DNA from: Maribacter algarum (ex Lu et al. 2025) (nom. illeg.)
GTDB taxonomy: Bacteria; Bacteroidota; Bacteroidia; Flavobacteriales; Flavobacteriaceae
Length of the DNA: 64,000 bases
Direction: 5' to 3'
Assembly: GCA_947495915.1 (NCBI GenBank)
Contig: CANMAW010000002.1
Coordinates: 186,001-250,000 of the forward strand
A program made the position numbers and the translations under genes. Positions within the stretch are counted from its first letter, which is position 1. Every line of letters begins with the position of its first letter. The notes under the pieces were generated by a model that was not told the DNA's origin, did not search any database, and was given only the letters and a program-made list of their open reading frames with translations. This document shows, piece by piece, positions 1 to 64,000 of this stretch.

Positions 1-55
1 AAATTAAAAGCGGGTAACGCCTGTTGAAGAAAGTATTTTCTTAAAATTAGCAATG

Positions 56-92
56 AAAAAGCGGATAGAACTTTAAAAGTCTATCCGCTTTT
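56..92. terminator. Hairpin terminator downstream of the TonB-dependent receptor
   Basis: A 9-bp stem (gcggataga at 61-69 with tctatccgc at 80-88) is extended by an A-run at 56-60 and a T-run at 89-92, so it can act in both directions. It lies just past the stop codon of the minus-strand receptor gene and probably ends that transcript. Nothing else is seen in the first 126 bases. Confidence 0.75.
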
Positions 93-126
93 ATAAATAA
101 AACTAACTCAAACTATTACACTTCTT

Positions 127-2784
127 TTAGAACGAGTATCCTACGGTAAATAATACTCTTTTTGGGTTTTGAAAAACCGCTGAAGAAATTCTACCAATTC
201 CATCAGGGTTCGCCTGCAATTCTCTTAAACTAGCATCTCCGTCTTGCCCACCAACAACAAGTTGTCTTGCATTAGCACCATCGAAAAGGTTTTTAATACG
301 CATACTAATTTTTAATTCATCTTTACCTAATGGAAAGGTGTAGTATGCCCCAAGATTATATTCTGACATAGTAGGTAGTTTAACAAGGTTTAAAACATCT
401 GCATAGGCTCCAGAATAGGTGATGCCTCCAAAATCTGCTCCCCATCTGTCCGTATTGTATCCAATATTTACATTGTAAATAGTAGAAGGACGATTTGTAG
501 CTTTCAAACCACCAATATCAAATGCTTGTAAACCATTTGGTGTAGTTAAAAGATTCAAACCGAAAATATTATCAGGATCAGTAGTAGAGCTTAACGGAAC
601 TAAGAATGTTTTATATTCAGAATTTGATAATGTTACAGCTCCCCGTGCTAAGAATCCTTTAAGTGCTTTAGGGGTGTATACTGCTGATATTTCACCACCA
701 AAAACTTTATTTGCACCTGCAGGTTGTTCTACCCATTCACCAAGATCACCATCAAAAATTGTTGCTGTTCTGTTGTCAATGGTAGTGTTGAACATCGTAA
801 GATCAACAGTTAAATCACCTAAACCAGCTCTATACCCAATTTCTAGGTTATTTACAACTTCATTTTCCTCAGGCAACACTGTTGTAAGGTTTATTGAACC
901 TGGTAAAGAAAACGCTCTTACGTAATTAGCGTAAATAGCTGAAGATTCACCTAATAAATAATTCGCACCTATAGAATATGATAAATCATTGAATTTTAAC
1001 TCATTTTCTTCAAACGTAACAGGGTTGTAATCTACACCTGTTAGTCTTATTTCTTTAGGGTCATTGTTAAATCTGGTTTTTAGCCAATCGTACCGAAAAG
1101 AAACGTTAACACTTAATTTCTCGTTGAATACCATTTCATCACCAATAAATATAGCTGTACTAGCCTCGTCTCTGTTAGAAGAGGTGTTCGATACATATGA
1201 AGTAGGAGGTAATGTTGGGTCGCTGAATGAACCATTTGAAAATCCAAAAGAACTTGCTACGACTGGATTTCTAAATGCAACATTCGAACCATAAATGAAA
1301 TTTAGACCTAATCGATCTCTTTCAGCAGTACTATAATATACCCCACCACTAATATTGTGTTCAGTAGTCGCTCCCTTAATTTGTTTTGAAATTCTATGCT
1401 CTGTAATCCAGTCTCTATTTTGGTTATCAGCTGCACCATTGAACCTGCTTACAGTAGAATTGACATCATAAAAAGTGGAGAAATTGAATTCGTTAATGTC
1501 TAAGTATTTAAAGTCATTATAACGAACTCTTTCATTCCAGAACCACCCGTTGCCTAAATCAATATTAAAGTCAACACCTACTGAGGTACCTATTGTTTTT
1601 TCTTTATTTCTTCCTGGGTTATCTCTAAGAGGTACGCCATTTGCATCAGTTGCTGCTGAAGTATCAAAAAATGCGTTTCTTACCCCTATTTCACCAAAGA
1701 CGGTAGTGAGGTTTCCTGCATCATTAAAAAAGGTATTAGCAGGGTGCCAACCGTCTAAAATTTTGCCGTTCTGTAAGTCCCAAGGTCCATCAGTTATGTT
1801 TTGAAATTGGTTGTTAAAGGTACTTCCGTATACTCTTATTGAAGAAGTTTCAGTAATTAACCAATCAAAGTTGGCTCTAATTTGAGCACCTCTATCTTTA
1901 GCAAACTGCTCTTTAACGCCAGAATCTTCTAAAACGTAACCACCAACATTATAGCGAATTTTATCAGAAAGAGGTCCGTTGAAATTAAAGTCTGCACGAA
2001 AATCTACTTCATCTTCAAATTGATGCCCTTGCCTAGCATTATTGCTATACTTTGTGAGTGAAAAAGAACCTTTGTGCTCTGTGCCACCAGTTTTAGATAT
2101 AATGTTAATGGCACCAGCTGCTGCAGCTCTACCAAACAAGGTTGCAGCTGCACCACGTACTACTTCAATATTTTGAATACTTGGGTCAATACCAAAGAAC
2201 TCTTGCGTTCCGCCAGTTAATGCCTGTGTTCCTGAAATTGGTAAACCGTCTATTAATGTAGTTGTATAACTTGAACCACCAGGAAACCCACGAATATTAA
2301 ATCCACCTTTTCTACCTTGAGTTTCATCAATGGTAACACCAGGTGTGTTTTGAATTGCTTCTGAAAAAGATTCGGCTTTTATGGTTAATAATTCTTCAGC
2401 GCCTATCGAATTAATGGCAGTAGTAGCTTGAAGTTTTCTTACGGGCTTTCTAGTAGAAGATACTACGACCTCGTTTAAAAGGCTTACATCTTCGTTTAAT
2501 TGAACATTAACTGTAGAACCAGCTACTTCAACTTTCTTGCGACCAAAGCCAATATAGGAGAAAACAAGTATATCTCCGTTTGATGCTTGAATGCTATAAG
2601 CACCATTATCGTCTGTTACCACACCATTTGAAGTTCCTTGTACTTGCACGGTGGCGCCCAAGATTGGGTCATTGTTGTCGTCTGTTACGGTTCCTGTTAC
2701 TGTGCCACCCTGCGCAAAAATTAATGCAGAGCATAGCAGAAAACTGAATAAACAGACCAAATTCGTAAATTTCTTAGTTCTCAT
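127..2784 (-). CDS. TonB-dependent outer-membrane receptor
   Basis: An 885-residue outer-membrane active transporter. A Sec signal peptide (about residues 1-25, ending in FAQGG) is followed by a carboxypeptidase-regulatory-like beta-sandwich domain (about 27-105, GTVTGTVTDDNNDPILGATV), a plug domain (about 115-235, with the IRGFPGG and EVVRGAAATLFGRAAAAGAINI signatures) and a 22-strand barrel ending in the terminal Phe required for BamA insertion. No SusD partner is adjacent, so it is more likely a siderophore/FecA-FhuA type receptor for a small or bulky molecule than a glycan-utilisation SusC. It is transcribed away from the DUF1838 gene at 3286. Between them lie two copies of the island operator, one with a plausible minus-strand promoter (2890-2897). 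The substrate cannot be read from the sequence. From the island's content an alkyl-pyrrole or tetrapyrrole compound is proposed. Confidence 0.95.
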   Translation of the reverse strand: MRTKKFTNLVCLFSFLLCSALIFAQGGTVTGTVTDDNNDPILGATVQVQGTSNGVVTDDNGAYSIQASNGDILVFSYIGFGRKKVEVAGSTVNVQLNEDVSLLNEVVVSSTRKPVRKLQATTAINSIGAEELLTIKAESFSEAIQNTPGVTIDETQGRKGGFNIRGFPGGSSYTTTLIDGLPISGTQALTGGTQEFFGIDPSIQNIEVVRGAAATLFGRAAAAGAINIISKTGGTEHKGSFSLTKYSNNARQGHQFEDEVDFRADFNFNGPLSDKIRYNVGGYVLEDSGVKEQFAKDRGAQIRANFDWLITETSSIRVYGSTFNNQFQNITDGPWDLQNGKILDGWHPANTFFNDAGNLTTVFGEIGVRNAFFDTSAATDANGVPLRDNPGRNKEKTIGTSVGVDFNIDLGNGWFWNERVRYNDFKYLDINEFNFSTFYDVNSTVSRFNGAADNQNRDWITEHRISKQIKGATTEHNISGGVYYSTAERDRLGLNFIYGSNVAFRNPVVASSFGFSNGSFSDPTLPPTSYVSNTSSNRDEASTAIFIGDEMVFNEKLSVNVSFRYDWLKTRFNNDPKEIRLTGVDYNPVTFEENELKFNDLSYSIGANYLLGESSAIYANYVRAFSLPGSINLTTVLPEENEVVNNLEIGYRAGLGDLTVDLTMFNTTIDNRTATIFDGDLGEWVEQPAGANKVFGGEISAVYTPKALKGFLARGAVTLSNSEYKTFLVPLSSTTDPDNIFGLNLLTTPNGLQAFDIGGLKATNRPSTIYNVNIGYNTDRWGADFGGITYSGAYADVLNLVKLPTMSEYNLGAYYTFPLGKDELKISMRIKNLFDGANARQLVVGGQDGDASLRELQANPDGIGRISSAVFQNPKRVLFTVGYSF

Positions 2785-2897
2785 AAGGTTTGAATTACTG
2801 GTTTAGAATTATTTCACTTTGCCCAATTTTAAAGACTTTAGGCGTCAAAATGTCTTGAAAAATGTTATTAAAATGCTGTAATTATGGAACCAATATA

Positions 2898-2934
2898 ATA
2901 ATTAATTAGGTTAATCATTAATTAAATTAACTAA
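2898..2934. promoter_or_regulatory. Island operator, double site, copy 1 (receptor)
   Basis: Two RTTAAYWWWRTTAAY-like units separated by one base (TTAA cores at relative spacings 9, 7 and 9), with the typical ATTAACTAA followed by T-run on the right. Read on the minus strand, TATATTGG (2890-2897), resembling the Bacteroidota -7 box TAnnTTTG, follows the operator and would serve the receptor gene, leaving an untranslated leader of about 100 bp. Confidence 0.7.
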
Positions 2935-3210
2935 TTTTTTAAGAAAATTTTACAATTACAAATTTTGCAACCTATAAATTGAGTATTTAATAATATTTTC
3001 TATTTATGTAAAAGAGTCTTCAAAGACTTACTGGTAAATGATGCGAATATTTCAATTTTTAAAAAAGGTTATGATTCTTCTTAACCCTCTGGTTTTGTTT
3101 GTTTTAAAATATGTTTATATGGATTGATTTGTTTCATTAAGGTTACGGTTTTTGATAAAACTTTATAATTGGTATGTTTTGTCAAAAAATAGAAGCTTTA
3201 AGGTAATAAA

Positions 3211-3247
3211 TTAATTAATTTAATTAATGATTAACATATTAAATTAA
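3211..3247 (+). promoter_or_regulatory. Island operator, double site, copy 2 (DUF1838 lipoprotein)
   Basis: The same 37-bp arrangement of four TTAA cores. The rightmost half-site is degenerate (TTAAATTAA). Seven bases downstream lies TAGTTTTA (3255-3262), a -7-like element, 24 bp before the start codon of the gene at 3286. Confidence 0.65.
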
Positions 3248-3285
3248 TTTTATATAGTTTTAATTGAAATTAAGCATTAATAATT

Positions 3286-4155
3286 ATGAAATTAAAATTC
3301 ATTGTATTTATAAGTATTTTGGTATGTGGCTGTCAAAATCGATTAGAGACAGAAAAAAAAGTTGAAAATAGTGTAAAGCAACATCTATGGTCATCAACAG
3401 CTTCTTATAAAAATGCGCCAGAAGCTTTAAAGGTTTGGGTAGATGCTCGTGCTGGAACGGGTAAAGCTGTGCATTGGGTTGCTGATGGAGGTGTTTATGA
3501 ATACCCGACAGGTAAAAAACTTTTCGGAATGATAGGTTTCGATAGTTCTACTATTATTTGGCCAGATGAACCAGATGGTAAAATAGTACACCTTACAAGG
3601 AAAACTTTCGCTTATACTGACGCGGAAACTGGTGAGGTGTTAACAGAATACAATGGCGAACCTGTTGCCCCTATAGCCTACCCATATCAAATGATTACTT
3701 ATCGTTTAGAAAATGATAGAATTTATGGTGATGTGGAACAGGGTGTTGGAGATCGTGTGCAATTGATTGAATCTAAAGATGGAATTCCGTATCGACAAAT
3801 GGGTAGTGGATATATTTTTAATGCGGCGGTATTTTTAGATTTTCCATTGCCTAATGGAAAGCAATATCAGGCGTGGGAGAATTATGATTTCTTCATACAA
3901 CCAGAGGGTAGTGTCGATGAACCACATCAAATGGCATGGCAACGCTATGGTGCTTTACCCCCTTGGGCAGGTATGCCTGATACCAAAGCGATTATTCAGT
4001 TGCATTCATGGCGAGTTGAAAGTCATGAAGAATTTCCTCCAAAATTGTTAGCTTGGGCAAAAGCGAATAAGCCAAACTGGTTGAACCCTCCAAAAGATGT
4101 TAATGAAGTTAGAGCCTTGCAAAAAGGTGAAGCTGGAGCAGGGTGGGGCCGATAA
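3286..4155 (+). CDS. DUF1838-type exported lipoprotein
   Basis: A 289-residue protein with a short lipoprotein signal (lipobox LVCGC, Cys about residue 15). The middle of the chain carries the family signature YTDAETGEVLTEY (about 109-121), matching the D-x-ETGE-x-L motif of the three other DUF1838 proteins here. DUF1838 has no established biochemical function that I can name. The protein is predicted to sit in the periplasmic or outer-membrane leaflet. It is the most divergent of the four copies, so family membership is less certain. It stands alone as a transcript, directly behind an island operator and -7 box. A weak hairpin (GCTG-CACG-CAGC, about 4160-4171) follows the stop codon. Confidence 0.7.
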   Translation: MKLKFIVFISILVCGCQNRLETEKKVENSVKQHLWSSTASYKNAPEALKVWVDARAGTGKAVHWVADGGVYEYPTGKKLFGMIGFDSSTIIWPDEPDGKIVHLTRKTFAYTDAETGEVLTEYNGEPVAPIAYPYQMITYRLENDRIYGDVEQGVGDRVQLIESKDGIPYRQMGSGYIFNAAVFLDFPLPNGKQYQAWENYDFFIQPEGSVDEPHQMAWQRYGALPPWAGMPDTKAIIQLHSWRVESHEEFPPKLLAWAKANKPNWLNPPKDVNEVRALQKGEAGAGWGR

Positions 4156-4198
4156 TAGGCTGCACGCAGCTTTATAGTAAATTTGATTTTGTAAATAG

Positions 4199-4858
4199 TT
4201 AGTTACATCCCTTATTGAAATTGCTACTTAGGTAGGTGATATACTTTTTTAGAATGTCAATTCGATCTTCTTCAGAGATATGGGAAACCGCATATGCAAT
4301 GAACGGTTGTAGTACATCAAAACCGACTAGCTCTAAAATGCCTTCATTGATGTTTTGAAGAATATTTTCTAGTGATCTACCGTGAGCACCTTCTTTGGTG
4401 TAAAACGTTTCAGGGCTACCCGTAGTAACACATAAAAAGGCCTTTTTACCTTTAAACCTACCATTAGCGTAAAATCCGTGTGTATCACCGTAGGCAAAAC
4501 CGTAAGCTAAAATTCGGTCAACCCAGCCTTTAAGAATGGCAGGCATGCCAAACCACCATAACGGAAAGTTGAAAATTAATACATCTGCATGTTCTAATAC
4601 ATTCATCTCATCTTTTACACTATTTGTAAATCCGTTTGATTTAACAGCGTTTAATTGTTCTATGGCATATTTGTAGTGCTTAGAATCTGTTGTTTGATTA
4701 AAGTCATGTTTAGACGCTACAGGATTAAAATTCTTTTGATATAAATCAGAAATATTAACTTCATGACCACTATTTGTAAAGTGTTTTGCAGCGATATTTG
4801 CTAAAGCGCTAGAAAACGAGTTTATATTCTCATGTGCATGTACAATTAGTATATTCAT
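4199..4858 (-). CDS. Flavodoxin-fold NAD(P)H dehydrogenase (quinone)-like protein
   Basis: A 219-residue cytoplasmic protein of the KefF/MdaB/NQO type. It starts with the beta-strand and phosphate-binding loop MNILIVHAHENINSFSSAL. A NFPLWWFGMPAILKGWVDR stretch (about 97-115) is the characteristic FMN/quinone-site motif of this family. The family uses NAD(P)H and FMN for two-electron reduction of quinones or similar conjugated compounds. It lies 23 bp downstream of the alpha/beta-hydrolase gene in the same direction, so both probably form an operon read from the bidirectional operator at 5767-5803. In context it could reduce a conjugated substrate or product. The substrate is unknown. Confidence 0.85.
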   Translation of the reverse strand: MNILIVHAHENINSFSSALANIAAKHFTNSGHEVNISDLYQKNFNPVASKHDFNQTTDSKHYKYAIEQLNAVKSNGFTNSVKDEMNVLEHADVLIFNFPLWWFGMPAILKGWVDRILAYGFAYGDTHGFYANGRFKGKKAFLCVTTGSPETFYTKEGAHGRSLENILQNINEGILELVGFDVLQPFIAYAVSHISEEDRIDILKKYITYLSSNFNKGCN

Positions 4859-4881
4859 CTATTTATACCTTTTGGGTTGGG

Positions 4882-5715
4882 TTATTGATTTACAAATTCT
4901 TCAATAATTGTAGCACATTCTTCGGGCATATCAAAAAATAAAAAGGCCCCCCCTTTAGAAATAACTTTTCGTTTAGCGTTAGGTAACAATTGTAAAAGAT
5001 TCTCTTGATTACTTACGAATTCATCTAACAAGCCTTGTAATAATAGTACGGGCATTTTCAAGCTTTCAAGAGCTGGTTGTCTATTCCATTTCAATACAGC
5101 ATGATGCGCATCGTAAGGTCGTATACGTGTCATTACACTGTTTAAAAATGGTCGCAGTATATCATTTACTTCAGCGTCAGGCATATAGGCTACATAACGT
5201 TGCCAGGCTAATAGTAACGAATTACCTTCTTTAGTTAGTGCTACTTTTTTCTTGCTTGATAAGTTGGCTTTAAAAGCCGCTTTTTCTTCTTCAGTTTTTA
5301 TACCGCTAGTTCCTGATAGTATAACTTTTTGACATCTTTTAGGAAATCGATAAGCAAAATTCATAGCCATTAAGGCACCGCCATGATGACCTACTATACT
5401 ACATTTTTCAATAGACAGAAAGTCTATTAACGAAATGGCAGCCATAGTAAATTCTTCGACACCGGGCTCTGATTCAGGATCTTCAGACATGCCGTGACCG
5501 GGTAAATCAAATAGAACTACTTTAAATTTTTCCGATAAATAAGGAACTAATGAAGCATATTCTTCCATAGAAGATGAAGACTGATGTATAAATAATATTG
5601 CTGGTCCATTTCCTGCAGTCGCATAGTGAATTTGACCAGCCTTATAATTAAAATATCCCTTTACTAATTGATTTCTAGCGGTAGACTGATACAGTATAGG
5701 TTCGTTTTGTTTCAT
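4882..5715 (-). CDS. Alpha/beta-hydrolase-fold protein with altered catalytic residues
   Basis: A 277-residue alpha/beta-hydrolase fold. The oxyanion-strand region (LFIHQSSSS, about 41-49), DLPGHGMS (about 70-77) and the C-terminal acid in LLLQGLLDEF are recognisable. The nucleophile elbow, however, reads GHHGG (about 108-112) instead of G-x-S-x-G, so the nucleophile position is His. The usual catalytic His near the C terminus (GGHF-like) reads GGAF. Two of the three triad residues are therefore absent. It may be a non-hydrolytic member (binding protein, or cofactor-free oxygenase- or lyase-like) rather than an esterase. It is the first gene after the minus-strand side of the operator at 5767-5803 and shares the transcript with the flavodoxin-fold gene. 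Confidence 0.8.
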   Translation of the reverse strand: MKQNEPILYQSTARNQLVKGYFNYKAGQIHYATAGNGPAILFIHQSSSSMEEYASLVPYLSEKFKVVLFDLPGHGMSEDPESEPGVEEFTMAAISLIDFLSIEKCSIVGHHGGALMAMNFAYRFPKRCQKVILSGTSGIKTEEEKAAFKANLSSKKKVALTKEGNSLLLAWQRYVAYMPDAEVNDILRPFLNSVMTRIRPYDAHHAVLKWNRQPALESLKMPVLLLQGLLDEFVSNQENLLQLLPNAKRKVISKGGAFLFFDMPEECATIIEEFVNQ

Positions 5716-5766
5716 TGAATGTGAATTGAAAATTAGTGTTGATCATGGTAAATTACAAAAAACTAT

Positions 5767-5803
5767 TTAGTTAATTACATTAATGATTAATATAATTAAC
5801 TAA
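5767..5803. promoter_or_regulatory. Island operator, double site, copy 3 (bidirectional)
   Basis: The most symmetric copy. Both strands read ATTAAT-N-ATTAAT followed by a 3-bp spacer and ATTAACTAA, so it can serve the minus-strand hydrolase pair and the plus-strand pyruvate dehydrogenase operon. On the plus strand TACATTTA (5811-5818) lies seven bases downstream and fits a -7 box, 28 bp before the aceE start. Confidence 0.75.
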
Positions 5804-5846
5804 TTTTTACTACATTTATGACTTAATTTTTTAGATATAGATCTCT

Positions 5847-8522
5847 ATGAAAGATATAGCTTCGACAACTTCCTTAGATTGGGAGCATGAAATTAAAGAA
5901 TGGATGGCCTCTCTTGAAGAGGTAATAACTGATTTAGGTGATGAACAGGCTGCTGATTTAATTCGAGAATTACGCGAGTTAGCAATTCGTAAGGGAGTGA
6001 AGTTAGCAGGTGAAGCGTTAAACTCACCCTATATTAATACCATTAATGCAAAACATCAACCACCTTACCCAGGTGATACTGTGATGGAAACTAAAATTGA
6101 AAACATTAACCGTTGGAATGCGATGGCAATGGTTTTGCAGGGCTATGACAGTGGAGAAGGTGTTGGAGGTCATATTGCTACATATGGTTCCGCCGCAAGT
6201 ATGTATGAAGTAGGGTTTAATCATTTTTTTAGAAAAAAATCTGCTGACTATGGGGGCGACCTAGTTTCTTTGCAGCCACATGCTGCACCAGGTGTTTATG
6301 CAAGAGCTTTGTTAGAAGGTAGATTAACCCAAGAAAACCTGAAAAATTTTAGACGCGAATTACAACCTGAAGGTGGTTTGCCCTCTTACCCACATCCTAG
6401 AAGGTTACCAGAGTTTTGGGAAATTCCTTCGGCCTCTATGGGGCTTATTGGAGTAAGCGCAATTTACCAAGCCCGATTTAAAAAATATCTTGAAAACAGA
6501 GGACTCAAAGAAAAGAATGGAGGCAAAATTTGGGCATTTGTTGGTGATGGAGAAATGGATGAGCCTGAAACGCTAGGAACATTAAACATCGCCGTACGAG
6601 AACAATTAGATAATTTGGTGTTGGTTGTCAACTGTAACCTACAACGATTAGATGGCCCTGTTCGTGGTAATGGCAAAGTAATACAAGAACTCGAACGTAG
6701 TTTCTTAGGTGCAGGTTGGAATGTAACCAAAGTAATATGGGGTAGTGAATGGGATGCGCTTTTAGAACGTGACCAAAAAGGAATTTTGGTAGACCGAATG
6801 AATAAAGCCCTAGATGGTGATTATCAAATGTATTCTGTGCTTCCGGGTGACGAAGTACGTAAGCACTGGGTAAAAGATAATCCTGAATTAGAAAAATTGA
6901 TGCATTCGCTTTCTGATGAAGAAATTCGTACTATCAAGCGCGGTGGTCATGACTATAAGAAAATTTATGCGGCATTTGATAAAGCAGCCAAACCAAATGG
7001 TAAGCCTAGTGTAATATTAATGAAAACCCTAAAAGGGTATGGTATGGGCGATTCTGGTGAAGGCAAAAACACTACCCATCAAAAGAAAAGCATGAGTGCT
7101 GATGAAAGAATTGCTGCGGCCAAGCGATTTGGAATTCCGATGAGTGAAGAAGATGCGGCTAAAGCAAAATTTTATGTACCCTCTGAAGATAGCCCTGAAA
7201 TTAAATATTTGAAAAAACAACGATTTGAGTTGGGGGGCTATTTGCCAGAACGTAAAGATGAGAGCCCGGTTATCAAAACACCGGGAGAAGAACTTTGGGG
7301 TGAATTCTATACGGGTACAGGAGAACGGTCGGTATCAACAACCATGGTTTTAGTACGTATTGTAACTAAACTTTTACGACAAGAGGGTGTAAAAGAGTAT
7401 GTAGTACCGATTATTCCTGATGAAGCCCGAACATTTGGCTTAGATGGATTATTTCGTTACGCCGGAATTTATCAGCCTAAAGGTCAACTGTATAAGCCCG
7501 TTGACGCAGATAGTATATCTTATTATAGAGAAAGTGTAGATGGCCAAATTCTTCAAGAAGGAATTTGTGAGGCTGGTGCTATAGCATCTTTTATGGCGGC
7601 AGGTTCTGCATATTCTATGCATGGTTTACCAATGATTCCCTTTTATGTATTCTATTCCATATTTGGTTTTCAACGTGTTGGTGATATGATTTGGGCTTGT
7701 GGCGATATGATGTGTAAAGGATTCTTAATTGGAGGTACGTCAGGAAGAACCACATTGAATGGTGAAGGAGTTCAACATCAAGATGGGCATTCGCATATTC
7801 TATCAAGTATTGTTCCGAATATGAAAAGTTATGATCCATCGTTTGCCTTTGAATTGGCATTGATTGTTAAAGATGGTATTCATAGAATGTATGAATTACA
7901 AGAAAAAATCTTCTACTATATTACAGTAACAAACGAGAATTACCCCATGCCAATGATGCCTGAAGGTGTTGAAGAAGGGGTAATTAAGGGTATGTATCGT
8001 TATGAAAAATCAACCAAAAAAATCAACAAAGGTAGAAAGGCGCATTTAATGGGTAGTGGCTCCATAATGCTACAAGTGATTGAGGCTAAAAAATTACTTG
8101 AAGAAATGGGAATTTCTACAGATATCTGGAGTGTCACAAGCTATACAGAACTACAACGAGATGCGCAGGAGGTAGAACGTCAAATGTTATTGTCTACTGC
8201 TGATAAAAGGCCAAAATCATATGTGCAGCAATTGACCGAGAATGAAACAGGAGTCTTTGTTTCTGTCTCTGATTATGTCAAACAGTGGGCGCATGGTATT
8301 TCAAAATGGATGCCAAAAGCATATCATGTTTTAGGTACAGATGGTTACGGTTTAAGTGAGGCAAGAAACGAATTGAGAGATCACTTTGAAATTAGTCCGA
8401 AGTTTATCGCTTTAGCTGCACTACAGTTATTGCGTGATGAAGAAGTAGTTTCTGCTAAAGAGGTAAAAGACTTTATCAAAAAACATCAGATAGATAGTAA
8501 TAAAATTAATCCTGCAAGTTAA
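5847..8522 (+). CDS. aceE: Pyruvate dehydrogenase E1, homodimeric AceE type
   Basis: An 891-residue thiamine-diphosphate enzyme that decarboxylates a 2-oxoacid (normally pyruvate) and reductively acylates the E2 lipoyl group. The TPP/Mg motif GDGEMDEP (about residue 233) through NCNLQRLDGPVRGN (about 260) is intact. Length and end-to-end features match the single-chain AceE family (about 885-890 aa) rather than the alpha/beta type. It is followed after 11 bp by its E2. No E3 (lipoamide dehydrogenase) is in the window, so E3 must come from elsewhere. The gene is directly behind an island operator, so it appears to be a pathway-induced copy that handles 2-oxoacid released by the aldolase at 20931. 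Activity with 2-oxobutyrate is possible but unproven. Confidence 0.95.
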   Translation: MKDIASTTSLDWEHEIKEWMASLEEVITDLGDEQAADLIRELRELAIRKGVKLAGEALNSPYINTINAKHQPPYPGDTVMETKIENINRWNAMAMVLQGYDSGEGVGGHIATYGSAASMYEVGFNHFFRKKSADYGGDLVSLQPHAAPGVYARALLEGRLTQENLKNFRRELQPEGGLPSYPHPRRLPEFWEIPSASMGLIGVSAIYQARFKKYLENRGLKEKNGGKIWAFVGDGEMDEPETLGTLNIAVREQLDNLVLVVNCNLQRLDGPVRGNGKVIQELERSFLGAGWNVTKVIWGSEWDALLERDQKGILVDRMNKALDGDYQMYSVLPGDEVRKHWVKDNPELEKLMHSLSDEEIRTIKRGGHDYKKIYAAFDKAAKPNGKPSVILMKTLKGYGMGDSGEGKNTTHQKKSMSADERIAAAKRFGIPMSEEDAAKAKFYVPSEDSPEIKYLKKQRFELGGYLPERKDESPVIKTPGEELWGEFYTGTGERSVSTTMVLVRIVTKLLRQEGVKEYVVPIIPDEARTFGLDGLFRYAGIYQPKGQLYKPVDADSISYYRESVDGQILQEGICEAGAIASFMAAGSAYSMHGLPMIPFYVFYSIFGFQRVGDMIWACGDMMCKGFLIGGTSGRTTLNGEGVQHQDGHSHILSSIVPNMKSYDPSFAFELALIVKDGIHRMYELQEKIFYYITVTNENYPMPMMPEGVEEGVIKGMYRYEKSTKKINKGRKAHLMGSGSIMLQVIEAKKLLEEMGISTDIWSVTSYTELQRDAQEVERQMLLSTADKRPKSYVQQLTENETGVFVSVSDYVKQWAHGISKWMPKAYHVLGTDGYGLSEARNELRDHFEISPKFIALAALQLLRDEEVVSAKEVKDFIKKHQIDSNKINPAS

Positions 8523-8533
8523 ATCCTTATAAA

Positions 8534-10150
8534 ATGACCGAATTAAAACTGCCCGAACTGGGTGAAGGTATTGAAAGTGGTACGGTAATTAATATTATGG
8601 TACAGGTTGGTGATACGGTTAAAGCAGAACAATCATTATTAGAAGTTGAAACCGATAAAGTAGTTGTTGAAGTCCCTTCTGATGCCGAAGGCGTCGTGAC
8701 TGAAATTTTAGTAAATACCGGTGATCAAGTTACTCAAGGTACTCCTATAATTCGCTTAAACACTGGGCAAGCTGTTCAAATAGAAACTTCAGAAAGTAAA
8801 ATTGAAGCTGTTGAAATTAACTTAGAAACTTCAGTTCAAAATAAAGAACTTGACTTAGATGTTGAAAAAGCAGTTTTAAGTATACCCAAAACTTCTGAAA
8901 TTAAGTTACCCTCCTTAGGTGAAGGCATAGAAAAAGGTACGATAATCGCTATTCATGTAAACGAAGGTGAATCTATAGCTGCTGAACAAACTTTAATGGA
9001 AGTTGAAACTGATAAGGTGGTCGTGGAAGTTCCTGCTGATTTTGGGGGCGAAATTCTCAGTATTTTGGTTAAAATTGGAGACGAAGTAGGTGAAGGAACA
9101 CCCATTATTAAAATTTCTAGTAATTCAATTTCAGATGAATCTCAAACTATCGTCGAAGAAAATATTGGCATGAAGATTCAGGCAGGTAAAACTATAAATG
9201 CAGAAAATCTAAATGTAAAAGAATCGCCCGATAGAATTTTTATTGGAGCCCGAAAAGGCCAGTTTAGAGCCTCACCGTTGGCAAAAAAAATTGCCCGTGA
9301 AATAGGGATTGATATTTCAATGATGCCCTTACGGGAAGGTACCAATCGTATCTCCGTGAAGGATGTAAAAAATTATGCAAAATCTATAAACCAAAGTAGA
9401 ACAACCGAGAGTGCGACCATGGCTATGGCTAGTTTACCTGATTTAAGTAAGTGGGGTAGTATTAGAAGTGAAGCTATGACAGGCATTATGCAGGCAACAA
9501 GTAAAAATATGTCGACTTCATGGAGCAATATTCCCCATGCTTGGTTACAAGAGAAAGTTGATATCACTTATTTAGAACAAATGCGACAAGCTCATAAAGG
9601 GGCTTTCAAGGCAAAAGGGAGTGCATTGACAATTACCGGAATTTTAGTGAAAGTTGTTGCTAAGGCACTTGAAGATTTTCCGATTTTTAATGCCAGTATT
9701 GATTCGCAAAATGCCGCCATAGTATATAAAGATTACATCAATGTTGGCGTCGCAGTAGATAGTGACAGAGGACTAATGGTTCCTGTATTGAGGCATGCGA
9801 ACGAGAAAAGTATCACCGATATTTCTTATGAACTTGGCTCTTTAGCGGATAAAGTAAAGAATAAAAAAATCTCCGCAGAAGAATTAGGGGGGGCTACTTT
9901 TACAATTTCTAACTTGGGGGGGATAGGAACAAGCGCGATCTTTCCATTGGTAAGCTTTCCTCAAGTTGCTATTCTTGGAGTTGCGGGAAGTCAAAAAGAA
10001 GCCGTTTTTATTGATGGACAATTTCAACCTCGCTTAATCATGCCATTAACCATAGGTTTTGATCATCGCGTTATCAATGGTGCAGATGCTGCAAGATTCT
10101 TAAAACGTATACAGCATTTACTAGAAGATTGGTTTATGTGGACCTTGTAA
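8534..10150 (+). CDS. Dihydrolipoamide acyltransferase (E2) of a 2-oxoacid dehydrogenase complex
   Basis: A 538-residue E2. It has two lipoyl domains (about 1-76 and 120-196), each with the lipoylation site ETDKVVVEVP. A peripheral-subunit-binding domain follows (about 243-280, RASPLAKKIAREIGID), then the acetyltransferase core (about 300-538) with the active-site signature DHRVINGADAARF near residue 510. This is the AceF-type partner of the upstream AceE E1, which requires the C-terminal trimer-forming core. The two lipoyl domains are joined by a Glu-rich linker. It is translated from the same transcript as aceE. It transfers the acyl group to CoA in the cytoplasm, giving acetyl-CoA or, with 2-oxobutyrate, propionyl-CoA. 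Confidence 0.93.
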   Translation: MTELKLPELGEGIESGTVINIMVQVGDTVKAEQSLLEVETDKVVVEVPSDAEGVVTEILVNTGDQVTQGTPIIRLNTGQAVQIETSESKIEAVEINLETSVQNKELDLDVEKAVLSIPKTSEIKLPSLGEGIEKGTIIAIHVNEGESIAAEQTLMEVETDKVVVEVPADFGGEILSILVKIGDEVGEGTPIIKISSNSISDESQTIVEENIGMKIQAGKTINAENLNVKESPDRIFIGARKGQFRASPLAKKIAREIGIDISMMPLREGTNRISVKDVKNYAKSINQSRTTESATMAMASLPDLSKWGSIRSEAMTGIMQATSKNMSTSWSNIPHAWLQEKVDITYLEQMRQAHKGAFKAKGSALTITGILVKVVAKALEDFPIFNASIDSQNAAIVYKDYINVGVAVDSDRGLMVPVLRHANEKSITDISYELGSLADKVKNKKISAEELGGATFTISNLGGIGTSAIFPLVSFPQVAILGVAGSQKEAVFIDGQFQPRLIMPLTIGFDHRVINGADAARFLKRIQHLLEDWFMWTL

Positions 10151-10169
10151 AACTCAAATAAACCATGCT

Positions 10170-10835
10170 ATGAGTATTTATCTTGTATTAAAGTTATTGC
10201 ATGTGATGTTATTTGCATTTTGGCTGGGTACCGATATGGGTACCTATTATTCTAGCAAATTTGTTGTTGACCCTGCGCTTACTCCAGCACAGCGAACAAC
10301 AGCTTTAAATATATTACTTGGTTGTGATTTGGGGCCTAGAATTTCGATGCCTTTAGTAGTGCCAACGGGTTTGCACATGGCAAGTTTAATGGCAATTGCC
10401 AAGGTTAGCACTGTAACTTTAGTCATTGTTTGGGTCGTAAGCCTATTGTGGTTGGCTTTAGTTTTAAGTGCACATTTTAACAAAAAAGAAAGCACTAAAA
10501 AGAAATTAAAATCGATTGACTTCTGGATTCGACCGGTGCTAGTAATTGGTATTGCGACCATCGCAATTTATAACCTGATGCAGCCTACACATTTAATGGC
10601 TCCTTTTTTAAATTATAAACTTTTGGTGCTTTGTGGATTGATTTTATGTGGATTGGGAATACGTCAACAACTCTCTAAATTCACTCCGGCATTTATTGAT
10701 TTGGTCTCTGGTAATGAGAAGCCTGAAACAAATACGATTCTGAAAAAAAGAATGGATAATTGTTTGCCCTATGTATACGGAATTTGGGCAGGTACTATAG
10801 CTTGTGCAGCACTTGGTATTCATTTAATTGGATAA
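10170..10835 (+). CDS. Multi-pass membrane protein, CopD/DUF2269-like
   Basis: A 221-residue integral membrane protein with about five to six hydrophobic segments. The N-terminal stretch KLLHVMLFAFWLGTDMG, with a His in the first membrane helix and a W-x-G-x-D just after, resembles CopD/DUF2269 and HemJ-like membrane proteins, which can use such a His as haem or metal ligand. This is a resemblance, not a firm assignment. An earlier ATG (10164) gives only two codons, so the start at 10170 is chosen. It sits between the E2 gene and the unknown gene at 10843 on one transcript. It might serve electron transfer at the membrane. Confidence 0.55.
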   Translation: MSIYLVLKLLHVMLFAFWLGTDMGTYYSSKFVVDPALTPAQRTTALNILLGCDLGPRISMPLVVPTGLHMASLMAIAKVSTVTLVIVWVVSLLWLALVLSAHFNKKESTKKKLKSIDFWIRPVLVIGIATIAIYNLMQPTHLMAPFLNYKLLVLCGLILCGLGIRQQLSKFTPAFIDLVSGNEKPETNTILKKRMDNCLPYVYGIWAGTIACAALGIHLIG

Positions 10836-10842
10836 GTTGAAT

Positions 10843-11565
10843 ATGAAACATCGAACCATTCGCGGATATATTAAATACACGAGTAAAAAACCAGAACGTT
10901 TTGATCATGAGCGTGGGCGTGAATTTTTTACCCTAACAACACAAAACGATAATACGCTTGTTATGCATGCGCATTGTGAAATTGATGATGCCCCTAATGT
11001 TATTCGCGATGTTGTGATAGCAATGAATTCAGATATGTCTCCTATTGACGGAAGTGTAAGGCTATCTGTTAGTAATGAATTTGAAGGTTCGGGTTGGTTT
11101 CGATTTGAAAAAGGTTTTGCTGAGCTAGAGGTTGTTAATAAAGACAAGGGTCGTACCACAGAGAAAGTTGAAACTAAAACACCAGTAAAATGGTTGCAAG
11201 CACACCCAATAGTAGGTGATGGCTTACTTATGAAATGTTACGATTTAAGTAAAGGATTAGGCAAACAGATGTTGAAAGATTTCATGTTGACATCTCCTGA
11301 TCATCGGGGTGCAACGGGTCCTATGTTATTTGAAATGGCTCAAATGAGTATTGAATATTTAGGTAGAGAAGTGATTACGGTAGGAGCAGGTACCTTTGAA
11401 TCAAGACATTTTGCGGTTGGCGATACTGCAGGGAGCCTTCTAGAAGAACATCCGCCTTACCATATTTGGGTAACAGCAGATGAGGATTATCTTTTCTTAA
11501 AGGCAAGTGCTGCAGGGTATATGCAAACACACTATGAACTTGAACAGCTTGAATACTTTGAATAA
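10843..11565 (+). CDS. Unrecognised conserved-looking cytoplasmic protein
   Basis: A 240-residue protein with no signal peptide. I do not recognise the family. The N-terminal half (RGREFFTLT, then MHAHCEIDDAPNVIRDVVIAM) and the alternation of polar and hydrophobic residues suggest a beta-rich, possibly calycin- or SRPBCC-like fold. The C-terminal half has AVGDTAG and HPPYHIWVTADEDYLFLKA stretches. The ATG at 10843 is preferred over an in-frame TTG at 10828 that would overlap the preceding gene. It is the last gene of the aceE operon and faces the minus-strand gene ending at 11572, six bases away. Confidence 0.6.
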   Translation: MKHRTIRGYIKYTSKKPERFDHERGREFFTLTTQNDNTLVMHAHCEIDDAPNVIRDVVIAMNSDMSPIDGSVRLSVSNEFEGSGWFRFEKGFAELEVVNKDKGRTTEKVETKTPVKWLQAHPIVGDGLLMKCYDLSKGLGKQMLKDFMLTSPDHRGATGPMLFEMAQMSIEYLGREVITVGAGTFESRHFAVGDTAGSLLEEHPPYHIWVTADEDYLFLKASAAGYMQTHYELEQLEYFE

Positions 11566-11571
11566 CATATT

Positions 11572-12579
11572 TTAAATTTTTACCACCACTTTTCCACAGC
11601 TTTTTCCAGCGAGCAAATATTCAGAAGCATTAACGATACTTTCAATGCCCTGAAATGGGGTTGGGTCAACTTTTATTTGAAGTTTTTTCTGTTGGTATAA
11701 ATCAAATAAATAAGCACGTGCTTCTGGGTGTTGATCTTTGTACAAATGATTCATAAAACAACGAACAGAAGCTCCTTTCCAATAAATACTTTCATATACT
11801 CTAGGGCCATGTACTTGCTCAAATTCTGGAGCAGTTAATTCTGTTGCTAAACCACTAACAACTAAACGACCTAAAGGAGCTAAGTTTTGTAAAAAAGCAT
11901 CGAACATATAACTACCTACAGAATCAAATCCAACATCAATTTTATTGGCATATTCAAATTGAAGTATTTCCGAAATATTTTCTTTTTTGTAGTTAATAAT
12001 TCTATCACAAGCATTAAGGTTTTTAAGTAATTCTACTTTTTTATCATTACCACAAATAGCAACCACATGGCAGTTTTTTTGTTTAGCAAGTTGCACTACA
12101 ATATGTCCTAAACCACCAGAAGCAGCAGAAACAACAATGGTTTCTCCTTCTTTTAATTCTGCAGTGTTTTTTAAAGCTAAATAAGCAGAAACCCCAGTAG
12201 GATTCATAGTTAAATATTCTGGTGTTGCCTCTGGAATTTTAATAGCATTGTTTTCTAATACAACTTGATATTCTTGGTAAGCAGTACCAACTTTTACCGT
12301 GGAAATTGCATCTCCAATTTTTATATTTTTTACCGCAGTTCCAATATCAGAAACTATTCCAACAGATTCTACTCCAAATACATATGGAAATTGAACATTT
12401 ATGTATGGTACTTTTCCTTTATAGAGTTCTCTATCATAAATAGCATTAATACCAATAAAGGTGTTTTTAATTAGAACCTCAGAACCCTTTAATTTAGGAA
12501 TGGGAGATTCTATGATGTTACTAGCTTTATGAATGCTTTCTGAAAATTGTTGTATTACAAGTTGTTTGTTTAAAATCAT
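11572..12579 (-). CDS. Quinone-oxidoreductase-like MDR enzyme
   Basis: A 335-residue NAD(P)H-dependent medium-chain dehydrogenase/reductase without zinc. The cofactor-binding loop AASGGLGHIVVQLAKQ (about 153-168) is the quinone-oxidoreductase form of the Rossmann motif. The N-terminal catalytic domain contains GVESVGIVSDIG. Members reduce alkenes or quinones conjugated to a carbonyl, using NADPH. It is the last gene of the minus-strand run that starts with the MFS gene at 16591. Codon flavour in this and the next two genes leans to A/T-ending codons more than in the neighbours. Confidence 0.85.
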   Translation of the reverse strand: MILNKQLVIQQFSESIHKASNIIESPIPKLKGSEVLIKNTFIGINAIYDRELYKGKVPYINVQFPYVFGVESVGIVSDIGTAVKNIKIGDAISTVKVGTAYQEYQVVLENNAIKIPEATPEYLTMNPTGVSAYLALKNTAELKEGETIVVSAASGGLGHIVVQLAKQKNCHVVAICGNDKKVELLKNLNACDRIINYKKENISEILQFEYANKIDVGFDSVGSYMFDAFLQNLAPLGRLVVSGLATELTAPEFEQVHGPRVYESIYWKGASVRCFMNHLYKDQHPEARAYLFDLYQQKKLQIKVDPTPFQGIESIVNASEYLLAGKSCGKVVVKI

Positions 12580-12586
12580 ATATTAA

Positions 12587-13333
12587 TTATTTTAGAATAA
12601 ACAAACTGTCTGGCAAGTTTTCATTTACCTCAAAATTTTTCCAAATAACTTCATTAGCTATCTTTTTGTCATAAAAGAGCTCTACTCTTCCTGCTTGCAA
12701 CCAAGAATATTCGTCTTTACTAAAGAATTCAGAGTATTCTCTATGATGCCATCCGCGAGGAGTGTTAAAAGCTACTTTTACAATCTTGAAATCTTCTTTA
12801 TCAATACCAAAGAAAGTTTCTCCCTTGTTTGGGTCGGTAACTTGTATAGTATATGCTGGCTTTGTTTTTACAGTGTCATCTGGCATAATTTTTAAGGAAT
12901 AGCCTTTGTCTAGGGCATGGCGTATTGCACCGTATCCAAAGTTAGATGCCCATCTATTATCTGCTGCCGATTTTTCTTGCTTGCCATTAAGATCATACGT
13001 GTTTTCACCATCATAGCTAACCATAAAAACTGGAGTACTATCTTTAAAGGATTCTATGCGTACTTTTCCGTTTGCTTTATGCGCAGCATCTTTTGTTTCT
13101 GCAAATTTACGCCACATATTATGGGTTTCATGAGTTACAGGCTTTCCTTCATAATAGAAAATTCCATACCCTTTTAGAGTTAAACTTTTAGGTTTTTGCC
13201 AAAAAATACCACCTGCTTTTTTATGTGCTTTTTGCATAATTTGCGTTGCTGTTAGCGGTTCTATAGTTTTGTTTTCTTTACAGCTATATAGAAATACTAT
13301 TGCCAAAGAAATTAGAAAGAGTAATTTTTTCAT
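12587..13333 (-). CDS. Exported lipoprotein, LolA/LolB-like fold
   Basis: A 248-residue lipoprotein (signal with lipobox FLYSC, Cys about residue 18). After the signal it opens with an amphipathic helix (ATQIMQKAHKKAGG) followed by many beta-strands (SLTLKGYGIFYY, NTYDLNG, KIVKVAFNTP, EYSEFF). This is the arrangement of outer-membrane lipoprotein-sorting-like proteins of Bacteroidota. It would bind a lipidic or hydrophobic ligand in the periplasm. The specific role is unknown. It lies between the CpcT-like gene (11 bp upstream) and the MDR gene (7 bp downstream). Confidence 0.6.
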   Translation of the reverse strand: MKKLLFLISLAIVFLYSCKENKTIEPLTATQIMQKAHKKAGGIFWQKPKSLTLKGYGIFYYEGKPVTHETHNMWRKFAETKDAAHKANGKVRIESFKDSTPVFMVSYDGENTYDLNGKQEKSAADNRWASNFGYGAIRHALDKGYSLKIMPDDTVKTKPAYTIQVTDPNKGETFFGIDKEDFKIVKVAFNTPRGWHHREYSEFFSKDEYSWLQAGRVELFYDKKIANEVIWKNFEVNENLPDSLFILK

Positions 13334-13344
13334 GGATTATAGTT

Positions 13345-14046
13345 TTATTTACAAGTTTGTTCTTTTAGGTTAATTGTTGGTCCTTTATCATGTACCCCAA
13401 AAACAGCGTTTCCATCATTATCTGTGGCAGTATCTTCTAATAGTAAAGCGTCTTTTCTTAAGATTAAGGTTTCATTTAGGTATACTTGTTTTCCAAACCT
13501 ATCTGAGTAATAATTACATTCGTTTTTCTTTAAATACCCTTTAAAAAAAGAGCCTTCTTTTTTCCAAAAAACATCACATCCTGGTTTAAGGAAAAAATCA
13601 TCTTCAGTTAAATCTTCAAACACTTCAGGATTTAAATGACCATTTATTAGTTTCTTAGGTTCTTTTGGAGTGTATATTCTTTGTCTAATAGCTTGTTCTT
13701 TTTCAACAATCTCAAAAGCATATATTCTTTGACGATACAAATCATTTAAATCATAATGCTGTGATTGCTGTGCGTAAAGTTTTCGGCCTGGAATAAAATC
13801 TAATTGTACTTCATGAAATATATGATGTGTTTGTCGGTGTCTTTTATTTGCTTCTATTTTATCTGTAGCTTCTTTATATACCTGTATGTGGTTATCATAC
13901 TCACCCGGAAACCAAGCTAGTAACGTATCTAGGTCTTGTTCAATTTTAGTGGAGATACCAAGGGAGTTATGTTCTGGTAGTTGTTTAGTACTGCTAAGAA
14001 AAATAAAACATAGAAGTGGACTAAGGCTTAAAATGATTCTTTTCAT
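13345..14046 (-). CDS. CpcT/CpeT-like chromophore-lyase-family protein (copy 1)
   Basis: A 233-residue protein with an N-terminal hydrophobic export segment. The CpeT/CpcT signature is clear: LLAWFPGEYDNHIQ (about 43-56), HHIFHEVQLDF, YRQRIYAFE and the Cys-containing PGCDVFW. In cyanobacteria and cryptophytes this calycin-fold family attaches phycobilins to phycobiliprotein cysteines. A heterotroph has no phycobiliprotein to modify, so here it more likely binds or handles a bilin-like ligand outside the cytoplasm. It belongs to the minus-strand operon with two MFS carriers. It is one of four clear copies in the window, plus one divergent relative. Confidence 0.85.
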   Translation of the reverse strand: MKRIILSLSPLLCFIFLSSTKQLPEHNSLGISTKIEQDLDTLLAWFPGEYDNHIQVYKEATDKIEANKRHRQTHHIFHEVQLDFIPGRKLYAQQSQHYDLNDLYRQRIYAFEIVEKEQAIRQRIYTPKEPKKLINGHLNPEVFEDLTEDDFFLKPGCDVFWKKEGSFFKGYLKKNECNYYSDRFGKQVYLNETLILRKDALLLEDTATDNDGNAVFGVHDKGPTINLKEQTCK

Positions 14047-14056
14047 TGTATGTTCT

Positions 14057-15304
14057 TTAGTTAATTCTTTGAATTTTAGGTATAAAAATTATAACCACTA
14101 TTGCTGAAATGACATGTAGAAAAGCTACGATAACGAAAACAGGAGCATAAGAAATAGTGTCAACTAACCAACCGATGATGGGGGTGAATAACATAGCACC
14201 GAAACTACCAGCAGAGCCTGATATACCCCAAACTGAGGCAGCATCTTTTTTGCCAAATAAGTCAATAGGTAGAGTAAACAAAGAAGCTTGTTTAAATTGT
14301 GTTGCAAATAGTGAAAAGCTAATTAGAGCAATTGCCCAATATGCTGATTCTATAAATAGACATCCCAAAACCGGTATAACCAAAATTGCGCCTACCCATA
14401 TAATCGATTTGCGAGCTGTATTTAATGAGATACCTTTTTTCATGAGTAATTCACCCAGCCAGCCACCAGTAAAACTTCCTATATCAGATAGCAAAAAGGG
14501 AATCCACGCAAACATTCCAATTTCCATGAGGCTAAACCCTTTTTCATCTGCAAGCCAAGAGGGTAACCAAAAAACAAAGAAATAGAATGCTCCATCAGAG
14601 ACAAAACGGGCTAAAGTTACGCCCCAAACTTCTCGAAATTTGAAATAGCTTAACCAGGGCAATTTTTCAGTACGTATGTCTTTTTCTTGTCCTGCTTTTA
14701 TAAGCGTTAGTTCTTCTTGGGTTATTCTGGGATGATTTTCAGGTTCGTAGTATACCCATCGCCATAGTGCAAGCCATAAAAAACCAATAACCCCGGTGAC
14801 TACAAAGGCTGTTTTCCAACCAAAATCTAATATGAGCCATGCCATTAATGGTGGAGCAATTATTGCTCCAAGGCCTGGCCCCATATTTAAAATGCCAACA
14901 GCTTTAGAGCGTTCTTCTTTTGGAAACCATTCTGAAATAGCTTTCATGGCTGATGGATAGTTTGCAGCTTCACCAATTCCTAAAAGAAATCGAAAAAAGC
15001 CTAAACTCATAACTCCCCGTCCAAATGCATGAAGCATATTTGCTACCGACCACCAAATAACAGCAATGGAAAATCCTTTTTTGGTGCCAATAGTATCAAT
15101 AACGCGACCAGAAACCATTTGCATAATAGCATAAGCAAGTAAGAAACCGCTCACAATCCATCCGTATTGTGTATTGGTTAGATTTAGATCTTCACGAATA
15201 ACCGGAGCTGCGACCGATAGTGCTTGCCTATCAATGTAATTGATAGTTGTAGCTAAAAATATGGTAGTCGCTACCCACCAGCGTAAATTTTTAGTTTTGG
15301 CCAT
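14057..15304 (-). CDS. MFS transporter, anion:cation symporter type
   Basis: A 415-residue carrier with 12 predicted membrane helices. TTINYIDRQALSVAAP at the first helix, GEAANYPSAMKAISEWFP (about 112-129) and the loop ERSKAVGILN are typical of the ACS/hexuronate-type MFS family, which imports organic acids with protons. It sits 13 bp downstream of a second, different MFS gene and 10 bp upstream of a CpcT-like gene. Inferred role: uptake or release of a carboxylated substrate or intermediate of the pathway. Confidence 0.9.
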   Translation of the reverse strand: MAKTKNLRWWVATTIFLATTINYIDRQALSVAAPVIREDLNLTNTQYGWIVSGFLLAYAIMQMVSGRVIDTIGTKKGFSIAVIWWSVANMLHAFGRGVMSLGFFRFLLGIGEAANYPSAMKAISEWFPKEERSKAVGILNMGPGLGAIIAPPLMAWLILDFGWKTAFVVTGVIGFLWLALWRWVYYEPENHPRITQEELTLIKAGQEKDIRTEKLPWLSYFKFREVWGVTLARFVSDGAFYFFVFWLPSWLADEKGFSLMEIGMFAWIPFLLSDIGSFTGGWLGELLMKKGISLNTARKSIIWVGAILVIPVLGCLFIESAYWAIALISFSLFATQFKQASLFTLPIDLFGKKDAASVWGISGSAGSFGAMLFTPIIGWLVDTISYAPVFVIVAFLHVISAIVVIIFIPKIQRIN

Positions 15305-15316
15305 AAAAAGGCTTGA

Positions 15317-16591
15317 TTATGATGTTTCTACTTCATTTAATTCGATATCAAATTTTCTGTATTTTCCTAAAAGTAGCAGGGGGAAAGAACCTACTAGAAA
15401 TGCTATCATTGCATATCCTAGAATGGTATCGTAGCTTCCGGTTGATGCAAAATATTTACCAAATATTACCGGGCCGAACCCAGCTCCACAGGCAAAAAAC
15501 CCATATAAAAATCCATAGATGGCAGCGTAATTCTTCATGCCGAAGTAGCGAGAAACCAAGTAGGCCATTAAATCATATTCAACTCCTGCGCCGAACCCTA
15601 ATATTACCACGGCAATTAAGGCATTAGTGTAGGTTAAATCTGCCCCTTGCAGTATATAACAAGAAAGTGCAGGTATACTCAAAAGAACAAAAGCTACTGC
15701 AGGCGCCCAGAAACGATCTAAAAGATATCCGCCAACTAGTCGGCCAATTAGCACCGCGTAACCAATAGCACTAGCTAGAATTACTGCATCACCCGTGTCG
15801 AAACCTTTACTGCTTAAGAGTCTTTCAAGGTTTGGTATAGGCCCACCCACAGCGAATGATATTAGTATGAAACAAAAAGCTAAAAGCCAAAATCTCCAAT
15901 CTTTTAATGCTTGAGCAACAGTTAAACCCGATTTAGTTGTTTGTCTATGACTAGGTATTTCTGCCCTTAATCGTGCTACCTTATTGGCCACCTTTGGGTC
16001 GTCAGTGTCTCGAAAAAAGAAGTATGCTAATGGTAAAGCAATTAGAATGGGTAATAGTCCAACACAGATATAGGCCGTTCTCCATCCGTGATTTTCTATC
16101 AATGAAAAAGCAAATAGTTTGGCTAAAGCACCAAAAATGCCAGTGCCTAATAGTGAAAGGCCTAAGGCTAAACCGCGATTTTCATTAAACCAATTATTAA
16201 TGGCTCTTGTCCATGTCATTGGCAGGGTTCCAGCACCGGTAAGGGCCATTACGCCCCATAATGCATAATAAATAATTGGCGAACCCGTATTGAAATTGAA
16301 TGCCATGAAGGTTAAACCAAACAATAATAAAGATGATAGTGCTGTTTTTCGAGCTCCTATTTTGTCAGCGACATAACCTACAGCCGGACTAGCAAATAAA
16401 GCGACTAAGGTGAAAATGGTTAATCCGCCCATTATGGTATCCATTCCCCATCCGAATTTTTTTCCTAAAGGAATTGCAAAAACACCAATGGTATAGAAGG
16501 GTAAAGGTGACATGCCTAGCCCAATTCCAAATGTTGATGAAATTATTACAGGCCAGCCATATTTAAATTCTTTTAGTTTTGAAAAATTCAT
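15317..16591 (-). CDS. MFS transporter, OxlT/MCT-like
   Basis: A 424-residue, 12-helix MFS carrier of the oxalate/formate-antiporter or monocarboxylate type (GVFAIPLGKKFGWG near the N terminus, GYVADKIGARKTAL after helix 2). Family members move mono- or dicarboxylates. It is the first gene of the minus-strand operon running to 11572 and is divergent from the gene at 16910, with the bidirectional operator between them. Confidence 0.88.
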   Translation of the reverse strand: MNFSKLKEFKYGWPVIISSTFGIGLGMSPLPFYTIGVFAIPLGKKFGWGMDTIMGGLTIFTLVALFASPAVGYVADKIGARKTALSSLLLFGLTFMAFNFNTGSPIIYYALWGVMALTGAGTLPMTWTRAINNWFNENRGLALGLSLLGTGIFGALAKLFAFSLIENHGWRTAYICVGLLPILIALPLAYFFFRDTDDPKVANKVARLRAEIPSHRQTTKSGLTVAQALKDWRFWLLAFCFILISFAVGGPIPNLERLLSSKGFDTGDAVILASAIGYAVLIGRLVGGYLLDRFWAPAVAFVLLSIPALSCYILQGADLTYTNALIAVVILGFGAGVEYDLMAYLVSRYFGMKNYAAIYGFLYGFFACGAGFGPVIFGKYFASTGSYDTILGYAMIAFLVGSFPLLLLGKYRKFDIELNEVETS

Positions 16592-16909
16592 ATTGTACTT
16601 TTTAAAATTGGTTAATTTAAAATGCGATCAGTTTATTTTTAGATACCTTAGAGAATCATTTCAGTGAAAAAAAATCGAATAATACGCAAATTGAATAGCT
16701 TGTTGAAATAAGTAATATTACCGTATATCAATTTTAAATTCTCTTCGAGTCTTATGTTTTATAGGGGGTTAGGCTATTAAACTGAGGCTGCTTAAAACAC
16801 TTCTAATTTAAAATTATTTATAAATTTAATGATTAAGTATGTTAATTATTAATTAAATTAACTATTTTTAGGGAATTGTATAAGAAAGTAACTAAAAACT
16901 TAAATAATA
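16592..16909. other. Divergent intergenic region with operator
   Basis: A 318-bp AT-rich gap between the MFS operon (minus) and the DUF3598-like gene (plus). The only recognisable element is the operator at 16829-16865. No further gene or RNA is seen. Confidence 0.6.
16829..16865. promoter_or_regulatory. Island operator, double site, copy 4 (bidirectional)
   Basis: Four TTAA-type cores with spacings 9, 7 and 9. The right half ends ATTAACTAT followed by a T-run. Six bases further lies GGAATTGT (16872-16879), a poor -7 match. It is positioned to serve both the minus-strand MFS operon and the plus-strand genes from 16910. Confidence 0.7.
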
Positions 16910-17428
16910 ATGAGTGCTCCTGAATTAAAATTATTTCCAAAACATGCAGGCATTTGGGAAGGTACCTATAGAAGAATAGATGCTAACGGAAAATTGGTAG
17001 ATGAATGGAAGAGTCGTTTAACATGTGCTTTGCTTCCAGATCGTAAGTATCACCAAGTAAATGAATATACTTGGGATGATGGATTTAAAGAATGTTTAGA
17101 TTTTGGAATCTGTCCTTTTAACGAAAAAAACGAATTGATTTTCGAGAACCCAAGACTATCTGGTAAAGCTTGGGAAACCGGCAGAAGTGTTGTTTTAATA
17201 TGGGAATACAAACATAGGCCAGGTATGACATTGTTTGAGCAAATTGATTTAATTGGAAATGACGACCATCGAATTAGGGTATGGAAATGGTCTGAAGGTG
17301 ATACATTTAACGGAATTACCATGATCGAAGAACGCAAGGTATGCGGTCAAGATGGTATTGACCCTCAGTTCTGGATTGATCTACCGAAGAATAGAACAAA
17401 CGGGCAAGCTTCTAGATCTGACAACTAA
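16910..17428 (+). CDS. DUF3598-like calycin-type protein
   Basis: A 172-residue cytoplasmic protein. The opening HAGIWEGTYRRIDANGKLVD (about 12-31) matches the start of DUF3598 and related lipocalin-like domains known mainly from cyanobacteria and algae (G-x-W-x-G-T-F/Y followed by D-x-x-G). The rest alternates short beta-strands (VVLIWEYKH, FEQIDLIG, HRIRVWKWSE, FNGITMIEERKV), as expected for a ligand-binding beta-barrel. The assignment rests on motif resemblance only. It is the first gene after operator copy 4 and precedes the hydro-lyase large subunit by 45 bp. Confidence 0.5.
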   Translation: MSAPELKLFPKHAGIWEGTYRRIDANGKLVDEWKSRLTCALLPDRKYHQVNEYTWDDGFKECLDFGICPFNEKNELIFENPRLSGKAWETGRSVVLIWEYKHRPGMTLFEQIDLIGNDDHRIRVWKWSEGDTFNGITMIEERKVCGQDGIDPQFWIDLPKNRTNGQASRSDN

Positions 17429-17473
17429 TGTTGTCTCACATTAAAACTAATTTTTAGAATAAAACATCTCAAT

Positions 17474-18742
17474 ATGGGAATGACCATTACGGAAAAGATT
17501 ATGGCCCGCAGTAGCGGTAGAGAAAAAGTTGTGCCTGGAGAATTAGTATGGACAGATATTCATTCTGTTATGACTATGGATTTTTTAGGTAGACAATGCT
17601 TTGATAAATTCAGATCTTTAGGAAAAACAGAAGTATTTAACAAAGACAAAGTGATATGTGTGTCTGACCATCTTGTGCCGCCACCAAATCAGCGCTTTGC
17701 GAATATGTTAAACGAATGGCGAGAAGTTGTTAAGCAACATGATATTACCAATTTTTATGATTTAGGTAGACAAGGTATTGCCCACCAAATAATGGTTGAG
17801 AAAGGTCATGTTTTGCCAGGTACTATCAGTATAGGTACTGATTCTCATGCCAATACTTATGGTGCTGTTGGTGCTGTTGGTAATGCTATTGGGGTTACTG
17901 ATGCGGCAGTTGCCATGGCCACCGGAAAAGCGTGGTTTAGAATTCCTAAATCTGTTAAATTTAATATTACTGGTAAATGGCAGCCATGGGTAATGGCAAA
18001 AGATTTGAGTTTGCACATTATGGGTATGATGCATTGGAATGGTCATTTGCTCTATAAATCATTAGAGTTTACTGGCCCAGCAATAAGTAGTTTAAGTATG
18101 GCAGGTCGTATGACTTTATGTAATATGACGGTAGATTTGGGTGCTAAAAATGGAATTGTTGCCCCTGATGTAGTGACGGAAAGGTATCTAAGAAATCGAA
18201 CTAAAGATCAATGGGATTTTGTGACCAGCGATGTCGATGCTGAATATGATATGGTTTATGATATTGATATTTCTGATTTAGCACCAACAATTGCAATGCC
18301 AGGTAAATTAGATGATACGGTTACCGTTGACAAATTAATTGGCACAAAATTTAATAAGGCATTTGTAGGAACATGTACTAATGGTAGATTAGAAGATATT
18401 GCTACAATGGCCGAAATAATGAAAGATAAACAAGTTCATAGAGATGTAAATATGATATTAGTTCCGGCAAGTCAAACGGTATATCTTGAAGCTTTACAAG
18501 CTGGTCATTTAGAAACTTTGATTAAAGCTGGGGTAGCCATTGATACGCCTAGTTGTGCTTCCTGTGCAGGTTTGCATACCGGGGTTGCAGGCGACGGTGA
18601 TATTGTATTAAGTGCCGGAAATCGAAACATGACCGGTCGCATGGGCAGTCGAAATGCACAAGTGTTTTTGACTTCTCCATCTGTGGTGGCAGCTTCTTCA
18701 ATTACAGGAGAAATTACAGACCCAAGAACTTTCGATATTTAA
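17474..18742 (+). CDS. Aconitase-family hydro-lyase, large (LeuC/DmdA-like) subunit
   Basis: A 422-residue iron-sulfur hydro-lyase subunit. All three [4Fe-4S] cysteine ligands are visible: one in VGTCTNGRLED (about 295-305) and two in PSCASCAG (about 358-365). The substrate/cluster motif GTDSHANTYGA (about 121-131) is intact. The length matches the short IPM isomerase/homoaconitase/dimethylmaleate hydratase group. Its small subunit is encoded separately at 20110, with a flavin oxidase gene between. These enzymes add or move water across substituted maleate/malate-type acids. No leuA, leuB or other leucine genes are near, so a catabolic role such as hydration of an alkyl-maleate is inferred. 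An internal ATG two codons downstream is an equally possible start. Confidence 0.9.
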   Translation: MGMTITEKIMARSSGREKVVPGELVWTDIHSVMTMDFLGRQCFDKFRSLGKTEVFNKDKVICVSDHLVPPPNQRFANMLNEWREVVKQHDITNFYDLGRQGIAHQIMVEKGHVLPGTISIGTDSHANTYGAVGAVGNAIGVTDAAVAMATGKAWFRIPKSVKFNITGKWQPWVMAKDLSLHIMGMMHWNGHLLYKSLEFTGPAISSLSMAGRMTLCNMTVDLGAKNGIVAPDVVTERYLRNRTKDQWDFVTSDVDAEYDMVYDIDISDLAPTIAMPGKLDDTVTVDKLIGTKFNKAFVGTCTNGRLEDIATMAEIMKDKQVHRDVNMILVPASQTVYLEALQAGHLETLIKAGVAIDTPSCASCAGLHTGVAGDGDIVLSAGNRNMTGRMGSRNAQVFLTSPSVVAASSITGEITDPRTFDI

Positions 18743-18752
18743 AGCCTTTCAA

Positions 18753-20099
18753 ATGAATCGAAGAATCTTTATTCGAAATTCTGCTTTGGCAACTGCTGCA
18801 TGCGGATTATTGCCTATTTCATGCACGCCAGCTTCTGTTGATACGGAGTATTTAATTTTGGGTGGTGGTATTTCTGGTTTGTTTTTAGCAAACCTGTTAG
18901 AGAAAGCTGGTAAAGATTACATGCTACTAGAAGGTAGTGGTCGTTTAGGAGGTCGCATGTTCACAAGATCAGATATACATCGAGATGTTGGAGGAAGAGG
19001 AATTGGTGATAAATATGAAAATCTGCTTCCTTTGATTGAAGAAACTGGTGTTGAAATGATCGACATCACTGATTTTATGAATTCGCCAACGGCTATTTAT
19101 ATGAATGGTGAGATGAAGCACCCATGGCCTGATGATCAAGTGAAACCTTACATGCACCAGTTTATGGCGTTGGGTAAGTCTGATTATTTAACAGGCTTAG
19201 ATAAATGGTATCAAAACAGTGCTAAAGACGAACCGTATGCTAAGTTTTTAAAACGAAACGGACTAACTGATGAGCAAATTGCACTGGCAGATATTAGTGT
19301 AAATTACAATGATATTTACAAAACTTCGGCTTTAAACGCACATCATAGTAGAGCATTTGGTAAATACAACGGGTCAAAAAGAGCGCTAAATTTTAAAGGC
19401 GGTACAGTTAATTTTATCAATAAAGTAGCAGACACTTTAAAAAAACCGGTATTGCTTCACAAAATGGTAAACATTATAGATGACGCTGAAAAAAAGGTTA
19501 CCGTTGGTTGTAAGGATGGTTCAAGTTACACTGCAAAAAAGGTGATTTGTACATTACCTTTTACGACATTAAGAGAGGTTTCTTTGCGGGTAAATGTCAA
19601 TACCAATCAATCAAAGGCAATACAAAATTTAGCATATACCAATGTAACTCAAATTCATTTAGAACATACTGAAAAATACTGGGAAACTGACGGTATTCCT
19701 TTAGATATGTGGACAGATACCCCCATTGAGCGCGTAATGAATATGAGTTCATCACCTACTGAAAAACAAATTGCATGCTGGGTGAATGGAAAAGGAACAA
19801 CTTTTTTTGATGGCATGAGTGATTCAGAAATTGCAGATTATACGATTAAAAAAATAAACGAAATACGACCGGCATCTGTAGGTAAAATTAAATATCTAGG
19901 AACCCAAAATTGGGGACAATATGAATTTAATAAAGGAGCTTATGTTGAGTTTGCTCCTGGACAAGCTGAATGGTTTTCTGATATGATAAAACCAGCAGGA
20001 AATATTCATTTTGCAGGTGAACATACTGCTAAAAAAAATAGGGGAATGGAAGCTGCAGCTGAATCAGCTAATCGTGTTTATAAAGAATTAATAAGCTAA
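18753..20099 (+). CDS. Exported flavin amine oxidase-family protein (copy 1)
   Basis: A 448-residue FAD enzyme of the monoamine oxidase/phytoene desaturase superfamily. The N terminus has a twin-arginine-like NRRIFIRNS followed by a hydrophobic stretch and lipobox PISC, so it is probably a Tat-exported lipoprotein. The FAD-binding motif LILGGGISGLFLANLLEK (about 34-51) is followed by LEGSGRLGGRM. The C-terminal FAD signature FAGEHTAKKNRGMEAAAES is present. The substrate is unknown. Family chemistry is two-electron oxidation of C-N or C-C bonds. It lies between the two hydro-lyase subunit genes with 10-bp gaps, so it is co-transcribed with them. Confidence 0.9.
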   Translation: MNRRIFIRNSALATAACGLLPISCTPASVDTEYLILGGGISGLFLANLLEKAGKDYMLLEGSGRLGGRMFTRSDIHRDVGGRGIGDKYENLLPLIEETGVEMIDITDFMNSPTAIYMNGEMKHPWPDDQVKPYMHQFMALGKSDYLTGLDKWYQNSAKDEPYAKFLKRNGLTDEQIALADISVNYNDIYKTSALNAHHSRAFGKYNGSKRALNFKGGTVNFINKVADTLKKPVLLHKMVNIIDDAEKKVTVGCKDGSSYTAKKVICTLPFTTLREVSLRVNVNTNQSKAIQNLAYTNVTQIHLEHTEKYWETDGIPLDMWTDTPIERVMNMSSSPTEKQIACWVNGKGTTFFDGMSDSEIADYTIKKINEIRPASVGKIKYLGTQNWGQYEFNKGAYVEFAPGQAEWFSDMIKPAGNIHFAGEHTAKKNRGMEAAAESANRVYKELIS

Positions 20100-20109
20100 A
20101 TAATATACA

Positions 20110-20637
20110 ATGATAAAAGGAACATGTTGGGTAGCAGATGACTATGTAATGGCATATGATATTATAACTTCAGAGCATTGGACTTCGGCCATTGATCCTG
20201 ATGAAAATAGTAAAATTGTAATGTCAGGGGTGAAAGAAGAGTTTAAAAACGAAGGTGCCTTCAAAGCAAAGGGCTTTACCTTTATTGTAGCCAATCATAA
20301 TTTTGCAGGGGGCGGAAAGTCAATTGAACATGTTATAACGGGTTTAATGGGCGCTGGTATTAAAGCAGTATTTGCAACAAGTTTCGCTCGTTTGCAATTT
20401 CGTAATGCGATTAATTATGGTTTACCCTTTATAACGTCTGATGATGATATGCATTTAGGATGTAAAACAGGAGACGAATTAGAGTATGATGCCGATCAAG
20501 GTATAATCAGAAATATTACACAGGGTACCACGTTTACTTCAGTACCCGTAGCTCCGTTTGTTTCTCAGGTAGCAGCATCTGGAGGGTTAATGAACTTTGT
20601 TCGTGAAAAAATTGCAAAAGGAGAACCTATAGAATAA
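20110..20637 (+). CDS. Aconitase-family hydro-lyase, small (LeuD/DmdB-like) subunit
   Basis: A 175-residue swivelling domain of a hydro-lyase, partner of the gene at 17474. The region FIVANHNFAGGGKSIEHV (about 57-74) corresponds to the LeuD motif GENFGCGSSREHA, but the substrate-contacting Arg is replaced (KSIEH instead of SSREH) and the Cys is missing. The following GIKAVFATSFARLQFRNAINYGLP (split here for reference: GIKAVFATSF, ARLQFRNAIN, YGLP) is typical. The altered loop suggests a substrate other than isopropylmalate. It ends 293 bp before the aldolase gene, which has its own operator. Confidence 0.87.
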   Translation: MIKGTCWVADDYVMAYDIITSEHWTSAIDPDENSKIVMSGVKEEFKNEGAFKAKGFTFIVANHNFAGGGKSIEHVITGLMGAGIKAVFATSFARLQFRNAINYGLPFITSDDDMHLGCKTGDELEYDADQGIIRNITQGTTFTSVPVAPFVSQVAASGGLMNFVREKIAKGEPIE

Positions 20638-20763
20638 CCCTGTTTAATTTTTGTTGCAATGGCTATAGGTTATAGGGTATATCATTTAGTGGTAGTAAAA
20701 CCTTATCTTAACCAGTGTTTCTTCAAGAACTCAAGAGTTTTATTGAATTTTGTCTAAAAATTA

Positions 20764-20800
20764 TTGATTAACTATGTTAATAGTTAATTATATTAACTAT
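20764..20800 (+). promoter_or_regulatory. Island operator, double site, copy 5 (aldolase operon)
   Basis: Two RTTAAYWWWRTTAAY units separated by one base. The left unit is almost a perfect palindrome (GATTAACTATGTTAAT). Six bases downstream lies TACATTGT (20807-20814), a -7-like box, giving a leader of about 110 bp before the start at 20931. Confidence 0.72.
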
Positions 20801-20930
20801 TTTTAGTACATTGTTCCGACGGATGAGATTTTAACCAATTTTGAATTCTAATTAATCATATGGTAGCGCTATTGAATTCTTCCGTTTAAAGATTTGAACA
20901 ATACAGATCTACCATTAGTAACGTATTAGT

Positions 20931-21692
20931 ATGAGAGAAAATCAACTAAAGAAAAGAATAAGTGAAGGTAAGGCTGGCTTAGGAGTTATTTCTCCTACCA
21001 TTGACCCAACTATTTGTGAGTATATAGGACTGTTGGGTATGGATTTCTATATGATTGATGGCGAGCACGGCGCAATCACAGCCTCTAATATCACAAATAT
21101 GGTTCGCGCTTGTGAATTGCGAAACACGACACCTTTGGCTAGAATAAGAAGTGTAGACGTCAAATTAATTTTGCAATATATGGATGCTGGCATAATGGGC
21201 GTCATGATGCCGACCATTGATAATGTAGAAGATGTAAAAACACTGGTTGAGGCTATAAAATATCCTCCGATGGGAAAAAGAGGTTTAGGTCCAGTTAGAG
21301 CTGCTGATTATATGCAGGGCCCTATGAGTCAATCTGAATATGTGACTTTTGCTAACGAACAAACTTTAGTACTTCCTCAAATAGAAACGATGGAGTGTGT
21401 TAAAAACCTACCTGAACTTTGTAAGATTGAAGGTGTTGATGGCTTTATTATTGGCCCAAGAGATCTAGCCATGTCGATGGGATACTATGATGGGCCTGCA
21501 CATGATGAGGTGAAGAAAGTTCTCGATGAAATTTTTACGACAATTTTAGATTCAGGTAAATGGTTTGGTACTGTAGCGGGTAATGCTGCTGGTGCAGAAG
21601 CACTTATCGAAAAAGGAGCTTCATTGGTAATGAACTCTGTTCAAGGATTAATTAAAACCTCAGGAAACGCTTTTCTTGAGGCCAGAAAATAA
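20931..21692 (+). CDS. HpcH/HpaI-family class II aldolase
   Basis: A 253-residue metal-dependent aldolase. MIDGEHG (about 41-47) carries the catalytic His. ARIRSVD provides the Arg that holds the pyruvate enolate, and the metal ligands fall in PQIETME (about 150) and GPRDLAMSMG (about 178). Family members split 4-hydroxy-2-oxoacids or related branched malates into pyruvate (or another 2-oxoacid) plus an aldehyde or acid. Next to the hydro-lyase pair it is a natural candidate for cleaving a dialkyl-malate or hydroxy-oxoacid. The product 2-oxoacid would go to the aceE complex. First gene of a run through 22924 and possibly 26563. Confidence 0.9.
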   Translation: MRENQLKKRISEGKAGLGVISPTIDPTICEYIGLLGMDFYMIDGEHGAITASNITNMVRACELRNTTPLARIRSVDVKLILQYMDAGIMGVMMPTIDNVEDVKTLVEAIKYPPMGKRGLGPVRAADYMQGPMSQSEYVTFANEQTLVLPQIETMECVKNLPELCKIEGVDGFIIGPRDLAMSMGYYDGPAHDEVKKVLDEIFTTILDSGKWFGTVAGNAAGAEALIEKGASLVMNSVQGLIKTSGNAFLEARK

Positions 21693-21759
21693 ACTCAATC
21701 TTTTTCTGTCGCATTGTTACGAATGCCAAGTAATTCAGAAAAACTAAAATAATGAAACT

Positions 21760-22071
21760 ATGTCAGCATTGATTGTATTATTCAATTTAAAAGATGCTTC
21801 TTCGAAAGCTACTTATGAAGAATGGGCAAAAACTATTGATGTGCCCACTGCTTCTAAAATGAGTTGTGTTGATGATTTTAAAGTCTATCGTTTGAGCACT
21901 GTAATGGGTAGTGATGCTCCAGCTCCATACCAATACTGTGAAGTTTTACAAATAAATGATATGTCGAAATTAGGAGAAGAAGCTGGTTCAGATGCCATGA
22001 AGAAGGTAGCGGCGCAGTTTCAGACGTTCGCAGATAACCCAACCTTTATTATTTCTGAACAAATTGCATAA
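21760..22071 (+). CDS. Small HapK/REDY-like dimeric alpha-beta-barrel protein
   Basis: A 103-residue protein with a ferredoxin-like alpha-beta pattern. VDDFKVYRLSTVMG (about 36-49), followed by PYQYCEVLQINDMSKLGEE (about 54-72), resembles the HapK family, first named from a prodigiosin-type (tripyrrole) gene cluster of Hahella, and other small antibiotic-monooxygenase-like barrels. It could be a monooxygenase, isomerase or binding protein. Function is not established. It lies between the aldolase and the SDR and ends 19 bp before the latter. Confidence 0.5.
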   Translation: MSALIVLFNLKDASSKATYEEWAKTIDVPTASKMSCVDDFKVYRLSTVMGSDAPAPYQYCEVLQINDMSKLGEEAGSDAMKKVAAQFQTFADNPTFIISEQIA

Positions 22072-22090
22072 TTTTTAATTGAAACTTAAT

Positions 22091-22924
22091 ATGTATAATT
22101 TAAAAGGAAAGACTGCTATTGTAACTGGTTCTGGTAGAATTGATGGAATTGGTGAGGCCATAGTTTTAAAACTTGCAGCGCTTGGTTGTAATGTGGTGGT
22201 AACTGATATAGGGGTTTCAAAAGGTGACAATTTTACCGAAGAGCATATTGGTACAACGTCTGATATGGAGACTATCGTAAAAAAAGCAAAAAATAAAGGT
22301 GTTAGTGCGATGGCAATTGTCTGTGATATTCGGTTTGAAGAACAGGTTTCAAATCTTATCAAAACTGCAAAAAATAATTTTGGGAGTATTGATATTATGG
22401 TCAATAATGCTGGGGTAGGGTATATTATGGAGCCGTTTACAGAATTTAAAGAAGAAAGCTGGGATGCTGTTCTAGACGTGAATTTAAAAGGCGCTTTTTT
22501 ATGCTCAAAGCATGCCGCAATACATATGATAGATCAAGGTAAAGGTGGAGCCATTATTAATATAGCAAGTCAAGCAGCAAAATCGGGTTTTCCTTATGCT
22601 GCAGCCTATACTGCTTCTAAACACGGAATGATTGGTTTAACTCGGTCAAATGCTGTTGAACTCGGAGCGCATAAAATTAGAGTAAATGCTGTTTGTCCAA
22701 ATCATATTACTACAGGTCTTGGTCATTGGCAGAATAAGTTTTTTAGTGATAAACAAGGCATCGATTATGACGATTATTTACAAGCTATTGTTGATAAAAA
22801 CCCCTTGAAAAGAACTGGTTTGGTTGAAGATATAGCCAAAGCGGTAGCTTTTTTGGCATCTGACCAATCTGATTACATTACTGGTGAAGCTATGAATGTT
22901 TCAGGAGGTGAAGAGTATCACTAA
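22091..22924 (+). CDS. Short-chain dehydrogenase/reductase
   Basis: A 277-residue classical SDR. The cofactor loop TGSGRIDGIGEAI (about 11-23) is followed by NNAG (in VNNAGVG), the catalytic Ser in INIASQ, and the YTASKHG catalytic Tyr/Lys (about 175-182). The C terminus ends with the family motif YITGEAMNVSGGEEYH. An in-frame TTG at 22079 exists, but the ATG at 22091 gives the standard SDR start, two residues before the first beta-strand. It oxidises or reduces a hydroxyl/carbonyl with NAD(P). The substrate is unknown. A 136-bp gap separates it from hyuA. Confidence 0.9.
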   Translation: MYNLKGKTAIVTGSGRIDGIGEAIVLKLAALGCNVVVTDIGVSKGDNFTEEHIGTTSDMETIVKKAKNKGVSAMAIVCDIRFEEQVSNLIKTAKNNFGSIDIMVNNAGVGYIMEPFTEFKEESWDAVLDVNLKGAFLCSKHAAIHMIDQGKGGAIINIASQAAKSGFPYAAAYTASKHGMIGLTRSNAVELGAHKIRVNAVCPNHITTGLGHWQNKFFSDKQGIDYDDYLQAIVDKNPLKRTGLVEDIAKAVAFLASDQSDYITGEAMNVSGGEEYH

Positions 22925-23060
22925 GCAGTAAAAGTATTTTAAAATTATAAGCAATTAATTAACACAGATGCAATTTCAAAATTATAATTCTGTCGGTTTT
23001 TATTCAAAAGCCTAATTAGAATTGACATTTGAGATTTAATTTGGAATTTCAATTTTATTC

Positions 23061-25133
23061 ATGAAACTAGGTATAGACATAGGAGGAACTTTTACTGATT
23101 TTGTACTGTTCGATGATGATAGTAATCAGTTATATTTTGCAAAAACTTTAACTACTTATCCTGATCCAACTAAAGGTATATTTAATGGAATTAAAGAACT
23201 TGAAGATAAGTTTGGCTTCCCGGTTAAGAATTTAGATGGAATCGTTCATGGTACCACTTTAGTAACCAATGCGGTTATTGAAAGAAAAGGAGCGAAAACG
23301 GCATTAATTACCACAAAGGGTTTTGAAGATGTACTAGAAATAGGTCGTGAAATGCGCTATGATATTTATGATATTTTCCTGACTATGCCAAAGCCATTGA
23401 TACCTAGAAATTTAAGAATGGGTATTTCTGAAAGAGTAGATATACAAGGTAATGTGGTGACTGCTTTAGACCAGAATGCCATGCAAACGTTAGCAGATAC
23501 CTTAACGCAAAATGGAATTGAGGCAGTTGGTGTTTGTTTATTGAATTCATTCGCAAATACAAAGCATGAAGAAGCGATTGGTAATTTTTTATCTCAAAAT
23601 TTACCTGAGGTATACTTTAGTTTATCTTCTGAAATTATGCCTGAAATTAGAGAATATGAACGAAGTTCAGCAACGGCAATGAACGCCTATGTGCAGCCAA
23701 TTACAGATAAATATCTTAAAGATTTTGAAACGCAGTTAGGTGCAGCAGGTTTTAAAGGCAGTATTAATATTATGATTTCTAGCGGAAGATTAACCACAAT
23801 TGATGGGGCGCGTAAATCACCCATTCATCTGTTAGAGTCTGGGCCAGCTGGCGGTGCGATGGCTGGTGTTTTCTATGGAAAGCATTTGAAAGAAGAAAAC
23901 CTTCTATGCTTTGACATGGGAGGAACCACCGCAAAAGCGTGTATTATTTATGAAGGAAAACCAGAAATTACGAATCATTTTGAAGCAGGTAGAGTAAAGC
24001 GTTTTAAAAAAGGAAGCGGTTTGCCGGTGCGAATTCCCGTAATCGATTTGATTGAAATTGGTGCTGGTGGTGGTAGTATTGCACGTGTAAATAATATTGG
24101 CTTATTAACCGTGGGGCCTGATAGTGCTTCTTCGACTCCTGGTCCGGCTTGTTATAATTTGGGTGGTGAAGATCCAACAGTAACCGATGCAGATTTAGTG
24201 TTAGGTTATTTAAATGCAGACTACTTTTTAGGCGGTGAAATGAAATTAAGCGTAGAAGCGGCGCGAAAAGCAATTGAAAATAAATTGGCGAAACCAATGG
24301 GTATTACCATTGAAGAAGCAGCTATGGGTGTTCATAGAATTGTTAATGAAAATATGGCCAATGCAGCAAGAGTTCATGTGCTAGAAAAAGGAATGGATCC
24401 GAGGCATTTTAATATGGTCGGTTTCGGTGGTGCAGGTCCGGTTCATTCTTTTGGTGTAGCACGTTTATTAAATACGAAACGTCTCATTATTCCTGTTGGT
24501 GCTGGTGTTACTTCTGCTATTGGCTTCTTAGTATCTCCTGTTGCTAGCGAGAAGATACATAGTCATATCTCAGAATTAAAAACACTTGATTGGGCAGAAG
24601 TAAATCGCTTTTTAGCGGCTATGGAAGCTGATGGATTCGAATTCTTAGATAAATCAGGAATTGATAAAAGAGATGCTAGTATTCAGCGTGTTGTTGAAAT
24701 GCGTTACCATGGCCAGGGTCATGAAATTACTATAAATTTACCCAATGGAGAATTAAGTGAAAACGATGTGGCTGAGATTCAAAAACGCTTTATTAAAGAA
24801 TATGAGTTTCGGTATAATCGATCTATCGAAGGTATGCTGATGGAAATGGTTACATGGCGTGTAGTGGTAGAAGGGCCAACTCCAGAAATGAAAGTGAAAC
24901 AATTTTCAACAAAAGCTAGTGAACAAGAATCGTATAAAGGCACGAGAAAAGTGTATTTTGAACAAACAGGGTATATTGATTGTCCGGTTTACAATAGATA
25001 CGGTTTAAAGGCCAATGAAAAATTTGATGGACCTGCAATTATTGAAGAGACTGAAAGCACGACAGTAATTGGTGTAAATACAACCATTCAAGTCGATAAT
25101 AATAAAAATATACTGATCGATTTACACCAATAA
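23061..25133 (+). CDS. hyuA: Hydantoinase A/5-oxoprolinase-family protein
   Basis: A 690-residue ATP-dependent subunit with an actin-like ATPase fold. LGIDIGGTFTDFVLFDD (about 3-19) and HGTTLVTNAVIERKGAKT (about 64-81) are the phosphate-binding signatures. GPAGGAMAG (about 261-269) and LCFDMGGTTAKA (about 283-294) complete the nucleotide site. With the B subunit (26694) it forms enzymes that use ATP to open cyclic amides (5-oxoproline, N-methylhydantoin) or, in relatives, to carboxylate ketones. Here, lactam-ring opening of a pyrrolinone or related heterocycle is the favoured inference. The A and B genes are separated by an FAD oxidoreductase gene, which is unusual for this pair. Confidence 0.93.
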   Translation: MKLGIDIGGTFTDFVLFDDDSNQLYFAKTLTTYPDPTKGIFNGIKELEDKFGFPVKNLDGIVHGTTLVTNAVIERKGAKTALITTKGFEDVLEIGREMRYDIYDIFLTMPKPLIPRNLRMGISERVDIQGNVVTALDQNAMQTLADTLTQNGIEAVGVCLLNSFANTKHEEAIGNFLSQNLPEVYFSLSSEIMPEIREYERSSATAMNAYVQPITDKYLKDFETQLGAAGFKGSINIMISSGRLTTIDGARKSPIHLLESGPAGGAMAGVFYGKHLKEENLLCFDMGGTTAKACIIYEGKPEITNHFEAGRVKRFKKGSGLPVRIPVIDLIEIGAGGGSIARVNNIGLLTVGPDSASSTPGPACYNLGGEDPTVTDADLVLGYLNADYFLGGEMKLSVEAARKAIENKLAKPMGITIEEAAMGVHRIVNENMANAARVHVLEKGMDPRHFNMVGFGGAGPVHSFGVARLLNTKRLIIPVGAGVTSAIGFLVSPVASEKIHSHISELKTLDWAEVNRFLAAMEADGFEFLDKSGIDKRDASIQRVVEMRYHGQGHEITINLPNGELSENDVAEIQKRFIKEYEFRYNRSIEGMLMEMVTWRVVVEGPTPEMKVKQFSTKASEQESYKGTRKVYFEQTGYIDCPVYNRYGLKANEKFDGPAIIEETESTTVIGVNTTIQVDNNKNILIDLHQ

Positions 25134-25135
25134 AA

Positions 25136-26563
25136 ATGATATACGACATTCTAATTGTAGGAGCAGGTACTGCGGGAATGAGTTGCGCTATTGCTGCAGC
25201 TGAGCGTGGACTAAAAGTTGGTGTGGTAGAAAAGTCAGATAAGGTCGGCGGCGCCATGCATTGGTCAGGTGGCCATATGAGTGCTGGTGGTACACACCTT
25301 CAAAAAGAAAAGGGAATTGAAGATTCCGTTGAAAAACATTTGGCCGATATCTTAAGAATAAACAATAGATCAGGAGATACAGATCTTATAGAGTTAGCGG
25401 TTAATGAAGCACCAAAAACAATTCAATGGCTTGATGATATTGGAATGGAATGGGCACCAGAATGTCCGAGGATAATTTATGGTCATGTTGCTTATGATAC
25501 AGCGCGTACCGTTTATGGCCCTGAAAAAGCTATAAGTATTTATAAAGTATTGCTTCCTGAGTGGCAGAACCATGTAGCTTCAGGTGCTATAGATTGTTTT
25601 TTTGAGCACACCTTCATTGGTTTGGGTAAATCACATGATCGTTTTGATAAGGTACAGTGTACAACCGTAAACGGGCCAGTAATTCATGAAGGTAAAAATA
25701 TAGTGATTACTTCGGGTGGTTATGGTAGTAACCCTGCTTATTTTCAACAAAAACATCCTGGTATTCCTTTGGTAAGTTCTTGTTATCCGACTGCCACAGC
25801 AGATGGTCATATTGTTTTAGAAAAACAAGGTGGACAATTTCGCTTTGGTGAATTTCATTTGCCTAGCTTGGGTGGAATGGAAGAAGAGGAGGGTAGTGGT
25901 CGTGTTGATTTCAACAAAGCATGGGCAATGGTTTTAACTTCTGTATATCGACAGCCTCGTGATATTTACGTGAATGCAAATGGCCTTCGTTTTATAAAAG
26001 AAGATGAGGTAAGCCCTGAAACACGTGAATTGACAACTATGAAACAACCCGATTGGTGTTTTTGGGTGATTTTTGATGAAGCATCTTTAAATGCAAAAGA
26101 TGAAAATGGTAATCATAATCCAATTATAATTGGTCGTTCTGTTGAAGAAATAAAAGCAGAAGCAGCAAAAGAGAATGCTTTATGCATGGCAGATTCAATT
26201 GAAGAATTGGCTAAAAAAACGGGCCTTCCTACCGCAAATCTGTTAGAAACAATTAAAGGTTATAACCGTATGGTCGACACAAAGGTCGATGTAGATTTTG
26301 GTCGTAAACATTTAGAAGATCCTATTAAAACAGCTCCATTTTATGCGTTAAAAGTTCATGCTTCAGTTTTAGTAACATTTGGAGGCATTAAAGTCAATAA
26401 GAAATTACAAGTTTTGAATAGCAACAAAGAACCTATGCTTGGAATTTATGCCGCTGGTGAGGTACTTGGTCTTGGTGCTACAAGTGGAAGTTCATTTTGT
26501 AGCGGAATGGCAATTACACCTGCCTTATCATTTGGTAGAATTTTAGGTAGAACATTATCATAA
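25136..26563 (+). CDS. FAD-dependent oxidoreductase, fumarate reductase/ketosteroid dehydrogenase type
   Basis: A 475-residue cytoplasmic flavoprotein starting two bases after hyuA. The FAD motif ILIVGAGTAGMSCAIAAAERG (split: ILIVGAGTAG, MSCAIAAAERG; about 5-25) is followed by VVEKSDKVGGAMHWSGG. The C-terminal block AAGEVLGLGATSGSSFCSGMA holds the second FAD contact. The FAD_binding_2 family reduces or dehydrogenates C-C bonds next to carbonyls. Its position between hyuA and hyuB suggests it prepares or finishes the substrate of the ring-opening enzyme, for example by reducing or introducing a ring double bond. The electron partner is unknown. Confidence 0.88.
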   Translation: MIYDILIVGAGTAGMSCAIAAAERGLKVGVVEKSDKVGGAMHWSGGHMSAGGTHLQKEKGIEDSVEKHLADILRINNRSGDTDLIELAVNEAPKTIQWLDDIGMEWAPECPRIIYGHVAYDTARTVYGPEKAISIYKVLLPEWQNHVASGAIDCFFEHTFIGLGKSHDRFDKVQCTTVNGPVIHEGKNIVITSGGYGSNPAYFQQKHPGIPLVSSCYPTATADGHIVLEKQGGQFRFGEFHLPSLGGMEEEEGSGRVDFNKAWAMVLTSVYRQPRDIYVNANGLRFIKEDEVSPETRELTTMKQPDWCFWVIFDEASLNAKDENGNHNPIIIGRSVEEIKAEAAKENALCMADSIEELAKKTGLPTANLLETIKGYNRMVDTKVDVDFGRKHLEDPIKTAPFYALKVHASVLVTFGGIKVNKKLQVLNSNKEPMLGIYAAGEVLGLGATSGSSFCSGMAITPALSFGRILGRTLS

Positions 26564-26659
26564 AAAATAGCAACTAATTTTTATGTAATTGAATGTAATA
26601 AGGAATATTTGAAAGGTTAAAAAGTTCATATTATTCTATAGAAAATTCATTTAAACATA

Positions 26660-26688
26660 AAAATTAGTTAACTTAGTTAACTAATTTT
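26660..26688 (+). promoter_or_regulatory. Island operator, compact 29-bp perfect palindrome, copy 6 (hyuB)
   Basis: A perfect palindrome with 13-bp arms (AAAATTAGTTAAC and its complement) around TTA. This is a single RTTAAYWWWRTTAAY unit with extended flanks. It ends only five bases before the hyuB start codon at 26694, so bound protein would cover the ribosome-binding region or the transcript would be nearly leaderless. No good -7 box is visible between it and the ATG. Confidence 0.75.
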
Positions 26689-26693
26689 ATAAT

Positions 26694-28313
26694 ATGCAAA
26701 ATACAACGACAACATTCGACCCCATAGCACTGAGCATTTTATGGTCGCGATTGATAAGTATAGTCGATGAGGCTGGTACTACTTTGCAACGAACTTCATT
26801 TTCAACGGTTACACGAGAAAGTAATGATTTTGCCGTTGTTTTGATGGATAAAAAAGGCCGTTCTATTGCGCAATCGAGTGTGTCAGTACCATCATTTTTA
26901 GGAGTATTACCCATACTAACCAAAGCGTTGTTGAAAGATTATTTTCCAGAAGACACTTGGAAAGAGGGCGACGTGGTGATGACTAATGATCCTTGGCTTT
27001 GTGCTGGTCATAAACCTGATATAGGTATTGTTTCTCCTATTTTTCATCAAGGTGCACTGATTGGGTTTATAGGTACTATAGCACATTCACCTGATATGGG
27101 GGGCGTTTTATGGGGGGCAGGTTCAAGAGATTTGTATGAAGAAGGTTTAATGGTACCCCCGACTAAATTAATCTCTGAGGGAAAGCCCAATGAGACACTT
27201 TTTAATATTCTAAAGTCTAATGTTCGAGCTGCCGATCAAACCGTTGGAGATATTCGGGCTCAAATTGCGGCGAATGATCAAGGTATTCGTTCCTTGATGA
27301 AACTGATGGAAGAAAATAACCTAACTGACTTACAAGATTTAGCAGATGCGGTTATAAATGCTTCAGAAAAAGCTATGCGAGAAGCACTGCTTGCCGCACC
27401 AGATGGTACCTATGAATATGCATATGATACTGATGGTGATGGAAAAGGAAATGGTTGTCATTTTGAAATTGCAATAACCATAAAAGGCGATGAAATCATT
27501 GCAGACTATACCGGAACGTCGGGTGCGCATCCATTGAGTATAAATGCCGTATTAAACTATACCTTTGCCTATACAGCTTACCCAATTAAATGTACTTTTA
27601 GTCCTGATGTGCCAAATAATGATGGGTCTTTTTACCCTATAACGGTAACGGCCCCAAAGGGTTGTTTGGTGAATGCGCAAAAACCCTCACCTCTAGGTGC
27701 TAGAAATATAACAGGTAATATGTTACATTCTGTAGTTTTCGGAGCGTTAGCCAAGGCAGTACCAAAACAAGTTCAAGCAGATTGTGGTAGTGCATGTTGG
27801 TGTATAGTTTTAAATGGAGAGCATAAAGGAAAAGAGTTTGTCGAATACTTCTTTTTGAATGGAGGATATGGGGCACGACCCAACATGGATGGAGAGCATG
27901 TTCTAAGTTTTCCTACCAATGTAGCTAACGTACCCATTGAAGTTTTAGAAACTGATATAGCGGTTCGTGTAACAGAGAAATCGTTAGTTGCAAATTCAGC
28001 TGGTGAAGGTAAGTATAGGGGAGGTTTAGGACAACGTTTCAGTTTTATCAATGTTGGTGAGAAATCTTTAAATATATCTTTGCTAACTGAAAAAATTCGA
28101 ACACCTGCCAAAGGTATACTAGAAGGAAAAGATGGTCAAATGGGATCGATTAAGATAATTCCTGAGCGAGATTTTCCGCCAAAAGGCTTAGACAAGTTAC
28201 ATCCTGGAGAAGAATTAATTTTAACCCTTCCGGGTGGTGCGGGATATGGTAACCCTGCAGAAAGAGCCGAAACCGCAATTGCCGAAGATAAAATATTAGG
28301 ATATATTAGTTAA
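26694..28313 (+). CDS. hyuB: Hydantoinase B/5-oxoprolinase-family protein
   Basis: A 539-residue catalytic subunit. FDPIALSILWSRLISIVDEA (about 8-27) is the normal N terminus of the family, and TLQRTSFSTVTRESNDFA follows. GDVVMTNDPWLCAGHKPDI (about 92-110) is the conserved metal/active-site block, and LPGGAGYGNP near the C terminus (about 515) is the family ending. The start at 26694 is required to include the conserved N terminus even though the operator is immediately upstream. Partner of hyuA at 23061. First gene of the run hyuB, methyltransferase, small helical protein, SnoaL-like, CpcT-like (to 31425). Confidence 0.93.
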   Translation: MQNTTTTFDPIALSILWSRLISIVDEAGTTLQRTSFSTVTRESNDFAVVLMDKKGRSIAQSSVSVPSFLGVLPILTKALLKDYFPEDTWKEGDVVMTNDPWLCAGHKPDIGIVSPIFHQGALIGFIGTIAHSPDMGGVLWGAGSRDLYEEGLMVPPTKLISEGKPNETLFNILKSNVRAADQTVGDIRAQIAANDQGIRSLMKLMEENNLTDLQDLADAVINASEKAMREALLAAPDGTYEYAYDTDGDGKGNGCHFEIAITIKGDEIIADYTGTSGAHPLSINAVLNYTFAYTAYPIKCTFSPDVPNNDGSFYPITVTAPKGCLVNAQKPSPLGARNITGNMLHSVVFGALAKAVPKQVQADCGSACWCIVLNGEHKGKEFVEYFFLNGGYGARPNMDGEHVLSFPTNVANVPIEVLETDIAVRVTEKSLVANSAGEGKYRGGLGQRFSFINVGEKSLNISLLTEKIRTPAKGILEGKDGQMGSIKIIPERDFPPKGLDKLHPGEELILTLPGGAGYGNPAERAETAIAEDKILGYIS

Positions 28314-28326
28314 AAACAAATAAGAG

Positions 28327-29514
28327 ATGAGCGCACGTAATTTACCTCCTGTTTATAACAAAATAGCACAGCACGCTGTTTTTCCAAAAATGAACCATGA
28401 TGAACGGGCTAGATATAATTTTCTAGCCAATTTAAACAAACATTTGGCACATGTAAGTCAAGGCAATAAAACGGCTTTTGAGAATCGTGTTGAACCAAAA
28501 TTTGAGAAAGAACATGGCCGAAAGATTGCTACAACGAAAGAGTTAGAAGAGGCTATAAGCAAAGATGCTCACTATCAGGTTTGGTCTTCACTGCGTAGAA
28601 GTACTATGGAAATGCGTCAGCAGGCAGGTCGTTCTATTGTTTTACGACAAGCTGAAGAATTACGTGACAAAGTCAATGCTTTAAATGCGGGTAAAGATAG
28701 TTTGGTTCTTGACGATAGTGTTGAGGTGCCGCCCTATTTATTGGCTTGTGATAATCATATTATGCCAGGTAGCTATCATACCGAACTTATAAAAGATGAT
28801 GTGACGCCAGCTGCAAATTACGATACTGGTCTTTTTGTAACGACGGCAGGTCTTTTAGGGCGATACAGTGATGGCGGAGGAAAGGCCATTGTTAGCTGGG
28901 TAAAAAAAACATATCCTGATTTTAATCCGAAACGTATTTTAGATATTGGTTGTGGTATGGGGCATAATGTGTTGCCTATTGCTAAAGCTTTTCCTAATGC
29001 AGAAGTTATAGCTATAGATACCGGTGCACCAATGCTCCGTTATGCACATGCACGAGCAATGGATTTAGGAATAACCAATGTAAAGTTCATGCAGATGGAT
29101 GCTGCTAAAACTACATTTGATGATGAATCTTTTGATTGGGTACAGTCTACTATGTTTTTTCATGAAACCGGAGGAAAATCTATTTATAACATTATGAATG
29201 AGGTGTATCGGGTTTTAAAACCCAATGGCTTAACACTTCATATTGAGCAACCTCAATATACTGATGATATGAGTTTGTTTGAAAAATTCATTCGTGATTG
29301 GGATGCTTTGAATAATAATGAACCGTATTGGTCAAAAATGCATGATATTGATCCTGCAGAATTGATGGCTTCATCAGGGTTCAGAAAAGAAGATTTTATG
29401 CAGATCGGTGCAAAAGCAGAAAACGATCTCGATGATGGAACACAAAAAGCTGACGAGCCAGAAGATCATGGTCGTTCGCCAATTTGGAATGTTTTTGGAG
29501 CAGTAAAAAATTAA
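28327..29514 (+). CDS. Class I SAM-dependent methyltransferase with long N-terminal region
   Basis: A 395-residue protein. The SAM-binding motif ILDIGCGMGHNVLP (about 204-217), acidic loop VIAIDTGAPM, and MNEVYRVLKPNGLTLHIEQP (about 295-314) define a type-11/UbiE-like methyltransferase domain in the C-terminal half. The first 170 residues (many charged helices, NKHLAHVSQGNK, LRRSTMEMRQQAGR) are unlike the usual short methyltransferases and may form an additional substrate-binding domain. It overlaps neither neighbour: 13 bp after hyuB, 3 bp before the next gene. The methyl acceptor is unknown. A carboxylate, N or C position on a pathway intermediate is possible. Confidence 0.85.
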   Translation: MSARNLPPVYNKIAQHAVFPKMNHDERARYNFLANLNKHLAHVSQGNKTAFENRVEPKFEKEHGRKIATTKELEEAISKDAHYQVWSSLRRSTMEMRQQAGRSIVLRQAEELRDKVNALNAGKDSLVLDDSVEVPPYLLACDNHIMPGSYHTELIKDDVTPAANYDTGLFVTTAGLLGRYSDGGGKAIVSWVKKTYPDFNPKRILDIGCGMGHNVLPIAKAFPNAEVIAIDTGAPMLRYAHARAMDLGITNVKFMQMDAAKTTFDDESFDWVQSTMFFHETGGKSIYNIMNEVYRVLKPNGLTLHIEQPQYTDDMSLFEKFIRDWDALNNNEPYWSKMHDIDPAELMASSGFRKEDFMQIGAKAENDLDDGTQKADEPEDHGRSPIWNVFGAVKN

Positions 29515-29517
29515 ATC

Positions 29518-29883
29518 ATGAAAGACGAAAAACTAGATTATATAAAACTGGCTTCAAACAAGCCTAAAGGTAAGCGCCCTTATTTTCATAACGACCCAGC
29601 GGTAGAACGCGTTTTAAATATTACTATGGCTTTGGCTGGCGAGGTTGCTGTTATGCGAGAACGAATGGATAGTATCGAAAGGCTATTAGAAAAGAAAAAC
29701 GTAATGACACGCGAAGAAATTGAAAATTTTGTTCCTGAAAATAAAGAACAAGAAGAGCAAAGGCAATTATGGCATGCCGAATATATTGGTCGGGTATTAC
29801 GAATTGTTCAACAAGAAATGGAAGAGCTAGAGAATCCTGACAAATCACTTGAGGAAATCGCTAACGATATCAACGAAATGTAA
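29518..29883 (+). CDS. Small helical protein of unknown function
   Basis: A 121-residue, highly charged, mostly helical protein. ITMALAGEVAVMRERMDSIERLLEKK (about 36-61; split: ITMALAGEVAVMRERM, DSIERLLEKK) looks like a short coiled coil. No signal or membrane segment is present. I do not recognise the family. It is tightly packed with the methyltransferase (3 bp) and overlaps the next start codon by one base at 29883, so it is translationally coupled and likely a subunit or partner of one of them. Confidence 0.6.
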   Translation: MKDEKLDYIKLASNKPKGKRPYFHNDPAVERVLNITMALAGEVAVMRERMDSIERLLEKKNVMTREEIENFVPENKEQEEQRQLWHAEYIGRVLRIVQQEMEELENPDKSLEEIANDINEM

Positions 29884-30305
29884 TGGGAGAATTACAACAA
29901 AGAATACGAACTTTTTGGAATGCTATTTCGGCTCTTGATATGCAAGAAATCAACAACGGTTATTGTCAAGATGAGGAGACTTATGTGGTATTAGAAGGTC
30001 CGCGTTTAGCAACTAAAGGGTTTTCTATGATTTCTAAAGGATGGGGTGATTTTGTTACATCTTCAATTTCTCTAGATAAAATTATTTGGACGGAAGGCCC
30101 ATTCGAAGAAATAGTAGGTGATATGGGCTGGATTAGTGGTGTAACTGATTTGTATATATCAATCGGGGATAAAGAAATTAAGACAACCTTTCGTTCATCT
30201 TTTGTTATGAAGAAAGTTGACGGAGATTGGAAAATAAGACACGAGCATGTTTCTGCTGCTCACCCTGACCCTTACGGGGTTGGAGATTGGCTCAAGAAAG
30301 AATAA
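29883..30305 (+). CDS. SnoaL-like (NTF2-fold) protein
   Basis: A 140-residue protein with the NTF2-like cone fold. An N-terminal helix (QQRIRTFWNAISALDMQEIN) is followed by strands and the family ending FRSSFVMKKVDGDWKIRHEHVSA (split: FRSSFVMKKVDG, DWKIRHEHVSA; about 102-125). SnoaL-like proteins act as cyclases, isomerases, hydratases or ligand-binding proteins. The stop of the previous gene overlaps its start (TAATG). It may act on the same intermediate as the methyltransferase/hydantoinase group. Confidence 0.75.
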   Translation: MGELQQRIRTFWNAISALDMQEINNGYCQDEETYVVLEGPRLATKGFSMISKGWGDFVTSSISLDKIIWTEGPFEEIVGDMGWISGVTDLYISIGDKEIKTTFRSSFVMKKVDGDWKIRHEHVSAAHPDPYGVGDWLKKE

Positions 30306-30327
30306 CAATAATCAATACCTAAATCAA

Positions 30328-31425
30328 ATGAAACCCATAAAGAAAACAGTAATAACCCTATTTTTTTTAATGGGTTTTTTAGTAGCTCAAAGTCAAGAAA
30401 AAAGTAAGCCATCTTCGAGTTCTCCTAAAATGGGAACTTCATCAACAACTAATAAAAAGCGTCTAGCATCAACCATAGAACCAGATAGAGAATTTTCGTA
30501 TGCCGAACGAGAGCTTGATTATTTGACACATATTTGGGAAGGTGAATATGATAATGTTGAACAACTTGATTATGATAAAATTCAGCAGAAAGAGGGTGAA
30601 GATAGAAAACACTTTCGTGTGCATGCCTCTGTGCGTCAATTTCAAAATTCAAATTTTGGAGTAGGGGCCGTGTATGTTGAGGAATATCAAAATAATAATC
30701 CATCAGAAATTACTAGACAAGTTATATACCAATTGATACCTGATGATGCTGAAAAGGCGATTCGTATAAAAGTATTTCATTTTAAAGATAAAAAAGCAGT
30801 ATTAGCAGCCGGTAAATCTTTCAATGAAATAGCAAATATTACTCCAGATTCAGAAAAATTGATAACAGGGTGCGACTTAATTTTACGACGACAAGAAAAT
30901 GGATTTCTAGCGAAAACAATTAATAAAGAATGCAATAAAAACCCGAATAAAAAAAATGAAACTATCGATTATCAATTCGGCGTTGGCGAAACTACTTTTG
31001 GTTTTCAAAAAATAAGATATAAGTCAAATGTTAGATTGCCTGATGATTTTCAAACCAGTGCTTTTGCTTTAGTGAAAGCACGTTGTTTTAGATGTATGTT
31101 AGATTTTCCTAATGAAACTGACGGTAGGTCTACGGTGACTAAGCATTATATTGATATTTATGATCAAGGTGGTTCTTTTGAGTTTGAATACCCTGATGGA
31201 CGAAATATGATTTTTGGTATGCGAAATACTTGGTCTTTTGGTATGCATAGAGAAACTTTTGTGATTTATCTACTAGACCGTGCAACCATGAAAACACTTA
31301 TTTACTCTTGGGGAAATCCGGGTGCTGATCGTATTGGTTTTAATCCGGGGTGGATTCGTGCTCAATGCGATTTGAAAACAGCTAGAAATGTAAAAATGCA
31401 ATTAGAATTAAGACCTGGTTCGTAA
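30328..31425 (+). CDS. CpcT/CpeT-like chromophore-lyase-family protein (copy 2)
   Basis: A 365-residue exported protein. The ATG at 30328 begins a proper Sec signal (KKTVITLFFLMGFLVAQSQ). Upstream in-frame codons overlap the preceding gene and are rejected. The CpcT signature appears as YLTHIWEGEYDNVEQ (about 65-79), AVYVEEYQNNNPSEITRQVIY and TGCDLIL. A long C-terminal extension (about 220-365) continues with beta-rich sequence (GGSFEFEYPDGRNMIFGMRN), shared with the copy at 48202. Likely periplasmic or surface bilin-type ligand handling. Last gene of the hyuB run, facing the minus-strand DUF1838 gene. Confidence 0.83.
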   Translation: MKPIKKTVITLFFLMGFLVAQSQEKSKPSSSSPKMGTSSTTNKKRLASTIEPDREFSYAERELDYLTHIWEGEYDNVEQLDYDKIQQKEGEDRKHFRVHASVRQFQNSNFGVGAVYVEEYQNNNPSEITRQVIYQLIPDDAEKAIRIKVFHFKDKKAVLAAGKSFNEIANITPDSEKLITGCDLILRRQENGFLAKTINKECNKNPNKKNETIDYQFGVGETTFGFQKIRYKSNVRLPDDFQTSAFALVKARCFRCMLDFPNETDGRSTVTKHYIDIYDQGGSFEFEYPDGRNMIFGMRNTWSFGMHRETFVIYLLDRATMKTLIYSWGNPGADRIGFNPGWIRAQCDLKTARNVKMQLELRPGS

Positions 31426-31433
31426 GCTGATAC

Positions 31434-32348
31434 CTAATGTTTTCTTACTTCTTTATAACTGGCATAGGTACTTCTTCTACCTTTCCATGGTGTTTCATCA
31501 TTAAAGTAATTGGGTTGAATTTTAGAAACGTAATTTTTCATGGTTAGAGAAATTTCAGAAATGTCAAGTATTTTTCTACCGGTTGCTCGCCACATAACAT
31601 ACCCATCTCGCTGACCCATTTGTAACCAGGGTTCCCACGAGTTTACAGCTGTCCAGAAAAAGGTTTGGTTACAAGCAGGTTTATTCGAATTGAAAAGTTC
31701 TGCTTTATCGGTCACATAGGTGGTTGAAGATCCAAAGTGCATTTGTTTTCCAGCGGAAGCTTTGGGCCACGCCTCAGGTTGTAATGGACTTTCGAAGCTG
31801 ACAGAACCAAATTCATCCATCCAAATTTGATCTCCCGATTCAATCAAATTCAATTCATAAGGCTTTATGCTATCACCCGATTGAATTCCTTGTGGTGTGT
31901 ACACCGTTTTATTTCCTCCTCCGTACATAAAATGAAAAGGTTGTACTTTTTCGTTGTTGTAGGGGTTTTTCCATTCGGTTAAAACTTCGCCAGTAGTTAA
32001 ATCTCCAAAAAAACCTAAATCGAAACTTTCTTTGGTAATGTTGTCACCATCAACATTCCAATTACTCTTTGCCAAACCTTGAAGCGTTGTCAGCGGTTTA
32101 GGAGCTTCACCAGGTACGATTCCCCATAAATGACCCGAAAACCAATGGTATATTGTTGCCGGTGCTAAACTGCCCATTAGTCTAACATATATTTTAAAAT
32201 CATCTATTTCAGACAAAGAACTGAATGAAGGTGTAGTGTTGGTGGTGGTATGTGCTGAAGGTGAAGCCAATCCAATTGCAGGAACAGATGCAAGGCTAAA
32301 GGCTGCTGACTTTTGAATAAACGAACGACGACTTAATTCTTTTTTCAT
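31434..32348 (-). CDS. DUF1838 protein with twin-arginine signal (copy 2)
   Basis: A 304-residue exported protein. The N terminus KKELSRRSFIQKSAAFSLAS is a textbook Tat signal, implying export in folded state, perhaps with a cofactor. The conserved block LTTGEVLTEWKNPYNNEKVQ (about 114-133) is the DUF1838 signature. No enzymatic function is established for the family. It stands alone on the minus strand under the bidirectional operator 32387-32423. Confidence 0.83.
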   Translation of the reverse strand: MKKELSRRSFIQKSAAFSLASVPAIGLASPSAHTTTNTTPSFSSLSEIDDFKIYVRLMGSLAPATIYHWFSGHLWGIVPGEAPKPLTTLQGLAKSNWNVDGDNITKESFDLGFFGDLTTGEVLTEWKNPYNNEKVQPFHFMYGGGNKTVYTPQGIQSGDSIKPYELNLIESGDQIWMDEFGSVSFESPLQPEAWPKASAGKQMHFGSSTTYVTDKAELFNSNKPACNQTFFWTAVNSWEPWLQMGQRDGYVMWRATGRKILDISEISLTMKNYVSKIQPNYFNDETPWKGRRSTYASYKEVRKH

Positions 32349-32386
32349 AAAATTTAATGATTTGTTTAATTCACTTAAAATTACAT

Positions 32387-32423
32387 CTAATTAATAATAT
32401 TAATAGTTAACATAGTTAACTAA
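32387..32423. promoter_or_regulatory. Island operator, double site, copy 7 (bidirectional)
   Basis: Four cores with spacings 9, 7 and 9. The right unit GTTAACATAGTTAAC is a near-perfect compact site. TATCTTGT (32431-32438), a -7-like box, lies seven bases downstream for the plus-strand operon starting at 32463. The minus side faces the DUF1838 gene. Confidence 0.73.
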
Positions 32424-32462
32424 TTTATTGTATCTTGTTGAACAAACCACTCAATTTATTAG

Positions 32463-33419
32463 ATGTATACACTTAAAACCATATTAGAAGTAGTCTATAG
32501 TGTTGGTGATATGGATAAAGTAAAGCACTTTTTTTGTGATTACGGAGGGCTTAAAACAGTTGGTAATTACGAATCGGATAAAAGTGTTCTTAGCTTTTGG
32601 AATTTGGGTGAGGAAGTAACTGCAACTGAAAAATTAATCAGATTTTCAGACCATGAAGCAGGATCGCTACGGTTGGTTAAATATAATAATGTAGAACAAA
32701 GGTATATACGGTCATCACAAAATCCTTGGGATACAGGTGGAATTATGGATATTAATTTAAGAGTTCCGGAAGTAGCAAAGACCTTTAATGAAATTAGAGA
32801 ATTAGGTTTTCACGGGTTAAGTGACCCGTTACTTCAAAAAATGGGTCCTTTTGAGTTGTATGATATCTTAATGAAAGGATATGATGATATTATTATTGCG
32901 TTTACCCATAGAGTTCAACCACCATTAGAATTACCGGTAGGTGGTAAAATTCCATCACATGTATATAATTCTTCTTTAACAGTAAAAAATTTGCAAGAAA
33001 CTCAAAATTTTTACGTGAAGCAACTGGGCTTTACTTTACTGAATGAATATGAAGTAAAGAAAGATGCTCCCCTCGAAAATATGTTTAATATACCTATGAA
33101 TATGATTGAATCAGTGACCTGTAAAGCCAATATTTTTTCTTTAGATGGCAGTAGAGATGTAATGTTTCAGACCTGCGAGTTTGATGGGGTGGTTGGTAAA
33201 GATTTTTCTGAGTTAGCCTTGCCTCCGAATAGGGGTTTATTACTATATAGGTGCGAAGTTGAAAACATTGCATTGTATTACCAATCTTTAATAGAAAAAG
33301 GGGTAATTATATATAAAGAAATACAAGAGCTTATGATCGAACCATATGGCAAGGTCAACGCTTTTGCCTTACGGAGTCCTGATGGGGTTTGGTGGGAATT
33401 TTTAGAATCAACCAATTAA
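32463..33419 (+). CDS. Two-domain VOC-superfamily protein (copy 1)
   Basis: A 318-residue cytoplasmic protein with two vicinal-oxygen-chelate (glyoxalase/extradiol dioxygenase-type) domains. The first is about 1-148 (EVVYSVGDMDKVKHFFCDYG) and the second about 165-318 (SLTVKNLQETQNFYVKQLGF), ending in RSPDGVWWEFLE, which carries the typical Glu metal ligand. A conserved RLVKYNNVEQ and RSSQNPWDTGG pair is shared with the paralogue at 44792. Such proteins can be metal-dependent isomerases, lyases or ring-cleaving dioxygenases, or metal-free binders. First gene of the operon running to 41677. Confidence 0.83.
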   Translation: MYTLKTILEVVYSVGDMDKVKHFFCDYGGLKTVGNYESDKSVLSFWNLGEEVTATEKLIRFSDHEAGSLRLVKYNNVEQRYIRSSQNPWDTGGIMDINLRVPEVAKTFNEIRELGFHGLSDPLLQKMGPFELYDILMKGYDDIIIAFTHRVQPPLELPVGGKIPSHVYNSSLTVKNLQETQNFYVKQLGFTLLNEYEVKKDAPLENMFNIPMNMIESVTCKANIFSLDGSRDVMFQTCEFDGVVGKDFSELALPPNRGLLLYRCEVENIALYYQSLIEKGVIIYKEIQELMIEPYGKVNAFALRSPDGVWWEFLESTN

Positions 33420-33429
33420 ATAAAGAACA

Positions 33430-34344
33430 ATGAAAACAAGAATTACCGCAGTATTTAGCTTAATGTTTATCATAACATTACAAGCACAAAAAAGAGAATT
33501 TAAAGGTTTGCAAGCATTACAGATGATGCAAAAAACGGTATGTAATACACTTGAAGAGGGTAAGCCTGTTTATGGCATGTGGGAAGGCCGAATGTATAGC
33601 CGTATTGAAGGGGAAAAAGATAAAAATATCTTTAATGTCATTGGTATTAATGTACGTCAATGTGACTGCGTTGAAGATGATGTAAAAGGGCAAGGGTTTC
33701 GTAGTGTAGGCAGAGAGATAATGTTATATCTAGACCCTGAAACAGGAGAAATTTTAGACACCTGGGAAAATCCTTGGACCGGTGAAACTGTTGAGGTGTT
33801 ACATGTCGCGAATGATCCGGTAAGCATGCGCAGTTATATTTTTGAGAATGATGATAAAGGGGAAGAGAGAGCCACTTTTTCTTTTCGCCAATATGGCGAC
33901 GTTGCCGTTACTTCTTATGAATATCCTCTTTTTTACAATAATCCGTTAGCAGGTGATTATCAAAATGCGATTGGAGGTAAGTATCATGCCATGGAAATAT
34001 TCAACACCTATTACAGTACCGAAGAAATTACCAATCCAAAAATTAAAGATTTAAAGACATCGAGTATTTCTTGGTCTCGCATATCGCAATGGTTGCCATG
34101 GATGAATATGGGAGGTAAGCAGGGAATTATGGTTGTGAACTCCACCGGACAAAGTGTACTTGATAAAGATGAGATTTGGCCTAGAATTCAAGAAATTTTG
34201 GCAGAAAGATATCCGCTATATGCAAACCCACCGGCTAAAGATGATAAAAGAGAAAATGAAACTTCATGGACCGTTTATAAAAAACATATTGCAGAGAAAG
34301 AAAAGAAAAAAGCCAAAACTGAAACCAAAAAGGCCAACCATTAA
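33430..34344 (+). CDS. DUF1838 protein, Sec-exported (copy 3)
   Basis: A 304-residue protein with a Sec signal (AVFSLMFIITLQAQ) and the clearest DUF1838 signature in the window: YLDPETGEILDTWENPWTGE (about 100-119) followed by VEVLHVANDPVSM. The C-terminal 20 residues are strongly Lys-rich. Its companions on the transcript are a VOC protein (10 bp upstream) and a peroxiredoxin (9 bp downstream). Periplasmic. The biochemical role is unknown. Confidence 0.85.
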   Translation: MKTRITAVFSLMFIITLQAQKREFKGLQALQMMQKTVCNTLEEGKPVYGMWEGRMYSRIEGEKDKNIFNVIGINVRQCDCVEDDVKGQGFRSVGREIMLYLDPETGEILDTWENPWTGETVEVLHVANDPVSMRSYIFENDDKGEERATFSFRQYGDVAVTSYEYPLFYNNPLAGDYQNAIGGKYHAMEIFNTYYSTEEITNPKIKDLKTSSISWSRISQWLPWMNMGGKQGIMVVNSTGQSVLDKDEIWPRIQEILAERYPLYANPPAKDDKRENETSWTVYKKHIAEKEKKKAKTETKKANH

Positions 34345-34353
34345 AACATTGTT

Positions 34354-34824
34354 ATGTCAAAAATAATTTCTGGTCAAAAAGCACCTGATTTCAAATTAAT
34401 TGGAAGCGATTTACAGCCAATTACATTACATCAGTTTAAAGGTAAAAATCTAATTCTACATTTTTTTCCATTAGCATTCACAAGTGTTTGTACTGAGCAG
34501 TTATGTACCGCAAATGGAAATGATAATGACTATTCTTCATTGAATGCTGAAGTCTTGGGAGTGTCTGTAGATTCCCCTTTTGTATTAGATAAATTTTCGA
34601 AAGAAAATGGTTTAAATTTTCGTTTAGGTTCAGATTTTAATCGAGAGGTGAGTGCGGCATATGGGGTATTATTTGATGGTGATTTTGCAGGAATGACTGG
34701 TTTTTCTATGCGGTCGGCATTTGTGATTGATAGTGATGGAATAGTTCAATATGCAGAAACAACCGACGGTAAAACGCTACCTAGTTTTGAAAAAATTACT
34801 ACTACGTTAGAGCGTATCAAATAA
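34354..34824 (+). CDS. Peroxiredoxin, AhpC/TSA family (AhpE-like)
   Basis: A 156-residue peroxidase of the thioredoxin fold. PLAFTSVCTEQLCT (about 46-59) contains the peroxidatic Cys in the family's P-x-x-x-T-x-x-C setting, with a second Cys five residues on. No signal peptide, so cytoplasmic. It would remove peroxide generated by flavin oxidases or protect thiol/Fe-S enzymes of the pathway. Tightly packed between DUF1838 and FGE-fold genes. Confidence 0.9.
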   Translation: MSKIISGQKAPDFKLIGSDLQPITLHQFKGKNLILHFFPLAFTSVCTEQLCTANGNDNDYSSLNAEVLGVSVDSPFVLDKFSKENGLNFRLGSDFNREVSAAYGVLFDGDFAGMTGFSMRSAFVIDSDGIVQYAETTDGKTLPSFEKITTTLERIK

Positions 34825-34831
34825 CGAAGTC

Positions 34832-35779
34832 ATGGTAAAAACAACTCAGATTGTTCTTTTAATAGCACCTTTCATTTTGTCGAACAGTTCGTACGATTCT
34901 CAAGAGCTGCCCAAAACATTTAAAGATTGTGAAGGTTGCCCTGAAATGGTGGTTATACCTAAGGGTTCTGTTTATATTGGTTCATATGAAGAAGAAATTG
35001 GCCGTAAGAAAGGTGAACGTAATCGGGTAAAAGCAACAATAAAAAAATCCTTTGCAATAGCCAGAACAGAAGTAACATTAGGACAGTACCGAGCATTTAT
35101 GACTGAAACTAAATACAAATCGAATGTGGCGTATTGGAAAGGAGAACCTCTGGTTGGTTGTAATTATTTTGATGGTAAAAGTTATGGCTATGTTGCAGAT
35201 CATAATTGGCAAAACCCTGGGTATCCGCAACGAGAAGATGACCCTGTTGTTTGTGTTAGTTGGAGTGATGCCAATGCGTATGCTAATTGGCTGACCAACA
35301 AGACGGGTCGAACTTATCGTGTACCTTCAACGGTAGAATTTGAATATGCCTCACGGGCAGGTAGTTCTTCACCATGGTTTTGGGGTACTGACCCTGAAGA
35401 TGCTTGTGAATATGCGAATGTTGGTGATAGGGCATTTGCTGAAAAATTTCCAACACGTGAATCTTTTCCTTGTACCGATGGTTATGTGTTCACTACAAAA
35501 GTCGGTAGGTTCAAACCAAATAGTTTTGGCTTATATGATATGGTTGGTAATGCCTGGGAATGGACAAACGATTGTTTTCAAACCGATTTAACCAGTGCCC
35601 CAGTTGATGGTACATCATGGATAGATAATACAGAAGAAGCTTGTACTTGGAGAACACCAAAAGGCGGTAGTTGGATTAGCGGTATTACGTGGAGTAGAGC
35701 TGCCGTCCGTTCACGTGACGGTGCTGATTATCGCAGTTTTATGTTGGGATTTCGTGTGGCTGCAGTAATAAAAAAATAA
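34832..35779 (+). CDS. Exported FGE/SUMF1-fold protein
   Basis: A 315-residue protein with a hydrophobic N-terminal export segment. The formylglycine-generating-enzyme fold is recognisable by EMVVIPKGSVYIGS (about 39-52), ARTEVTLGQYRAFM, VSWSDANAYANWL (about 138-150), GLYDMVGNAWEWT and the ending GGSWISG...RSRDG...GFRVA. The copper-binding active-site Cys pair of true FGE, expected near the GGSW block, is absent (ISGITWSRAAVRSR). No sulfatase is near. It is therefore more likely another enzyme, binding protein or structural member of this fold, acting in the periplasm. Confidence 0.82.
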   Translation: MVKTTQIVLLIAPFILSNSSYDSQELPKTFKDCEGCPEMVVIPKGSVYIGSYEEEIGRKKGERNRVKATIKKSFAIARTEVTLGQYRAFMTETKYKSNVAYWKGEPLVGCNYFDGKSYGYVADHNWQNPGYPQREDDPVVCVSWSDANAYANWLTNKTGRTYRVPSTVEFEYASRAGSSSPWFWGTDPEDACEYANVGDRAFAEKFPTRESFPCTDGYVFTTKVGRFKPNSFGLYDMVGNAWEWTNDCFQTDLTSAPVDGTSWIDNTEEACTWRTPKGGSWISGITWSRAAVRSRDGADYRSFMLGFRVAAVIKK

Positions 35780-35794
35780 ATTCAAAATAAAAGA

Positions 35795-36517
35795 ATGAGG
35801 AAAATTAAATTAATAAAACTTCTTTTTGTAATAATGTGTTTTATGGTTGCTTTTGCTTGTAAAGATTCTAAAACAACGAAAACAAAAATTTCGGAACCTA
35901 TAGAGAAGATAGCAAAAACCCCGAACGAACAATTGGCAGAAATTATGGCGTTGTGGCCAGGAAGGTATCACAACCACCAACAAATAGAAACAGTTACAAA
36001 AGCTGGTGATAGTGTGTGGTTATTAGATGATACGGGAAAAAATGGATGGTTACAAATTGAATCACATTATATCAAAATAGACAACCCAATAATTGGAGAA
36101 AATGTGCTGTATGTGGAGGAATATAGAGACCATCAACCTGATAGTATTTATCGACAAAGAATTTATACGTTAGCTATTGATTCTACAAATACTATTCGAG
36201 TAAAAATGTGGCCCTTTAAAGATAAAAAGAAGTATATAGGGGCTTGGAAAAATCCTAAGGTGCTTGAAAACCTTACCCTTGAAGAAATTAGTGCTTATCC
36301 TGATAAATGTGATTTAATTGTTCAAAAAGATGGAAATGTTTATACCATGAATATGAACGGTAAAGACTGTGCTTTTGGTAACAGCGTTTTTAATTATCAA
36401 GTTAAACTTAGTAAAGATGTATTTGCTTACCGAGATAAAATCACAAAACTCGATTCCGGTGAACTTGTTTCAACGGCTGCGGGATATCAATATCACAACT
36501 TGAACAAAATAGAATAA
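35795..36517 (+). CDS. CpcT/CpeT-like lipoprotein (copy 3)
   Basis: A 240-residue lipoprotein (lipobox VAFAC, Cys about residue 23). The CpcT signature is complete: IMALWPGRYHNHQQ (about 49-62), NVLYVEEYRDHQPDSIYRQR (about 105-124), and DKCDLIVQKDGNVYTM near residue 170. Membrane-anchored calycin-type protein expected to bind a bilin-like ligand. Gap of 11 bp to the following VOC gene. Closest arrangement to copy 1. Confidence 0.84.
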   Translation: MRKIKLIKLLFVIMCFMVAFACKDSKTTKTKISEPIEKIAKTPNEQLAEIMALWPGRYHNHQQIETVTKAGDSVWLLDDTGKNGWLQIESHYIKIDNPIIGENVLYVEEYRDHQPDSIYRQRIYTLAIDSTNTIRVKMWPFKDKKKYIGAWKNPKVLENLTLEEISAYPDKCDLIVQKDGNVYTMNMNGKDCAFGNSVFNYQVKLSKDVFAYRDKITKLDSGELVSTAAGYQYHNLNKIE

Positions 36518-36528
36518 AGAAAGATTGT

Positions 36529-37530
36529 ATGAAAAAATCGAAATTAAATACGCCATTAGGTATTGGTTCAAAAGCTTTAACCGGCTACATACATACCGCA
36601 ACTTTATGCACCATAGATTTAGAAAAGTATAAACACTTTTATGGCGAGGTGATGAAAATGAATATTGATGCGGTAGATCTTACTGATGAAGAAAAAGAGA
36701 TGCAACGTGCATTTTGGCATATTCCTAAGGCAATTGATTATGATATGTATCATTGCTATAGGCCAACAGTACCTAGTTTGATTCAGTTACGAATCATTCA
36801 TTTGAAAACTGCGACGCCACAAATACACAATAGTTATAGTTCTTATGAAACCGGTACTTTTTCACTGGGTTTTCCAACATCCAATGCGAAAAATATGGAC
36901 AAAAGAATGAAAGCTTTTGATGTTAAAGCAATGGCGCCTATGCAGTTGGGTGATATTGTTAGGGCAGATGGGCAAAAAGGTCAATATCTTGAAACAATTT
37001 ATCAAGGGCCAGATTATTTGCATTGTGTAGGTATAGAGCGCGTAAATTTTCCGCAATTAGCACCTTGTGATCCTGCAGATGGTTTTGGAGGGCCGGGATA
37101 TTCTGCATTCGTTGCAAAAGATTCTGATGCTGAGGTTGCTTTTTATACTGATGTGTTAGAACATTACATTCTTTTTGATTCGGTTTGGGAAGCTGCAGAT
37201 GAAGGTGCTTTAGGAGTGAATGCAAATACTCCATTTCGTTTTTGTGGTATTTATGCTCCCGAAGCAAATCAAAACCACTACCTTCTTTTAGATTTTAAAG
37301 ATGGTAATATGATTGATACTGGTGTACAAAGTTGTGTTCCAAATCAAGGTTTAGGCATGTATTCTTTTCAAACAAGTGATATTGATAGGGTAATGCACAA
37401 TGCCTTAAAAAAGGGTATTACCGTAAAATCTGAAATTCAGCCGGTTTCCGATTATATTTTAGGAACAGGAAAGGCCTGTCTATTGGAAACCCCGAACGGA
37501 CTTTATGTAGAAATTTTTCAACACGACTAA
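36529..37530 (+). CDS. Two-domain VOC-superfamily protein (copy 2)
   Basis: A 333-residue cytoplasmic protein with two VOC domains: about 18-165 (IHTATLCTIDLEKYKHFYGE) and about 190-333 (GYSAFVAKDSDAEVAFYTDV), ending LETPNGLYVEIFQHD with the family Glu. It is only distantly related to the 32463/44792 pair. Possible ring-cleaving, isomerase or binding role. Its stop codon is immediately followed by the next gene's ATG, so the two are translationally coupled. Confidence 0.8.
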   Translation: MKKSKLNTPLGIGSKALTGYIHTATLCTIDLEKYKHFYGEVMKMNIDAVDLTDEEKEMQRAFWHIPKAIDYDMYHCYRPTVPSLIQLRIIHLKTATPQIHNSYSSYETGTFSLGFPTSNAKNMDKRMKAFDVKAMAPMQLGDIVRADGQKGQYLETIYQGPDYLHCVGIERVNFPQLAPCDPADGFGGPGYSAFVAKDSDAEVAFYTDVLEHYILFDSVWEAADEGALGVNANTPFRFCGIYAPEANQNHYLLLDFKDGNMIDTGVQSCVPNQGLGMYSFQTSDIDRVMHNALKKGITVKSEIQPVSDYILGTGKACLLETPNGLYVEIFQHD

Positions 37531-38097
37531 ATGAACGCAACATTAAAAAAATTCGCTGAAATTCTTTGTGGTACACTAGATAATCAAAAACAAATTGATG
37601 CTGAAATTGCTGCCGGAAAGCAAATACACCCCTACGCAAAACATGTAACGGATGTTTGCGACCATCGTATAATAAATAGACCAGAGGGGCATCCTGGTAT
37701 ATATATTTTAGAGGAAAGTTATTACGTTAAGCCAGGGCAATCGGAAACAGAAATTAAACCACTATTTTTTTATATCACGGTAAAAGGAGATAATTCGGTT
37801 TTATTACATTCTATTCAAGTTCCGCTTCATATGAAACCTGAAGAGGTTATTAATGCCAATGACGATTTAGTTTTTGATTTTAACGAATTAGAAATGAGAC
37901 CCTGGGGGCCGGCAGAATATACTTGGCACGAAGACAAGCATTGTTTTACAGTTGATCACGAAGATCCTATAAATGGTATTGTTTTTAGATTGATTGAAAT
38001 TTTGAAAGAGGGTGAGCTATTTGTTATGGAATTGGTTCATAAAGATGGTGTGAAAATCACACCATATGATACTCCCATACATTATATAAAACAATAG
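37531..38097 (+). CDS. Divergent CpcT-like (calycin) protein
   Basis: A 188-residue cytoplasmic protein starting on the base after the preceding stop. LCGTLDNQKQID (about 12-23), VTDVCDHRIINRPEG, and GIYILEESYYVKPGQ (about 57-71) match the order of CpcT landmarks (G-x-x-x-N-x-x-Q, then a basic strand, then Y-x-x-E-x-Y). It lacks an export signal and the later Cys block is absent. It may be a cytoplasmic bilin-type carrier. Family assignment is by motif order only. Confidence 0.5.
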   Translation: MNATLKKFAEILCGTLDNQKQIDAEIAAGKQIHPYAKHVTDVCDHRIINRPEGHPGIYILEESYYVKPGQSETEIKPLFFYITVKGDNSVLLHSIQVPLHMKPEEVINANDDLVFDFNELEMRPWGPAEYTWHEDKHCFTVDHEDPINGIVFRLIEILKEGELFVMELVHKDGVKITPYDTPIHYIKQ

Positions 38098-38099
38098 AT

Positions 38100-39326
38100 A
38101 TGAGCGAAAAACAAACATTTGGTGTCTTATTTGGTATAGCAATTTTAGGCACAATAACCTTGGTAGTTACAAATGGAATGACCATATCAGGTATTGGTGT
38201 CTTTGACACCGCAATACTTGAAGAATTTGGGTTAACACGTTCTGAATTAAAATTTAGAGGCTTAATTAATTTGGTGGCCTCTTCAGTCATTATGCCATTT
38301 GTGGGCGCGACTATTGATCGATTTGGAGTGAAAAAGATGTTAGTAATAGGATTGTTATTTATAGCCGGACTACTCTACTCATATTCATTGGTTCAAGCTG
38401 CTTGGCATATGTATGTTATTCATTTCCTGTTTGCCTTTGCAGTATCAGCTGCAGGTACGTTGGCAGTAATAATCATGGTGTCACAACGGGTTAAAAATAA
38501 GAGAGGAACCGCAATAGGTATAGCTTTAGCTGGTACATCATTAGGTGGTGTTATTATTCCTCAAATAGGATTACGATTGTTTAATAACTTTGGATGGCGT
38601 GGTGCATTTCAATGGGAATCAATTGTACCAGTTTTAATAGCAATTGCGATTTTTATTCTTCTAAAACCTGTAAAATATAAGAATAAGAATGTTGATACAG
38701 CAGTTACAGATGAAGAAACCGGATTAGTTGAGTTTACCATTAAAGATGCCATAAAAACACCTGTATTTTGGGCAATTTGTTTTGCAGGTATTTTTTGTTT
38801 TTATAGTATTCTTGGTATCATAGATAATTTGTTTTTGTATCTAAGTGAACTGAATTTTACTGCGGCGCAGGCTACCAATGCATTTAGTATCTTTTTTGCT
38901 ATAATTCTTGTTGCAAAACTGTCTTCGGGAGTTGCTACTGATTATATTAATGAGCACATGCTATTTAAAATTCAATTGGTGCTAATGATATCTGGAGCAG
39001 CACTTTTGGCAGTAAACTCTGCAGACCTTATATGGCCATCTTTGATACTATTGGGACTAGGTTGGGGAGGTCTTTATACCTTGTTCAATTATATAATTAT
39101 AACCACATTTGGCGTTAAATCTGCCGGAAAAATTGGTGGTCTTATCTCATTTTTTGAAGGAGTAGGCTCAGGTTTAGGAATGTGGTTAACAGCCGTAATT
39201 GCAGATGCTACGGGGTCTTATAGTGTGAGTTTTTGGTTTATTGTTGGTTTGCTGTGTGTAGCTTTAGCTATTTCGTTTTTTATTAAACCCATAGTTTCTG
39301 ATAATAAAAGTATTCCGACTAGTTAA
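38100..39326 (+). CDS. MFS transporter (copy A of a tandem pair)
   Basis: A 408-residue, 12-helix MFS carrier. LEEFGLTRSELKFRGLINLV, GATIDRFGVKKMLVIG (loop 2-3) and YNYIIITTFGVKSAGKIGG-like central repeats resemble OxlT/MCT-type organic-acid carriers. It begins 2 bp after the preceding stop. Followed by a close paralogue at 39378, which shares the order of motifs throughout. Confidence 0.9.
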   Translation: MSEKQTFGVLFGIAILGTITLVVTNGMTISGIGVFDTAILEEFGLTRSELKFRGLINLVASSVIMPFVGATIDRFGVKKMLVIGLLFIAGLLYSYSLVQAAWHMYVIHFLFAFAVSAAGTLAVIIMVSQRVKNKRGTAIGIALAGTSLGGVIIPQIGLRLFNNFGWRGAFQWESIVPVLIAIAIFILLKPVKYKNKNVDTAVTDEETGLVEFTIKDAIKTPVFWAICFAGIFCFYSILGIIDNLFLYLSELNFTAAQATNAFSIFFAIILVAKLSSGVATDYINEHMLFKIQLVLMISGAALLAVNSADLIWPSLILLGLGWGGLYTLFNYIIITTFGVKSAGKIGGLISFFEGVGSGLGMWLTAVIADATGSYSVSFWFIVGLLCVALAISFFIKPIVSDNKSIPTS

Positions 39327-39377
39327 ATGTTTTAAATAATAGGTGAACAATCCCGCAATTCTAAAACATTTTTAAAA

Positions 39378-40610
39378 ATGGCAAATGAAAATTCTTTTAT
39401 AAAGATACTAGGAGTAGCTATTCTAGGAACAATTTTATTAGTAGTATCTAATGGTTTAACCTTATCGGGAATTACAATTTTTGACGAAGCAATTTTGAAT
39501 GATTTGGAATGGACTAAATCCGAATTAAAATTTAGAGATTTTATTAATTTAGTATCTGCAGCTTTACTTGCTCCCTTTGTTGGTGCGGTAATAGATAAAT
39601 ACGGAGCAAAACGATTAATGATTATTGGTTTGCTCGTAATCTCCGCAATGCTATACCTGTATTCTAAGATAACTTTAACCTGGCATGTTTACTTAATTCA
39701 TTTTATTTTTGCCTTTGCACTCTCTGGTGCAGGAGCTCTTGCAGTTTTGATAATGGTTTCAAAACGTGTTACTGAAAAAAGAGGAATAGCAATAGGAATA
39801 GCTTTAGCAGGAACTTCTGCAGGGGGTATTATTATTCCTCAAATAGGAATTCCGTTATTAAAGAATTTTGGTTGGCGTACTGCATTTCAGTACGAGGCTT
39901 TACTACCTCTTTTAGTAGCACTACTATTATTTATTTTTATAAAACCTGTTAAGTTTAAGGAGAAAACAAGTACAGATACTTCTGAAAAAGACAAAGAAAC
40001 TGGGCTATTTGAGATTCAATTTAAAAAGGCATTAAAAACACGGGTTTTTTGGGCTATTTGTATCGTAGGGGCATGTTGCTTTTATAGTATAATGGGATTA
40101 ATAACAAATCTTTTTCTATACTTGAGAGAGCAAGATTTTTCAGTGGTCTCTGCAGGAAATACGCTAAGTGTTTTCTTTATGATTATTTTGGGTTCTAAAT
40201 TGGTTTCTGGTACCATTGCAGAATACATAAATGAACATAAGCTCTTTAAAATTCAAGTGTCTTTAATGGCTTTAGGAGCTTTGTGTATTGCCCTTGATTC
40301 TCCTGTTTTAGTATGGCCGGCCTTAATATTATATGCCTTAGGCTGGGGAGGTCTTTACACTATAATTAACTATATTATTATTACCACATTTGGTGTTAAA
40401 TCTGCAGGTAAAATAGGAGGAATAATTGCAGCTTTTAAAGGCCTTGGAGCCGGCTTAGGTGCTTGGATGACAGGTTTAATATCGGATCAAACAGGTTCTT
40501 ATAGTATGAGTTTTTGGGTGGTAGTAATTATACTTTGTATTGCAATTTCTGTTTCCTTTTTTATAAAACCAATTATTTCTGTTCAAGAAACAGAAAAAGT
40601 AACTTCTTAA
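39378..40610 (+). CDS. MFS transporter (copy B of a tandem pair)
   Basis: A 410-residue paralogue of the previous gene (for example IINYIIITTFGVKSAGKIGG near the C-terminal half in both). The intergenic gap is 51 bp, larger than elsewhere in the operon. It uses more A-ending codons (GGA, GCA, CTA) than copy A, suggesting separate ancestry rather than recent local duplication. Likely a carboxylate or degradation-product carrier. Confidence 0.9.
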   Translation: MANENSFIKILGVAILGTILLVVSNGLTLSGITIFDEAILNDLEWTKSELKFRDFINLVSAALLAPFVGAVIDKYGAKRLMIIGLLVISAMLYLYSKITLTWHVYLIHFIFAFALSGAGALAVLIMVSKRVTEKRGIAIGIALAGTSAGGIIIPQIGIPLLKNFGWRTAFQYEALLPLLVALLLFIFIKPVKFKEKTSTDTSEKDKETGLFEIQFKKALKTRVFWAICIVGACCFYSIMGLITNLFLYLREQDFSVVSAGNTLSVFFMIILGSKLVSGTIAEYINEHKLFKIQVSLMALGALCIALDSPVLVWPALILYALGWGGLYTIINYIIITTFGVKSAGKIGGIIAAFKGLGAGLGAWMTGLISDQTGSYSMSFWVVVIILCIAISVSFFIKPIISVQETEKVTS

Positions 40611-40621
40611 TTTTTGTCCCT

Positions 40622-41677
40622 ATGTTATTAGATATTTTAAAAAATAGAAAACCAGAAAATGTAATTACTGAGACTGAATATGATTATGTTAGACTTAGTG
40701 CTAACGAGAACCCTTTAGGCCCTTCTAAAAAAGTTAGAAAAGCTATGATGGATGCTTTTGATAAAGGGTGTCGTTACCCTTATGAAGAAACAGAAGCATT
40801 GGCAGAACTTATAGCAAGAAAAGAAGGGGTTTCTAGAGCACATATAGTTATTTGCGTGGGTTCCTCTGAGGGTTTAAATGCTACGGGGTTAACATATGGA
40901 GTTAATGGTGGAGAAATTATAACCGCGGATCCTGTTTATGATTTTTTAATGACTTATGCAGAGCGCTTTGGTGCTTTTATTAATAAAGTACCCCTAACCA
41001 AAGATATGCGACATGATTTAGCCGAAATGAAAAGAAGAATTACCAGCCGTACTTCTTTAGTTTTTGTTTGCAATCCTAATAATCCAACAGGAGATCTAAT
41101 TCCAAAAGAGGAGTTACTAGATTTCTTTACTTCGGTATCTGAAAAAACAACAGTATTTTCAGATGAAGCTTATTGCGACTATATAACAGAGCCAGATTAT
41201 CCTTCCATGATTGAACTAGTTAAAGAAGGTAAAAATGTAATTGTGTCTAAGTCTTTTTCTAAAGTGTATGCACTTGCGGGTCTTAGAATGGGCTATTTAG
41301 TTGCTAGGCCAGATATTGCAGCAAGAATTAGAAAAAATATAATGGCAAGGCCAAATATGATGGCAATAGCAGCAATAAAAGCATCTTATGAAGATGAAGA
41401 GTTTTATGCTAAAAGTCTTGCCTATAATATGGAATGTAAACAGTATGTATATAAAATACTAGAAGAGCTTAACCTTTATTATATTCCCTCACATACCAAT
41501 TTTGTTTTCTTTAATTCGGGGCTAGATATTAGGCAACTTCGAGTACAAATGAGAGATAAAGGAATAACTGTTGGGCGTCCTTTTTTACCGCATACAAATT
41601 GGTGTCGTATAAGTATGGGAAACATGGAAGATATGATAAAATTTGGGGAGGCTTTAAAACAAGTTATAAATAGATAA
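40622..41677 (+). CDS. HisC-like class I/II aminotransferase
   Basis: A 351-residue PLP enzyme. The ATG at 40622 begins MLLDILKNRKPENVI and leads into LSANENPLGPSKKV, the typical HisC-like start. An upstream in-frame start would overlap the MFS gene. NPNNPTG (about 155-161), SDEAYCDY and the PLP Lys in SKSFSKVYALAGLR (about 212-225) are intact. It exchanges amino groups between an amino acid and a 2-oxoacid. No histidine genes are near, so it probably acts on a pathway oxoacid. It is the last gene before the strong palindromic terminator. Confidence 0.9.
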   Translation: MLLDILKNRKPENVITETEYDYVRLSANENPLGPSKKVRKAMMDAFDKGCRYPYEETEALAELIARKEGVSRAHIVICVGSSEGLNATGLTYGVNGGEIITADPVYDFLMTYAERFGAFINKVPLTKDMRHDLAEMKRRITSRTSLVFVCNPNNPTGDLIPKEELLDFFTSVSEKTTVFSDEAYCDYITEPDYPSMIELVKEGKNVIVSKSFSKVYALAGLRMGYLVARPDIAARIRKNIMARPNMMAIAAIKASYEDEEFYAKSLAYNMECKQYVYKILEELNLYYIPSHTNFVFFNSGLDIRQLRVQMRDKGITVGRPFLPHTNWCRISMGNMEDMIKFGEALKQVINR

Positions 41678-41697
41678 CCAATAGAATAATCCCTAAA

Positions 41698-41745
41698 AAA
41701 ATAAGGCAATAAATAGCTTTTAAAAGCTATTTATTGCCTTATTTT
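41698..41745. terminator. Perfect 48-bp palindrome, bidirectional terminator
   Basis: Positions 41698-41721 are the exact reverse complement of 41722-41745. The core is ATAAGGCAATAAATAGC and its complement around TTTTAAAA, with A-run and T-run flanks on both sides. It lies between the convergent aminotransferase and RidA genes and should end both transcripts. It is unusually long and perfect for a terminator. Confidence 0.85.
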
Positions 41746-41762
41746 ATGTGTATAAGTAAATA

Positions 41763-42308
41763 TTATTCTTTAATTTGAACAATCATTTCTATTTCGCATG
41801 CCCCATTAAAAGGAATTGCTGCCATACCCACGGCAGACCTGGCATGTAAACCTCGTTCACCAAAAACTTCAAACATTAAATCAGAAAATCCATTCATCAC
41901 TTGGGATTGATCTGTGAAATTAGGGTCAGAATTTACCATTCCCAATACTTTTACGATTTTCTCTACTTTGTTTAAGTCTCCCAAATACAACTTTAAAGTA
42001 GATAAATGATTAATACCAACAAGTCGAGCGGCATCATAGCCTTCTTCAACAGTTAAATCCTTACCTAGTTTGCCTGTGTAATTTTTGGTTTTAGAGAAAG
42101 GCAAATTTCCAGATAAATATAGCATGTTGCCACTTTTTACAGCTAATGATATTTTAAAAGTTTTAGGTTCTTTAGGCTCGGTTAATTCTATTCCTAGCTC
42201 ATTTAATCGTTCTTCTATATCATAATCATACAAATCATTTATAGAAGATTCTTGGGCATTAGAGAATGTTACTCCCACAAAAAATAATAACAAGATGGCC
42301 TTTTTCAT
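41763..42308 (-). CDS. Exported RidA/YjgF-family protein
   Basis: A 181-residue protein. The start at 42308 gives a clean Sec signal (KKAILLLFFVGVTFSNAQ). Longer in-frame starts run into the preceding gene and are rejected. The RidA core (about 50-180) includes YLSGNLPF, EEGYDAARLVGINHL, and ARSAVGMAAIPFNGACEIEM with the conserved Arg that binds the substrate carboxylate. RidA hydrolyses reactive enamines/imines to ketones and ammonia. Most are cytoplasmic, so export is notable. Amine-oxidase-type enzymes on the same transcript could generate imines. Last gene of the 51252-41763 operon. Confidence 0.85.
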   Translation of the reverse strand: MKKAILLLFFVGVTFSNAQESSINDLYDYDIEERLNELGIELTEPKEPKTFKISLAVKSGNMLYLSGNLPFSKTKNYTGKLGKDLTVEEGYDAARLVGINHLSTLKLYLGDLNKVEKIVKVLGMVNSDPNFTDQSQVMNGFSDLMFEVFGERGLHARSAVGMAAIPFNGACEIEMIVQIKE

Positions 42309-42318
42309 AATTTTTAAT

Positions 42319-43170
42319 TTACTCACTAATATTAGTTGCAATAGTTTTATTGTTTCTAGACCATTCGCTCCAAGAACCAACATAAAGATTTGGAATTTCA
42401 AGATTTGCATGGGCCATTGCTAAAAGGGTATGACAAGCTGTAACTCCAGAACCGCAATGTACTGTTACATTTTCCATAGGTTTTGACCCAATTATTTTTT
42501 CATATTTCTCTTTTAAAATAGAAGGTTCTAGATATAGTCCGTTTTCATCTAAATTAGTGCTAGTAAAAGGAATATTGGTTGCCCCAGGAATATGTCCGGC
42601 AATTAAATCTATTGGTTCTACTTCTCCGTTATACCTTTCTTTTGCCCTAACATCTATTACAAGATAATCGTTGTCTTGAGAAATTTTCTCTACCTCGTTC
42701 ATTGTTTTCATTGGTAGCTTCCAGTTAGCTATAGAATAAGGAGCTACTTTGGCAGGTGTTTCTTTGCCAGAACTAGTAGGGTAACCAACTCTTAAGGCTT
42801 CTTTTAAGCCACCATTTAATACTTGTACTTTTTCGTGACCAATAGCAGTTAGCATCCACCATAATCGGGCAGAAGCAATAGCAGCACTTTTATCATCATA
42901 AATTACAATATGATTATCTGGAGAAATACCTAAATTGGTTAATATTTTTGAGAACTTTTCTATACTTGGTAATGGGTGTCTTCCACCATTTGCAAAATTT
43001 TCTTTTATATCAGACAAGTCGTTGTTTAAGTGTACATGTAAGGCACCTTTTAAATGGTTTTCTAGATAGGTTGCCGTTATATCTTTTCCCATTCTAGTAT
43101 CTATGAGTACTAGGTTTTTATTTTCTTGAAGGCCTATAAGCTCATTCGCAGATATTAATGGTTTCATCAT
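42319..43170 (-). CDS. Two-domain rhodanese (thiosulfate/3-mercaptopyruvate sulfurtransferase)
   Basis: A 283-residue sulfurtransferase with an inactive N-terminal rhodanese domain (about 1-140) and a catalytic C-terminal one. The active-site loop HCGSGVTAC (about 238-246) contains the persulfide Cys and resembles the C-G-S-G-V-T loop of mercaptopyruvate sulfurtransferases. No signal peptide. Its place in the pathway is unclear. A thioether or cysteine-conjugated compound (phycobilins are thioether-linked to Cys) would be one rationale, but that is speculation. An alternative start is the second Met. Confidence 0.88.
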   Translation of the reverse strand: MMKPLISANELIGLQENKNLVLIDTRMGKDITATYLENHLKGALHVHLNNDLSDIKENFANGGRHPLPSIEKFSKILTNLGISPDNHIVIYDDKSAAIASARLWWMLTAIGHEKVQVLNGGLKEALRVGYPTSSGKETPAKVAPYSIANWKLPMKTMNEVEKISQDNDYLVIDVRAKERYNGEVEPIDLIAGHIPGATNIPFTSTNLDENGLYLEPSILKEKYEKIIGSKPMENVTVHCGSGVTACHTLLAMAHANLEIPNLYVGSWSEWSRNNKTIATNISE

Positions 43171-43188
43171 GTTTTTAGGATTTAAGGT

Positions 43189-43623
43189 TTATTTCTCCAT
43201 CAATTGGTATAGAACTATTAAGTGTCCATCAAAATCTACAAATGCTTGTTCTATAAAAGTTGCATAATCGTTTTCATCTGTTTTAATATCCGTAGTTTTT
43301 AATCCTAAAGCCTTTATTTTTGCAATTACATCGCTTAAATTGTCCACTTTAATTACAGATGCAGTCATATGTATGCCTTCTTGTTTTGGTAGAGGTATAC
43401 CCTTAATTTCAGTTAGTGCAAATGTTCGCTCTTGGGTAGGGCTATCCATGGTGGCAAAATTTAAATCGGCTTCATTTGGAATATTAAATACGGGATAAGA
43501 GAAAGAGTCTTTCTCTGAAGGTTCAATATAATTAATAGTGAAACCTAAAATGTCTCTATAAATGCTAAGAGAACGTTCTAAATCTGCAACACAAAGGGTA
43601 ATTCTTTTATATAATAATGACAT
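43189..43623 (-). CDS. Single-domain VOC/glyoxalase-like protein
   Basis: A 144-residue VOC protein. RITLCVADLERSLSIYRDIL (about 7-26) and the ending AFVDFDGHLIVLYQLMEK mark the two beta-alpha-beta-beta-beta units. It does not carry the longer signature of methylmalonyl-CoA epimerase, so it should not be counted as the missing epimerase. Cytoplasmic. Role unknown. Confidence 0.78.
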   Translation of the reverse strand: MSLLYKRITLCVADLERSLSIYRDILGFTINYIEPSEKDSFSYPVFNIPNEADLNFATMDSPTQERTFALTEIKGIPLPKQEGIHMTASVIKVDNLSDVIAKIKALGLKTTDIKTDENDYATFIEQAFVDFDGHLIVLYQLMEK

Positions 43624-43647
43624 ACTATTTTCTTTTAGTGAATATTT

Positions 43648-44787
43648 TTAATCTGCTGTTTTAACTGGTACGTAACGGCTAATACTATCGAATAACTTTT
43701 TCATTTCTTCACCAGTTTTGGGTAATTTATCTTTTTTTACATTTAAATGATTTATTGGTATTTCTTGGCGGTATTGCTCAAAAACAGGCTTTACCATTTC
43801 TAGAGCATAATTGGGTATAGTTCTATCTTTTCTAAATGCAGCGATAGGAATTTTAGCTTCTACAATACCATCTTCTTCTTTACTTGGGTGTTTGGCAAGA
43901 ATTTCGCCATGCGGATTTACAATAATAGACTCTCCGGCATTATAGCCCGTACTAACTGGGAGTGTAAAATTAGCCATGGCCGAATAAAAATCATTACTCC
44001 ATGCTGTAAAAACAACATCTTCTTGCGCAAAAAGAGTAGCGGTTCTGAGCATTATTTCAGTACCACGCATAGCAAATGCTGCATATATAAAAGGGTCAAA
44101 TTGCACAGTACTTACAGCTATATTTCCATATTCAGTTTGTAGTACAGGAAACTCTTCTTCTATTCCATATTTTTTACGATACGCATCTCTAACCCCTTCT
44201 ATGGTAGTTGTAGTAATTTCTTTGGTTTTGTATAAACGTTTTATGTTTCTAGATTTCCAAAACGTTTTTGCAATTTTTCCATCTCTACCTAATACAGTGT
44301 TTATACTAAGTATATGGTCTGGCCATGCTGCATCTCTAACATAACTGCCAAAAATAACATAGCAATCACAAGACTTTGCAACTTTTCCCAGTCTTTCGGT
44401 TTCTGGCCCTGGAACTTCAATTGTAAAAGGCATTTTCTCTTGCCTAGTGCCAGAAGAATAGCCCGTAAGTGGAAACTCATGAAATAAAATAATATCTGGT
44501 TTGCTGCCTTCGGTTTGTGCTTGGTTAGCAAGTTTTTCCATATATTTCATATTCTCTTCTAACCCTTCTTCAATAGAGTTAAAACTAGAAAGAGATTTTA
44601 CACGAGTTTGCATTACCTTAATAACTATAGTGTCTTTTTCTAAAGGTACTTTGTTATAGGAGCCATCTGCTTTTACAAGAGTCACTTTGTTTTTTTGTTT
44701 TTCTGTTGCAATTTTTTCTTGATTAGAATTTGAGCAAGCATTTGTTATGAGAACAAGCATTGCTAGGAAAAATAGTTTTTTATACAT
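43648..44787 (-). CDS. Nitrilase-fold lipoprotein lacking the catalytic cysteine
   Basis: A 379-residue lipoprotein (start at 44787 gives lipobox ITNAC; an earlier in-frame Met overlaps the upstream gene). The carbon-nitrogen hydrolase fold is recognisable by the Glu in FHEFPLTGYSSG (about 108-119) and the Lys in FWKSRNIK. The block that should hold the nucleophile (I-C-Y-D-x-x-F-P-E in active enzymes) reads TVQFDPFIYA, so Gln replaces Cys. It is probably catalytically dead as an amidase, or has a different chemistry. Located 4 bp after the VOC gene stop, same operon. Confidence 0.8.
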   Translation of the reverse strand: MYKKLFFLAMLVLITNACSNSNQEKIATEKQKNKVTLVKADGSYNKVPLEKDTIVIKVMQTRVKSLSSFNSIEEGLEENMKYMEKLANQAQTEGSKPDIILFHEFPLTGYSSGTRQEKMPFTIEVPGPETERLGKVAKSCDCYVIFGSYVRDAAWPDHILSINTVLGRDGKIAKTFWKSRNIKRLYKTKEITTTTIEGVRDAYRKKYGIEEEFPVLQTEYGNIAVSTVQFDPFIYAAFAMRGTEIMLRTATLFAQEDVVFTAWSNDFYSAMANFTLPVSTGYNAGESIIVNPHGEILAKHPSKEEDGIVEAKIPIAAFRKDRTIPNYALEMVKPVFEQYRQEIPINHLNVKKDKLPKTGEEMKKLFDSISRYVPVKTAD

Positions 44788-44791
44788 TATA

Positions 44792-45781
44792 TTATTCTTT
44801 AAGTAATTCAATAAATTCTAGCCAAACTCCGTCTGGCGTTCTTATAGAAAAAGCATTGACTTTGCCATATGGCTTTATCTCTAAAGTTTGTATAGGAGTA
44901 TTTAATTTGCCTCCTTTTTCTACTATTTGTTTTGCATAAACTGCTGCATTTTTTACAGGAAACCGAAGCATTAAAATGCCCAGATTAGGTGGTTGTGCTA
45001 ATTTTGAGCAATCTTTTCCTTTTAGTTCTTTTGTTTCCAGTAACTCTATAGAACCAAAGTTTTTACCTTCTGGGTGAATAACACATACAGGAGCAGTTAT
45101 ATCTCCATTAATATTTGGGGGAATACCAATTACATTATTGCCATTACTGCGTTTATCTCCGGCAGATTCGAAGTAGAGTTTAAACCCTAAAATATCGGTA
45201 AAAAAAGAAAGGGTTTTTTTATAGTTTTTACAGATGGTTGTTGAGTTAAAAAAGCGACTAGTTTTTTCAAACTCAAAACCCTCTAATGGAGGATGAAATC
45301 TTTGCATAATAGCAATAGTTATTCCGTCTGGACCTTTTAGAAGTGCTTCTGCAACATCAAATTCTCCAAAGGTAAAGCGGTGTGGATCTGTAAACCCATT
45401 CCAGCCTTCGTTCTGAAAGTTGCGATACATTGTCTTCATGTCTTTTACTCTAGTGTTTACATCAAAAATTCCACCAGAATCCCAAATCTGAGCTCCTGAA
45501 CGTATTTGTTCTTGTTCCACATTATGGAACTTTACTAAGCGTAAAAAACCCTGTGAATCACCAGGTATAACAAGAAGTATCTCCTCAATGTTTGCCTTAT
45601 TGTTTAGTTGCCATAGGGTATTCAAGCTTTTATCGGCATAAGCTTGGTGGGCAATTTGCCAACCACATACATCAACCAAAAAATCAGCCCATTTTTTGAT
45701 ATTATAAACACTAAAAACGGCTTCTTGCCATCCTTTTAATGGTGCATCTTCTGCGGTAAAACTGAGTGTATGTTTAAGCAT
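44792..45781 (-). CDS. Two-domain VOC-superfamily protein (copy 3)
   Basis: A 329-residue cytoplasmic paralogue of the protein at 32463. Both contain RLVKFHNVEQ/RLVKYNNVEQ (about 80-90), a D-S/T-G-G-I element and the ending IRTPDGVWLEFIE/RSPDGVWWEFLE. The second VOC domain (about 180-329) begins FNSTTICKNYKKTLSFFTDI. Lies beside DUF1838, CpcT-like and amine oxidase genes just as its paralogue does, suggesting a duplicated functional module. Confidence 0.82.
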   Translation of the reverse strand: MLKHTLSFTAEDAPLKGWQEAVFSVYNIKKWADFLVDVCGWQIAHQAYADKSLNTLWQLNNKANIEEILLVIPGDSQGFLRLVKFHNVEQEQIRSGAQIWDSGGIFDVNTRVKDMKTMYRNFQNEGWNGFTDPHRFTFGEFDVAEALLKGPDGITIAIMQRFHPPLEGFEFEKTSRFFNSTTICKNYKKTLSFFTDILGFKLYFESAGDKRSNGNNVIGIPPNINGDITAPVCVIHPEGKNFGSIELLETKELKGKDCSKLAQPPNLGILMLRFPVKNAAVYAKQIVEKGGKLNTPIQTLEIKPYGKVNAFSIRTPDGVWLEFIELLKE

Positions 45782-45792
45782 ATTTTTATTGA

Positions 45793-47292
45793 TTATCCGA
45801 GTAAGCCCATTAAATCAAAAGCGGCGCGTTCACCAGATTCCATGGCTCCTTCCATACCTCTGTTCATAACCGCAGTGTGTTCGCCTGCAAAATGAATTCT
45901 TTCAATAGGGTTTGCTAAGTGATTTGAAAAATCTGTTATTTGACCCGGTTTCCAGTAAGCGTAGGCCCCGCCGGCATACGGGTTGCTTACCCAGGTCCAG
46001 TAGTAAGCAAAATCTAAAGCGCCTTTAAGACTTGGTCGCATATTTTCTAAGGTTTTGGTAACAACTGAAATGGCGTCTTCACGCTTCAATTTATCAATTT
46101 CAAGAGCAACATTACTATTTAAAAATGCTACACAACTTGTCACTTTATTAGGATTTTCAGGGTCATTTTTCATTGCCATAAATCTTCCTGCTAAATTATC
46201 GCACCACATACTTGGTGGTAAGCCATCTTCTTCCCAATATTTTTTCTTTGGAACAAAATGTAATTGAACAACTGGAGTATATTCTAAACCATTAAAGCCC
46301 CTTTTTTGGTTCTCTGTAGAACTTGGAGGTAAATTAATATGGCGTAAAGCTGAGGTTGGTAATGTTACTAAAGTGTACGGTGCTCTTAGGGTACTACCAT
46401 TATTTAAAGTTACAGTTGTAGCATCTTCTTCTGAAGAAATACTTTTTACAGGACTATTTAACATAATATCTTGCTGAAAAGCAGCACCCATTGCTTCTGG
46501 TAATCGTTGGTTGCCTCCAACGATAGCGCCCCCTTTACCAGTAGAAGCTGTTTGTTGTCCTATCCATGTTAGTATTTGAAAATACATCATTATAGAAATG
46601 TTTTTTGCATCTACACCGTAACTTGAATTTGTTCCCATGCATAATTTTATAGCATCCTCTGAGAATCCTTTTTCCTTTAGTACGGAATAAACCGACTTAT
46701 CCCAATCCATATACTTAGGGTCTCTCCAAGCCGACAAATCATTTTTTGGTAATGGGTTTATTTTTGCGAACATGGGCCAAGTGGTATAGGCCGGTAACGA
46801 TTTTCTAAATCCTTCGGGTAGTGTATTAAAAGGGTGATTTTCCCAGTTTTCTGGTAGAATGAATTCATTTTTTATATGATAAATTAATTCTCCTTTTCTG
46901 GCTTCCGTTCTAGGTCTATCTGAACCTATTTTAATATTATATTTTTGCGCGGCATCAATAACTCTAGCATAACCGCCACCAATGCCATTTGCGCCCAATT
47001 CAGGATGCCCTGGCACATCTTTTTCTTTGGCAGTATGTACACGGCCCCCAAGTCTGTCTGTTGCCTCGACTACTTTTACCTTAAAACCAGCACTCTCTAA
47101 TATTAGTGCGGCATTTAAACCCGATAATCCAGCGCCTATGATAATAACATCTGCATCAAGGTTCTTTTTATTTCCTGAAATACACGAATTTAATCCAAAA
47201 TAGAAAGGAGCAGCAGCTAAAAAAAGGCTGCTTTTTTTTAGCATATCTCTACGATTAATTTTAGGAGATATGTTTTTATTTTTCATTTTCAT
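45793..47292 (-). CDS. Exported flavin amine oxidase-family protein (copy 2)
   Basis: A 499-residue FAD enzyme. The N terminus INRRDMLKKSSLFLAAAPFY is Tat-like and is followed by LNSC, a possible lipobox. The FAD motif IIIGAGLSGLNAALILES (about 51-68) is followed by VVEATDRLGGRVHT. The C terminus has FAGEHTAVMNRGMEGAMES (about 470-488). The gene overlaps the end of the upstream DUF1838 gene by 17 bp; a second ATG two codons on (47286) is equally likely as start. Predicted periplasmic two-electron oxidation of a C-N or C-C bond. Confidence 0.9.
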   Translation of the reverse strand: MKMKNKNISPKINRRDMLKKSSLFLAAAPFYFGLNSCISGNKKNLDADVIIIGAGLSGLNAALILESAGFKVKVVEATDRLGGRVHTAKEKDVPGHPELGANGIGGGYARVIDAAQKYNIKIGSDRPRTEARKGELIYHIKNEFILPENWENHPFNTLPEGFRKSLPAYTTWPMFAKINPLPKNDLSAWRDPKYMDWDKSVYSVLKEKGFSEDAIKLCMGTNSSYGVDAKNISIMMYFQILTWIGQQTASTGKGGAIVGGNQRLPEAMGAAFQQDIMLNSPVKSISSEEDATTVTLNNGSTLRAPYTLVTLPTSALRHINLPPSSTENQKRGFNGLEYTPVVQLHFVPKKKYWEEDGLPPSMWCDNLAGRFMAMKNDPENPNKVTSCVAFLNSNVALEIDKLKREDAISVVTKTLENMRPSLKGALDFAYYWTWVSNPYAGGAYAYWKPGQITDFSNHLANPIERIHFAGEHTAVMNRGMEGAMESGERAAFDLMGLLG

Positions 47293-48187
47293 CCCACTTT
47301 AGTTCTTCTCCAAAAATATCTGGTTGTTTTGCTTCGGTGGCCGCTATGAAATCGTCAGGCAGGTCGATTTTATTATAAAAATTACTTCCACTAGAAGTCC
47401 ATATCATATGACCTGGGGTTTCCGCCATTTTCAACAACGATAACCATGAAGTCTCACTGGTCCAATGATATTCAGAAGGTATATGAGTATATGATTTATC
47501 ATATAAATACTTTATATCAATATCATAGGTGTCTAATGTCATTTCAGTACGCCAGGTTTGTGATTTACTTTCGAACCATTTTGTGAATGCATGTCGAGTT
47601 ATGTGCATTTTATTACCCATTTTGGTAAATACTAAGTTAAGAGGCGCACCAATTGCAGTACTTTCCATAGTGAAACTGGCATCTACTTCAGGACCTCTAG
47701 GCGTCATAATACCACCTCGAATACCTGCTCTAAAGGCTGGTACTTCAACAAGTTCACCTGTATAAGGGTTGGTCATTTCACTTAAAAATTCTCCAGTTTC
47801 TGGATCTCGGTATAATAACCAGCCTTTAGATTTTGTTTCCACATTTCCATTATCTAATAGGCGCATTATTTTCATGCCACAACCAGAGTATCTAAATATT
47901 TCTTTTCCAAAAACATTTAGGCTATCGGGGCGATCTGGCCGTATACCGAATACCCTTCCTTCAGAATATGAAAAAGTCATTTTACCTGACAAATCACCCT
48001 GTATTTTTTCAAAAATCAACAATTGATCTTTAGGGTCATTCAGGTCATAGGCCAATGCTTTGTTTTCAATTGTTTCGCTGTCTGAAGTTATGTTAGGTGT
48101 GTTTTCACTGTTTTTAAGACTACAGCTAAGAAAAAACATAACTATTAAAATGCTAATGCGGTTTGCAAGTTTAAGGTGATTTTTCAT
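47276..48187 (-). CDS. DUF1838 lipoprotein (copy 4)
   Basis: A 303-residue lipoprotein (lipobox FFLSC, Cys about residue 22). The family block YRDPETGEFLSEMTNPYTGE (about 126-145) followed by LVEVPAF is intact. Sits between a CpcT-like gene (14 bp upstream) and an amine oxidase gene (overlap). Anchored in the membrane facing the periplasm. Function unknown. Confidence 0.85.
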   Translation of the reverse strand: MKNHLKLANRISILIVMFFLSCSLKNSENTPNITSDSETIENKALAYDLNDPKDQLLIFEKIQGDLSGKMTFSYSEGRVFGIRPDRPDSLNVFGKEIFRYSGCGMKIMRLLDNGNVETKSKGWLLYRDPETGEFLSEMTNPYTGELVEVPAFRAGIRGGIMTPRGPEVDASFTMESTAIGAPLNLVFTKMGNKMHITRHAFTKWFESKSQTWRTEMTLDTYDIDIKYLYDKSYTHIPSEYHWTSETSWLSLLKMAETPGHMIWTSSGSNFYNKIDLPDDFIAATEAKQPDIFGEELKWDENEK

Positions 48188-48201
48188 AGAAGGAATAGTT
48201 G

Positions 48202-49209
48202 TTAGTTATTGCATTCACATGTTGCGGATACCCAGTTGATTTGAAAACCAATTTTTTTAGCATGTGGTTCAGCAAATGCCAAAGCAGTTGATACTTGTGC
48301 ATTTTCTTCTTTTAATCGTAGAAAAAAGAAATTTGATTCTTCTAAATTATAAAATGGATATTCTTTGTTTCGAAGTTGAATGAAGTATGTTTTTCCATCA
48401 ATCGGGTTCAGAACATAAGCTGTGCCTCCTTGGTCGTGAACCTGTAAACTCTTATAGCTTTTGTCTTTTTTACCAGGCATATAATATGCTTTTTCATAAA
48501 AAGATACGTCACAGGTGTAAAATTTGGCTTTTCGCATTTTATAGGGTTCAGGGTTTGGATGCCCTTTAAAAAAAGAATTGTCTTTTACCAAAAAAGTACG
48601 ATCTACCCGCCAATATTCTCCTTCAGAAATTACCATATCATGTACAGAATACCGCAATTCATTTCCTTTGCCGAATTGACATGCTTTACTAACCATGCTT
48701 CCGTGAAATTGCTGACCATTTCTTTGAAATATTACATCACATCCATCAAGTCCAAATAGCGTGTCTAAGGTTACATTAGATAGCATTTTATTATGGGTGT
48801 CAGCGGCTAATAAGAATTTTTCAGCTTCTTTAATAAAGTATAATTTCATGATAATACCAGGTTTATCAATCATACTTTCAAATGATACGATTCGTTGCCT
48901 GCCTACTTTAGTCTTATCATCATTGGTATATTCTTCAACATAGAACACAAATTTGCCAATACTTTCGGCTTTTATTCTTTTATGAATAGTATGTAAGCGG
49001 TCATGTTTTTCATTTGGTTTTCCCCACCAGTCACTCCTATTTTCAACCCATAATTGTTCATCATTATCAAACTCACCTTCAAACCACTTGGCAATTAGGC
49101 CTAGGTCTCTAACGTTTGGATCTCCATATTCAAATAAAGATTCAGCGAAAGTTGTTTGATTTATGAAAAGTGTTAAAATCAGTAGTACTTGCAATCGTAA
49201 CTTATTCAT
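48202..49209 (-). CDS. CpcT/CpeT-like protein with C-terminal extension (copy 4)
   Basis: A 335-residue exported protein (Sec signal LLILTLFINQTTFAES). The CpcT landmarks are LIAKWFEGEFDNDEQ (about 37-51), FVFYVEEYTNDDKTKVGRQR (about 92-111) and LDGCDVIFQRNGQQFHGSM (about 152-170). A C-terminal beta-rich extension (KSYKSLQVHDQGG and beyond) is shared with the 30328 protein, so these two form a longer subtype. 71 bp downstream of the amine oxidase stop, same direction. Confidence 0.84.
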   Translation of the reverse strand: MNKLRLQVLLILTLFINQTTFAESLFEYGDPNVRDLGLIAKWFEGEFDNDEQLWVENRSDWWGKPNEKHDRLHTIHKRIKAESIGKFVFYVEEYTNDDKTKVGRQRIVSFESMIDKPGIIMKLYFIKEAEKFLLAADTHNKMLSNVTLDTLFGLDGCDVIFQRNGQQFHGSMVSKACQFGKGNELRYSVHDMVISEGEYWRVDRTFLVKDNSFFKGHPNPEPYKMRKAKFYTCDVSFYEKAYYMPGKKDKSYKSLQVHDQGGTAYVLNPIDGKTYFIQLRNKEYPFYNLEESNFFFLRLKEENAQVSTALAFAEPHAKKIGFQINWVSATCECNN

Positions 49210-49280
49210 TGGTGTGTTCTTTATATGTGTTCTTAAATGGATAAATAAGGTATGTCACGTTGACCAAGCACTTTGTCTAC

Positions 49281-50786
49281 CTACGCCTTTAAAATAATAT
49301 CTAATGCGGCACGTTCACCTGATTCAAATGCACCTTCCATACCACGTTGCATAATAGCCGTATGTTCACCAGCAAAGTGAATGTTTCCATGTGACTTTCG
49401 CATGTGATTGCCAAATTTAGTCACTTGGCCTGGCTGCCAATAAACCCAATCACCAGCGCCATGTACATCACGTTCACATGATTGCACCATTAAACGTTCT
49501 AAATTACCTTTAGTGGAAGGACGTATTTCTGCTAATTTTTGTTCTACATAGTTGAAAACCTGCTCATCAGTCATCAAATTAAATTTAAATGATTCAGGCC
49601 CGTTAATATATGCTAAACCGGCATTTAGATCATTTTCATTACGTTTAGTGCGTACTGCAAAGCGTTCAAGCGGACCGTCGGTCCACATATTAGCGTCCAT
49701 ACCATCTTTTTCCCAGTAGGGCTCTTTAATTAGAAAATGAACTTGAACCGATAAACCGTAATCTATTTGTTCAATGGCCTCTTTGGTTACACCTGTGATG
49801 TAGGGTTCAAAAGTGACATTGCGCAACACTGAAATGGGTATACTACAGATAACATTTTTGCCTTTATATTCACTGCCATCAGCACAGCTTACTTGTACAA
49901 TACCATCTTGCTCTTTAAAGCCAATTACAGTTTTTGATAAATGAACCTCATTTTGAAGTGAATTGGCCATGGCTTCAGGAAGTAAGGAGTTTCCGCCTTT
50001 GACCATTTTCCATCCTTTTCCATCGGGGAATGTTATTTTACCATTACCAAAGCTATTGACATGATATCTTCGAAGTTCGTTTAGAGCTGAGGTTTTGTGC
50101 ATTCCTCCTGAATGAATGATCACATTCATAAGGTCTATGGTTGCTTCATTATATCCTTTAGACCTTAAGTATTCATTATGTGGAATGTCATACTTTTGAT
50201 ATTCTGGTTTCAACCATTCATCTAAAGGTTTATCTTTTAACGGGTTATCTCTATGTGATAAGGTGGATAGGTAGCGATGAGGAAGTAATTTTCTGTCTTC
50301 TCCTTCTAGAGGGTTCATCTTATGCGACTCCCAATTTGCTGCAGTAATGTACTCACCTTTAAGATTGTATAACCAAGGTCTGTTCGGACCATTATTGTCT
50401 TCAGGGCTGTACAATTCAAGTCCTAGCTTATTTACTGTATTTACCATACGAGCATAAGTAGCACCAATAAATTCACCTGCCGCTTCAGGTTTTCCAGGAA
50501 CATTGTTTAGCGTATAAACTCTACCCCCAAGTCGTTGCCTGCCTTCAATTACTTGCACATCGTAACCCTGCTCTTCTAAAAGCATTGCTGAATGTAAACC
50601 AGATAAACCAGCCCCTACTACAATAACATCATGAGAAGCTTTTATAGGTTTTGTTTTGTTGTGAATTGCAGGTGCCTTAGAAACATTGTTTTTATTTTCA
50701 GATCTATTGGTACAGGCAGTGGAAACTAGTATACCAGCAGATGCACCAGCTACATTTTTAATAAATCTTCTTCTATTAGTTTTCAT
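49281..50786 (-). CDS. Exported flavin amine oxidase-family protein (copy 3)
   Basis: A 501-residue FAD enzyme. NRRRFIKNVAGASAGILVST (about 3-22) is a Tat signal and ends in lipobox STAC. The FAD motif VIVVGAGLSGLHSAMLLEEQ (about 54-73) is followed by VIEGRQRLGGRVYT. C-terminal HFAGEHTAIMQRGMEGAFES (about 470-489). It starts 4 bp after the cytochrome c lipoprotein gene, so the cytochrome is a likely electron acceptor. Closely related to copy 2. Confidence 0.9.
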   Translation of the reverse strand: MKTNRRRFIKNVAGASAGILVSTACTNRSENKNNVSKAPAIHNKTKPIKASHDVIVVGAGLSGLHSAMLLEEQGYDVQVIEGRQRLGGRVYTLNNVPGKPEAAGEFIGATYARMVNTVNKLGLELYSPEDNNGPNRPWLYNLKGEYITAANWESHKMNPLEGEDRKLLPHRYLSTLSHRDNPLKDKPLDEWLKPEYQKYDIPHNEYLRSKGYNEATIDLMNVIIHSGGMHKTSALNELRRYHVNSFGNGKITFPDGKGWKMVKGGNSLLPEAMANSLQNEVHLSKTVIGFKEQDGIVQVSCADGSEYKGKNVICSIPISVLRNVTFEPYITGVTKEAIEQIDYGLSVQVHFLIKEPYWEKDGMDANMWTDGPLERFAVRTKRNENDLNAGLAYINGPESFKFNLMTDEQVFNYVEQKLAEIRPSTKGNLERLMVQSCERDVHGAGDWVYWQPGQVTKFGNHMRKSHGNIHFAGEHTAIMQRGMEGAFESGERAALDIILKA

Positions 50787-50790
50787 AGGC

Positions 50791-51252
50791 TTATTGAACA
50801 GTAACCTCTTTAAGATATTCTATTAAAGCGTCTTGTTGCTCTTTCTTTTTTACACCTACAAACGCCATTTTGGTACCCGGTACATAACTCGCGGGGTTGC
50901 TGAGCCATTCTCTAAGTGTTTCTTCGCTCCAAATTATTCCTTTGTTTTTTAATTCTTCTGAGTATACAAAATCTTCTTTCATACCAGCCTTACTACCTAG
51001 AAAGCCATTTAAGTTTGGGCCTACTTTATGTGCTTCACCTTTAACTACGTTATGGCATGCAGCGCAAAGTAAAAAAACCCGTCGGCCTAATTTATTTTCA
51101 GATTGGGGTATGGTGGCTGCAGCCTGTGTGTTGGTTTTTGCCGCTTCTTTTTTAACCTTAAAAGTGGTCTCTTCTTTTTTTTGTTTTTCAGTACAAGAAT
51201 GAAAAATTATAACCAAAGAGAGAAGGGTTAAAATGTTGAATATTTTTTTCAT
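50791..51252 (-). CDS. Class I cytochrome c lipoprotein
   Basis: A 153-residue lipoprotein (lipobox IFHSC, Cys about residue 20). After a Lys/Thr-rich linker the mature domain has the haem-attachment site CAACH (about 73-77) and the axial Met in GTKMAF (about 130). It would accept electrons from a periplasmic dehydrogenase and pass them to a terminal oxidase. First gene of the operon under operator copy 8, directly before the amine oxidase at 49281. Confidence 0.92.
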   Translation of the reverse strand: MKKIFNILTLLSLVIIFHSCTEKQKKEETTFKVKKEAAKTNTQAAATIPQSENKLGRRVFLLCAACHNVVKGEAHKVGPNLNGFLGSKAGMKEDFVYSEELKNKGIIWSEETLREWLSNPASYVPGTKMAFVGVKKKEQQDALIEYLKEVTVQ

Positions 51253-51279
51253 AGTTGGCTATAATTTCAATGGAAAATT

Positions 51280-51316
51280 TTAGTTCAGTTAATTAATAGT
51301 TAATAAAGTTAACTAA
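51280..51316 (-). promoter_or_regulatory. Island operator, double site, copy 8 (cytochrome c/amine oxidase operon)
   Basis: Four cores with spacings 9, 7 and 9. On the minus strand the proximal half-site is degenerate (CTGAACTAA instead of RTTAACTAA) and the distal unit is TTAGTTAAC plus ATTAAC. It lies 28 bp upstream of the cytochrome c start codon, on the side of the operon reading to 41763. Confidence 0.68.
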
Positions 51317-51383
51317 ATTTAGATATTATCCTAATTTTTAACATAAAATCTACATAATTTTACAAGCTCTTGTAAAAAAGAAA

Positions 51384-52841
51384 TTATTTTGCTTTGAGCT
51401 TATTTAGCATGCTGTCAATTGCGCTAGCATTATGAACTTTACCATTTTTCAGCACCGTGTTAATATGGAGGGTGTTGTTTATATTTTCTAAAGGATTTGA
51501 ATTTAAAATAATTAAATCGGCCCACATATTTTCTTTGATTGAACCCAGCTCTTTCTCCATGTTAAAGTATTTAGCAGGATTGTAAGTTGCTGTTTTAATC
51601 GCTTCTAATGGGCTAAGACCCGCGTTTACTAAAGCTTCCAATTCAACATGTAAACTTCGACCGGGGGTTAAATAGGCAATAGGTGTATCAGTGCCTGCCA
51701 TAATAGGAATGCCAAAATCATGTATTTTTTTGATCATCTTTTTGTTGAAATTGGTCTGAGCTTCGAATGACGGGTTTATCGGATATTCTTTTAACGCTAC
51801 AGATCGTTTTTTCCAGTATTGAGCTATAGAATCTGGTAAGTATTGATAACTCTTTTGATAATGATCATTGGCGTAATATTGATTTGATAAAAAAGTGTTT
51901 AAAGCTAATGTTGGTATTTGCCATACATCATACTTTTTAAGAATTGTCAGAACTTTGTTAGCTTCTGCTTCGTTGTAATTCTTGATAGCTTCCTCTTTTT
52001 GAGCTGCATGAATAGCTGATCTGAGCTCGCCACCAGTCATGTTTTTTCCTTGCATCAGCATTTTTCGCCGTGATTCTAATAACTCATCACTGTTTGTGGC
52101 ACATGATAATTCTAAATTTCGCAAATGCTCCATACTGCTTAAGCCCGCCTCGGCAGCAGAAACTACATCCATACTTAATGGCACATGCCCAGTAACTTTT
52201 AATCCATTAGCTTTTGCCAATTCATTAATTTTCTTGAATTGTTTTGGTGAAAGCATTTCATATGCTTTAAGTAAATCGACATTTTTATCTATCAATAATT
52301 GAACTTGAGAAGTTATGTCTTCGAGTGAATGGAGTTCAACTGAAAGTTCTGGGTGTGCGGGGTCAGCACCATCATAAACGTTAGGTTCACCGTCTAGTAA
52401 TGGACCTGCCATCATTACTCGAGGGGCATCGGTTTTATATAATAATGACTTGTCTTTCCATTCCTTTACAAAATTGACATTACCACCGGTGTCACGAACG
52501 CTAGTGACTCCATTCGCTAAAAACAACGTAAACATGCGAGGCGCTATATCTTCTATATAAGCAAAATGAACATGTGTGTCCCACAATCCTGGCATTAGAT
52601 ATTTGCCGTCACCATCAATAATTTCATTTTCGTTCGAAAGGGTTATTTCGTCACTAGGCATAATTTTGATGATTTTCCCTTCTGAAATAATAACAGTTTG
52701 ATTGTTTTTTAAACCCTCAATAGGATCTATTGTTGCAATGTTCTGAATACAAATGGCATCTGGAAAATACGCTTGATGCGTGCCGCATGATGTCGCCAAC
52801 AATATAGTAGTGCTACAAAACAGGCGTAATATTTTTTTCAT
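51384..52841 (-). CDS. Exported amidohydrolase, imidazolonepropionase-like
   Basis: A 485-residue metal-dependent hydrolase lipoprotein (lipobox LATSC). The metal sites of the amidohydrolase superfamily are visible: DTHVHF (about 88-93), LLKAYEM (possible carboxylated Lys, about 195), TGHVPLS (about 218-224), SMEHLRN (about 236) and AGTDTP (about 378). The ending HINTVLKNGKVHN restores the beta-sandwich. Family members hydrolyse cyclic amides and related bonds, so a lactam or imide is an attractive substrate. Transcribed alone toward 51384 from the divergent operator at 52917-52953. Confidence 0.88.
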   Translation of the reverse strand: MKKILRLFCSTTILLATSCGTHQAYFPDAICIQNIATIDPIEGLKNNQTVIISEGKIIKIMPSDEITLSNENEIIDGDGKYLMPGLWDTHVHFAYIEDIAPRMFTLFLANGVTSVRDTGGNVNFVKEWKDKSLLYKTDAPRVMMAGPLLDGEPNVYDGADPAHPELSVELHSLEDITSQVQLLIDKNVDLLKAYEMLSPKQFKKINELAKANGLKVTGHVPLSMDVVSAAEAGLSSMEHLRNLELSCATNSDELLESRRKMLMQGKNMTGGELRSAIHAAQKEEAIKNYNEAEANKVLTILKKYDVWQIPTLALNTFLSNQYYANDHYQKSYQYLPDSIAQYWKKRSVALKEYPINPSFEAQTNFNKKMIKKIHDFGIPIMAGTDTPIAYLTPGRSLHVELEALVNAGLSPLEAIKTATYNPAKYFNMEKELGSIKENMWADLIILNSNPLENINNTLHINTVLKNGKVHNASAIDSMLNKLKAK

Positions 52842-52916
52842 GTTAGTTAGGTATTAATGTTCTAATTATGAGGTTGGTATTAGGTTGTTTAAAAAGTAAT
52901 TTCAGATCTTTTAAAA

Positions 52917-52953
52917 TTAGTTAATTTATTTAATGATTAATATAATTAACTAA
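52917..52953. promoter_or_regulatory. Island operator, double site, copy 9 (bidirectional)
   Basis: Four cores, spacings 9, 7 and 9, ending ATTAACTAA plus T-run. Seven bases downstream lies TAATTTGC (52961-52968), a -7-like box, only 3 bp before the plus-strand ATG at 52972, so that transcript would be leaderless or almost so. The minus side serves the amidohydrolase. Confidence 0.72.
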
Positions 52954-52971
52954 TTTTTATTAATTTGCCGC

Positions 52972-53994
52972 ATGATGAATAAAAGACTTACGCTAGCTGC
53001 TCGTCCTGAAAAAGGAATAAAAGTTTCTGATTTTAAGATGGAAACGGTGGAAATTCCCAAATTGAAAAAGAATGAGTTTTTAATAAAGGTATTGTTTCTT
53101 TCTGTAGCACCAGTAATGAAATTTTATATGTTAGATGGTGCTGGTATTGAATCACCTATGAAAATTGGTGATACTATGCGGGGTAGGGGAGTCGGAGAGG
53201 TTATAGCTAGTAATAATGCTGAATTTGTAGTGGGTGATATTGTGCAAGGTAAATGTGGTTGGCAAGAATATGTAGTTTGTGATGGTAGTAGTTATCATAT
53301 GATGTATAAAGTTTCGCAAAGGGGAATTTCATATTCAACAGCTCTTGGTATTTTAGGTATGACCGGTTTTACTTCGTACTTCGGCTTATACAAAATTGGA
53401 GCATTAAAAAAAGGCGAAAATGTCTTGGTTTCTGCTGCGGCCGGTGGTGTAGGTTCAAACGTAGGCAAACTTGCAAGAATTAAAGGTGCTAAAGCGGTTG
53501 GACTAGCAAGTACCGATGAAAAATGTAAAATATTAACTGAAAAGTTGGGTTATCATGGTGCAATAAACTACAAGAAAGAAAATGTCTCAGAGAGAATAGA
53601 CGCTTTTTTTCCTGACGGAGTTGATGTTTTTTTTGACAATGTTGCAGGTGCTATTTTAGATACTGCATTGACTAAGTTAAAAAGATATGCGAGAGTAGTG
53701 TGTTGTGGTCGAATATCGCAATATGAAAATATCGATGGCACAGAATATCAGTTAAAAAACTGGCACTTTATTTATAAAACCAGATCAAAAATGCAAGGGT
53801 TTTTTATTTATGATTTTGAAGAAGAATTTCCTAAGGCAGAAAAAGAAATGGCGCAATGGATTAAAGATGGGAAACTAACTTTTCAAGAAGATATTTTAGA
53901 AGGTTTAGAAAATATGCCTGTTGCTCTTAATCGATTATTTGAAAAGAAAAATGTTGGTAAACAACTGGTTCGTATTGGTTTACCAAGCAATTAA
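52972..53994 (+). CDS. NADP-dependent MDR reductase, CurA/prostaglandin-reductase-like
   Basis: A 340-residue zinc-free medium-chain reductase. AAAGGVGSNVGKLARIKGAK (about 156-175) is the NADPH-binding motif, and DVFFDNVAGAILDTAL (about 221-236) is typical of the PTGR/YncB group. These enzymes reduce carbon-carbon double bonds conjugated to a carbonyl. In context, reduction of an alkylidene or vinyl group, or of an unsaturated intermediate, is plausible. The start at 52972 or the next codon (52975) cannot be decided. Alone between operator copies 9 and 10. Confidence 0.9.
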   Translation: MMNKRLTLAARPEKGIKVSDFKMETVEIPKLKKNEFLIKVLFLSVAPVMKFYMLDGAGIESPMKIGDTMRGRGVGEVIASNNAEFVVGDIVQGKCGWQEYVVCDGSSYHMMYKVSQRGISYSTALGILGMTGFTSYFGLYKIGALKKGENVLVSAAAGGVGSNVGKLARIKGAKAVGLASTDEKCKILTEKLGYHGAINYKKENVSERIDAFFPDGVDVFFDNVAGAILDTALTKLKRYARVVCCGRISQYENIDGTEYQLKNWHFIYKTRSKMQGFFIYDFEEEFPKAEKEMAQWIKDGKLTFQEDILEGLENMPVALNRLFEKKNVGKQLVRIGLPSN

Positions 53995-54041
53995 AAAGTA
54001 TTATTATTTAGGGTTAAATTAGGGTATTTGTAAGCTCTAAT

Positions 54042-54070
54042 AAAATTAGTTAACTATGTTAACTAATTTT
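54042..54070 (+). promoter_or_regulatory. Island operator, compact 29-bp perfect palindrome, copy 10 (propionyl-CoA operon)
   Basis: A perfect palindrome with 13-bp arms (AAAATTAGTTAAC and its complement) around TAT, differing from copy 6 only in the spacer. TACCTTTA (54075-54082), a -7-like box, follows eight bases after the core. It controls the five-gene carboxylase/mutase operon. Confidence 0.78.
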
Positions 54071-54118
54071 TCAATACCTTTATTGTTTTATTTCAATAGC
54101 AACCTTTATTTTAGGGAA

Positions 54119-54598
54119 ATGATAGATTATTTAATTACAGTAAATGACGAAGAAATTCAAGTGAATACCACTGAGGCCAAGGCATTAGATCGTATTCAAT
54201 TGTCTCCGTTGAAGCATCATGTTTTGCAGTCTGGTACGGCGTACAATGTAGAAGTTGTAGCTGAAGATTTCTTAAACAAATCTCTTTCAATCTCGGTCAA
54301 CGGTAACGTATACCGAATTAAAATAGAAGATGAGAAAGACCAATTAGTAAAAGAGATGGGGTTATTCGCGGTTACCAGCCAAAAGGTGAATTCGATAAAA
54401 GCTCCGATGCCTGGTCTTATTTTAGACATTATGGTTGAGGTAGGTCAAGAAATTATAGAAGGCACCCCATTACTGGTATTGTCAGCGATGAAAATGGAAA
54501 ATATAATTCTTTCTCAAGGAGAGGGAGTAGTAAAAGCTATAGCTGTACATAAAGATGATGCCGTAGACAAGGGACAGCTCATTATAGAAATGGAATGA
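54119..54598 (+). CDS. Biotin carboxyl carrier protein of an acyl-CoA carboxylase
   Basis: A 159-residue biotinyl protein. The C-terminal biotin domain (about 85-159) has the biotinylation site LSAMKMENI (Lys about residue 125) and the preceding KAPMPGLILDIMVEVGQEI (about 93-111). The start at 54119 is chosen because an upstream in-frame ATG lies inside the operator. The N-terminal half (YLITVNDEEIQVN) resembles the extra domain found in propionyl-CoA carboxylase carriers. It carries CO2 between the biotin carboxylase (54696) and the carboxyltransferase (56197). Confidence 0.9.
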   Translation: MIDYLITVNDEEIQVNTTEAKALDRIQLSPLKHHVLQSGTAYNVEVVAEDFLNKSLSISVNGNVYRIKIEDEKDQLVKEMGLFAVTSQKVNSIKAPMPGLILDIMVEVGQEIIEGTPLLVLSAMKMENIILSQGEGVVKAIAVHKDDAVDKGQLIIEME

Positions 54599-54695
54599 CA
54601 GTGCCCTTTAAAAGACATTGAATTTGGTATTAGAGTTAGTTAAGAATTATGAATAATTCTCGTTTACTCGAGATTGATCTTAAAATATTTATTGA

Positions 54696-56168
54696 ATGCG
54701 AAAAATACTAGTTGCAAATCGAGGTGAGATTGCATTTCGAATTATGCGAACTGCCCGTAAAATGGGAATAAAAACAGTTGCCGTTTATTCTGAAGCTGAT
54801 CGACAATCACCGCATGTGAAATTTGCTGACGAAGCGGTATTGCTTGGTCCTGCTCCTTCATCAGAATCTTATTTGGTTATGGATAAGATTATTAAGGCGG
54901 CAAAAGATACCGGTGCTGAAGGTATACATCCGGGTTACGGTTTTTTAAGCGAAAATGCCATATTTGCTCAAATAGTTGAAGATGCAGGTATAACCTTTAT
55001 TGGCCCTAAGCCACATGCCATTCAAGTAATGGGTAATAAGTTGGCCGCCAAAGAAGCGGTGCGTGATTATGATATTCCAATGGTGCCCGGTATTGAAGAA
55101 GCAATTACTGATGTAGCATTGGCGGAAAAAATTGCAAACGAAATCGGATTTCCTATTTTGATTAAAGCCGCTGCCGGAGGTGGGGGTAAAGGCATGCGTG
55201 TCGTTGAAAACAATAAAGAACTACCAGAACAGATGAATCGGGCGATCAGTGAGGCCGAGGCTGCTTTTGGAGATGGTTCAGTGTTTATTGAAAAATATGT
55301 AGGCTCACCAAGACATATTGAAATTCAGGTACTAGCAGATACACATGGTAATATCGTTCATTTATTTGAGCGTGAGTGTAGCGTGCAAAGAAGGCATCAA
55401 AAAGTGGTTGAGGAAGCTCCTTCTGCAGTGTTAACACCCGCGATACGTGAAAAAATGGGAGATGCAGCAATTAAGGTCGCAAAAGCTTGTGATTATGTAG
55501 GTGCAGGTACGGTAGAGTTTTTATTAGATGAGAATAAAAACTTTTACTTTCTTGAAATGAATACCAGACTTCAAGTAGAACACCCTGTTTCAGAACTAAT
55601 TTCTGGTATCGATTTGGTAGAGCAACAAATAAAAGTCGCGAGGGGAGAAAAATTAGAATTTGCACAAAAAGATTTGAAAATTACTGGTCATGCCTTAGAA
55701 GTTCGTGTATATGCAGAAGATTCTTTAGCAGATTTTATGCCGAGTATTGGTACACTTTCTACCTATCAAACTCCTGTTGGTGAAGGTATTCGCGTTGATG
55801 ACGGCTTTGAAGAAGGTATGGAGGTGCCCATTTATTACGATCCTATGATTTCAAAATTAATTACCTACGGAAAGAATCGTGATGAAGCCATACAATTAAT
55901 GATTGAGGCCATTGATAATTATAAAGTGGAAGGAATTTCAACAACGCTTCCCTTCGGAAAATTTGTTTGCGAACATGAGGCCTTTACTTCCGGTAAATTT
56001 GACACACATTTTGTAAAGAACTTTTATTCTCCAGAAGAACTTGAAAAAAAGTACGCTGAAGAACGCAAAATAGCTGCTGTAGTTGGTTTGCAATTGTATC
56101 TTGAGAATCAGAAAAATCTAAAAACAGCGAAGGCAGTCTCTTCTAACTGGCAAAAAAGTAGAACTTAA
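54696..56168 (+). CDS. Biotin carboxylase subunit of propionyl-CoA carboxylase
   Basis: A 490-residue ATP-grasp enzyme that carboxylates biotin. KILVANRGEIAFRIMRTAR (about 3-21) is the conserved start, AAAGGGGKGMRV (about 160-171) the ATP-binding Gly-rich loop, ECSVQRRHQKVVEEAPS (about 227-243) and FLEMNTRLQVEHPVSE (about 285-300) the catalytic region. Longer than stand-alone AccC (about 450 aa), with a charged C-terminal tail. Grouped with a carboxyltransferase and mutase, it serves propionyl-CoA rather than fatty acid synthesis. Confidence 0.93.
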   Translation: MRKILVANRGEIAFRIMRTARKMGIKTVAVYSEADRQSPHVKFADEAVLLGPAPSSESYLVMDKIIKAAKDTGAEGIHPGYGFLSENAIFAQIVEDAGITFIGPKPHAIQVMGNKLAAKEAVRDYDIPMVPGIEEAITDVALAEKIANEIGFPILIKAAAGGGGKGMRVVENNKELPEQMNRAISEAEAAFGDGSVFIEKYVGSPRHIEIQVLADTHGNIVHLFERECSVQRRHQKVVEEAPSAVLTPAIREKMGDAAIKVAKACDYVGAGTVEFLLDENKNFYFLEMNTRLQVEHPVSELISGIDLVEQQIKVARGEKLEFAQKDLKITGHALEVRVYAEDSLADFMPSIGTLSTYQTPVGEGIRVDDGFEEGMEVPIYYDPMISKLITYGKNRDEAIQLMIEAIDNYKVEGISTTLPFGKFVCEHEAFTSGKFDTHFVKNFYSPEELEKKYAEERKIAAVVGLQLYLENQKNLKTAKAVSSNWQKSRT

Positions 56169-56196
56169 AATCAAGCATAGCTTTTGAACTTTAATA

Positions 56197-57738
56197 ATGA
56201 AAGATAAAAAACAAATATTAGCAGACAAACTTGCAAAATCGCGTTTGGGTGGTGGGCAAGAACGTATTAAAAAGCAGCATGCTAAAGGAAAATTAACCGC
56301 ACGTGAAAGAGTTCACTTTTTGTTAGATGAAGGTTCTTTTGAAGAAATGGGAGCTTTAGTTACACATCGCACTAAAGATTTCGGAATGGAAAATCAAATC
56401 TATTACGGCGACGGAGTAGTAACCGGATACGGCACTATTAGTGGTAGACAAGTCTGCGTTTTTGCACAAGATTTTACGGTGTTTGGAGGTGCTTTATCAG
56501 AAACACACGCTGAAAAGATATGTAAGATTATGGATTTGGCGATGAAAATCGGTGTTCCTGTAATTGGGTTAAATGATAGTGGTGGAGCACGAATTCAAGA
56601 AGGTGTGCGTTCATTAGGCGGGTATGCTGATATTTTTCATAGAAATGTAATGGCATCAGGTGTAATTCCACAAATATCTGCAATTATGGGTCCCTGTGCC
56701 GGGGGTGCTGTGTATTCGCCGGCAATGACCGATTTTACGTTGATGGTAGAGAATTCTAGTTACATGTTTGTAACTGGGCCGAATGTGGTAAAAACGGTAA
56801 CTAACGAAGAGGTGACCTCAGAAGAGTTAGGAGGGGCTTCTACGCATGCAACCAAATCAGGAGTAACACATTTAACCGCTGCAAATGATATACAGTGTAT
56901 TAATCAAATCAAGCAGATGGTAAGTTATATGCCTCAAAATTGTGAGGATAAGCCTGCCGACTTACCCTTTGAAATGGGTCAAGAAATACGTGATGTTTTA
57001 GAAGACATTGTACCTGAAAATGCAAATCAACCTTATGATATGCGTCATGTGATTAATGGAATAATTGATGAAGATTCCTTTTTTGAAATTCACAAAGATT
57101 ACGCTGATAATATTGTTGTTGGTTTTGCGCGTTTAGGCGGTAAAAGTATTGGTATTGTTGCTAATCAACCTATTAGCTTAGCGGGAGTTTTAGATGTAGA
57201 TAGTTCAAAAAAAGCGGCTCGATTTACTCGATTCTGTGATTGCTTTAATATCCCCTTACTAGTGTTGGTTGATGTACCGGGTTTTTTACCAGGTACTGAT
57301 CAAGAATGGAATGGTATTATTACCAATGGAGCAAAATTATTATATGCATTGAGTGAGGCAACGGTTCCTAAAGTAACTGTTATTACTAGAAAAGCATATG
57401 GTGGTGCCTATGATGTTATGAACTCTAAACATATAGGTGCCGATTTAAATTTCGCTTGGCCAGGAGCAGAAATTGCCGTTATGGGAGCAAAAGGAGCTAG
57501 TGAAATTATATTTAGAAAAGAAATAAATGCTGCAGAAGATCCGGTGGCTAAGTTAGCTGAAAAGGAGGCAGAATATGCAGACTTATTTGCAAATCCGTAC
57601 AGTGCTGCCCAAAGAGGTTTTATTGATGAAGTGATTCTACCTAAGAATACACGTAGAAAATTGATTAAAGCATACACAACACTACAAAATAAAGTTTCAA
57701 ATTTGCCAAAGAAAAAGCATGGAAATATTCCTTTGTAA
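56197..57738 (+). CDS. pccB: Propionyl-CoA carboxylase beta (carboxyltransferase) subunit
   Basis: A 513-residue carboxyltransferase. [21 protein letters not shown] (split: [21 protein letters not shown]; about 30-50) is the family start. [16 protein letters not shown] (about 170-185) and [17 protein letters not shown] (about 361-377) form the acyl-CoA and biotin sites. It converts propionyl-CoA to methylmalonyl-CoA with the two preceding subunits. Ends 9 bp before the mutase small subunit. Confidence 0.94.
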
Positions 57739-57747
57739 TTTAAAAAA

Positions 57748-59115
57748 ATGAGTAAAAAGCCTTTGTTTGAATCGTTTTTACCTGTTTCTGCTAAAGAATG
57801 GAAGCAGAAAATACAGTATGATCTAAAAGGAGCTGATTATAATGAATCTTTGGTATGGGAGTCTCCCGAGGGTATCAAAGTCAAACCTTTTTATCATGCC
57901 GATGATGCTATTAAGACTTCTGAAAATTTAATCGCAAATTCTGGATGGTATATCGGACAATCTATCTATGTCGGTAATACTAAAATGGCCAATAATAAAG
58001 GTTTAAAGGCCATAGCTAGTGGAGCAGAAAGTTTATCCTTTAGTATTCCTTCTGATGAAATAAATATAGCTCAGCTCTTAAATAATATAGATGTCAATAC
58101 TATTCCGGTTCATTTTAATATGGAATTTTTGGCACCTAAATTTATAGCAAGTGTTTTAGATTTTACTAAAGGAAAGAATGATAATATATTTCTTAACGTA
58201 GATGCTATAGCACAACTAGCCAGAAATGGCAATTGGTTTGAAAACTTTAAAGAAGATTTTACAAATCTGAAAGAAATACTTCACCAAGGCTTTAAGAACT
58301 CCCTAAGCATTGATATTGGTTTGTATCAAAATGCTGGGGCTAATATGGTACAACAATTGGCTTACGGCCTAGCACATGCAAATGAGTACTTGAATGCTTT
58401 TGCAAGCGAAGAAGAACTGAAAACAATAACATTTAAAGTTGCATTAGGGTCTAATTATTTTTTTGAAATTGCAAAATTAAGGGCGTTACGTAAACTTTGG
58501 ATGGCATTGGTCAAAGAATATAGTTTGAAAATCGATTGTCACATCATAGCCATACCGACTAAACGAAATAAAACCCTCTATGATTACAATACCAATATGT
58601 TGCGTACTACTACTGCTACTATGGCTGCTGTTATGGGTGGTGCAGATACGGTAGTAAATATGGCTTATGACGCCATTTATCATAAAGACAACGATTTTGG
58701 AGAACGTATCGCATTAAATCAATTGTTGCTTTTAAAAAATGAAAGCTATTTAGATAAGGTGGGCAACCCGGCAGATGGGTCATATTACATTGAGAATATT
58801 ACTAATCAGTTGGCGGAAAAGGCGCTGATTTTGTTTAAATCAATTGAACATAACGGAGGATTTTTAAAGCAGCTCAAAGCGCATGTCATTCAAAGAAAAA
58901 TTGAAGAAAGCGCTCAAAAAGAGCAGGTGAAATTTGAAGCAGGTGAAGAAATATTGGTAGGTACAAATAAGTATCAGAATGAAAAGGATGTAATGAAAGA
59001 AACCATAGAACTATACCCATTTTTGAAAACCAATCCGCGGAAAACTTTAATACAGCCCATCTTAGAAAAGCGCCTTTCTGAAGGTATGGAGCAAAAAAGA
59101 TTGAACGATGAGTAG
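57748..59115 (+). CDS. mutA: Methylmalonyl-CoA mutase small (non-catalytic) subunit
   Basis: A 455-residue subunit homologous to the mutase TIM barrel but without the B12 domain. [30 protein letters not shown] (split: [30 protein letters not shown]; about 7-36) is the usual N terminus, and [15 protein letters not shown] (about 293) and [13 protein letters not shown] (about 339) match the family. Shorter than proteobacterial MutA (about 610), as is common in Bacteroidota. Its stop codon lies inside the start of mutB (8-bp overlap), so the two are coupled. Confidence 0.9.
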
Positions 59116-61303
59116 GAAAGATGTGTCACATATCACCTTAGGGTCAGAGGAAGAAAAAAATAGTACGGTAGTTCTTTCAAATGAAATTGGGAACGAACAG
59201 TTGCTACCGGGAATGGAGTTTTACGAAACGGCTGAAAAAATCACGTTGAAACCTTCTTTTACAAAAGATGATATAAAAGAAGCAGAGCATCTCGATTTTG
59301 CTGCCGGAATACCTCCATACCTGAGAGGACCGTATTCGACAATGTATGTTCGCAGACCTTGGACCATTCGTCAATATGCTGGCTTCTCTACTGCAGAAGA
59401 AAGTAATGCTTTTTATAGAAGAAATTTAAAAGGAGGACAAAAGGGATTGTCAGTAGCCTTCGATTTGCCAACACATCGTGGTTATGATAGTGATCATGAA
59501 CGTGTAGTGGGTGATGTCGGTAAGGCAGGTGTGGCCATTGATTCTGTGGAAGACATGAAAATATTGTTTGATGGAATTCCATTAGATAAAATGTCGGTTT
59601 CAATGACCATGAATGGTGCTGTATTACCGATAATGGCGTTTTATATTGTTGCGGCTGAAGAACAAGGTGTTGATAAAGCATTGCTCGCTGGCACCATTCA
59701 GAATGATATTTTGAAAGAGTTTATGGTGCGTAATACCTACATCTATCCGCCAAAACCTTCTATGCAATTAGTGGCTGATATTTTTGAGTATACGAGCCAA
59801 TTAATGCCAAAATTCAATAGTATAAGTATTTCAGGTTATCACATGCATGAGGCAGGAGCTTCTGCAGATATTGAATTAGCATATACCTTAGCTGACGGAT
59901 TAGAGTACATCAAGACCGGATTAAAAGCAGGATTAGAAATTGATAATTTTGCGCCAAGATTATCTTTCTTTTGGGGTATAGGCATGAATCATTTTATGGA
60001 GATTGCCAAAATGAGAGCAGCACGAATGCTTTGGGCGAAATTGGTGAAACAATTCAACCCAAATAATGATAAGTCACTAGCGTTACGTACGCATTGTCAA
60101 ACAAGTGGGTGGAGTTTAACAGAACAAGATCCATTCAACAACGTGGCACGTACAACCATTGAAGCAACAGCCGCTATATTAGGTGGTACACAAAGTTTAC
60201 ATACGAATGCCTTAGATGAGGCAATTGCCTTACCTACTGATTTTTCGGCTCGAATTGCTCGTGAAACACAGATTTATTTGCAAGAAGAAACGAAAATCAC
60301 GAAAACAGTTGACCCGTGGGCAGGTAGTTATTATGTAGAGTCTTTAACTGATGCATTGGTTCAAAAGGCTTGGGCTTTAATTCAAGAGGTTGAAGAACTC
60401 GGCGGAATGACCAAGGCCATTGAAGCTGGTATACCCAAAATGCGTATTGAGCAAGCAGCGGCAAGAAAACAAGCACGAATTGATAGTGGTGCTGATGTTA
60501 TTGTTGGGGTAAATAAGTTTCAGCTTGAAGTTGAAGAGGAATTACAAATTTTAGAAGTTGATAACCAAGAAGTAAGACGCCAACAATTAGAGCGGTTGGC
60601 TGCCATAAAGGCTAGTAGAAACGAAGTAGCGGTTCAATCTGCATTGAAAGAACTAACTGCTGCTGCCCAATTGAAAATGCAGTCTGGTGATGCCAATTTG
60701 CCCGCAGATAAAAATTTACTAGCTTTAGCTGTAAATGCCGCGCGATTGCGAGCCACTTTAGGTGAGATTAGCGATGCGCTAGAGGCTGTATTTGGCAGAC
60801 ATAAGGCAGTAATAAATTCATTTTCAGGCGTGTATTCAAAAGAAATAAAAGACGATAAAAGCTTTGAAAAGGCGAAAGCCATGACCGATCAGTTTGCAGA
60901 GCAAGATGGACGTCGCCCAAGAATAATGATTGCAAAAATGGGGCAAGATGGGCATGATCGTGGTGCTAAAGTTGTTGCTACGGGCTATGCCGACTTAGGC
61001 TTTGATGTTGATATTGGTCCCTTATTTCAAACTCCAGAAGAAGCCGCAAAGCAAGCCGTAGAAAATGATGTGCATATTTTAGGAGTGTCATCGTTAGCTG
61101 CAGGTCATAAAACTTTAGTTCCGGCTGTTATTGCAGCGCTAAAGCATTACGGCCGCGAAGATATCATGGTAATTGTGGGAGGGGTAATTCCTAAACAAGA
61201 TTATCAGTTCTTGCATGACGCAGGAGCCGTAGCTGTTTTCGGTCCGGGTACTAAAATTAGTGAAGCGGCTATTGAGTTGTTGAATATTTTGATTGAAGAA
61301 TGA
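59108..61303 (+). CDS. mutB: Methylmalonyl-CoA mutase large (catalytic) subunit
   Basis: A 731-residue adenosylcobalamin enzyme converting methylmalonyl-CoA to succinyl-CoA. The substrate barrel includes the typical [21 protein letters not shown] start (split: [21 protein letters not shown]; about 96-116) and the [19 protein letters not shown] block. The C-terminal B12 domain (about 600-731) has [13 protein letters not shown] with the base-off His and [14 protein letters not shown]. It is the last gene of the island. Methylmalonyl-CoA epimerase and a MeaB chaperone are not in the window. A short GAATGA/TCATTC inverted repeat overlaps the stop and may help terminate. Confidence 0.95.
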
Positions 61304-61310
61304 GTTGCAT

Positions 61311-61592
61311 TCATTCAGTAGTCTTTTTAATAAACTTAGACGTGCTTGGCGTACTCAGTTGATGTACTAACTTTTGGGTTATATTTTTGGCAAATGTCGC
61401 ATTAAGGTAATCTTCATGTTTTAAAATGCGATGTGTTATTTCAATACCACCTTTAAAAATTTCTACCCTGCACATGTATTGGTCGCCTTCAAAAGTATCA
61501 TAAACTTCAACTTTAACTAATGATAAATTATAATTACGAAAGCGATATTGCAGTAGCTTTTTGAGTAGTAATTCTTGTCTATTCAGATTCAT
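61311..61592 (-). CDS. Small hypothetical protein
   Basis: A 93-residue basic protein with a helical N terminus (NRQELLLKKLLQYRFRNYN) and a short beta region (KVEVYDTFEGDQYMCRVEIF). Not recognised. Its ATG follows directly on the stop codon of the gene at 61593, so the two form a coupled pair. Seven bases separate it from the convergent mutB. Confidence 0.55.
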   Translation of the reverse strand: MNLNRQELLLKKLLQYRFRNYNLSLVKVEVYDTFEGDQYMCRVEIFKGGIEITHRILKHEDYLNATFAKNITQKLVHQLSTPSTSKFIKKTTE

Positions 61593-61853
61593 TTAGTCAA
61601 TTTTATAGCGTTCCCAGCCTTTTTCTGGTAATTCATATTGGTCTAATTTCATAATTGCCGATGTATGGCCAAGCGGGTATTTATATTTCAAGAACGTACA
61701 ATGCTCATTGGCCTCAATAAAAAAAGCGCTTAATCGCTTCGGAAGCCCCAAGCGCTTTCGTTCACACTCTTGCTGCATAGTATGTGCCCCGATTTCTTTA
61801 AGAAGGTTCTTAATAGAATACCGGTCATAGTTTCGGTATACAAAATTGTTCAT
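61593..61853 (-). CDS. Small hypothetical protein
   Basis: An 86-residue protein (SIKNLLKEIGAHTMQQECER, then beta-rich FFIEANEHCTFLKYKYPLG). Family not recognised. Upstream gene of the two-gene minus-strand pair, divergent from the SRAP gene at 61966. Confidence 0.55.
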   Translation of the reverse strand: MNNFVYRNYDRYSIKNLLKEIGAHTMQQECERKRLGLPKRLSAFFIEANEHCTFLKYKYPLGHTSAIMKLDQYELPEKGWERYKID

Positions 61854-61965
61854 ATTGGAATAATTCCATAAATTAGGATTTAATCCAAATATAAGAATAA
61901 GAAATTCTTGTTCTCAGATTTTAACATTATATTTTTTAATTTAGAAAAACGCAATTATAGGAAGC

Positions 61966-62742
61966 ATGTGTTATGGAACAAGGGTGGTTAGGGCTGCCAA
62001 GCAATTAGAGTTGTATTATAAAGTAGATCGCCTGTACGGGCCTATGCAAGAAGGTTCTGAATTGATATATAACTATGCAAATGGTTGGGCACATCCAAAT
62101 ATGTGGATATTTCCCCAGCAGCGCATTGGTAAAATGATTCCTGCAAAATGGGGCGTTATGCCAACGACAGCGAACGGAGCTTCTTATAAAGAATTTTTTG
62201 CGCAAAATAGGGGTGCATTTGGTGGTTTAAATTTAAGGAGTGAAGCGATATTTTCACATTTCATGTACAGCCAAAACATTTTTTCAAAACGTTGCATAAT
62301 TCCCGTTGACGGATTTTTTGAGCCCCATGTGACTCCGGTTAAATTGAACGGAAAACCATTTAAAGTACCTTTCTATTTCAAACGTAAAGATGACAAGCCA
62401 ATTAATTTAGCAGGGATTTATAATCTTACCAAAGACAACATGGTAACCTTTACAATTTTCACCAATAAGGCCACTCCTATATTTGAAGAAATACACAATC
62501 AGCCGAGCAACAAGTATGGTGATTATAGACGTCCGGTTGTTTTTGACGATAGCGAAGCTGCTTATTGGTTACAAAATGATTTAGACAAAGAGCAGCTCGT
62601 TGATATTATGAATAACGATTTACCTGATTACGAATTTGACGCTTGGCCTATAAGTAGAGATTTACACAAAAGAAATGGAGAAGGTGATCGACCTGATATT
62701 ATTGAGCGAGTCGATTATGAAGAACTAGCGATAAAGTTTTAA
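61966..62742 (+). CDS. yedK: SRAP (SOS response-associated peptidase), YedK/HMCES family
   Basis: A 258-residue protein beginning MCYGT, with the catalytic Cys at position 2 that forms a covalent link to abasic sites in single-stranded DNA. GGLNLRSEAIF (about 86-96), KRCIIPVDGFFEP (about 108-120) and the conserved His in FEEIHN (about 175) are present. Housekeeping DNA-damage protection, unrelated to the catabolic island. Confidence 0.92.
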   Translation: MCYGTRVVRAAKQLELYYKVDRLYGPMQEGSELIYNYANGWAHPNMWIFPQQRIGKMIPAKWGVMPTTANGASYKEFFAQNRGAFGGLNLRSEAIFSHFMYSQNIFSKRCIIPVDGFFEPHVTPVKLNGKPFKVPFYFKRKDDKPINLAGIYNLTKDNMVTFTIFTNKATPIFEEIHNQPSNKYGDYRRPVVFDDSEAAYWLQNDLDKEQLVDIMNNDLPDYEFDAWPISRDLHKRNGEGDRPDIIERVDYEELAIKF

Positions 62743-62771
62743 TAACTGCTCAATTTAAGATTTAAGACATA

Positions 62772-62808
62772 AAAAAATCCCCTAAAAACTAATGTTTAAA
62801 GGGGATTA
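62772..62808 (-). terminator. Terminator of the tRNA transcript
   Basis: An inverted repeat AATCCCC...GGGGATT around a loop of about 18 bases, with a run of seven A on its left, i.e. T on the minus strand. It lies just 3' of tRNA-Leu. Apart from this hairpin and the two tRNAs, the gap 62743-63134 shows nothing. Confidence 0.65.
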
Positions 62809-62811
62809 CTG

Positions 62812-62895
62812 TACTCGAGATGGGACTTGAACCCATACGGACTAATGTCCATTGGATTTTAAGTCCAACGTGTCTACCAATTCCACCACTCGAGC
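62812..62895 (-). tRNA. tRNA-Leu (anticodon TAA)
   Basis: 84 bases with a 7-bp acceptor stem (GCTCGAG with CTCGAGT, one G-T), a D-arm GGTGGAATTGGTAGACAC, an anticodon loop CTTAAAA (anticodon TAA, reads UUA), a long variable arm typical of Leu, and the T-arm GGTTCAAGTCCC. No encoded CCA is seen. Confidence 0.95.
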
Positions 62896-62949
62896 CTCAT
62901 TGTACTCGCTGTACAAGAATAAAAAAACGCCGACTAGCAGCGTTCCTTG

Positions 62950-63021
62950 AGCGAAAAAAGGGATTCGAACCCTCGACCTCCACCTTGGCAAGGTGATGCT
63001 CTACCCCTGAGCTACTTTCGC
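62950..63021 (-). tRNA. tRNA-Gly (anticodon GCC)
   Basis: 72 bases with acceptor stem GCGAAAG/TTTTCGC, D-arm AGCTCAGGGGTAGAGC, anticodon loop TTGCCAA (anticodon GCC) and T-arm GGGTTCGAATCCC. It lies 54 bp upstream of tRNA-Leu on the same strand and is probably co-transcribed. Confidence 0.95.
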
Positions 63022-63134
63022 GTGTGTTATTCTTAATGTTAAAAGAACGTACATTAATTGCTTAATGCGGATGCAAATTTAATACAATTCTATAAAAACC
63101 AAAGGAATTTCTTTAAAAATAAACCAAGTAAAAA

Positions 63135-64000
63135 TTAACTTGTTGCTTTCTTGTTTTTTGTAAGCAATCGCTTTATTTCATTTAGCTTCATTAAGGCCTC
63201 TACAGGAGTTAGTGTATTTATGTCTAAATGAGTGATTTCCTCCTTAATTTGCTCTAATAAAGGATCGTCTAAATTGAAAAAACTCAATTGCATTTCGTTC
63301 TGTGCAGCATTTAACGTATCGGTAAGTTCTTCATTAGAATGCGATTTTTCAAGCTTTTTTAAAATTTTATTAGCCTTTGATATTACCGGTTGCGGCATAC
63401 CTGCCATTTTTGCAACATGAATTCCAAAGCTATGTTCACTTCCGCCTTCAGTTAATTTTCGAAGAAAAAGTACATTGTCTTTTAATTCTTTTACCGAAAC
63501 GTTGAAATTCTTGATACGTTCAAAAGTGGCACTCATTTCATTGAGTTCATGATAATGGGTGGCAAATAAGGTTTTTGCCCGAGCTGGGTGTTCATGTAAG
63601 TATTCAGAAATAGCCCAAGCTATTGAAATACCATCATAGGTACTTGTTCCTCTTCCAATCTCATCTAATAAAACCAAACTACGTTCAGATAGGTTATTCA
63701 AAATTGAAGCGGTCTCGTTCATTTCAACCATGAAGGTCGATTCTCCCATAGAAATGTTATCACTAGCACCAACACGGGTAAATATTTTATCTACATAACC
63801 GATTTGTGCCGAATCAGCAGGCACAAAACTACCCATTTGAGCAAGTAAAACGATTAAAGCAGTTTGCCGTAAAATAGCGGATTTACCACTCATATTCGGG
63901 CCAGTTATCATAATGATTTGTTGGTTGTCTCGATTTAAAACCACGTCATTAGCAATGTATGCTTCCCCTAAAGGCAATTGTTTTTCAATTACTGGATGTC
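63135..64000 (-). CDS. mutS: DNA mismatch repair protein MutS, C-terminal part
   Basis: The last 288 or so residues of MutS; the reading frame continues past the window edge (the sequence upstream reads [14 protein letters not shown] in frame). The ATPase domain is complete: Walker [20 protein letters not shown], the STFMVEMNE signature, Walker [17 protein letters not shown] and ATHYHEL. The C-terminal helix-turn-helix and Glu/Lys-rich tail follow. Housekeeping gene marking the edge of the island. Confidence 0.97.

Follow-up and report, generated by a model that had tools for sequence, protein, structure and literature searches.

The T-type phycobiliprotein lyases CpcT and CpeT (PF06206) share domain homology with four proteins encoded in the window, i.e. 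the 64,000-nucleotide stretch of Maribacter algarum DNA analysed here (Table 1). In three of these proteins (CpeTa, c and d), Cys116, Cys137, Arg66, Arg68 and Asp163 are conserved, for which we assume the same roles as in CpcT. Unlike the CpcT/CpeT lyases, the window proteins carry export signals (by eye), occur in non-phototroph hosts as several divergent copies, two of them with a C-terminal extension, and are found in a catabolic setting. A Tat-exported flavin amine oxidoreductase beside an exported cytochrome c is a further shared feature, described for the nicotine dehydrogenases NicA2 and Pnao-CycN (PMC12224317; see also PMC9396064). A lysine beside the flavin N5 is near-universal, whereas glutamine is aligned at this position in all three flavin amine-oxidase-fold proteins of the window; overall, the lysine is substituted in 21/22 aligned proteins.

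Several known hydratases and ring-opening enzymes are also related to this locus. AcnL/AcnS and a second pair, HydL2/HydS2, belong to the superfamily of dimethylmaleate hydratase DmdAB and LeuCD/homoaconitase, from which AcnS differs by KSIE in place of the SSRE motif; on TIGR02087 (LeuD/DmdB small subunit, cut-off 108.95), HydS2 scores above (198) and AcnS below (91). HyuA and HyuB are homologous to caprolactamase CapAB, N-methylhydantoinase and 5-oxoprolinase, with N-methylhydantoinase as the best solved relative of HyuA and 5-oxoprolinase also among the best, and both miss the caprolactamase cut-offs (CapA model 553 vs 1000, CapB 204 vs 1000 bits). PuuE1, PuuE2 and their sphingomonad relatives are members of the allantoinase PuuE family, the nearest NCBIfam model for all of them, and PuuE1 and PuuE2 (118 and 103 bits) stay below the TIGR03212 cut-off of 424.6. 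Itaconate degradation by RipABC (Ict-Ich-Ccl) is resembled by sphingomonad DUF1838 loci, which encode RipB-like and RipC-like proteins together with CaiB transferases (representatives below the curated cut-offs, 231 vs 340 and 228 vs 375 bits); the flavobacterial island differs by relying on hydratases of the aconitase type and on other lyases.

An island of ~77 kb has its last 61 kb in the window and its left end 16 kb before it, at about G000:C2:170,344. Its left part encodes two PuuE-like cyclic-amide hydrolases (PuuE1, PuuE2), an isochorismatase-type amidase in which D, K and C are all preserved (by eye), CaiB, HydL2/HydS2 and an HMG-CoA-lyase homologue. A MarR gene sits at the far end of the island, outside the window; for the single regulon suggested in an earlier note on this DNA, no regulator was recognised among the listed window genes. 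A survey of the gene set in other genomes, as proposed in the same note, recovered the island in two further Flavobacteriaceae (G026 and G215) and a compact version in another Bacteroidota family. G026 and G215 keep 51/55 and 50/55 of the listed window genes; gene content is near-constant across three genomes of different genera, and the right flanks show no correspondence. All CpeT (4/4) and all DUF1838 matches (4/4) of a genome-wide search fall within the window, so the clustering is not due to chance. Gene content, conservation and active-site residues were taken from the sequence, and physiological roles are deduced. We propose, with a probability of roughly 0.4, that the island, probably exchanged horizontally, serves the catabolism of an N-heterocycle, with a linear tetrapyrrole (bilin), or maleimide/pyrrolinone fragments derived from it, as the most likely compound.

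Table 1. Features of the island within the window (positions in nucleotides; signals marked "by eye" were judged from the translation).
Feature	Position	Strand	Basis and remarks
TonB-dependent receptor, outer-membrane uptake	127..2784	-	Pfam
DUF1838 protein a, lipoprotein-like signal (by eye)	3286..4155	+	PF08894 36.3 bits
AceE-type pyruvate (2-oxoacid) dehydrogenase E1 + E2	5847..10150	+	read from sequence
Membrane protein, conserved His11, Arg57, Lys150	10170..10835	+	alignment; often adjoins DUF1838 in other phyla
DUF3108-like protein	10828..11565	+	sub-threshold Pfam; often adjoins DUF1838
CpeT protein a (CpeTa), export signal (by eye)	13345..14046	-	PF06206 93.8 bits
Two MFS transporters	14057..16591	-	read from sequence
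DUF3598-like protein	16910..17428	+	PF12204 (DUF3598_N) 26.6 bits vs cut-off 22
Aconitase-type hydro-lyase large subunit (AcnL)	17474..18742	+	profile matches
Exported flavin amine-oxidase-fold protein 1	18753..20099	+	PF01593
Aconitase-type small subunit (AcnS)	20110..20637	+	profile matches
HpcH/HpaI-family aldolase or lyase	20931..21692	+	profile match
HapK-like protein	21760..22071	+	PF11639 40.7 bits
Short-chain dehydrogenase	22079..22924	+	profile match
HyuA, ATP-dependent lactam/hydantoin hydrolase subunit	23061..25133	+	profile matches
Flavocytochrome c/fumarate-reductase-type flavoprotein	25136..26563	+	profile matches
HyuB	26694..28313	+	PF02538 476.7 bits
Conserved trio: methyltransferase-fold protein, orf29518, SnoaL-like protein	28327..30305	+	profile matches
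CpeT protein b (CpeTb), C-terminal extension	30247..31425	+	PF06206 63.7 bits
DUF1838 protein b, Tat-like signal (by eye)	31434..32348	-	PF08894 85 bits
Two-domain VOC protein without conserved metal ligands	32463..33419	+	profile match, alignment
DUF1838 protein c, exported (by eye)	33430..34344	+	PF08894 227 bits
CpeT protein c (CpeTc), lipoprotein-like signal (by eye)	35795..36517	+	PF06206 68 bits
Two-domain VOC protein	36529..37530	+	profile match
Possible divergent CpeT-like protein	37531..38097	+	weak match
Two further MFS transporters	38100..40610	+	read from sequence
Exported CN-hydrolase homologue without catalytic Cys	43648..44811	-	profile match, alignment
Exported flavin amine-oxidase-fold protein 2	45793..47292	-	Pfam
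DUF1838 protein d	47276..48187	-	PF08894 48.2 bits
CpeT protein d (CpeTd), C-terminal extension	48202..49209	-	PF06206 73.2 bits
Tat-exported flavin dehydrogenase 3 (AmOx3) + adjoining cytochrome c lipoprotein	49281..51252	-	phmmer; Pfam (cytochrome c)
Exported amidohydrolase	51384..52841	-	profile matches
Biotin carrier, PccA, PccB, McmA, McmB (propionyl-CoA to succinyl-CoA)	54056..61303	+	read from sequence

The four clear CpcT/CpeT-like proteins and the DUF3598-like calycin of the earlier note are borne out by scores above the Pfam cut-offs (63.7-93.8 bits vs 21 for PF06206). The divergent fifth CpeT of that note probably corresponds to orf 37531-38097, for which the match is weak (probability 17%, E 0.0014; one relative reaches E 3.6e-5). 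CpeTa matches Nostoc CpcT 4o4o (phmmer E 1.3e-6) and has no counterpart in G026 or G215. At the aligned positions E54, Y65, R66, R68 and D163, which we take to be bilin-site residues of CpcT, CpeTc agrees in 5/5, CpeTa has Q54, CpeTd G65 and CpeTb T65, V68 and K163, the latter thus having lost R68 and D163; the extension of CpeTb is homologous to free-standing genes adjoining DUF1838. Attachment of bilins to proteins, in a biosynthetic or light-sensing role, would follow from the homology to CpcT and is nevertheless highly improbable, given the export signals (by eye) and the position of the CpeT genes among catabolic hydrolases, lyases and transporters.

The four DUF1838 proteins, absent from the earlier note, are the best marker of the system. 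No relative with a solved structure was found, and the literature searched contains a single paper mention of the domain. Using DUF1838 protein c as anchor, we compared the neighbourhoods of 57 DUF1838 loci with 20 control stretches, none of which contained any of the following: the membrane protein family of position 10170..10835 (36/57), the MFS family (36/57), a RipB+RipC-like pair (29/57), any N-ring or amide hydrolase (26/57) and the DUF3108-like family (17/57). Flavin oxidase (7/57), CpeT-profile proteins (6/57), cytochrome c (4/57) and HyuA (1/57) showed no significant enrichment at these loci. Of the 37 genomes with DUF1838, only 16 have CpeT, including three cyanobacteria; CpeT also occurs as a single copy without DUF1838 in 19 other Flavobacteriaceae. 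Of the island's partners, the 17 single-CpeT loci that were read contain no more than an SDR and an aminotransferase-type match, one each, and argS, TPR-protein or dimethylarginase-like neighbours (names by eye) are common to 14/17; CpeT alone is no marker of the system.

Two MAGs reach 27 and 28 DUF1838 matches, and in the one high-DUF1838 MAG whose surroundings were read, these genes are scattered, some beside TonB receptors and Rieske oxygenases (by eye). A tannase-like gene was seen at one Baikal DUF1838 locus (by eye). Such scattering with differing neighbours in a Baikal MAG with 28 DUF1838 and 11 CpeT matches, together with the four MFS and four CpeT copies of the window, would suit a general periplasmic toolkit of DUF1838, CpeT, VOC2 and TonB proteins for lipophilic dissolved matter, with the island serving several unrelated compounds. 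We regard this as unlikely in view of the near-constant gene content in three Flavobacteriaceae genera and the single copies in the compact version.

Within the stretches read, the compact version has single gene copies, namely one CpeT, one DUF1838 and one DUF3598, along with the ring-opening hydrolases, both hydratase/lyase branches and a TonB receptor; the TonB receptor of the window is conserved in G026 and G215. Half of the compact cluster had been read with no DUF1838 gene in sight when a search of the whole genome located it. Proteins shared with it include the short-chain dehydrogenase (71-74%), the HpcH/HpaI-family protein (63-66%), MFS2 (62-63%) and the DUF3598-like protein (61-62%), and the presence of both CpeT and DUF3598 indicates that the link to bilin lyases is not incidental. 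HMM searches of ~40 kb surrounding each compact cluster returned no flavin oxidase or cytochrome c, and BLAST returned no PDH, PCC or MCM, so these functions are accessory or encoded elsewhere; the flavocytochrome c/fumarate-reductase-type flavoprotein had no match in the compact version either. In the gammaproteobacterium Arenicella, relatives of the isochorismatase-type amidase (75% identical), PuuE2 (73%) and PuuE1 (61%) adjoin DUF1838 and a flavin oxidase-fold protein, and sphingomonad DUF1838 loci have RipB/RipC-like and CaiB enzymes in place of the flavobacterial ones. Judged by gene content, these two lineages show a related catabolic logic, with the same steps partly performed by other enzymes.

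Flavin oxidases and a cytochrome c had been predicted and are present: two of the former were assigned by Pfam, the third (AmOx3) by phmmer to MAO-B. AmOx3 starts with MKTNRRRFIK, Tat-like by eye, and 4 bases separate its gene from that of the cytochrome c; a Tat signal and an adjoining exported cytochrome c are the features of the dehydrogenase type according to PMC12224317. This type would also show poor O2 reactivity and pass electrons to cytochrome c, on which the replaced N5 lysine bears indirectly. The HyuA/HyuB pair, the aconitase-type pair and the HpcH/HpaI aldolase were likewise recovered by profile matches, and AcnL is present in only 2/149 Flavobacteriaceae, both island carriers. 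Other predictions lose weight. The VOC proteins exist, with no conserved metal ligands in VOC2 (alignment), and the amidohydrolase exists with a score far from the suggested imidazolonepropionase (hutI TIGR01224, 56.9 bits vs 298); its best model is Xaa-Pro dipeptidase (100.5 vs cut-off 500). Active CN-hydrolases of the nitrilase superfamily require a catalytic Cys, which is absent at the aligned position in 32/34 sequences, the window protein included; the homologues of L164 and L166 have a Cys near this position. The PdhE1/E2, PccA/B, McmA/B and MFS genes were assigned by reading the sequence. AceE-type E1 occurs in 2/60 Flavobacteriaceae, both island carriers, whereas methylmalonyl-CoA mutase, although part of the gene set as claimed, is weaker evidence with 53/60; the island copy is the sole full-length one of the genome, and G026 has the island copy and a second one.

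Taken as a catabolic route, the TonB receptor would import the compound; once in the periplasm, it may be held or processed by CpeT-type calycins and DUF1838 proteins, and in the larger versions Tat-exported flavin dehydrogenases would pass electrons to cytochrome c. Fragments could enter the cell through MFS and BASS transporters, PuuE-like enzymes and HyuAB would open imide or lactam rings, and the isochorismatase-type amidase would release ammonia. The resulting branched C4-dicarboxylates would be distributed to two parallel branches, AcnLS with HpcH and HydL2/HydS2 with CaiB and the HMG-CoA-lyase homologue, as expected if the substrate yields two ring types, and the products, pyruvate/2-oxoacids and propionyl-CoA, may feed the island's own PDH and PCC/MCM. 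The order of ring opening, hydration and cleavage of a branched dicarboxylate, anticipated before, is backed by the left-part genes and the other lineages. Maleimides and hematinic acid are known tetrapyrrole oxidation products (PMC7318184).

Bilin catabolism, the central claim of the earlier note, gains from this catabolic logic and from the inclusion of CpeT and DUF3598 in the compact gene set. A tetrapyrrole is a candidate substrate only: single-CpeT loci elsewhere (17 read) have no such partners, the CN-hydrolase and VOC homologues have no catalytic residues and no flavin oxidase was found beside the compact core. A compact core in which neither a flavin oxidase (HMM) nor an oxygenase (by eye) was recognised speaks against a tetrapyrrole, the splitting of which should need one. 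For HyuAB and the isochorismatase-type amidase, hydantoin breakdown fits equally well. In N-methylhydantoin breakdown, a hydantoin-type ring is opened and the carbamoyl group is then removed by an amidase. The same architecture could hence serve a hydantoin, cyclic ureide, imidazolone or alkaloid, with PuuE-like enzymes/HyuAB opening the ring and the amidase removing the carbamoyl group. The HyuA and PuuE relatives named above point this way, as do the relatives of the isochorismatase-type amidase from L046 and L021 (nearest model an unspecific hydrolase, next RutB and biuret amidohydrolase for 2/3) and the nicotine-like pairing of exported flavin dehydrogenase and cytochrome c, although the remaining genes of the nicotine pathway are unlike those of the island. 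We consider such a substrate somewhat unlikely, since it would leave unexplained why the compact version encodes CpeT and DUF3598 and why there are two aconitase-type hydratases with two lyases.

Dimethylmaleate can be converted to pyruvate and propionate, and calycins are able to bind lipids. AcnLS, HpcH, PDH, PCC and MCM would therefore also suit an N-free methyl-substituted ring, such as plastoquinone/tocopherol head groups degraded via dimethylmaleate, with the calycins as lipid binders and the tannase-like gene of the Baikal locus in its favour. This is decidedly unlikely: no ring-cleaving dioxygenase was recognised, VOC2 has no conserved metal ligands, and the ring-amide hydrolases and amidase of the core would remain without a role. 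Returning to the bilin reading, we tentatively suggest that linear tetrapyrroles, or their maleimide/pyrrolinone fragments, are mineralised by heterotrophs from two or more phyla through an undescribed pathway in which exported CpeT-type bilin lyases would act as catabolic bilin handlers and alkyl- and propionate-bearing pyrrole rings would enter the two hydratase-lyase branches.

Chlorophyll, haem and bilins are formed and lost in enormous quantities. In the literature searched, no paper was found describing a bacterial gene set that mineralises their N-bearing rings. The pathway is real, conserved and apparently undescribed, and the island supplies a compact, testable gene set, offering a possible role for DUF1838, and for CpeT outside phototrophs. 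Even with another N-heterocycle as substrate, the conservation of the island and its two hydratase-lyase branches in parallel would make this pathway worth solving.

The putative catabolic gene island, whose last 61 kb lie in the window, was annotated by a Pfam scan of 40 of the 55 listed window genes (PDH, MFS, Prx, rhodanese, AmOx3, ADHb, biotin carrier, Pcc and Mcm genes were left out) and by an NCBIfam comparison of ten window genes and then two more; the identity of AmOx3 (flavin dehydrogenase 3) is based on comparison with solved structures. The families named in an earlier note, which had proposed a candidate catabolic system for a linear tetrapyrrole or other alkyl-pyrrole compound, were present, except that NCBIfam did not bear out the imidazolonepropionase label and no clear fifth CpeT was found; four DUF1838 proteins (PF08894; DUF1838a-d) had been overlooked. 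Across the 4.17 Mb genome, four CpeT (PF06206; CpeTa-d) and four DUF1838 matches exceeded the cut-off, every one inside the window, which spans positions 186001-250000 of its contig. The closest named relatives of DUF1838c, our survey anchor, belong to Maribacter algarum, Croceitalea sp. and Maribacter vaceletii (88-90% identity); the strains M. algarum RZ26 and M. vaceletii DSM 25230 carry the part of the island that was read there. GC content does not distinguish the island (36.2% vs 35.9% in a short flank). An FGE-sulfatase-domain protein is encoded within the operon (window 34832-35779) and is retained in G026 and G215, two other Flavobacteriaceae genomes carrying the island.

The 16 kb to the left of the window were also read, and most of this part was profile-scanned (see table). 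G026 has all 17 of its genes; G215 has 15, with SDR2 and SnoaL2 not found in the stretches read. Reading this part placed the HydL2/HydS2 pair of G026 and G215 in the island, and a reading of it as housekeeping leuCD was rejected. By eye, the isochorismatase-family amidase retains D, K and C, which we take to be the characteristic residues of its family.

Genes of the left part of the island, from its outer end towards the window
Feature	Position	Remark
MarR regulator	outermost gene	
Second CN-hydrolase homologue	2nd from outer end	
VOC-like protein	3rd from outer end	by eye; no Pfam match
ADH	4th from outer end	similarity to ADHb
Alpha/beta hydrolase	5th from outer end	
SDR	6th from outer end	
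BASS-type transporter	7th from outer end	
Two PuuE-like hydrolases	after BASS-type transporter	
Isochorismatase-family amidase	after PuuE-like pair	
SnoaL-like protein	after isochorismatase-family amidase	by eye
CaiB	after SnoaL-like protein	
Carboxymuconolactone-decarboxylase-family protein	after CaiB	
Second aconitase-type hydratase (HydS2, HydL2)	after carboxymuconolactone-decarboxylase-family protein	HydS2 with usual SSRE motif
HMG-CoA-lyase homologue, then aldehyde dehydrogenase	after HydS2/HydL2	

Among 299 Flavobacteriaceae genomes, three carry DUF1838 and 22 carry CpeT, with three to four divergent CpeT copies in each DUF1838 carrier and a single, higher-scoring copy in the other 19. 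The survey for the same gene set in other genomes that the earlier note had proposed recovered 51/55 window genes in G026 and 50/55 in G215, mostly in the same order, plus a compact version elsewhere. CpeTa, AAT, RidA and Rhod are missing from both genomes, and DUF1838b from G215. For the 2.7 kb of the window's right flank, the stretches read in G026 and G215, which reach ~4-5 kb past McmB, contain no counterpart, and the right flanks of these two do not match each other. Integration at a tRNA site was considered and rejected, as tRNAs lie at window 62811-63021 but none was found in four stretches (L105, L108, L111, L112). AceE-type E1 was detected in 2/60 and AcnL, of the aconitase-type hydratase AcnL/AcnS, in 2/149 Flavobacteriaceae, both times in two island carriers. 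Methylmalonyl-CoA mutase is common (53/60); two copies occur in 4/60, namely G026 (one copy in the island) and three non-carriers, and the island mutase is the sole full-length copy in the window's genome.

The idea that CpeT by itself proves bilins was discarded: of the 19 single-CpeT Flavobacteriaceae loci, 17 were read, and they lack island partners beyond one SDR and one aminotransferase-type match. The neighbours at these loci (L113-L129) are argS, TPR-protein or dimethylarginase-like genes in 14/17, named by eye.

Besides the window's own genome, a PuuE2 search of 296 Bacteroidota genomes matched two others, both members of one further family, and in these two we found the compact version. 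Its gene order is PuuE1, PuuE2, isochorismatase amidase, SnoaL, orf29518, methyltransferase-fold protein, HyuB, HyuA, SDR, HapK, HpcH, AcnS, AcnL, DUF3598, MFS2, TonB receptor, DUF1838, HMG-CoA-lyase homologue, HydL2, transporter-like protein (by eye), HydS2, one CpeT, CaiB and VOC-like protein, with orf37531 and aldehyde dehydrogenase in addition in one genome (G348). Names were given by BLAST to island proteins and our own CpeT and DUF1838 profiles, and DUF1838 was confirmed by the Pfam model; the half of the cluster that was read first (20 kb) contains no DUF1838, and a later genome-wide search put each genome's only DUF1838 match beside it on the same contig. In ~40 kb per compact genome, HMMs detected no flavin oxidase, window-type cytochrome c, AceE-type E1, FADb2 or 10170-type protein, and BLAST at 1e-8 detected no PCC or MCM. 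The shared core thus comprises both hydratase-lyase branches and the ring hydrolases together with CpeT, DUF1838 and DUF3598; the oxidases and the genes of central metabolism are either accessory or encoded elsewhere.

Beyond the Bacteroidota, 65 relatives of DUF1838c come mostly from Sphingomonadales, with some other Proteobacteria and five cyanobacteria. Six-frame profile annotation revealed a frequent sphingomonad block of PaaK-like ligase, two MmgE/PrpD, two CaiB, acyl-CoA dehydrogenase, RipB-like hydratase, RipC-like lyase and DUF1838, together with a 10170-type membrane protein, MFS, FAD_binding_4, CN-hydrolase homologue and methyltransferase-fold protein. At an Arenicella locus, DUF1838 and a flavin oxidase-fold protein are accompanied by PuuE-like proteins and isochorismatase-family amidases (two of each), a member of the arylmalonate-decarboxylase family, an HMG-CoA-lyase homologue, CaiB and LeuCD-type genes. 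Its closest genes share 75%, 73% and 61% identity with those of the window's genome across phyla, which suggests horizontal exchange; its LeuC, over an isopropylmalate dehydratase subfamily cut-off, could be housekeeping.

We compared 57 DUF1838 loci (flavobacterial and cyanobacterial ones excluded) with 20 arbitrary 20-kb stretches, all taken from four of the same genomes, at an HMM E-value of 1e-10. PuuE-like (15/57), amidase-signature (19/57), isochorismatase (4/57) and HyuA (1/57) proteins, any of them at 26/57, and RipB-like plus RipC-like proteins together (29/57) were each at 0/20 in the arbitrary stretches, counts to be read with the loci being mutually related and several HMMs being built from test-set members. 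Not significant were flavin oxidase (7/57, p 0.11), cytochrome c (4/57, p 0.29), HapK (7/57, p 0.11), AcnL (3/57, p 0.4) and the CpeT profile (6/57, p 0.15; mainly C-terminal-extension matches), and 13/57 loci have neither N-hydrolase nor hydratase/lyase.

A pigment-biosynthesis context of cyanobacterial DUF1838 (L064-L067, L069) was rejected: of the ten neighbours scanned at L064 and L067, which are unlike the island, two have no match and the others fall into abrB-type, rplI, dnaB, SDR, aminotransferase and transposase families. A Baikal MAG (G320, of locus L045) contains 28 DUF1838 and 11 CpeT matches; the DUF1838 genes are scattered, and by eye some of them adjoin Rieske oxygenases or TonB receptors. 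The MAG of L011 (G303) has 27 DUF1838 matches. L009, labelled as a Klebsiella pneumoniae MAG, has a DUF1838 neighbourhood like those of environmental proteobacterial MAGs (L008, L012), and the label is probably wrong. The methyltransferase-fold homologue at L215:7849-9045 has an apparent Tat-type signal, unusual for a SAM-dependent enzyme.

Alignment showed that CpeTc retains E54, Y65, R66, R68, D163, C116 and C137 of Nostoc CpcT, residues whose roles are reported in Zhou et al. 2014, with substitutions in CpeTa (Q54), CpeTd (G65) and CpeTb (T65, V68, K163). The C-terminal extension of CpeTb/d is a free-standing gene just upstream of DUF1838 in five alphaproteobacterial loci (L028, L031, L051, L053, L055), a putative fusion-type link of CpeT with DUF1838. 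'CPET' matches at these loci and at L046 hit mainly this extension, not the CpeT domain, and were not counted; no relationship was detectable between DUF1838 and CpeT that would make the former a distant CpeT.

In all three island carriers, KSIE replaces SSRE in AcnS, so that its substrate probably lacks a citrate-type third carboxylate. A lysine beside flavin N5 is reported to promote the reaction with O2 (PMC12224317); this position is Gln in AmOx3, and the lysine is replaced in 21/22 aligned proteins. AmOx3 shows both features that this paper gives for cytochrome-c-linked dehydrogenases, its Tat signal being judged by eye. The amine-oxidase aromatic cage, viewed by eye in the alignment, did not discriminate. 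Among 35 VOC2 sequences, no His or Glu is conserved at 85% (VOC2a numbering). The aligned catalytic Cys is missing in at least 32 of 34 CN-hydrolase homologues, and a role of these proteins as the half-amide hydrolase was rejected on this ground. Even so, CN-hydrolase homologues (window 43648-44811; L252:2914-3960; others) adjoin DUF1838 across phyla, several with export signals (by eye), and the family may be a pseudo-nitrilase that has taken on a different role.

Taken as predicted from the sequence, the order of steps in the island matches the requirements for breaking down substituted maleimides or lactams. We consider a generic pathway of N-ring opening, hydration and cleavage likely (probability about 0.75). 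Oxidation of haem or chlorophyll is known to yield methyl-ethyl-maleimide, methyl-vinyl-maleimide and hematinic acid (PMC7318184). A tetrapyrrole as the substrate, one of the options in the earlier note, is a tentative reading at somewhat under even odds; it is weakened by the compact core without an oxidase, by the resemblance of HyuAB and the amidases to hydantoin-type enzymes as their nearest relatives, and by two MAGs that use DUF1838 widely (27 and 28 matches). Among the literature matches listed (subscription papers and preprints outside the scope), none describes the island cluster, a bilin-degrading cluster or a CpeT-containing catabolic cluster, and DUF1838 occurs in one paper among those searched. 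If bilins were degraded, their two ring types would match the two hydratase-lyase branches. The compact core might use small pre-oxidised fragments, and the larger island with its flavin dehydrogenases would take bigger molecules.
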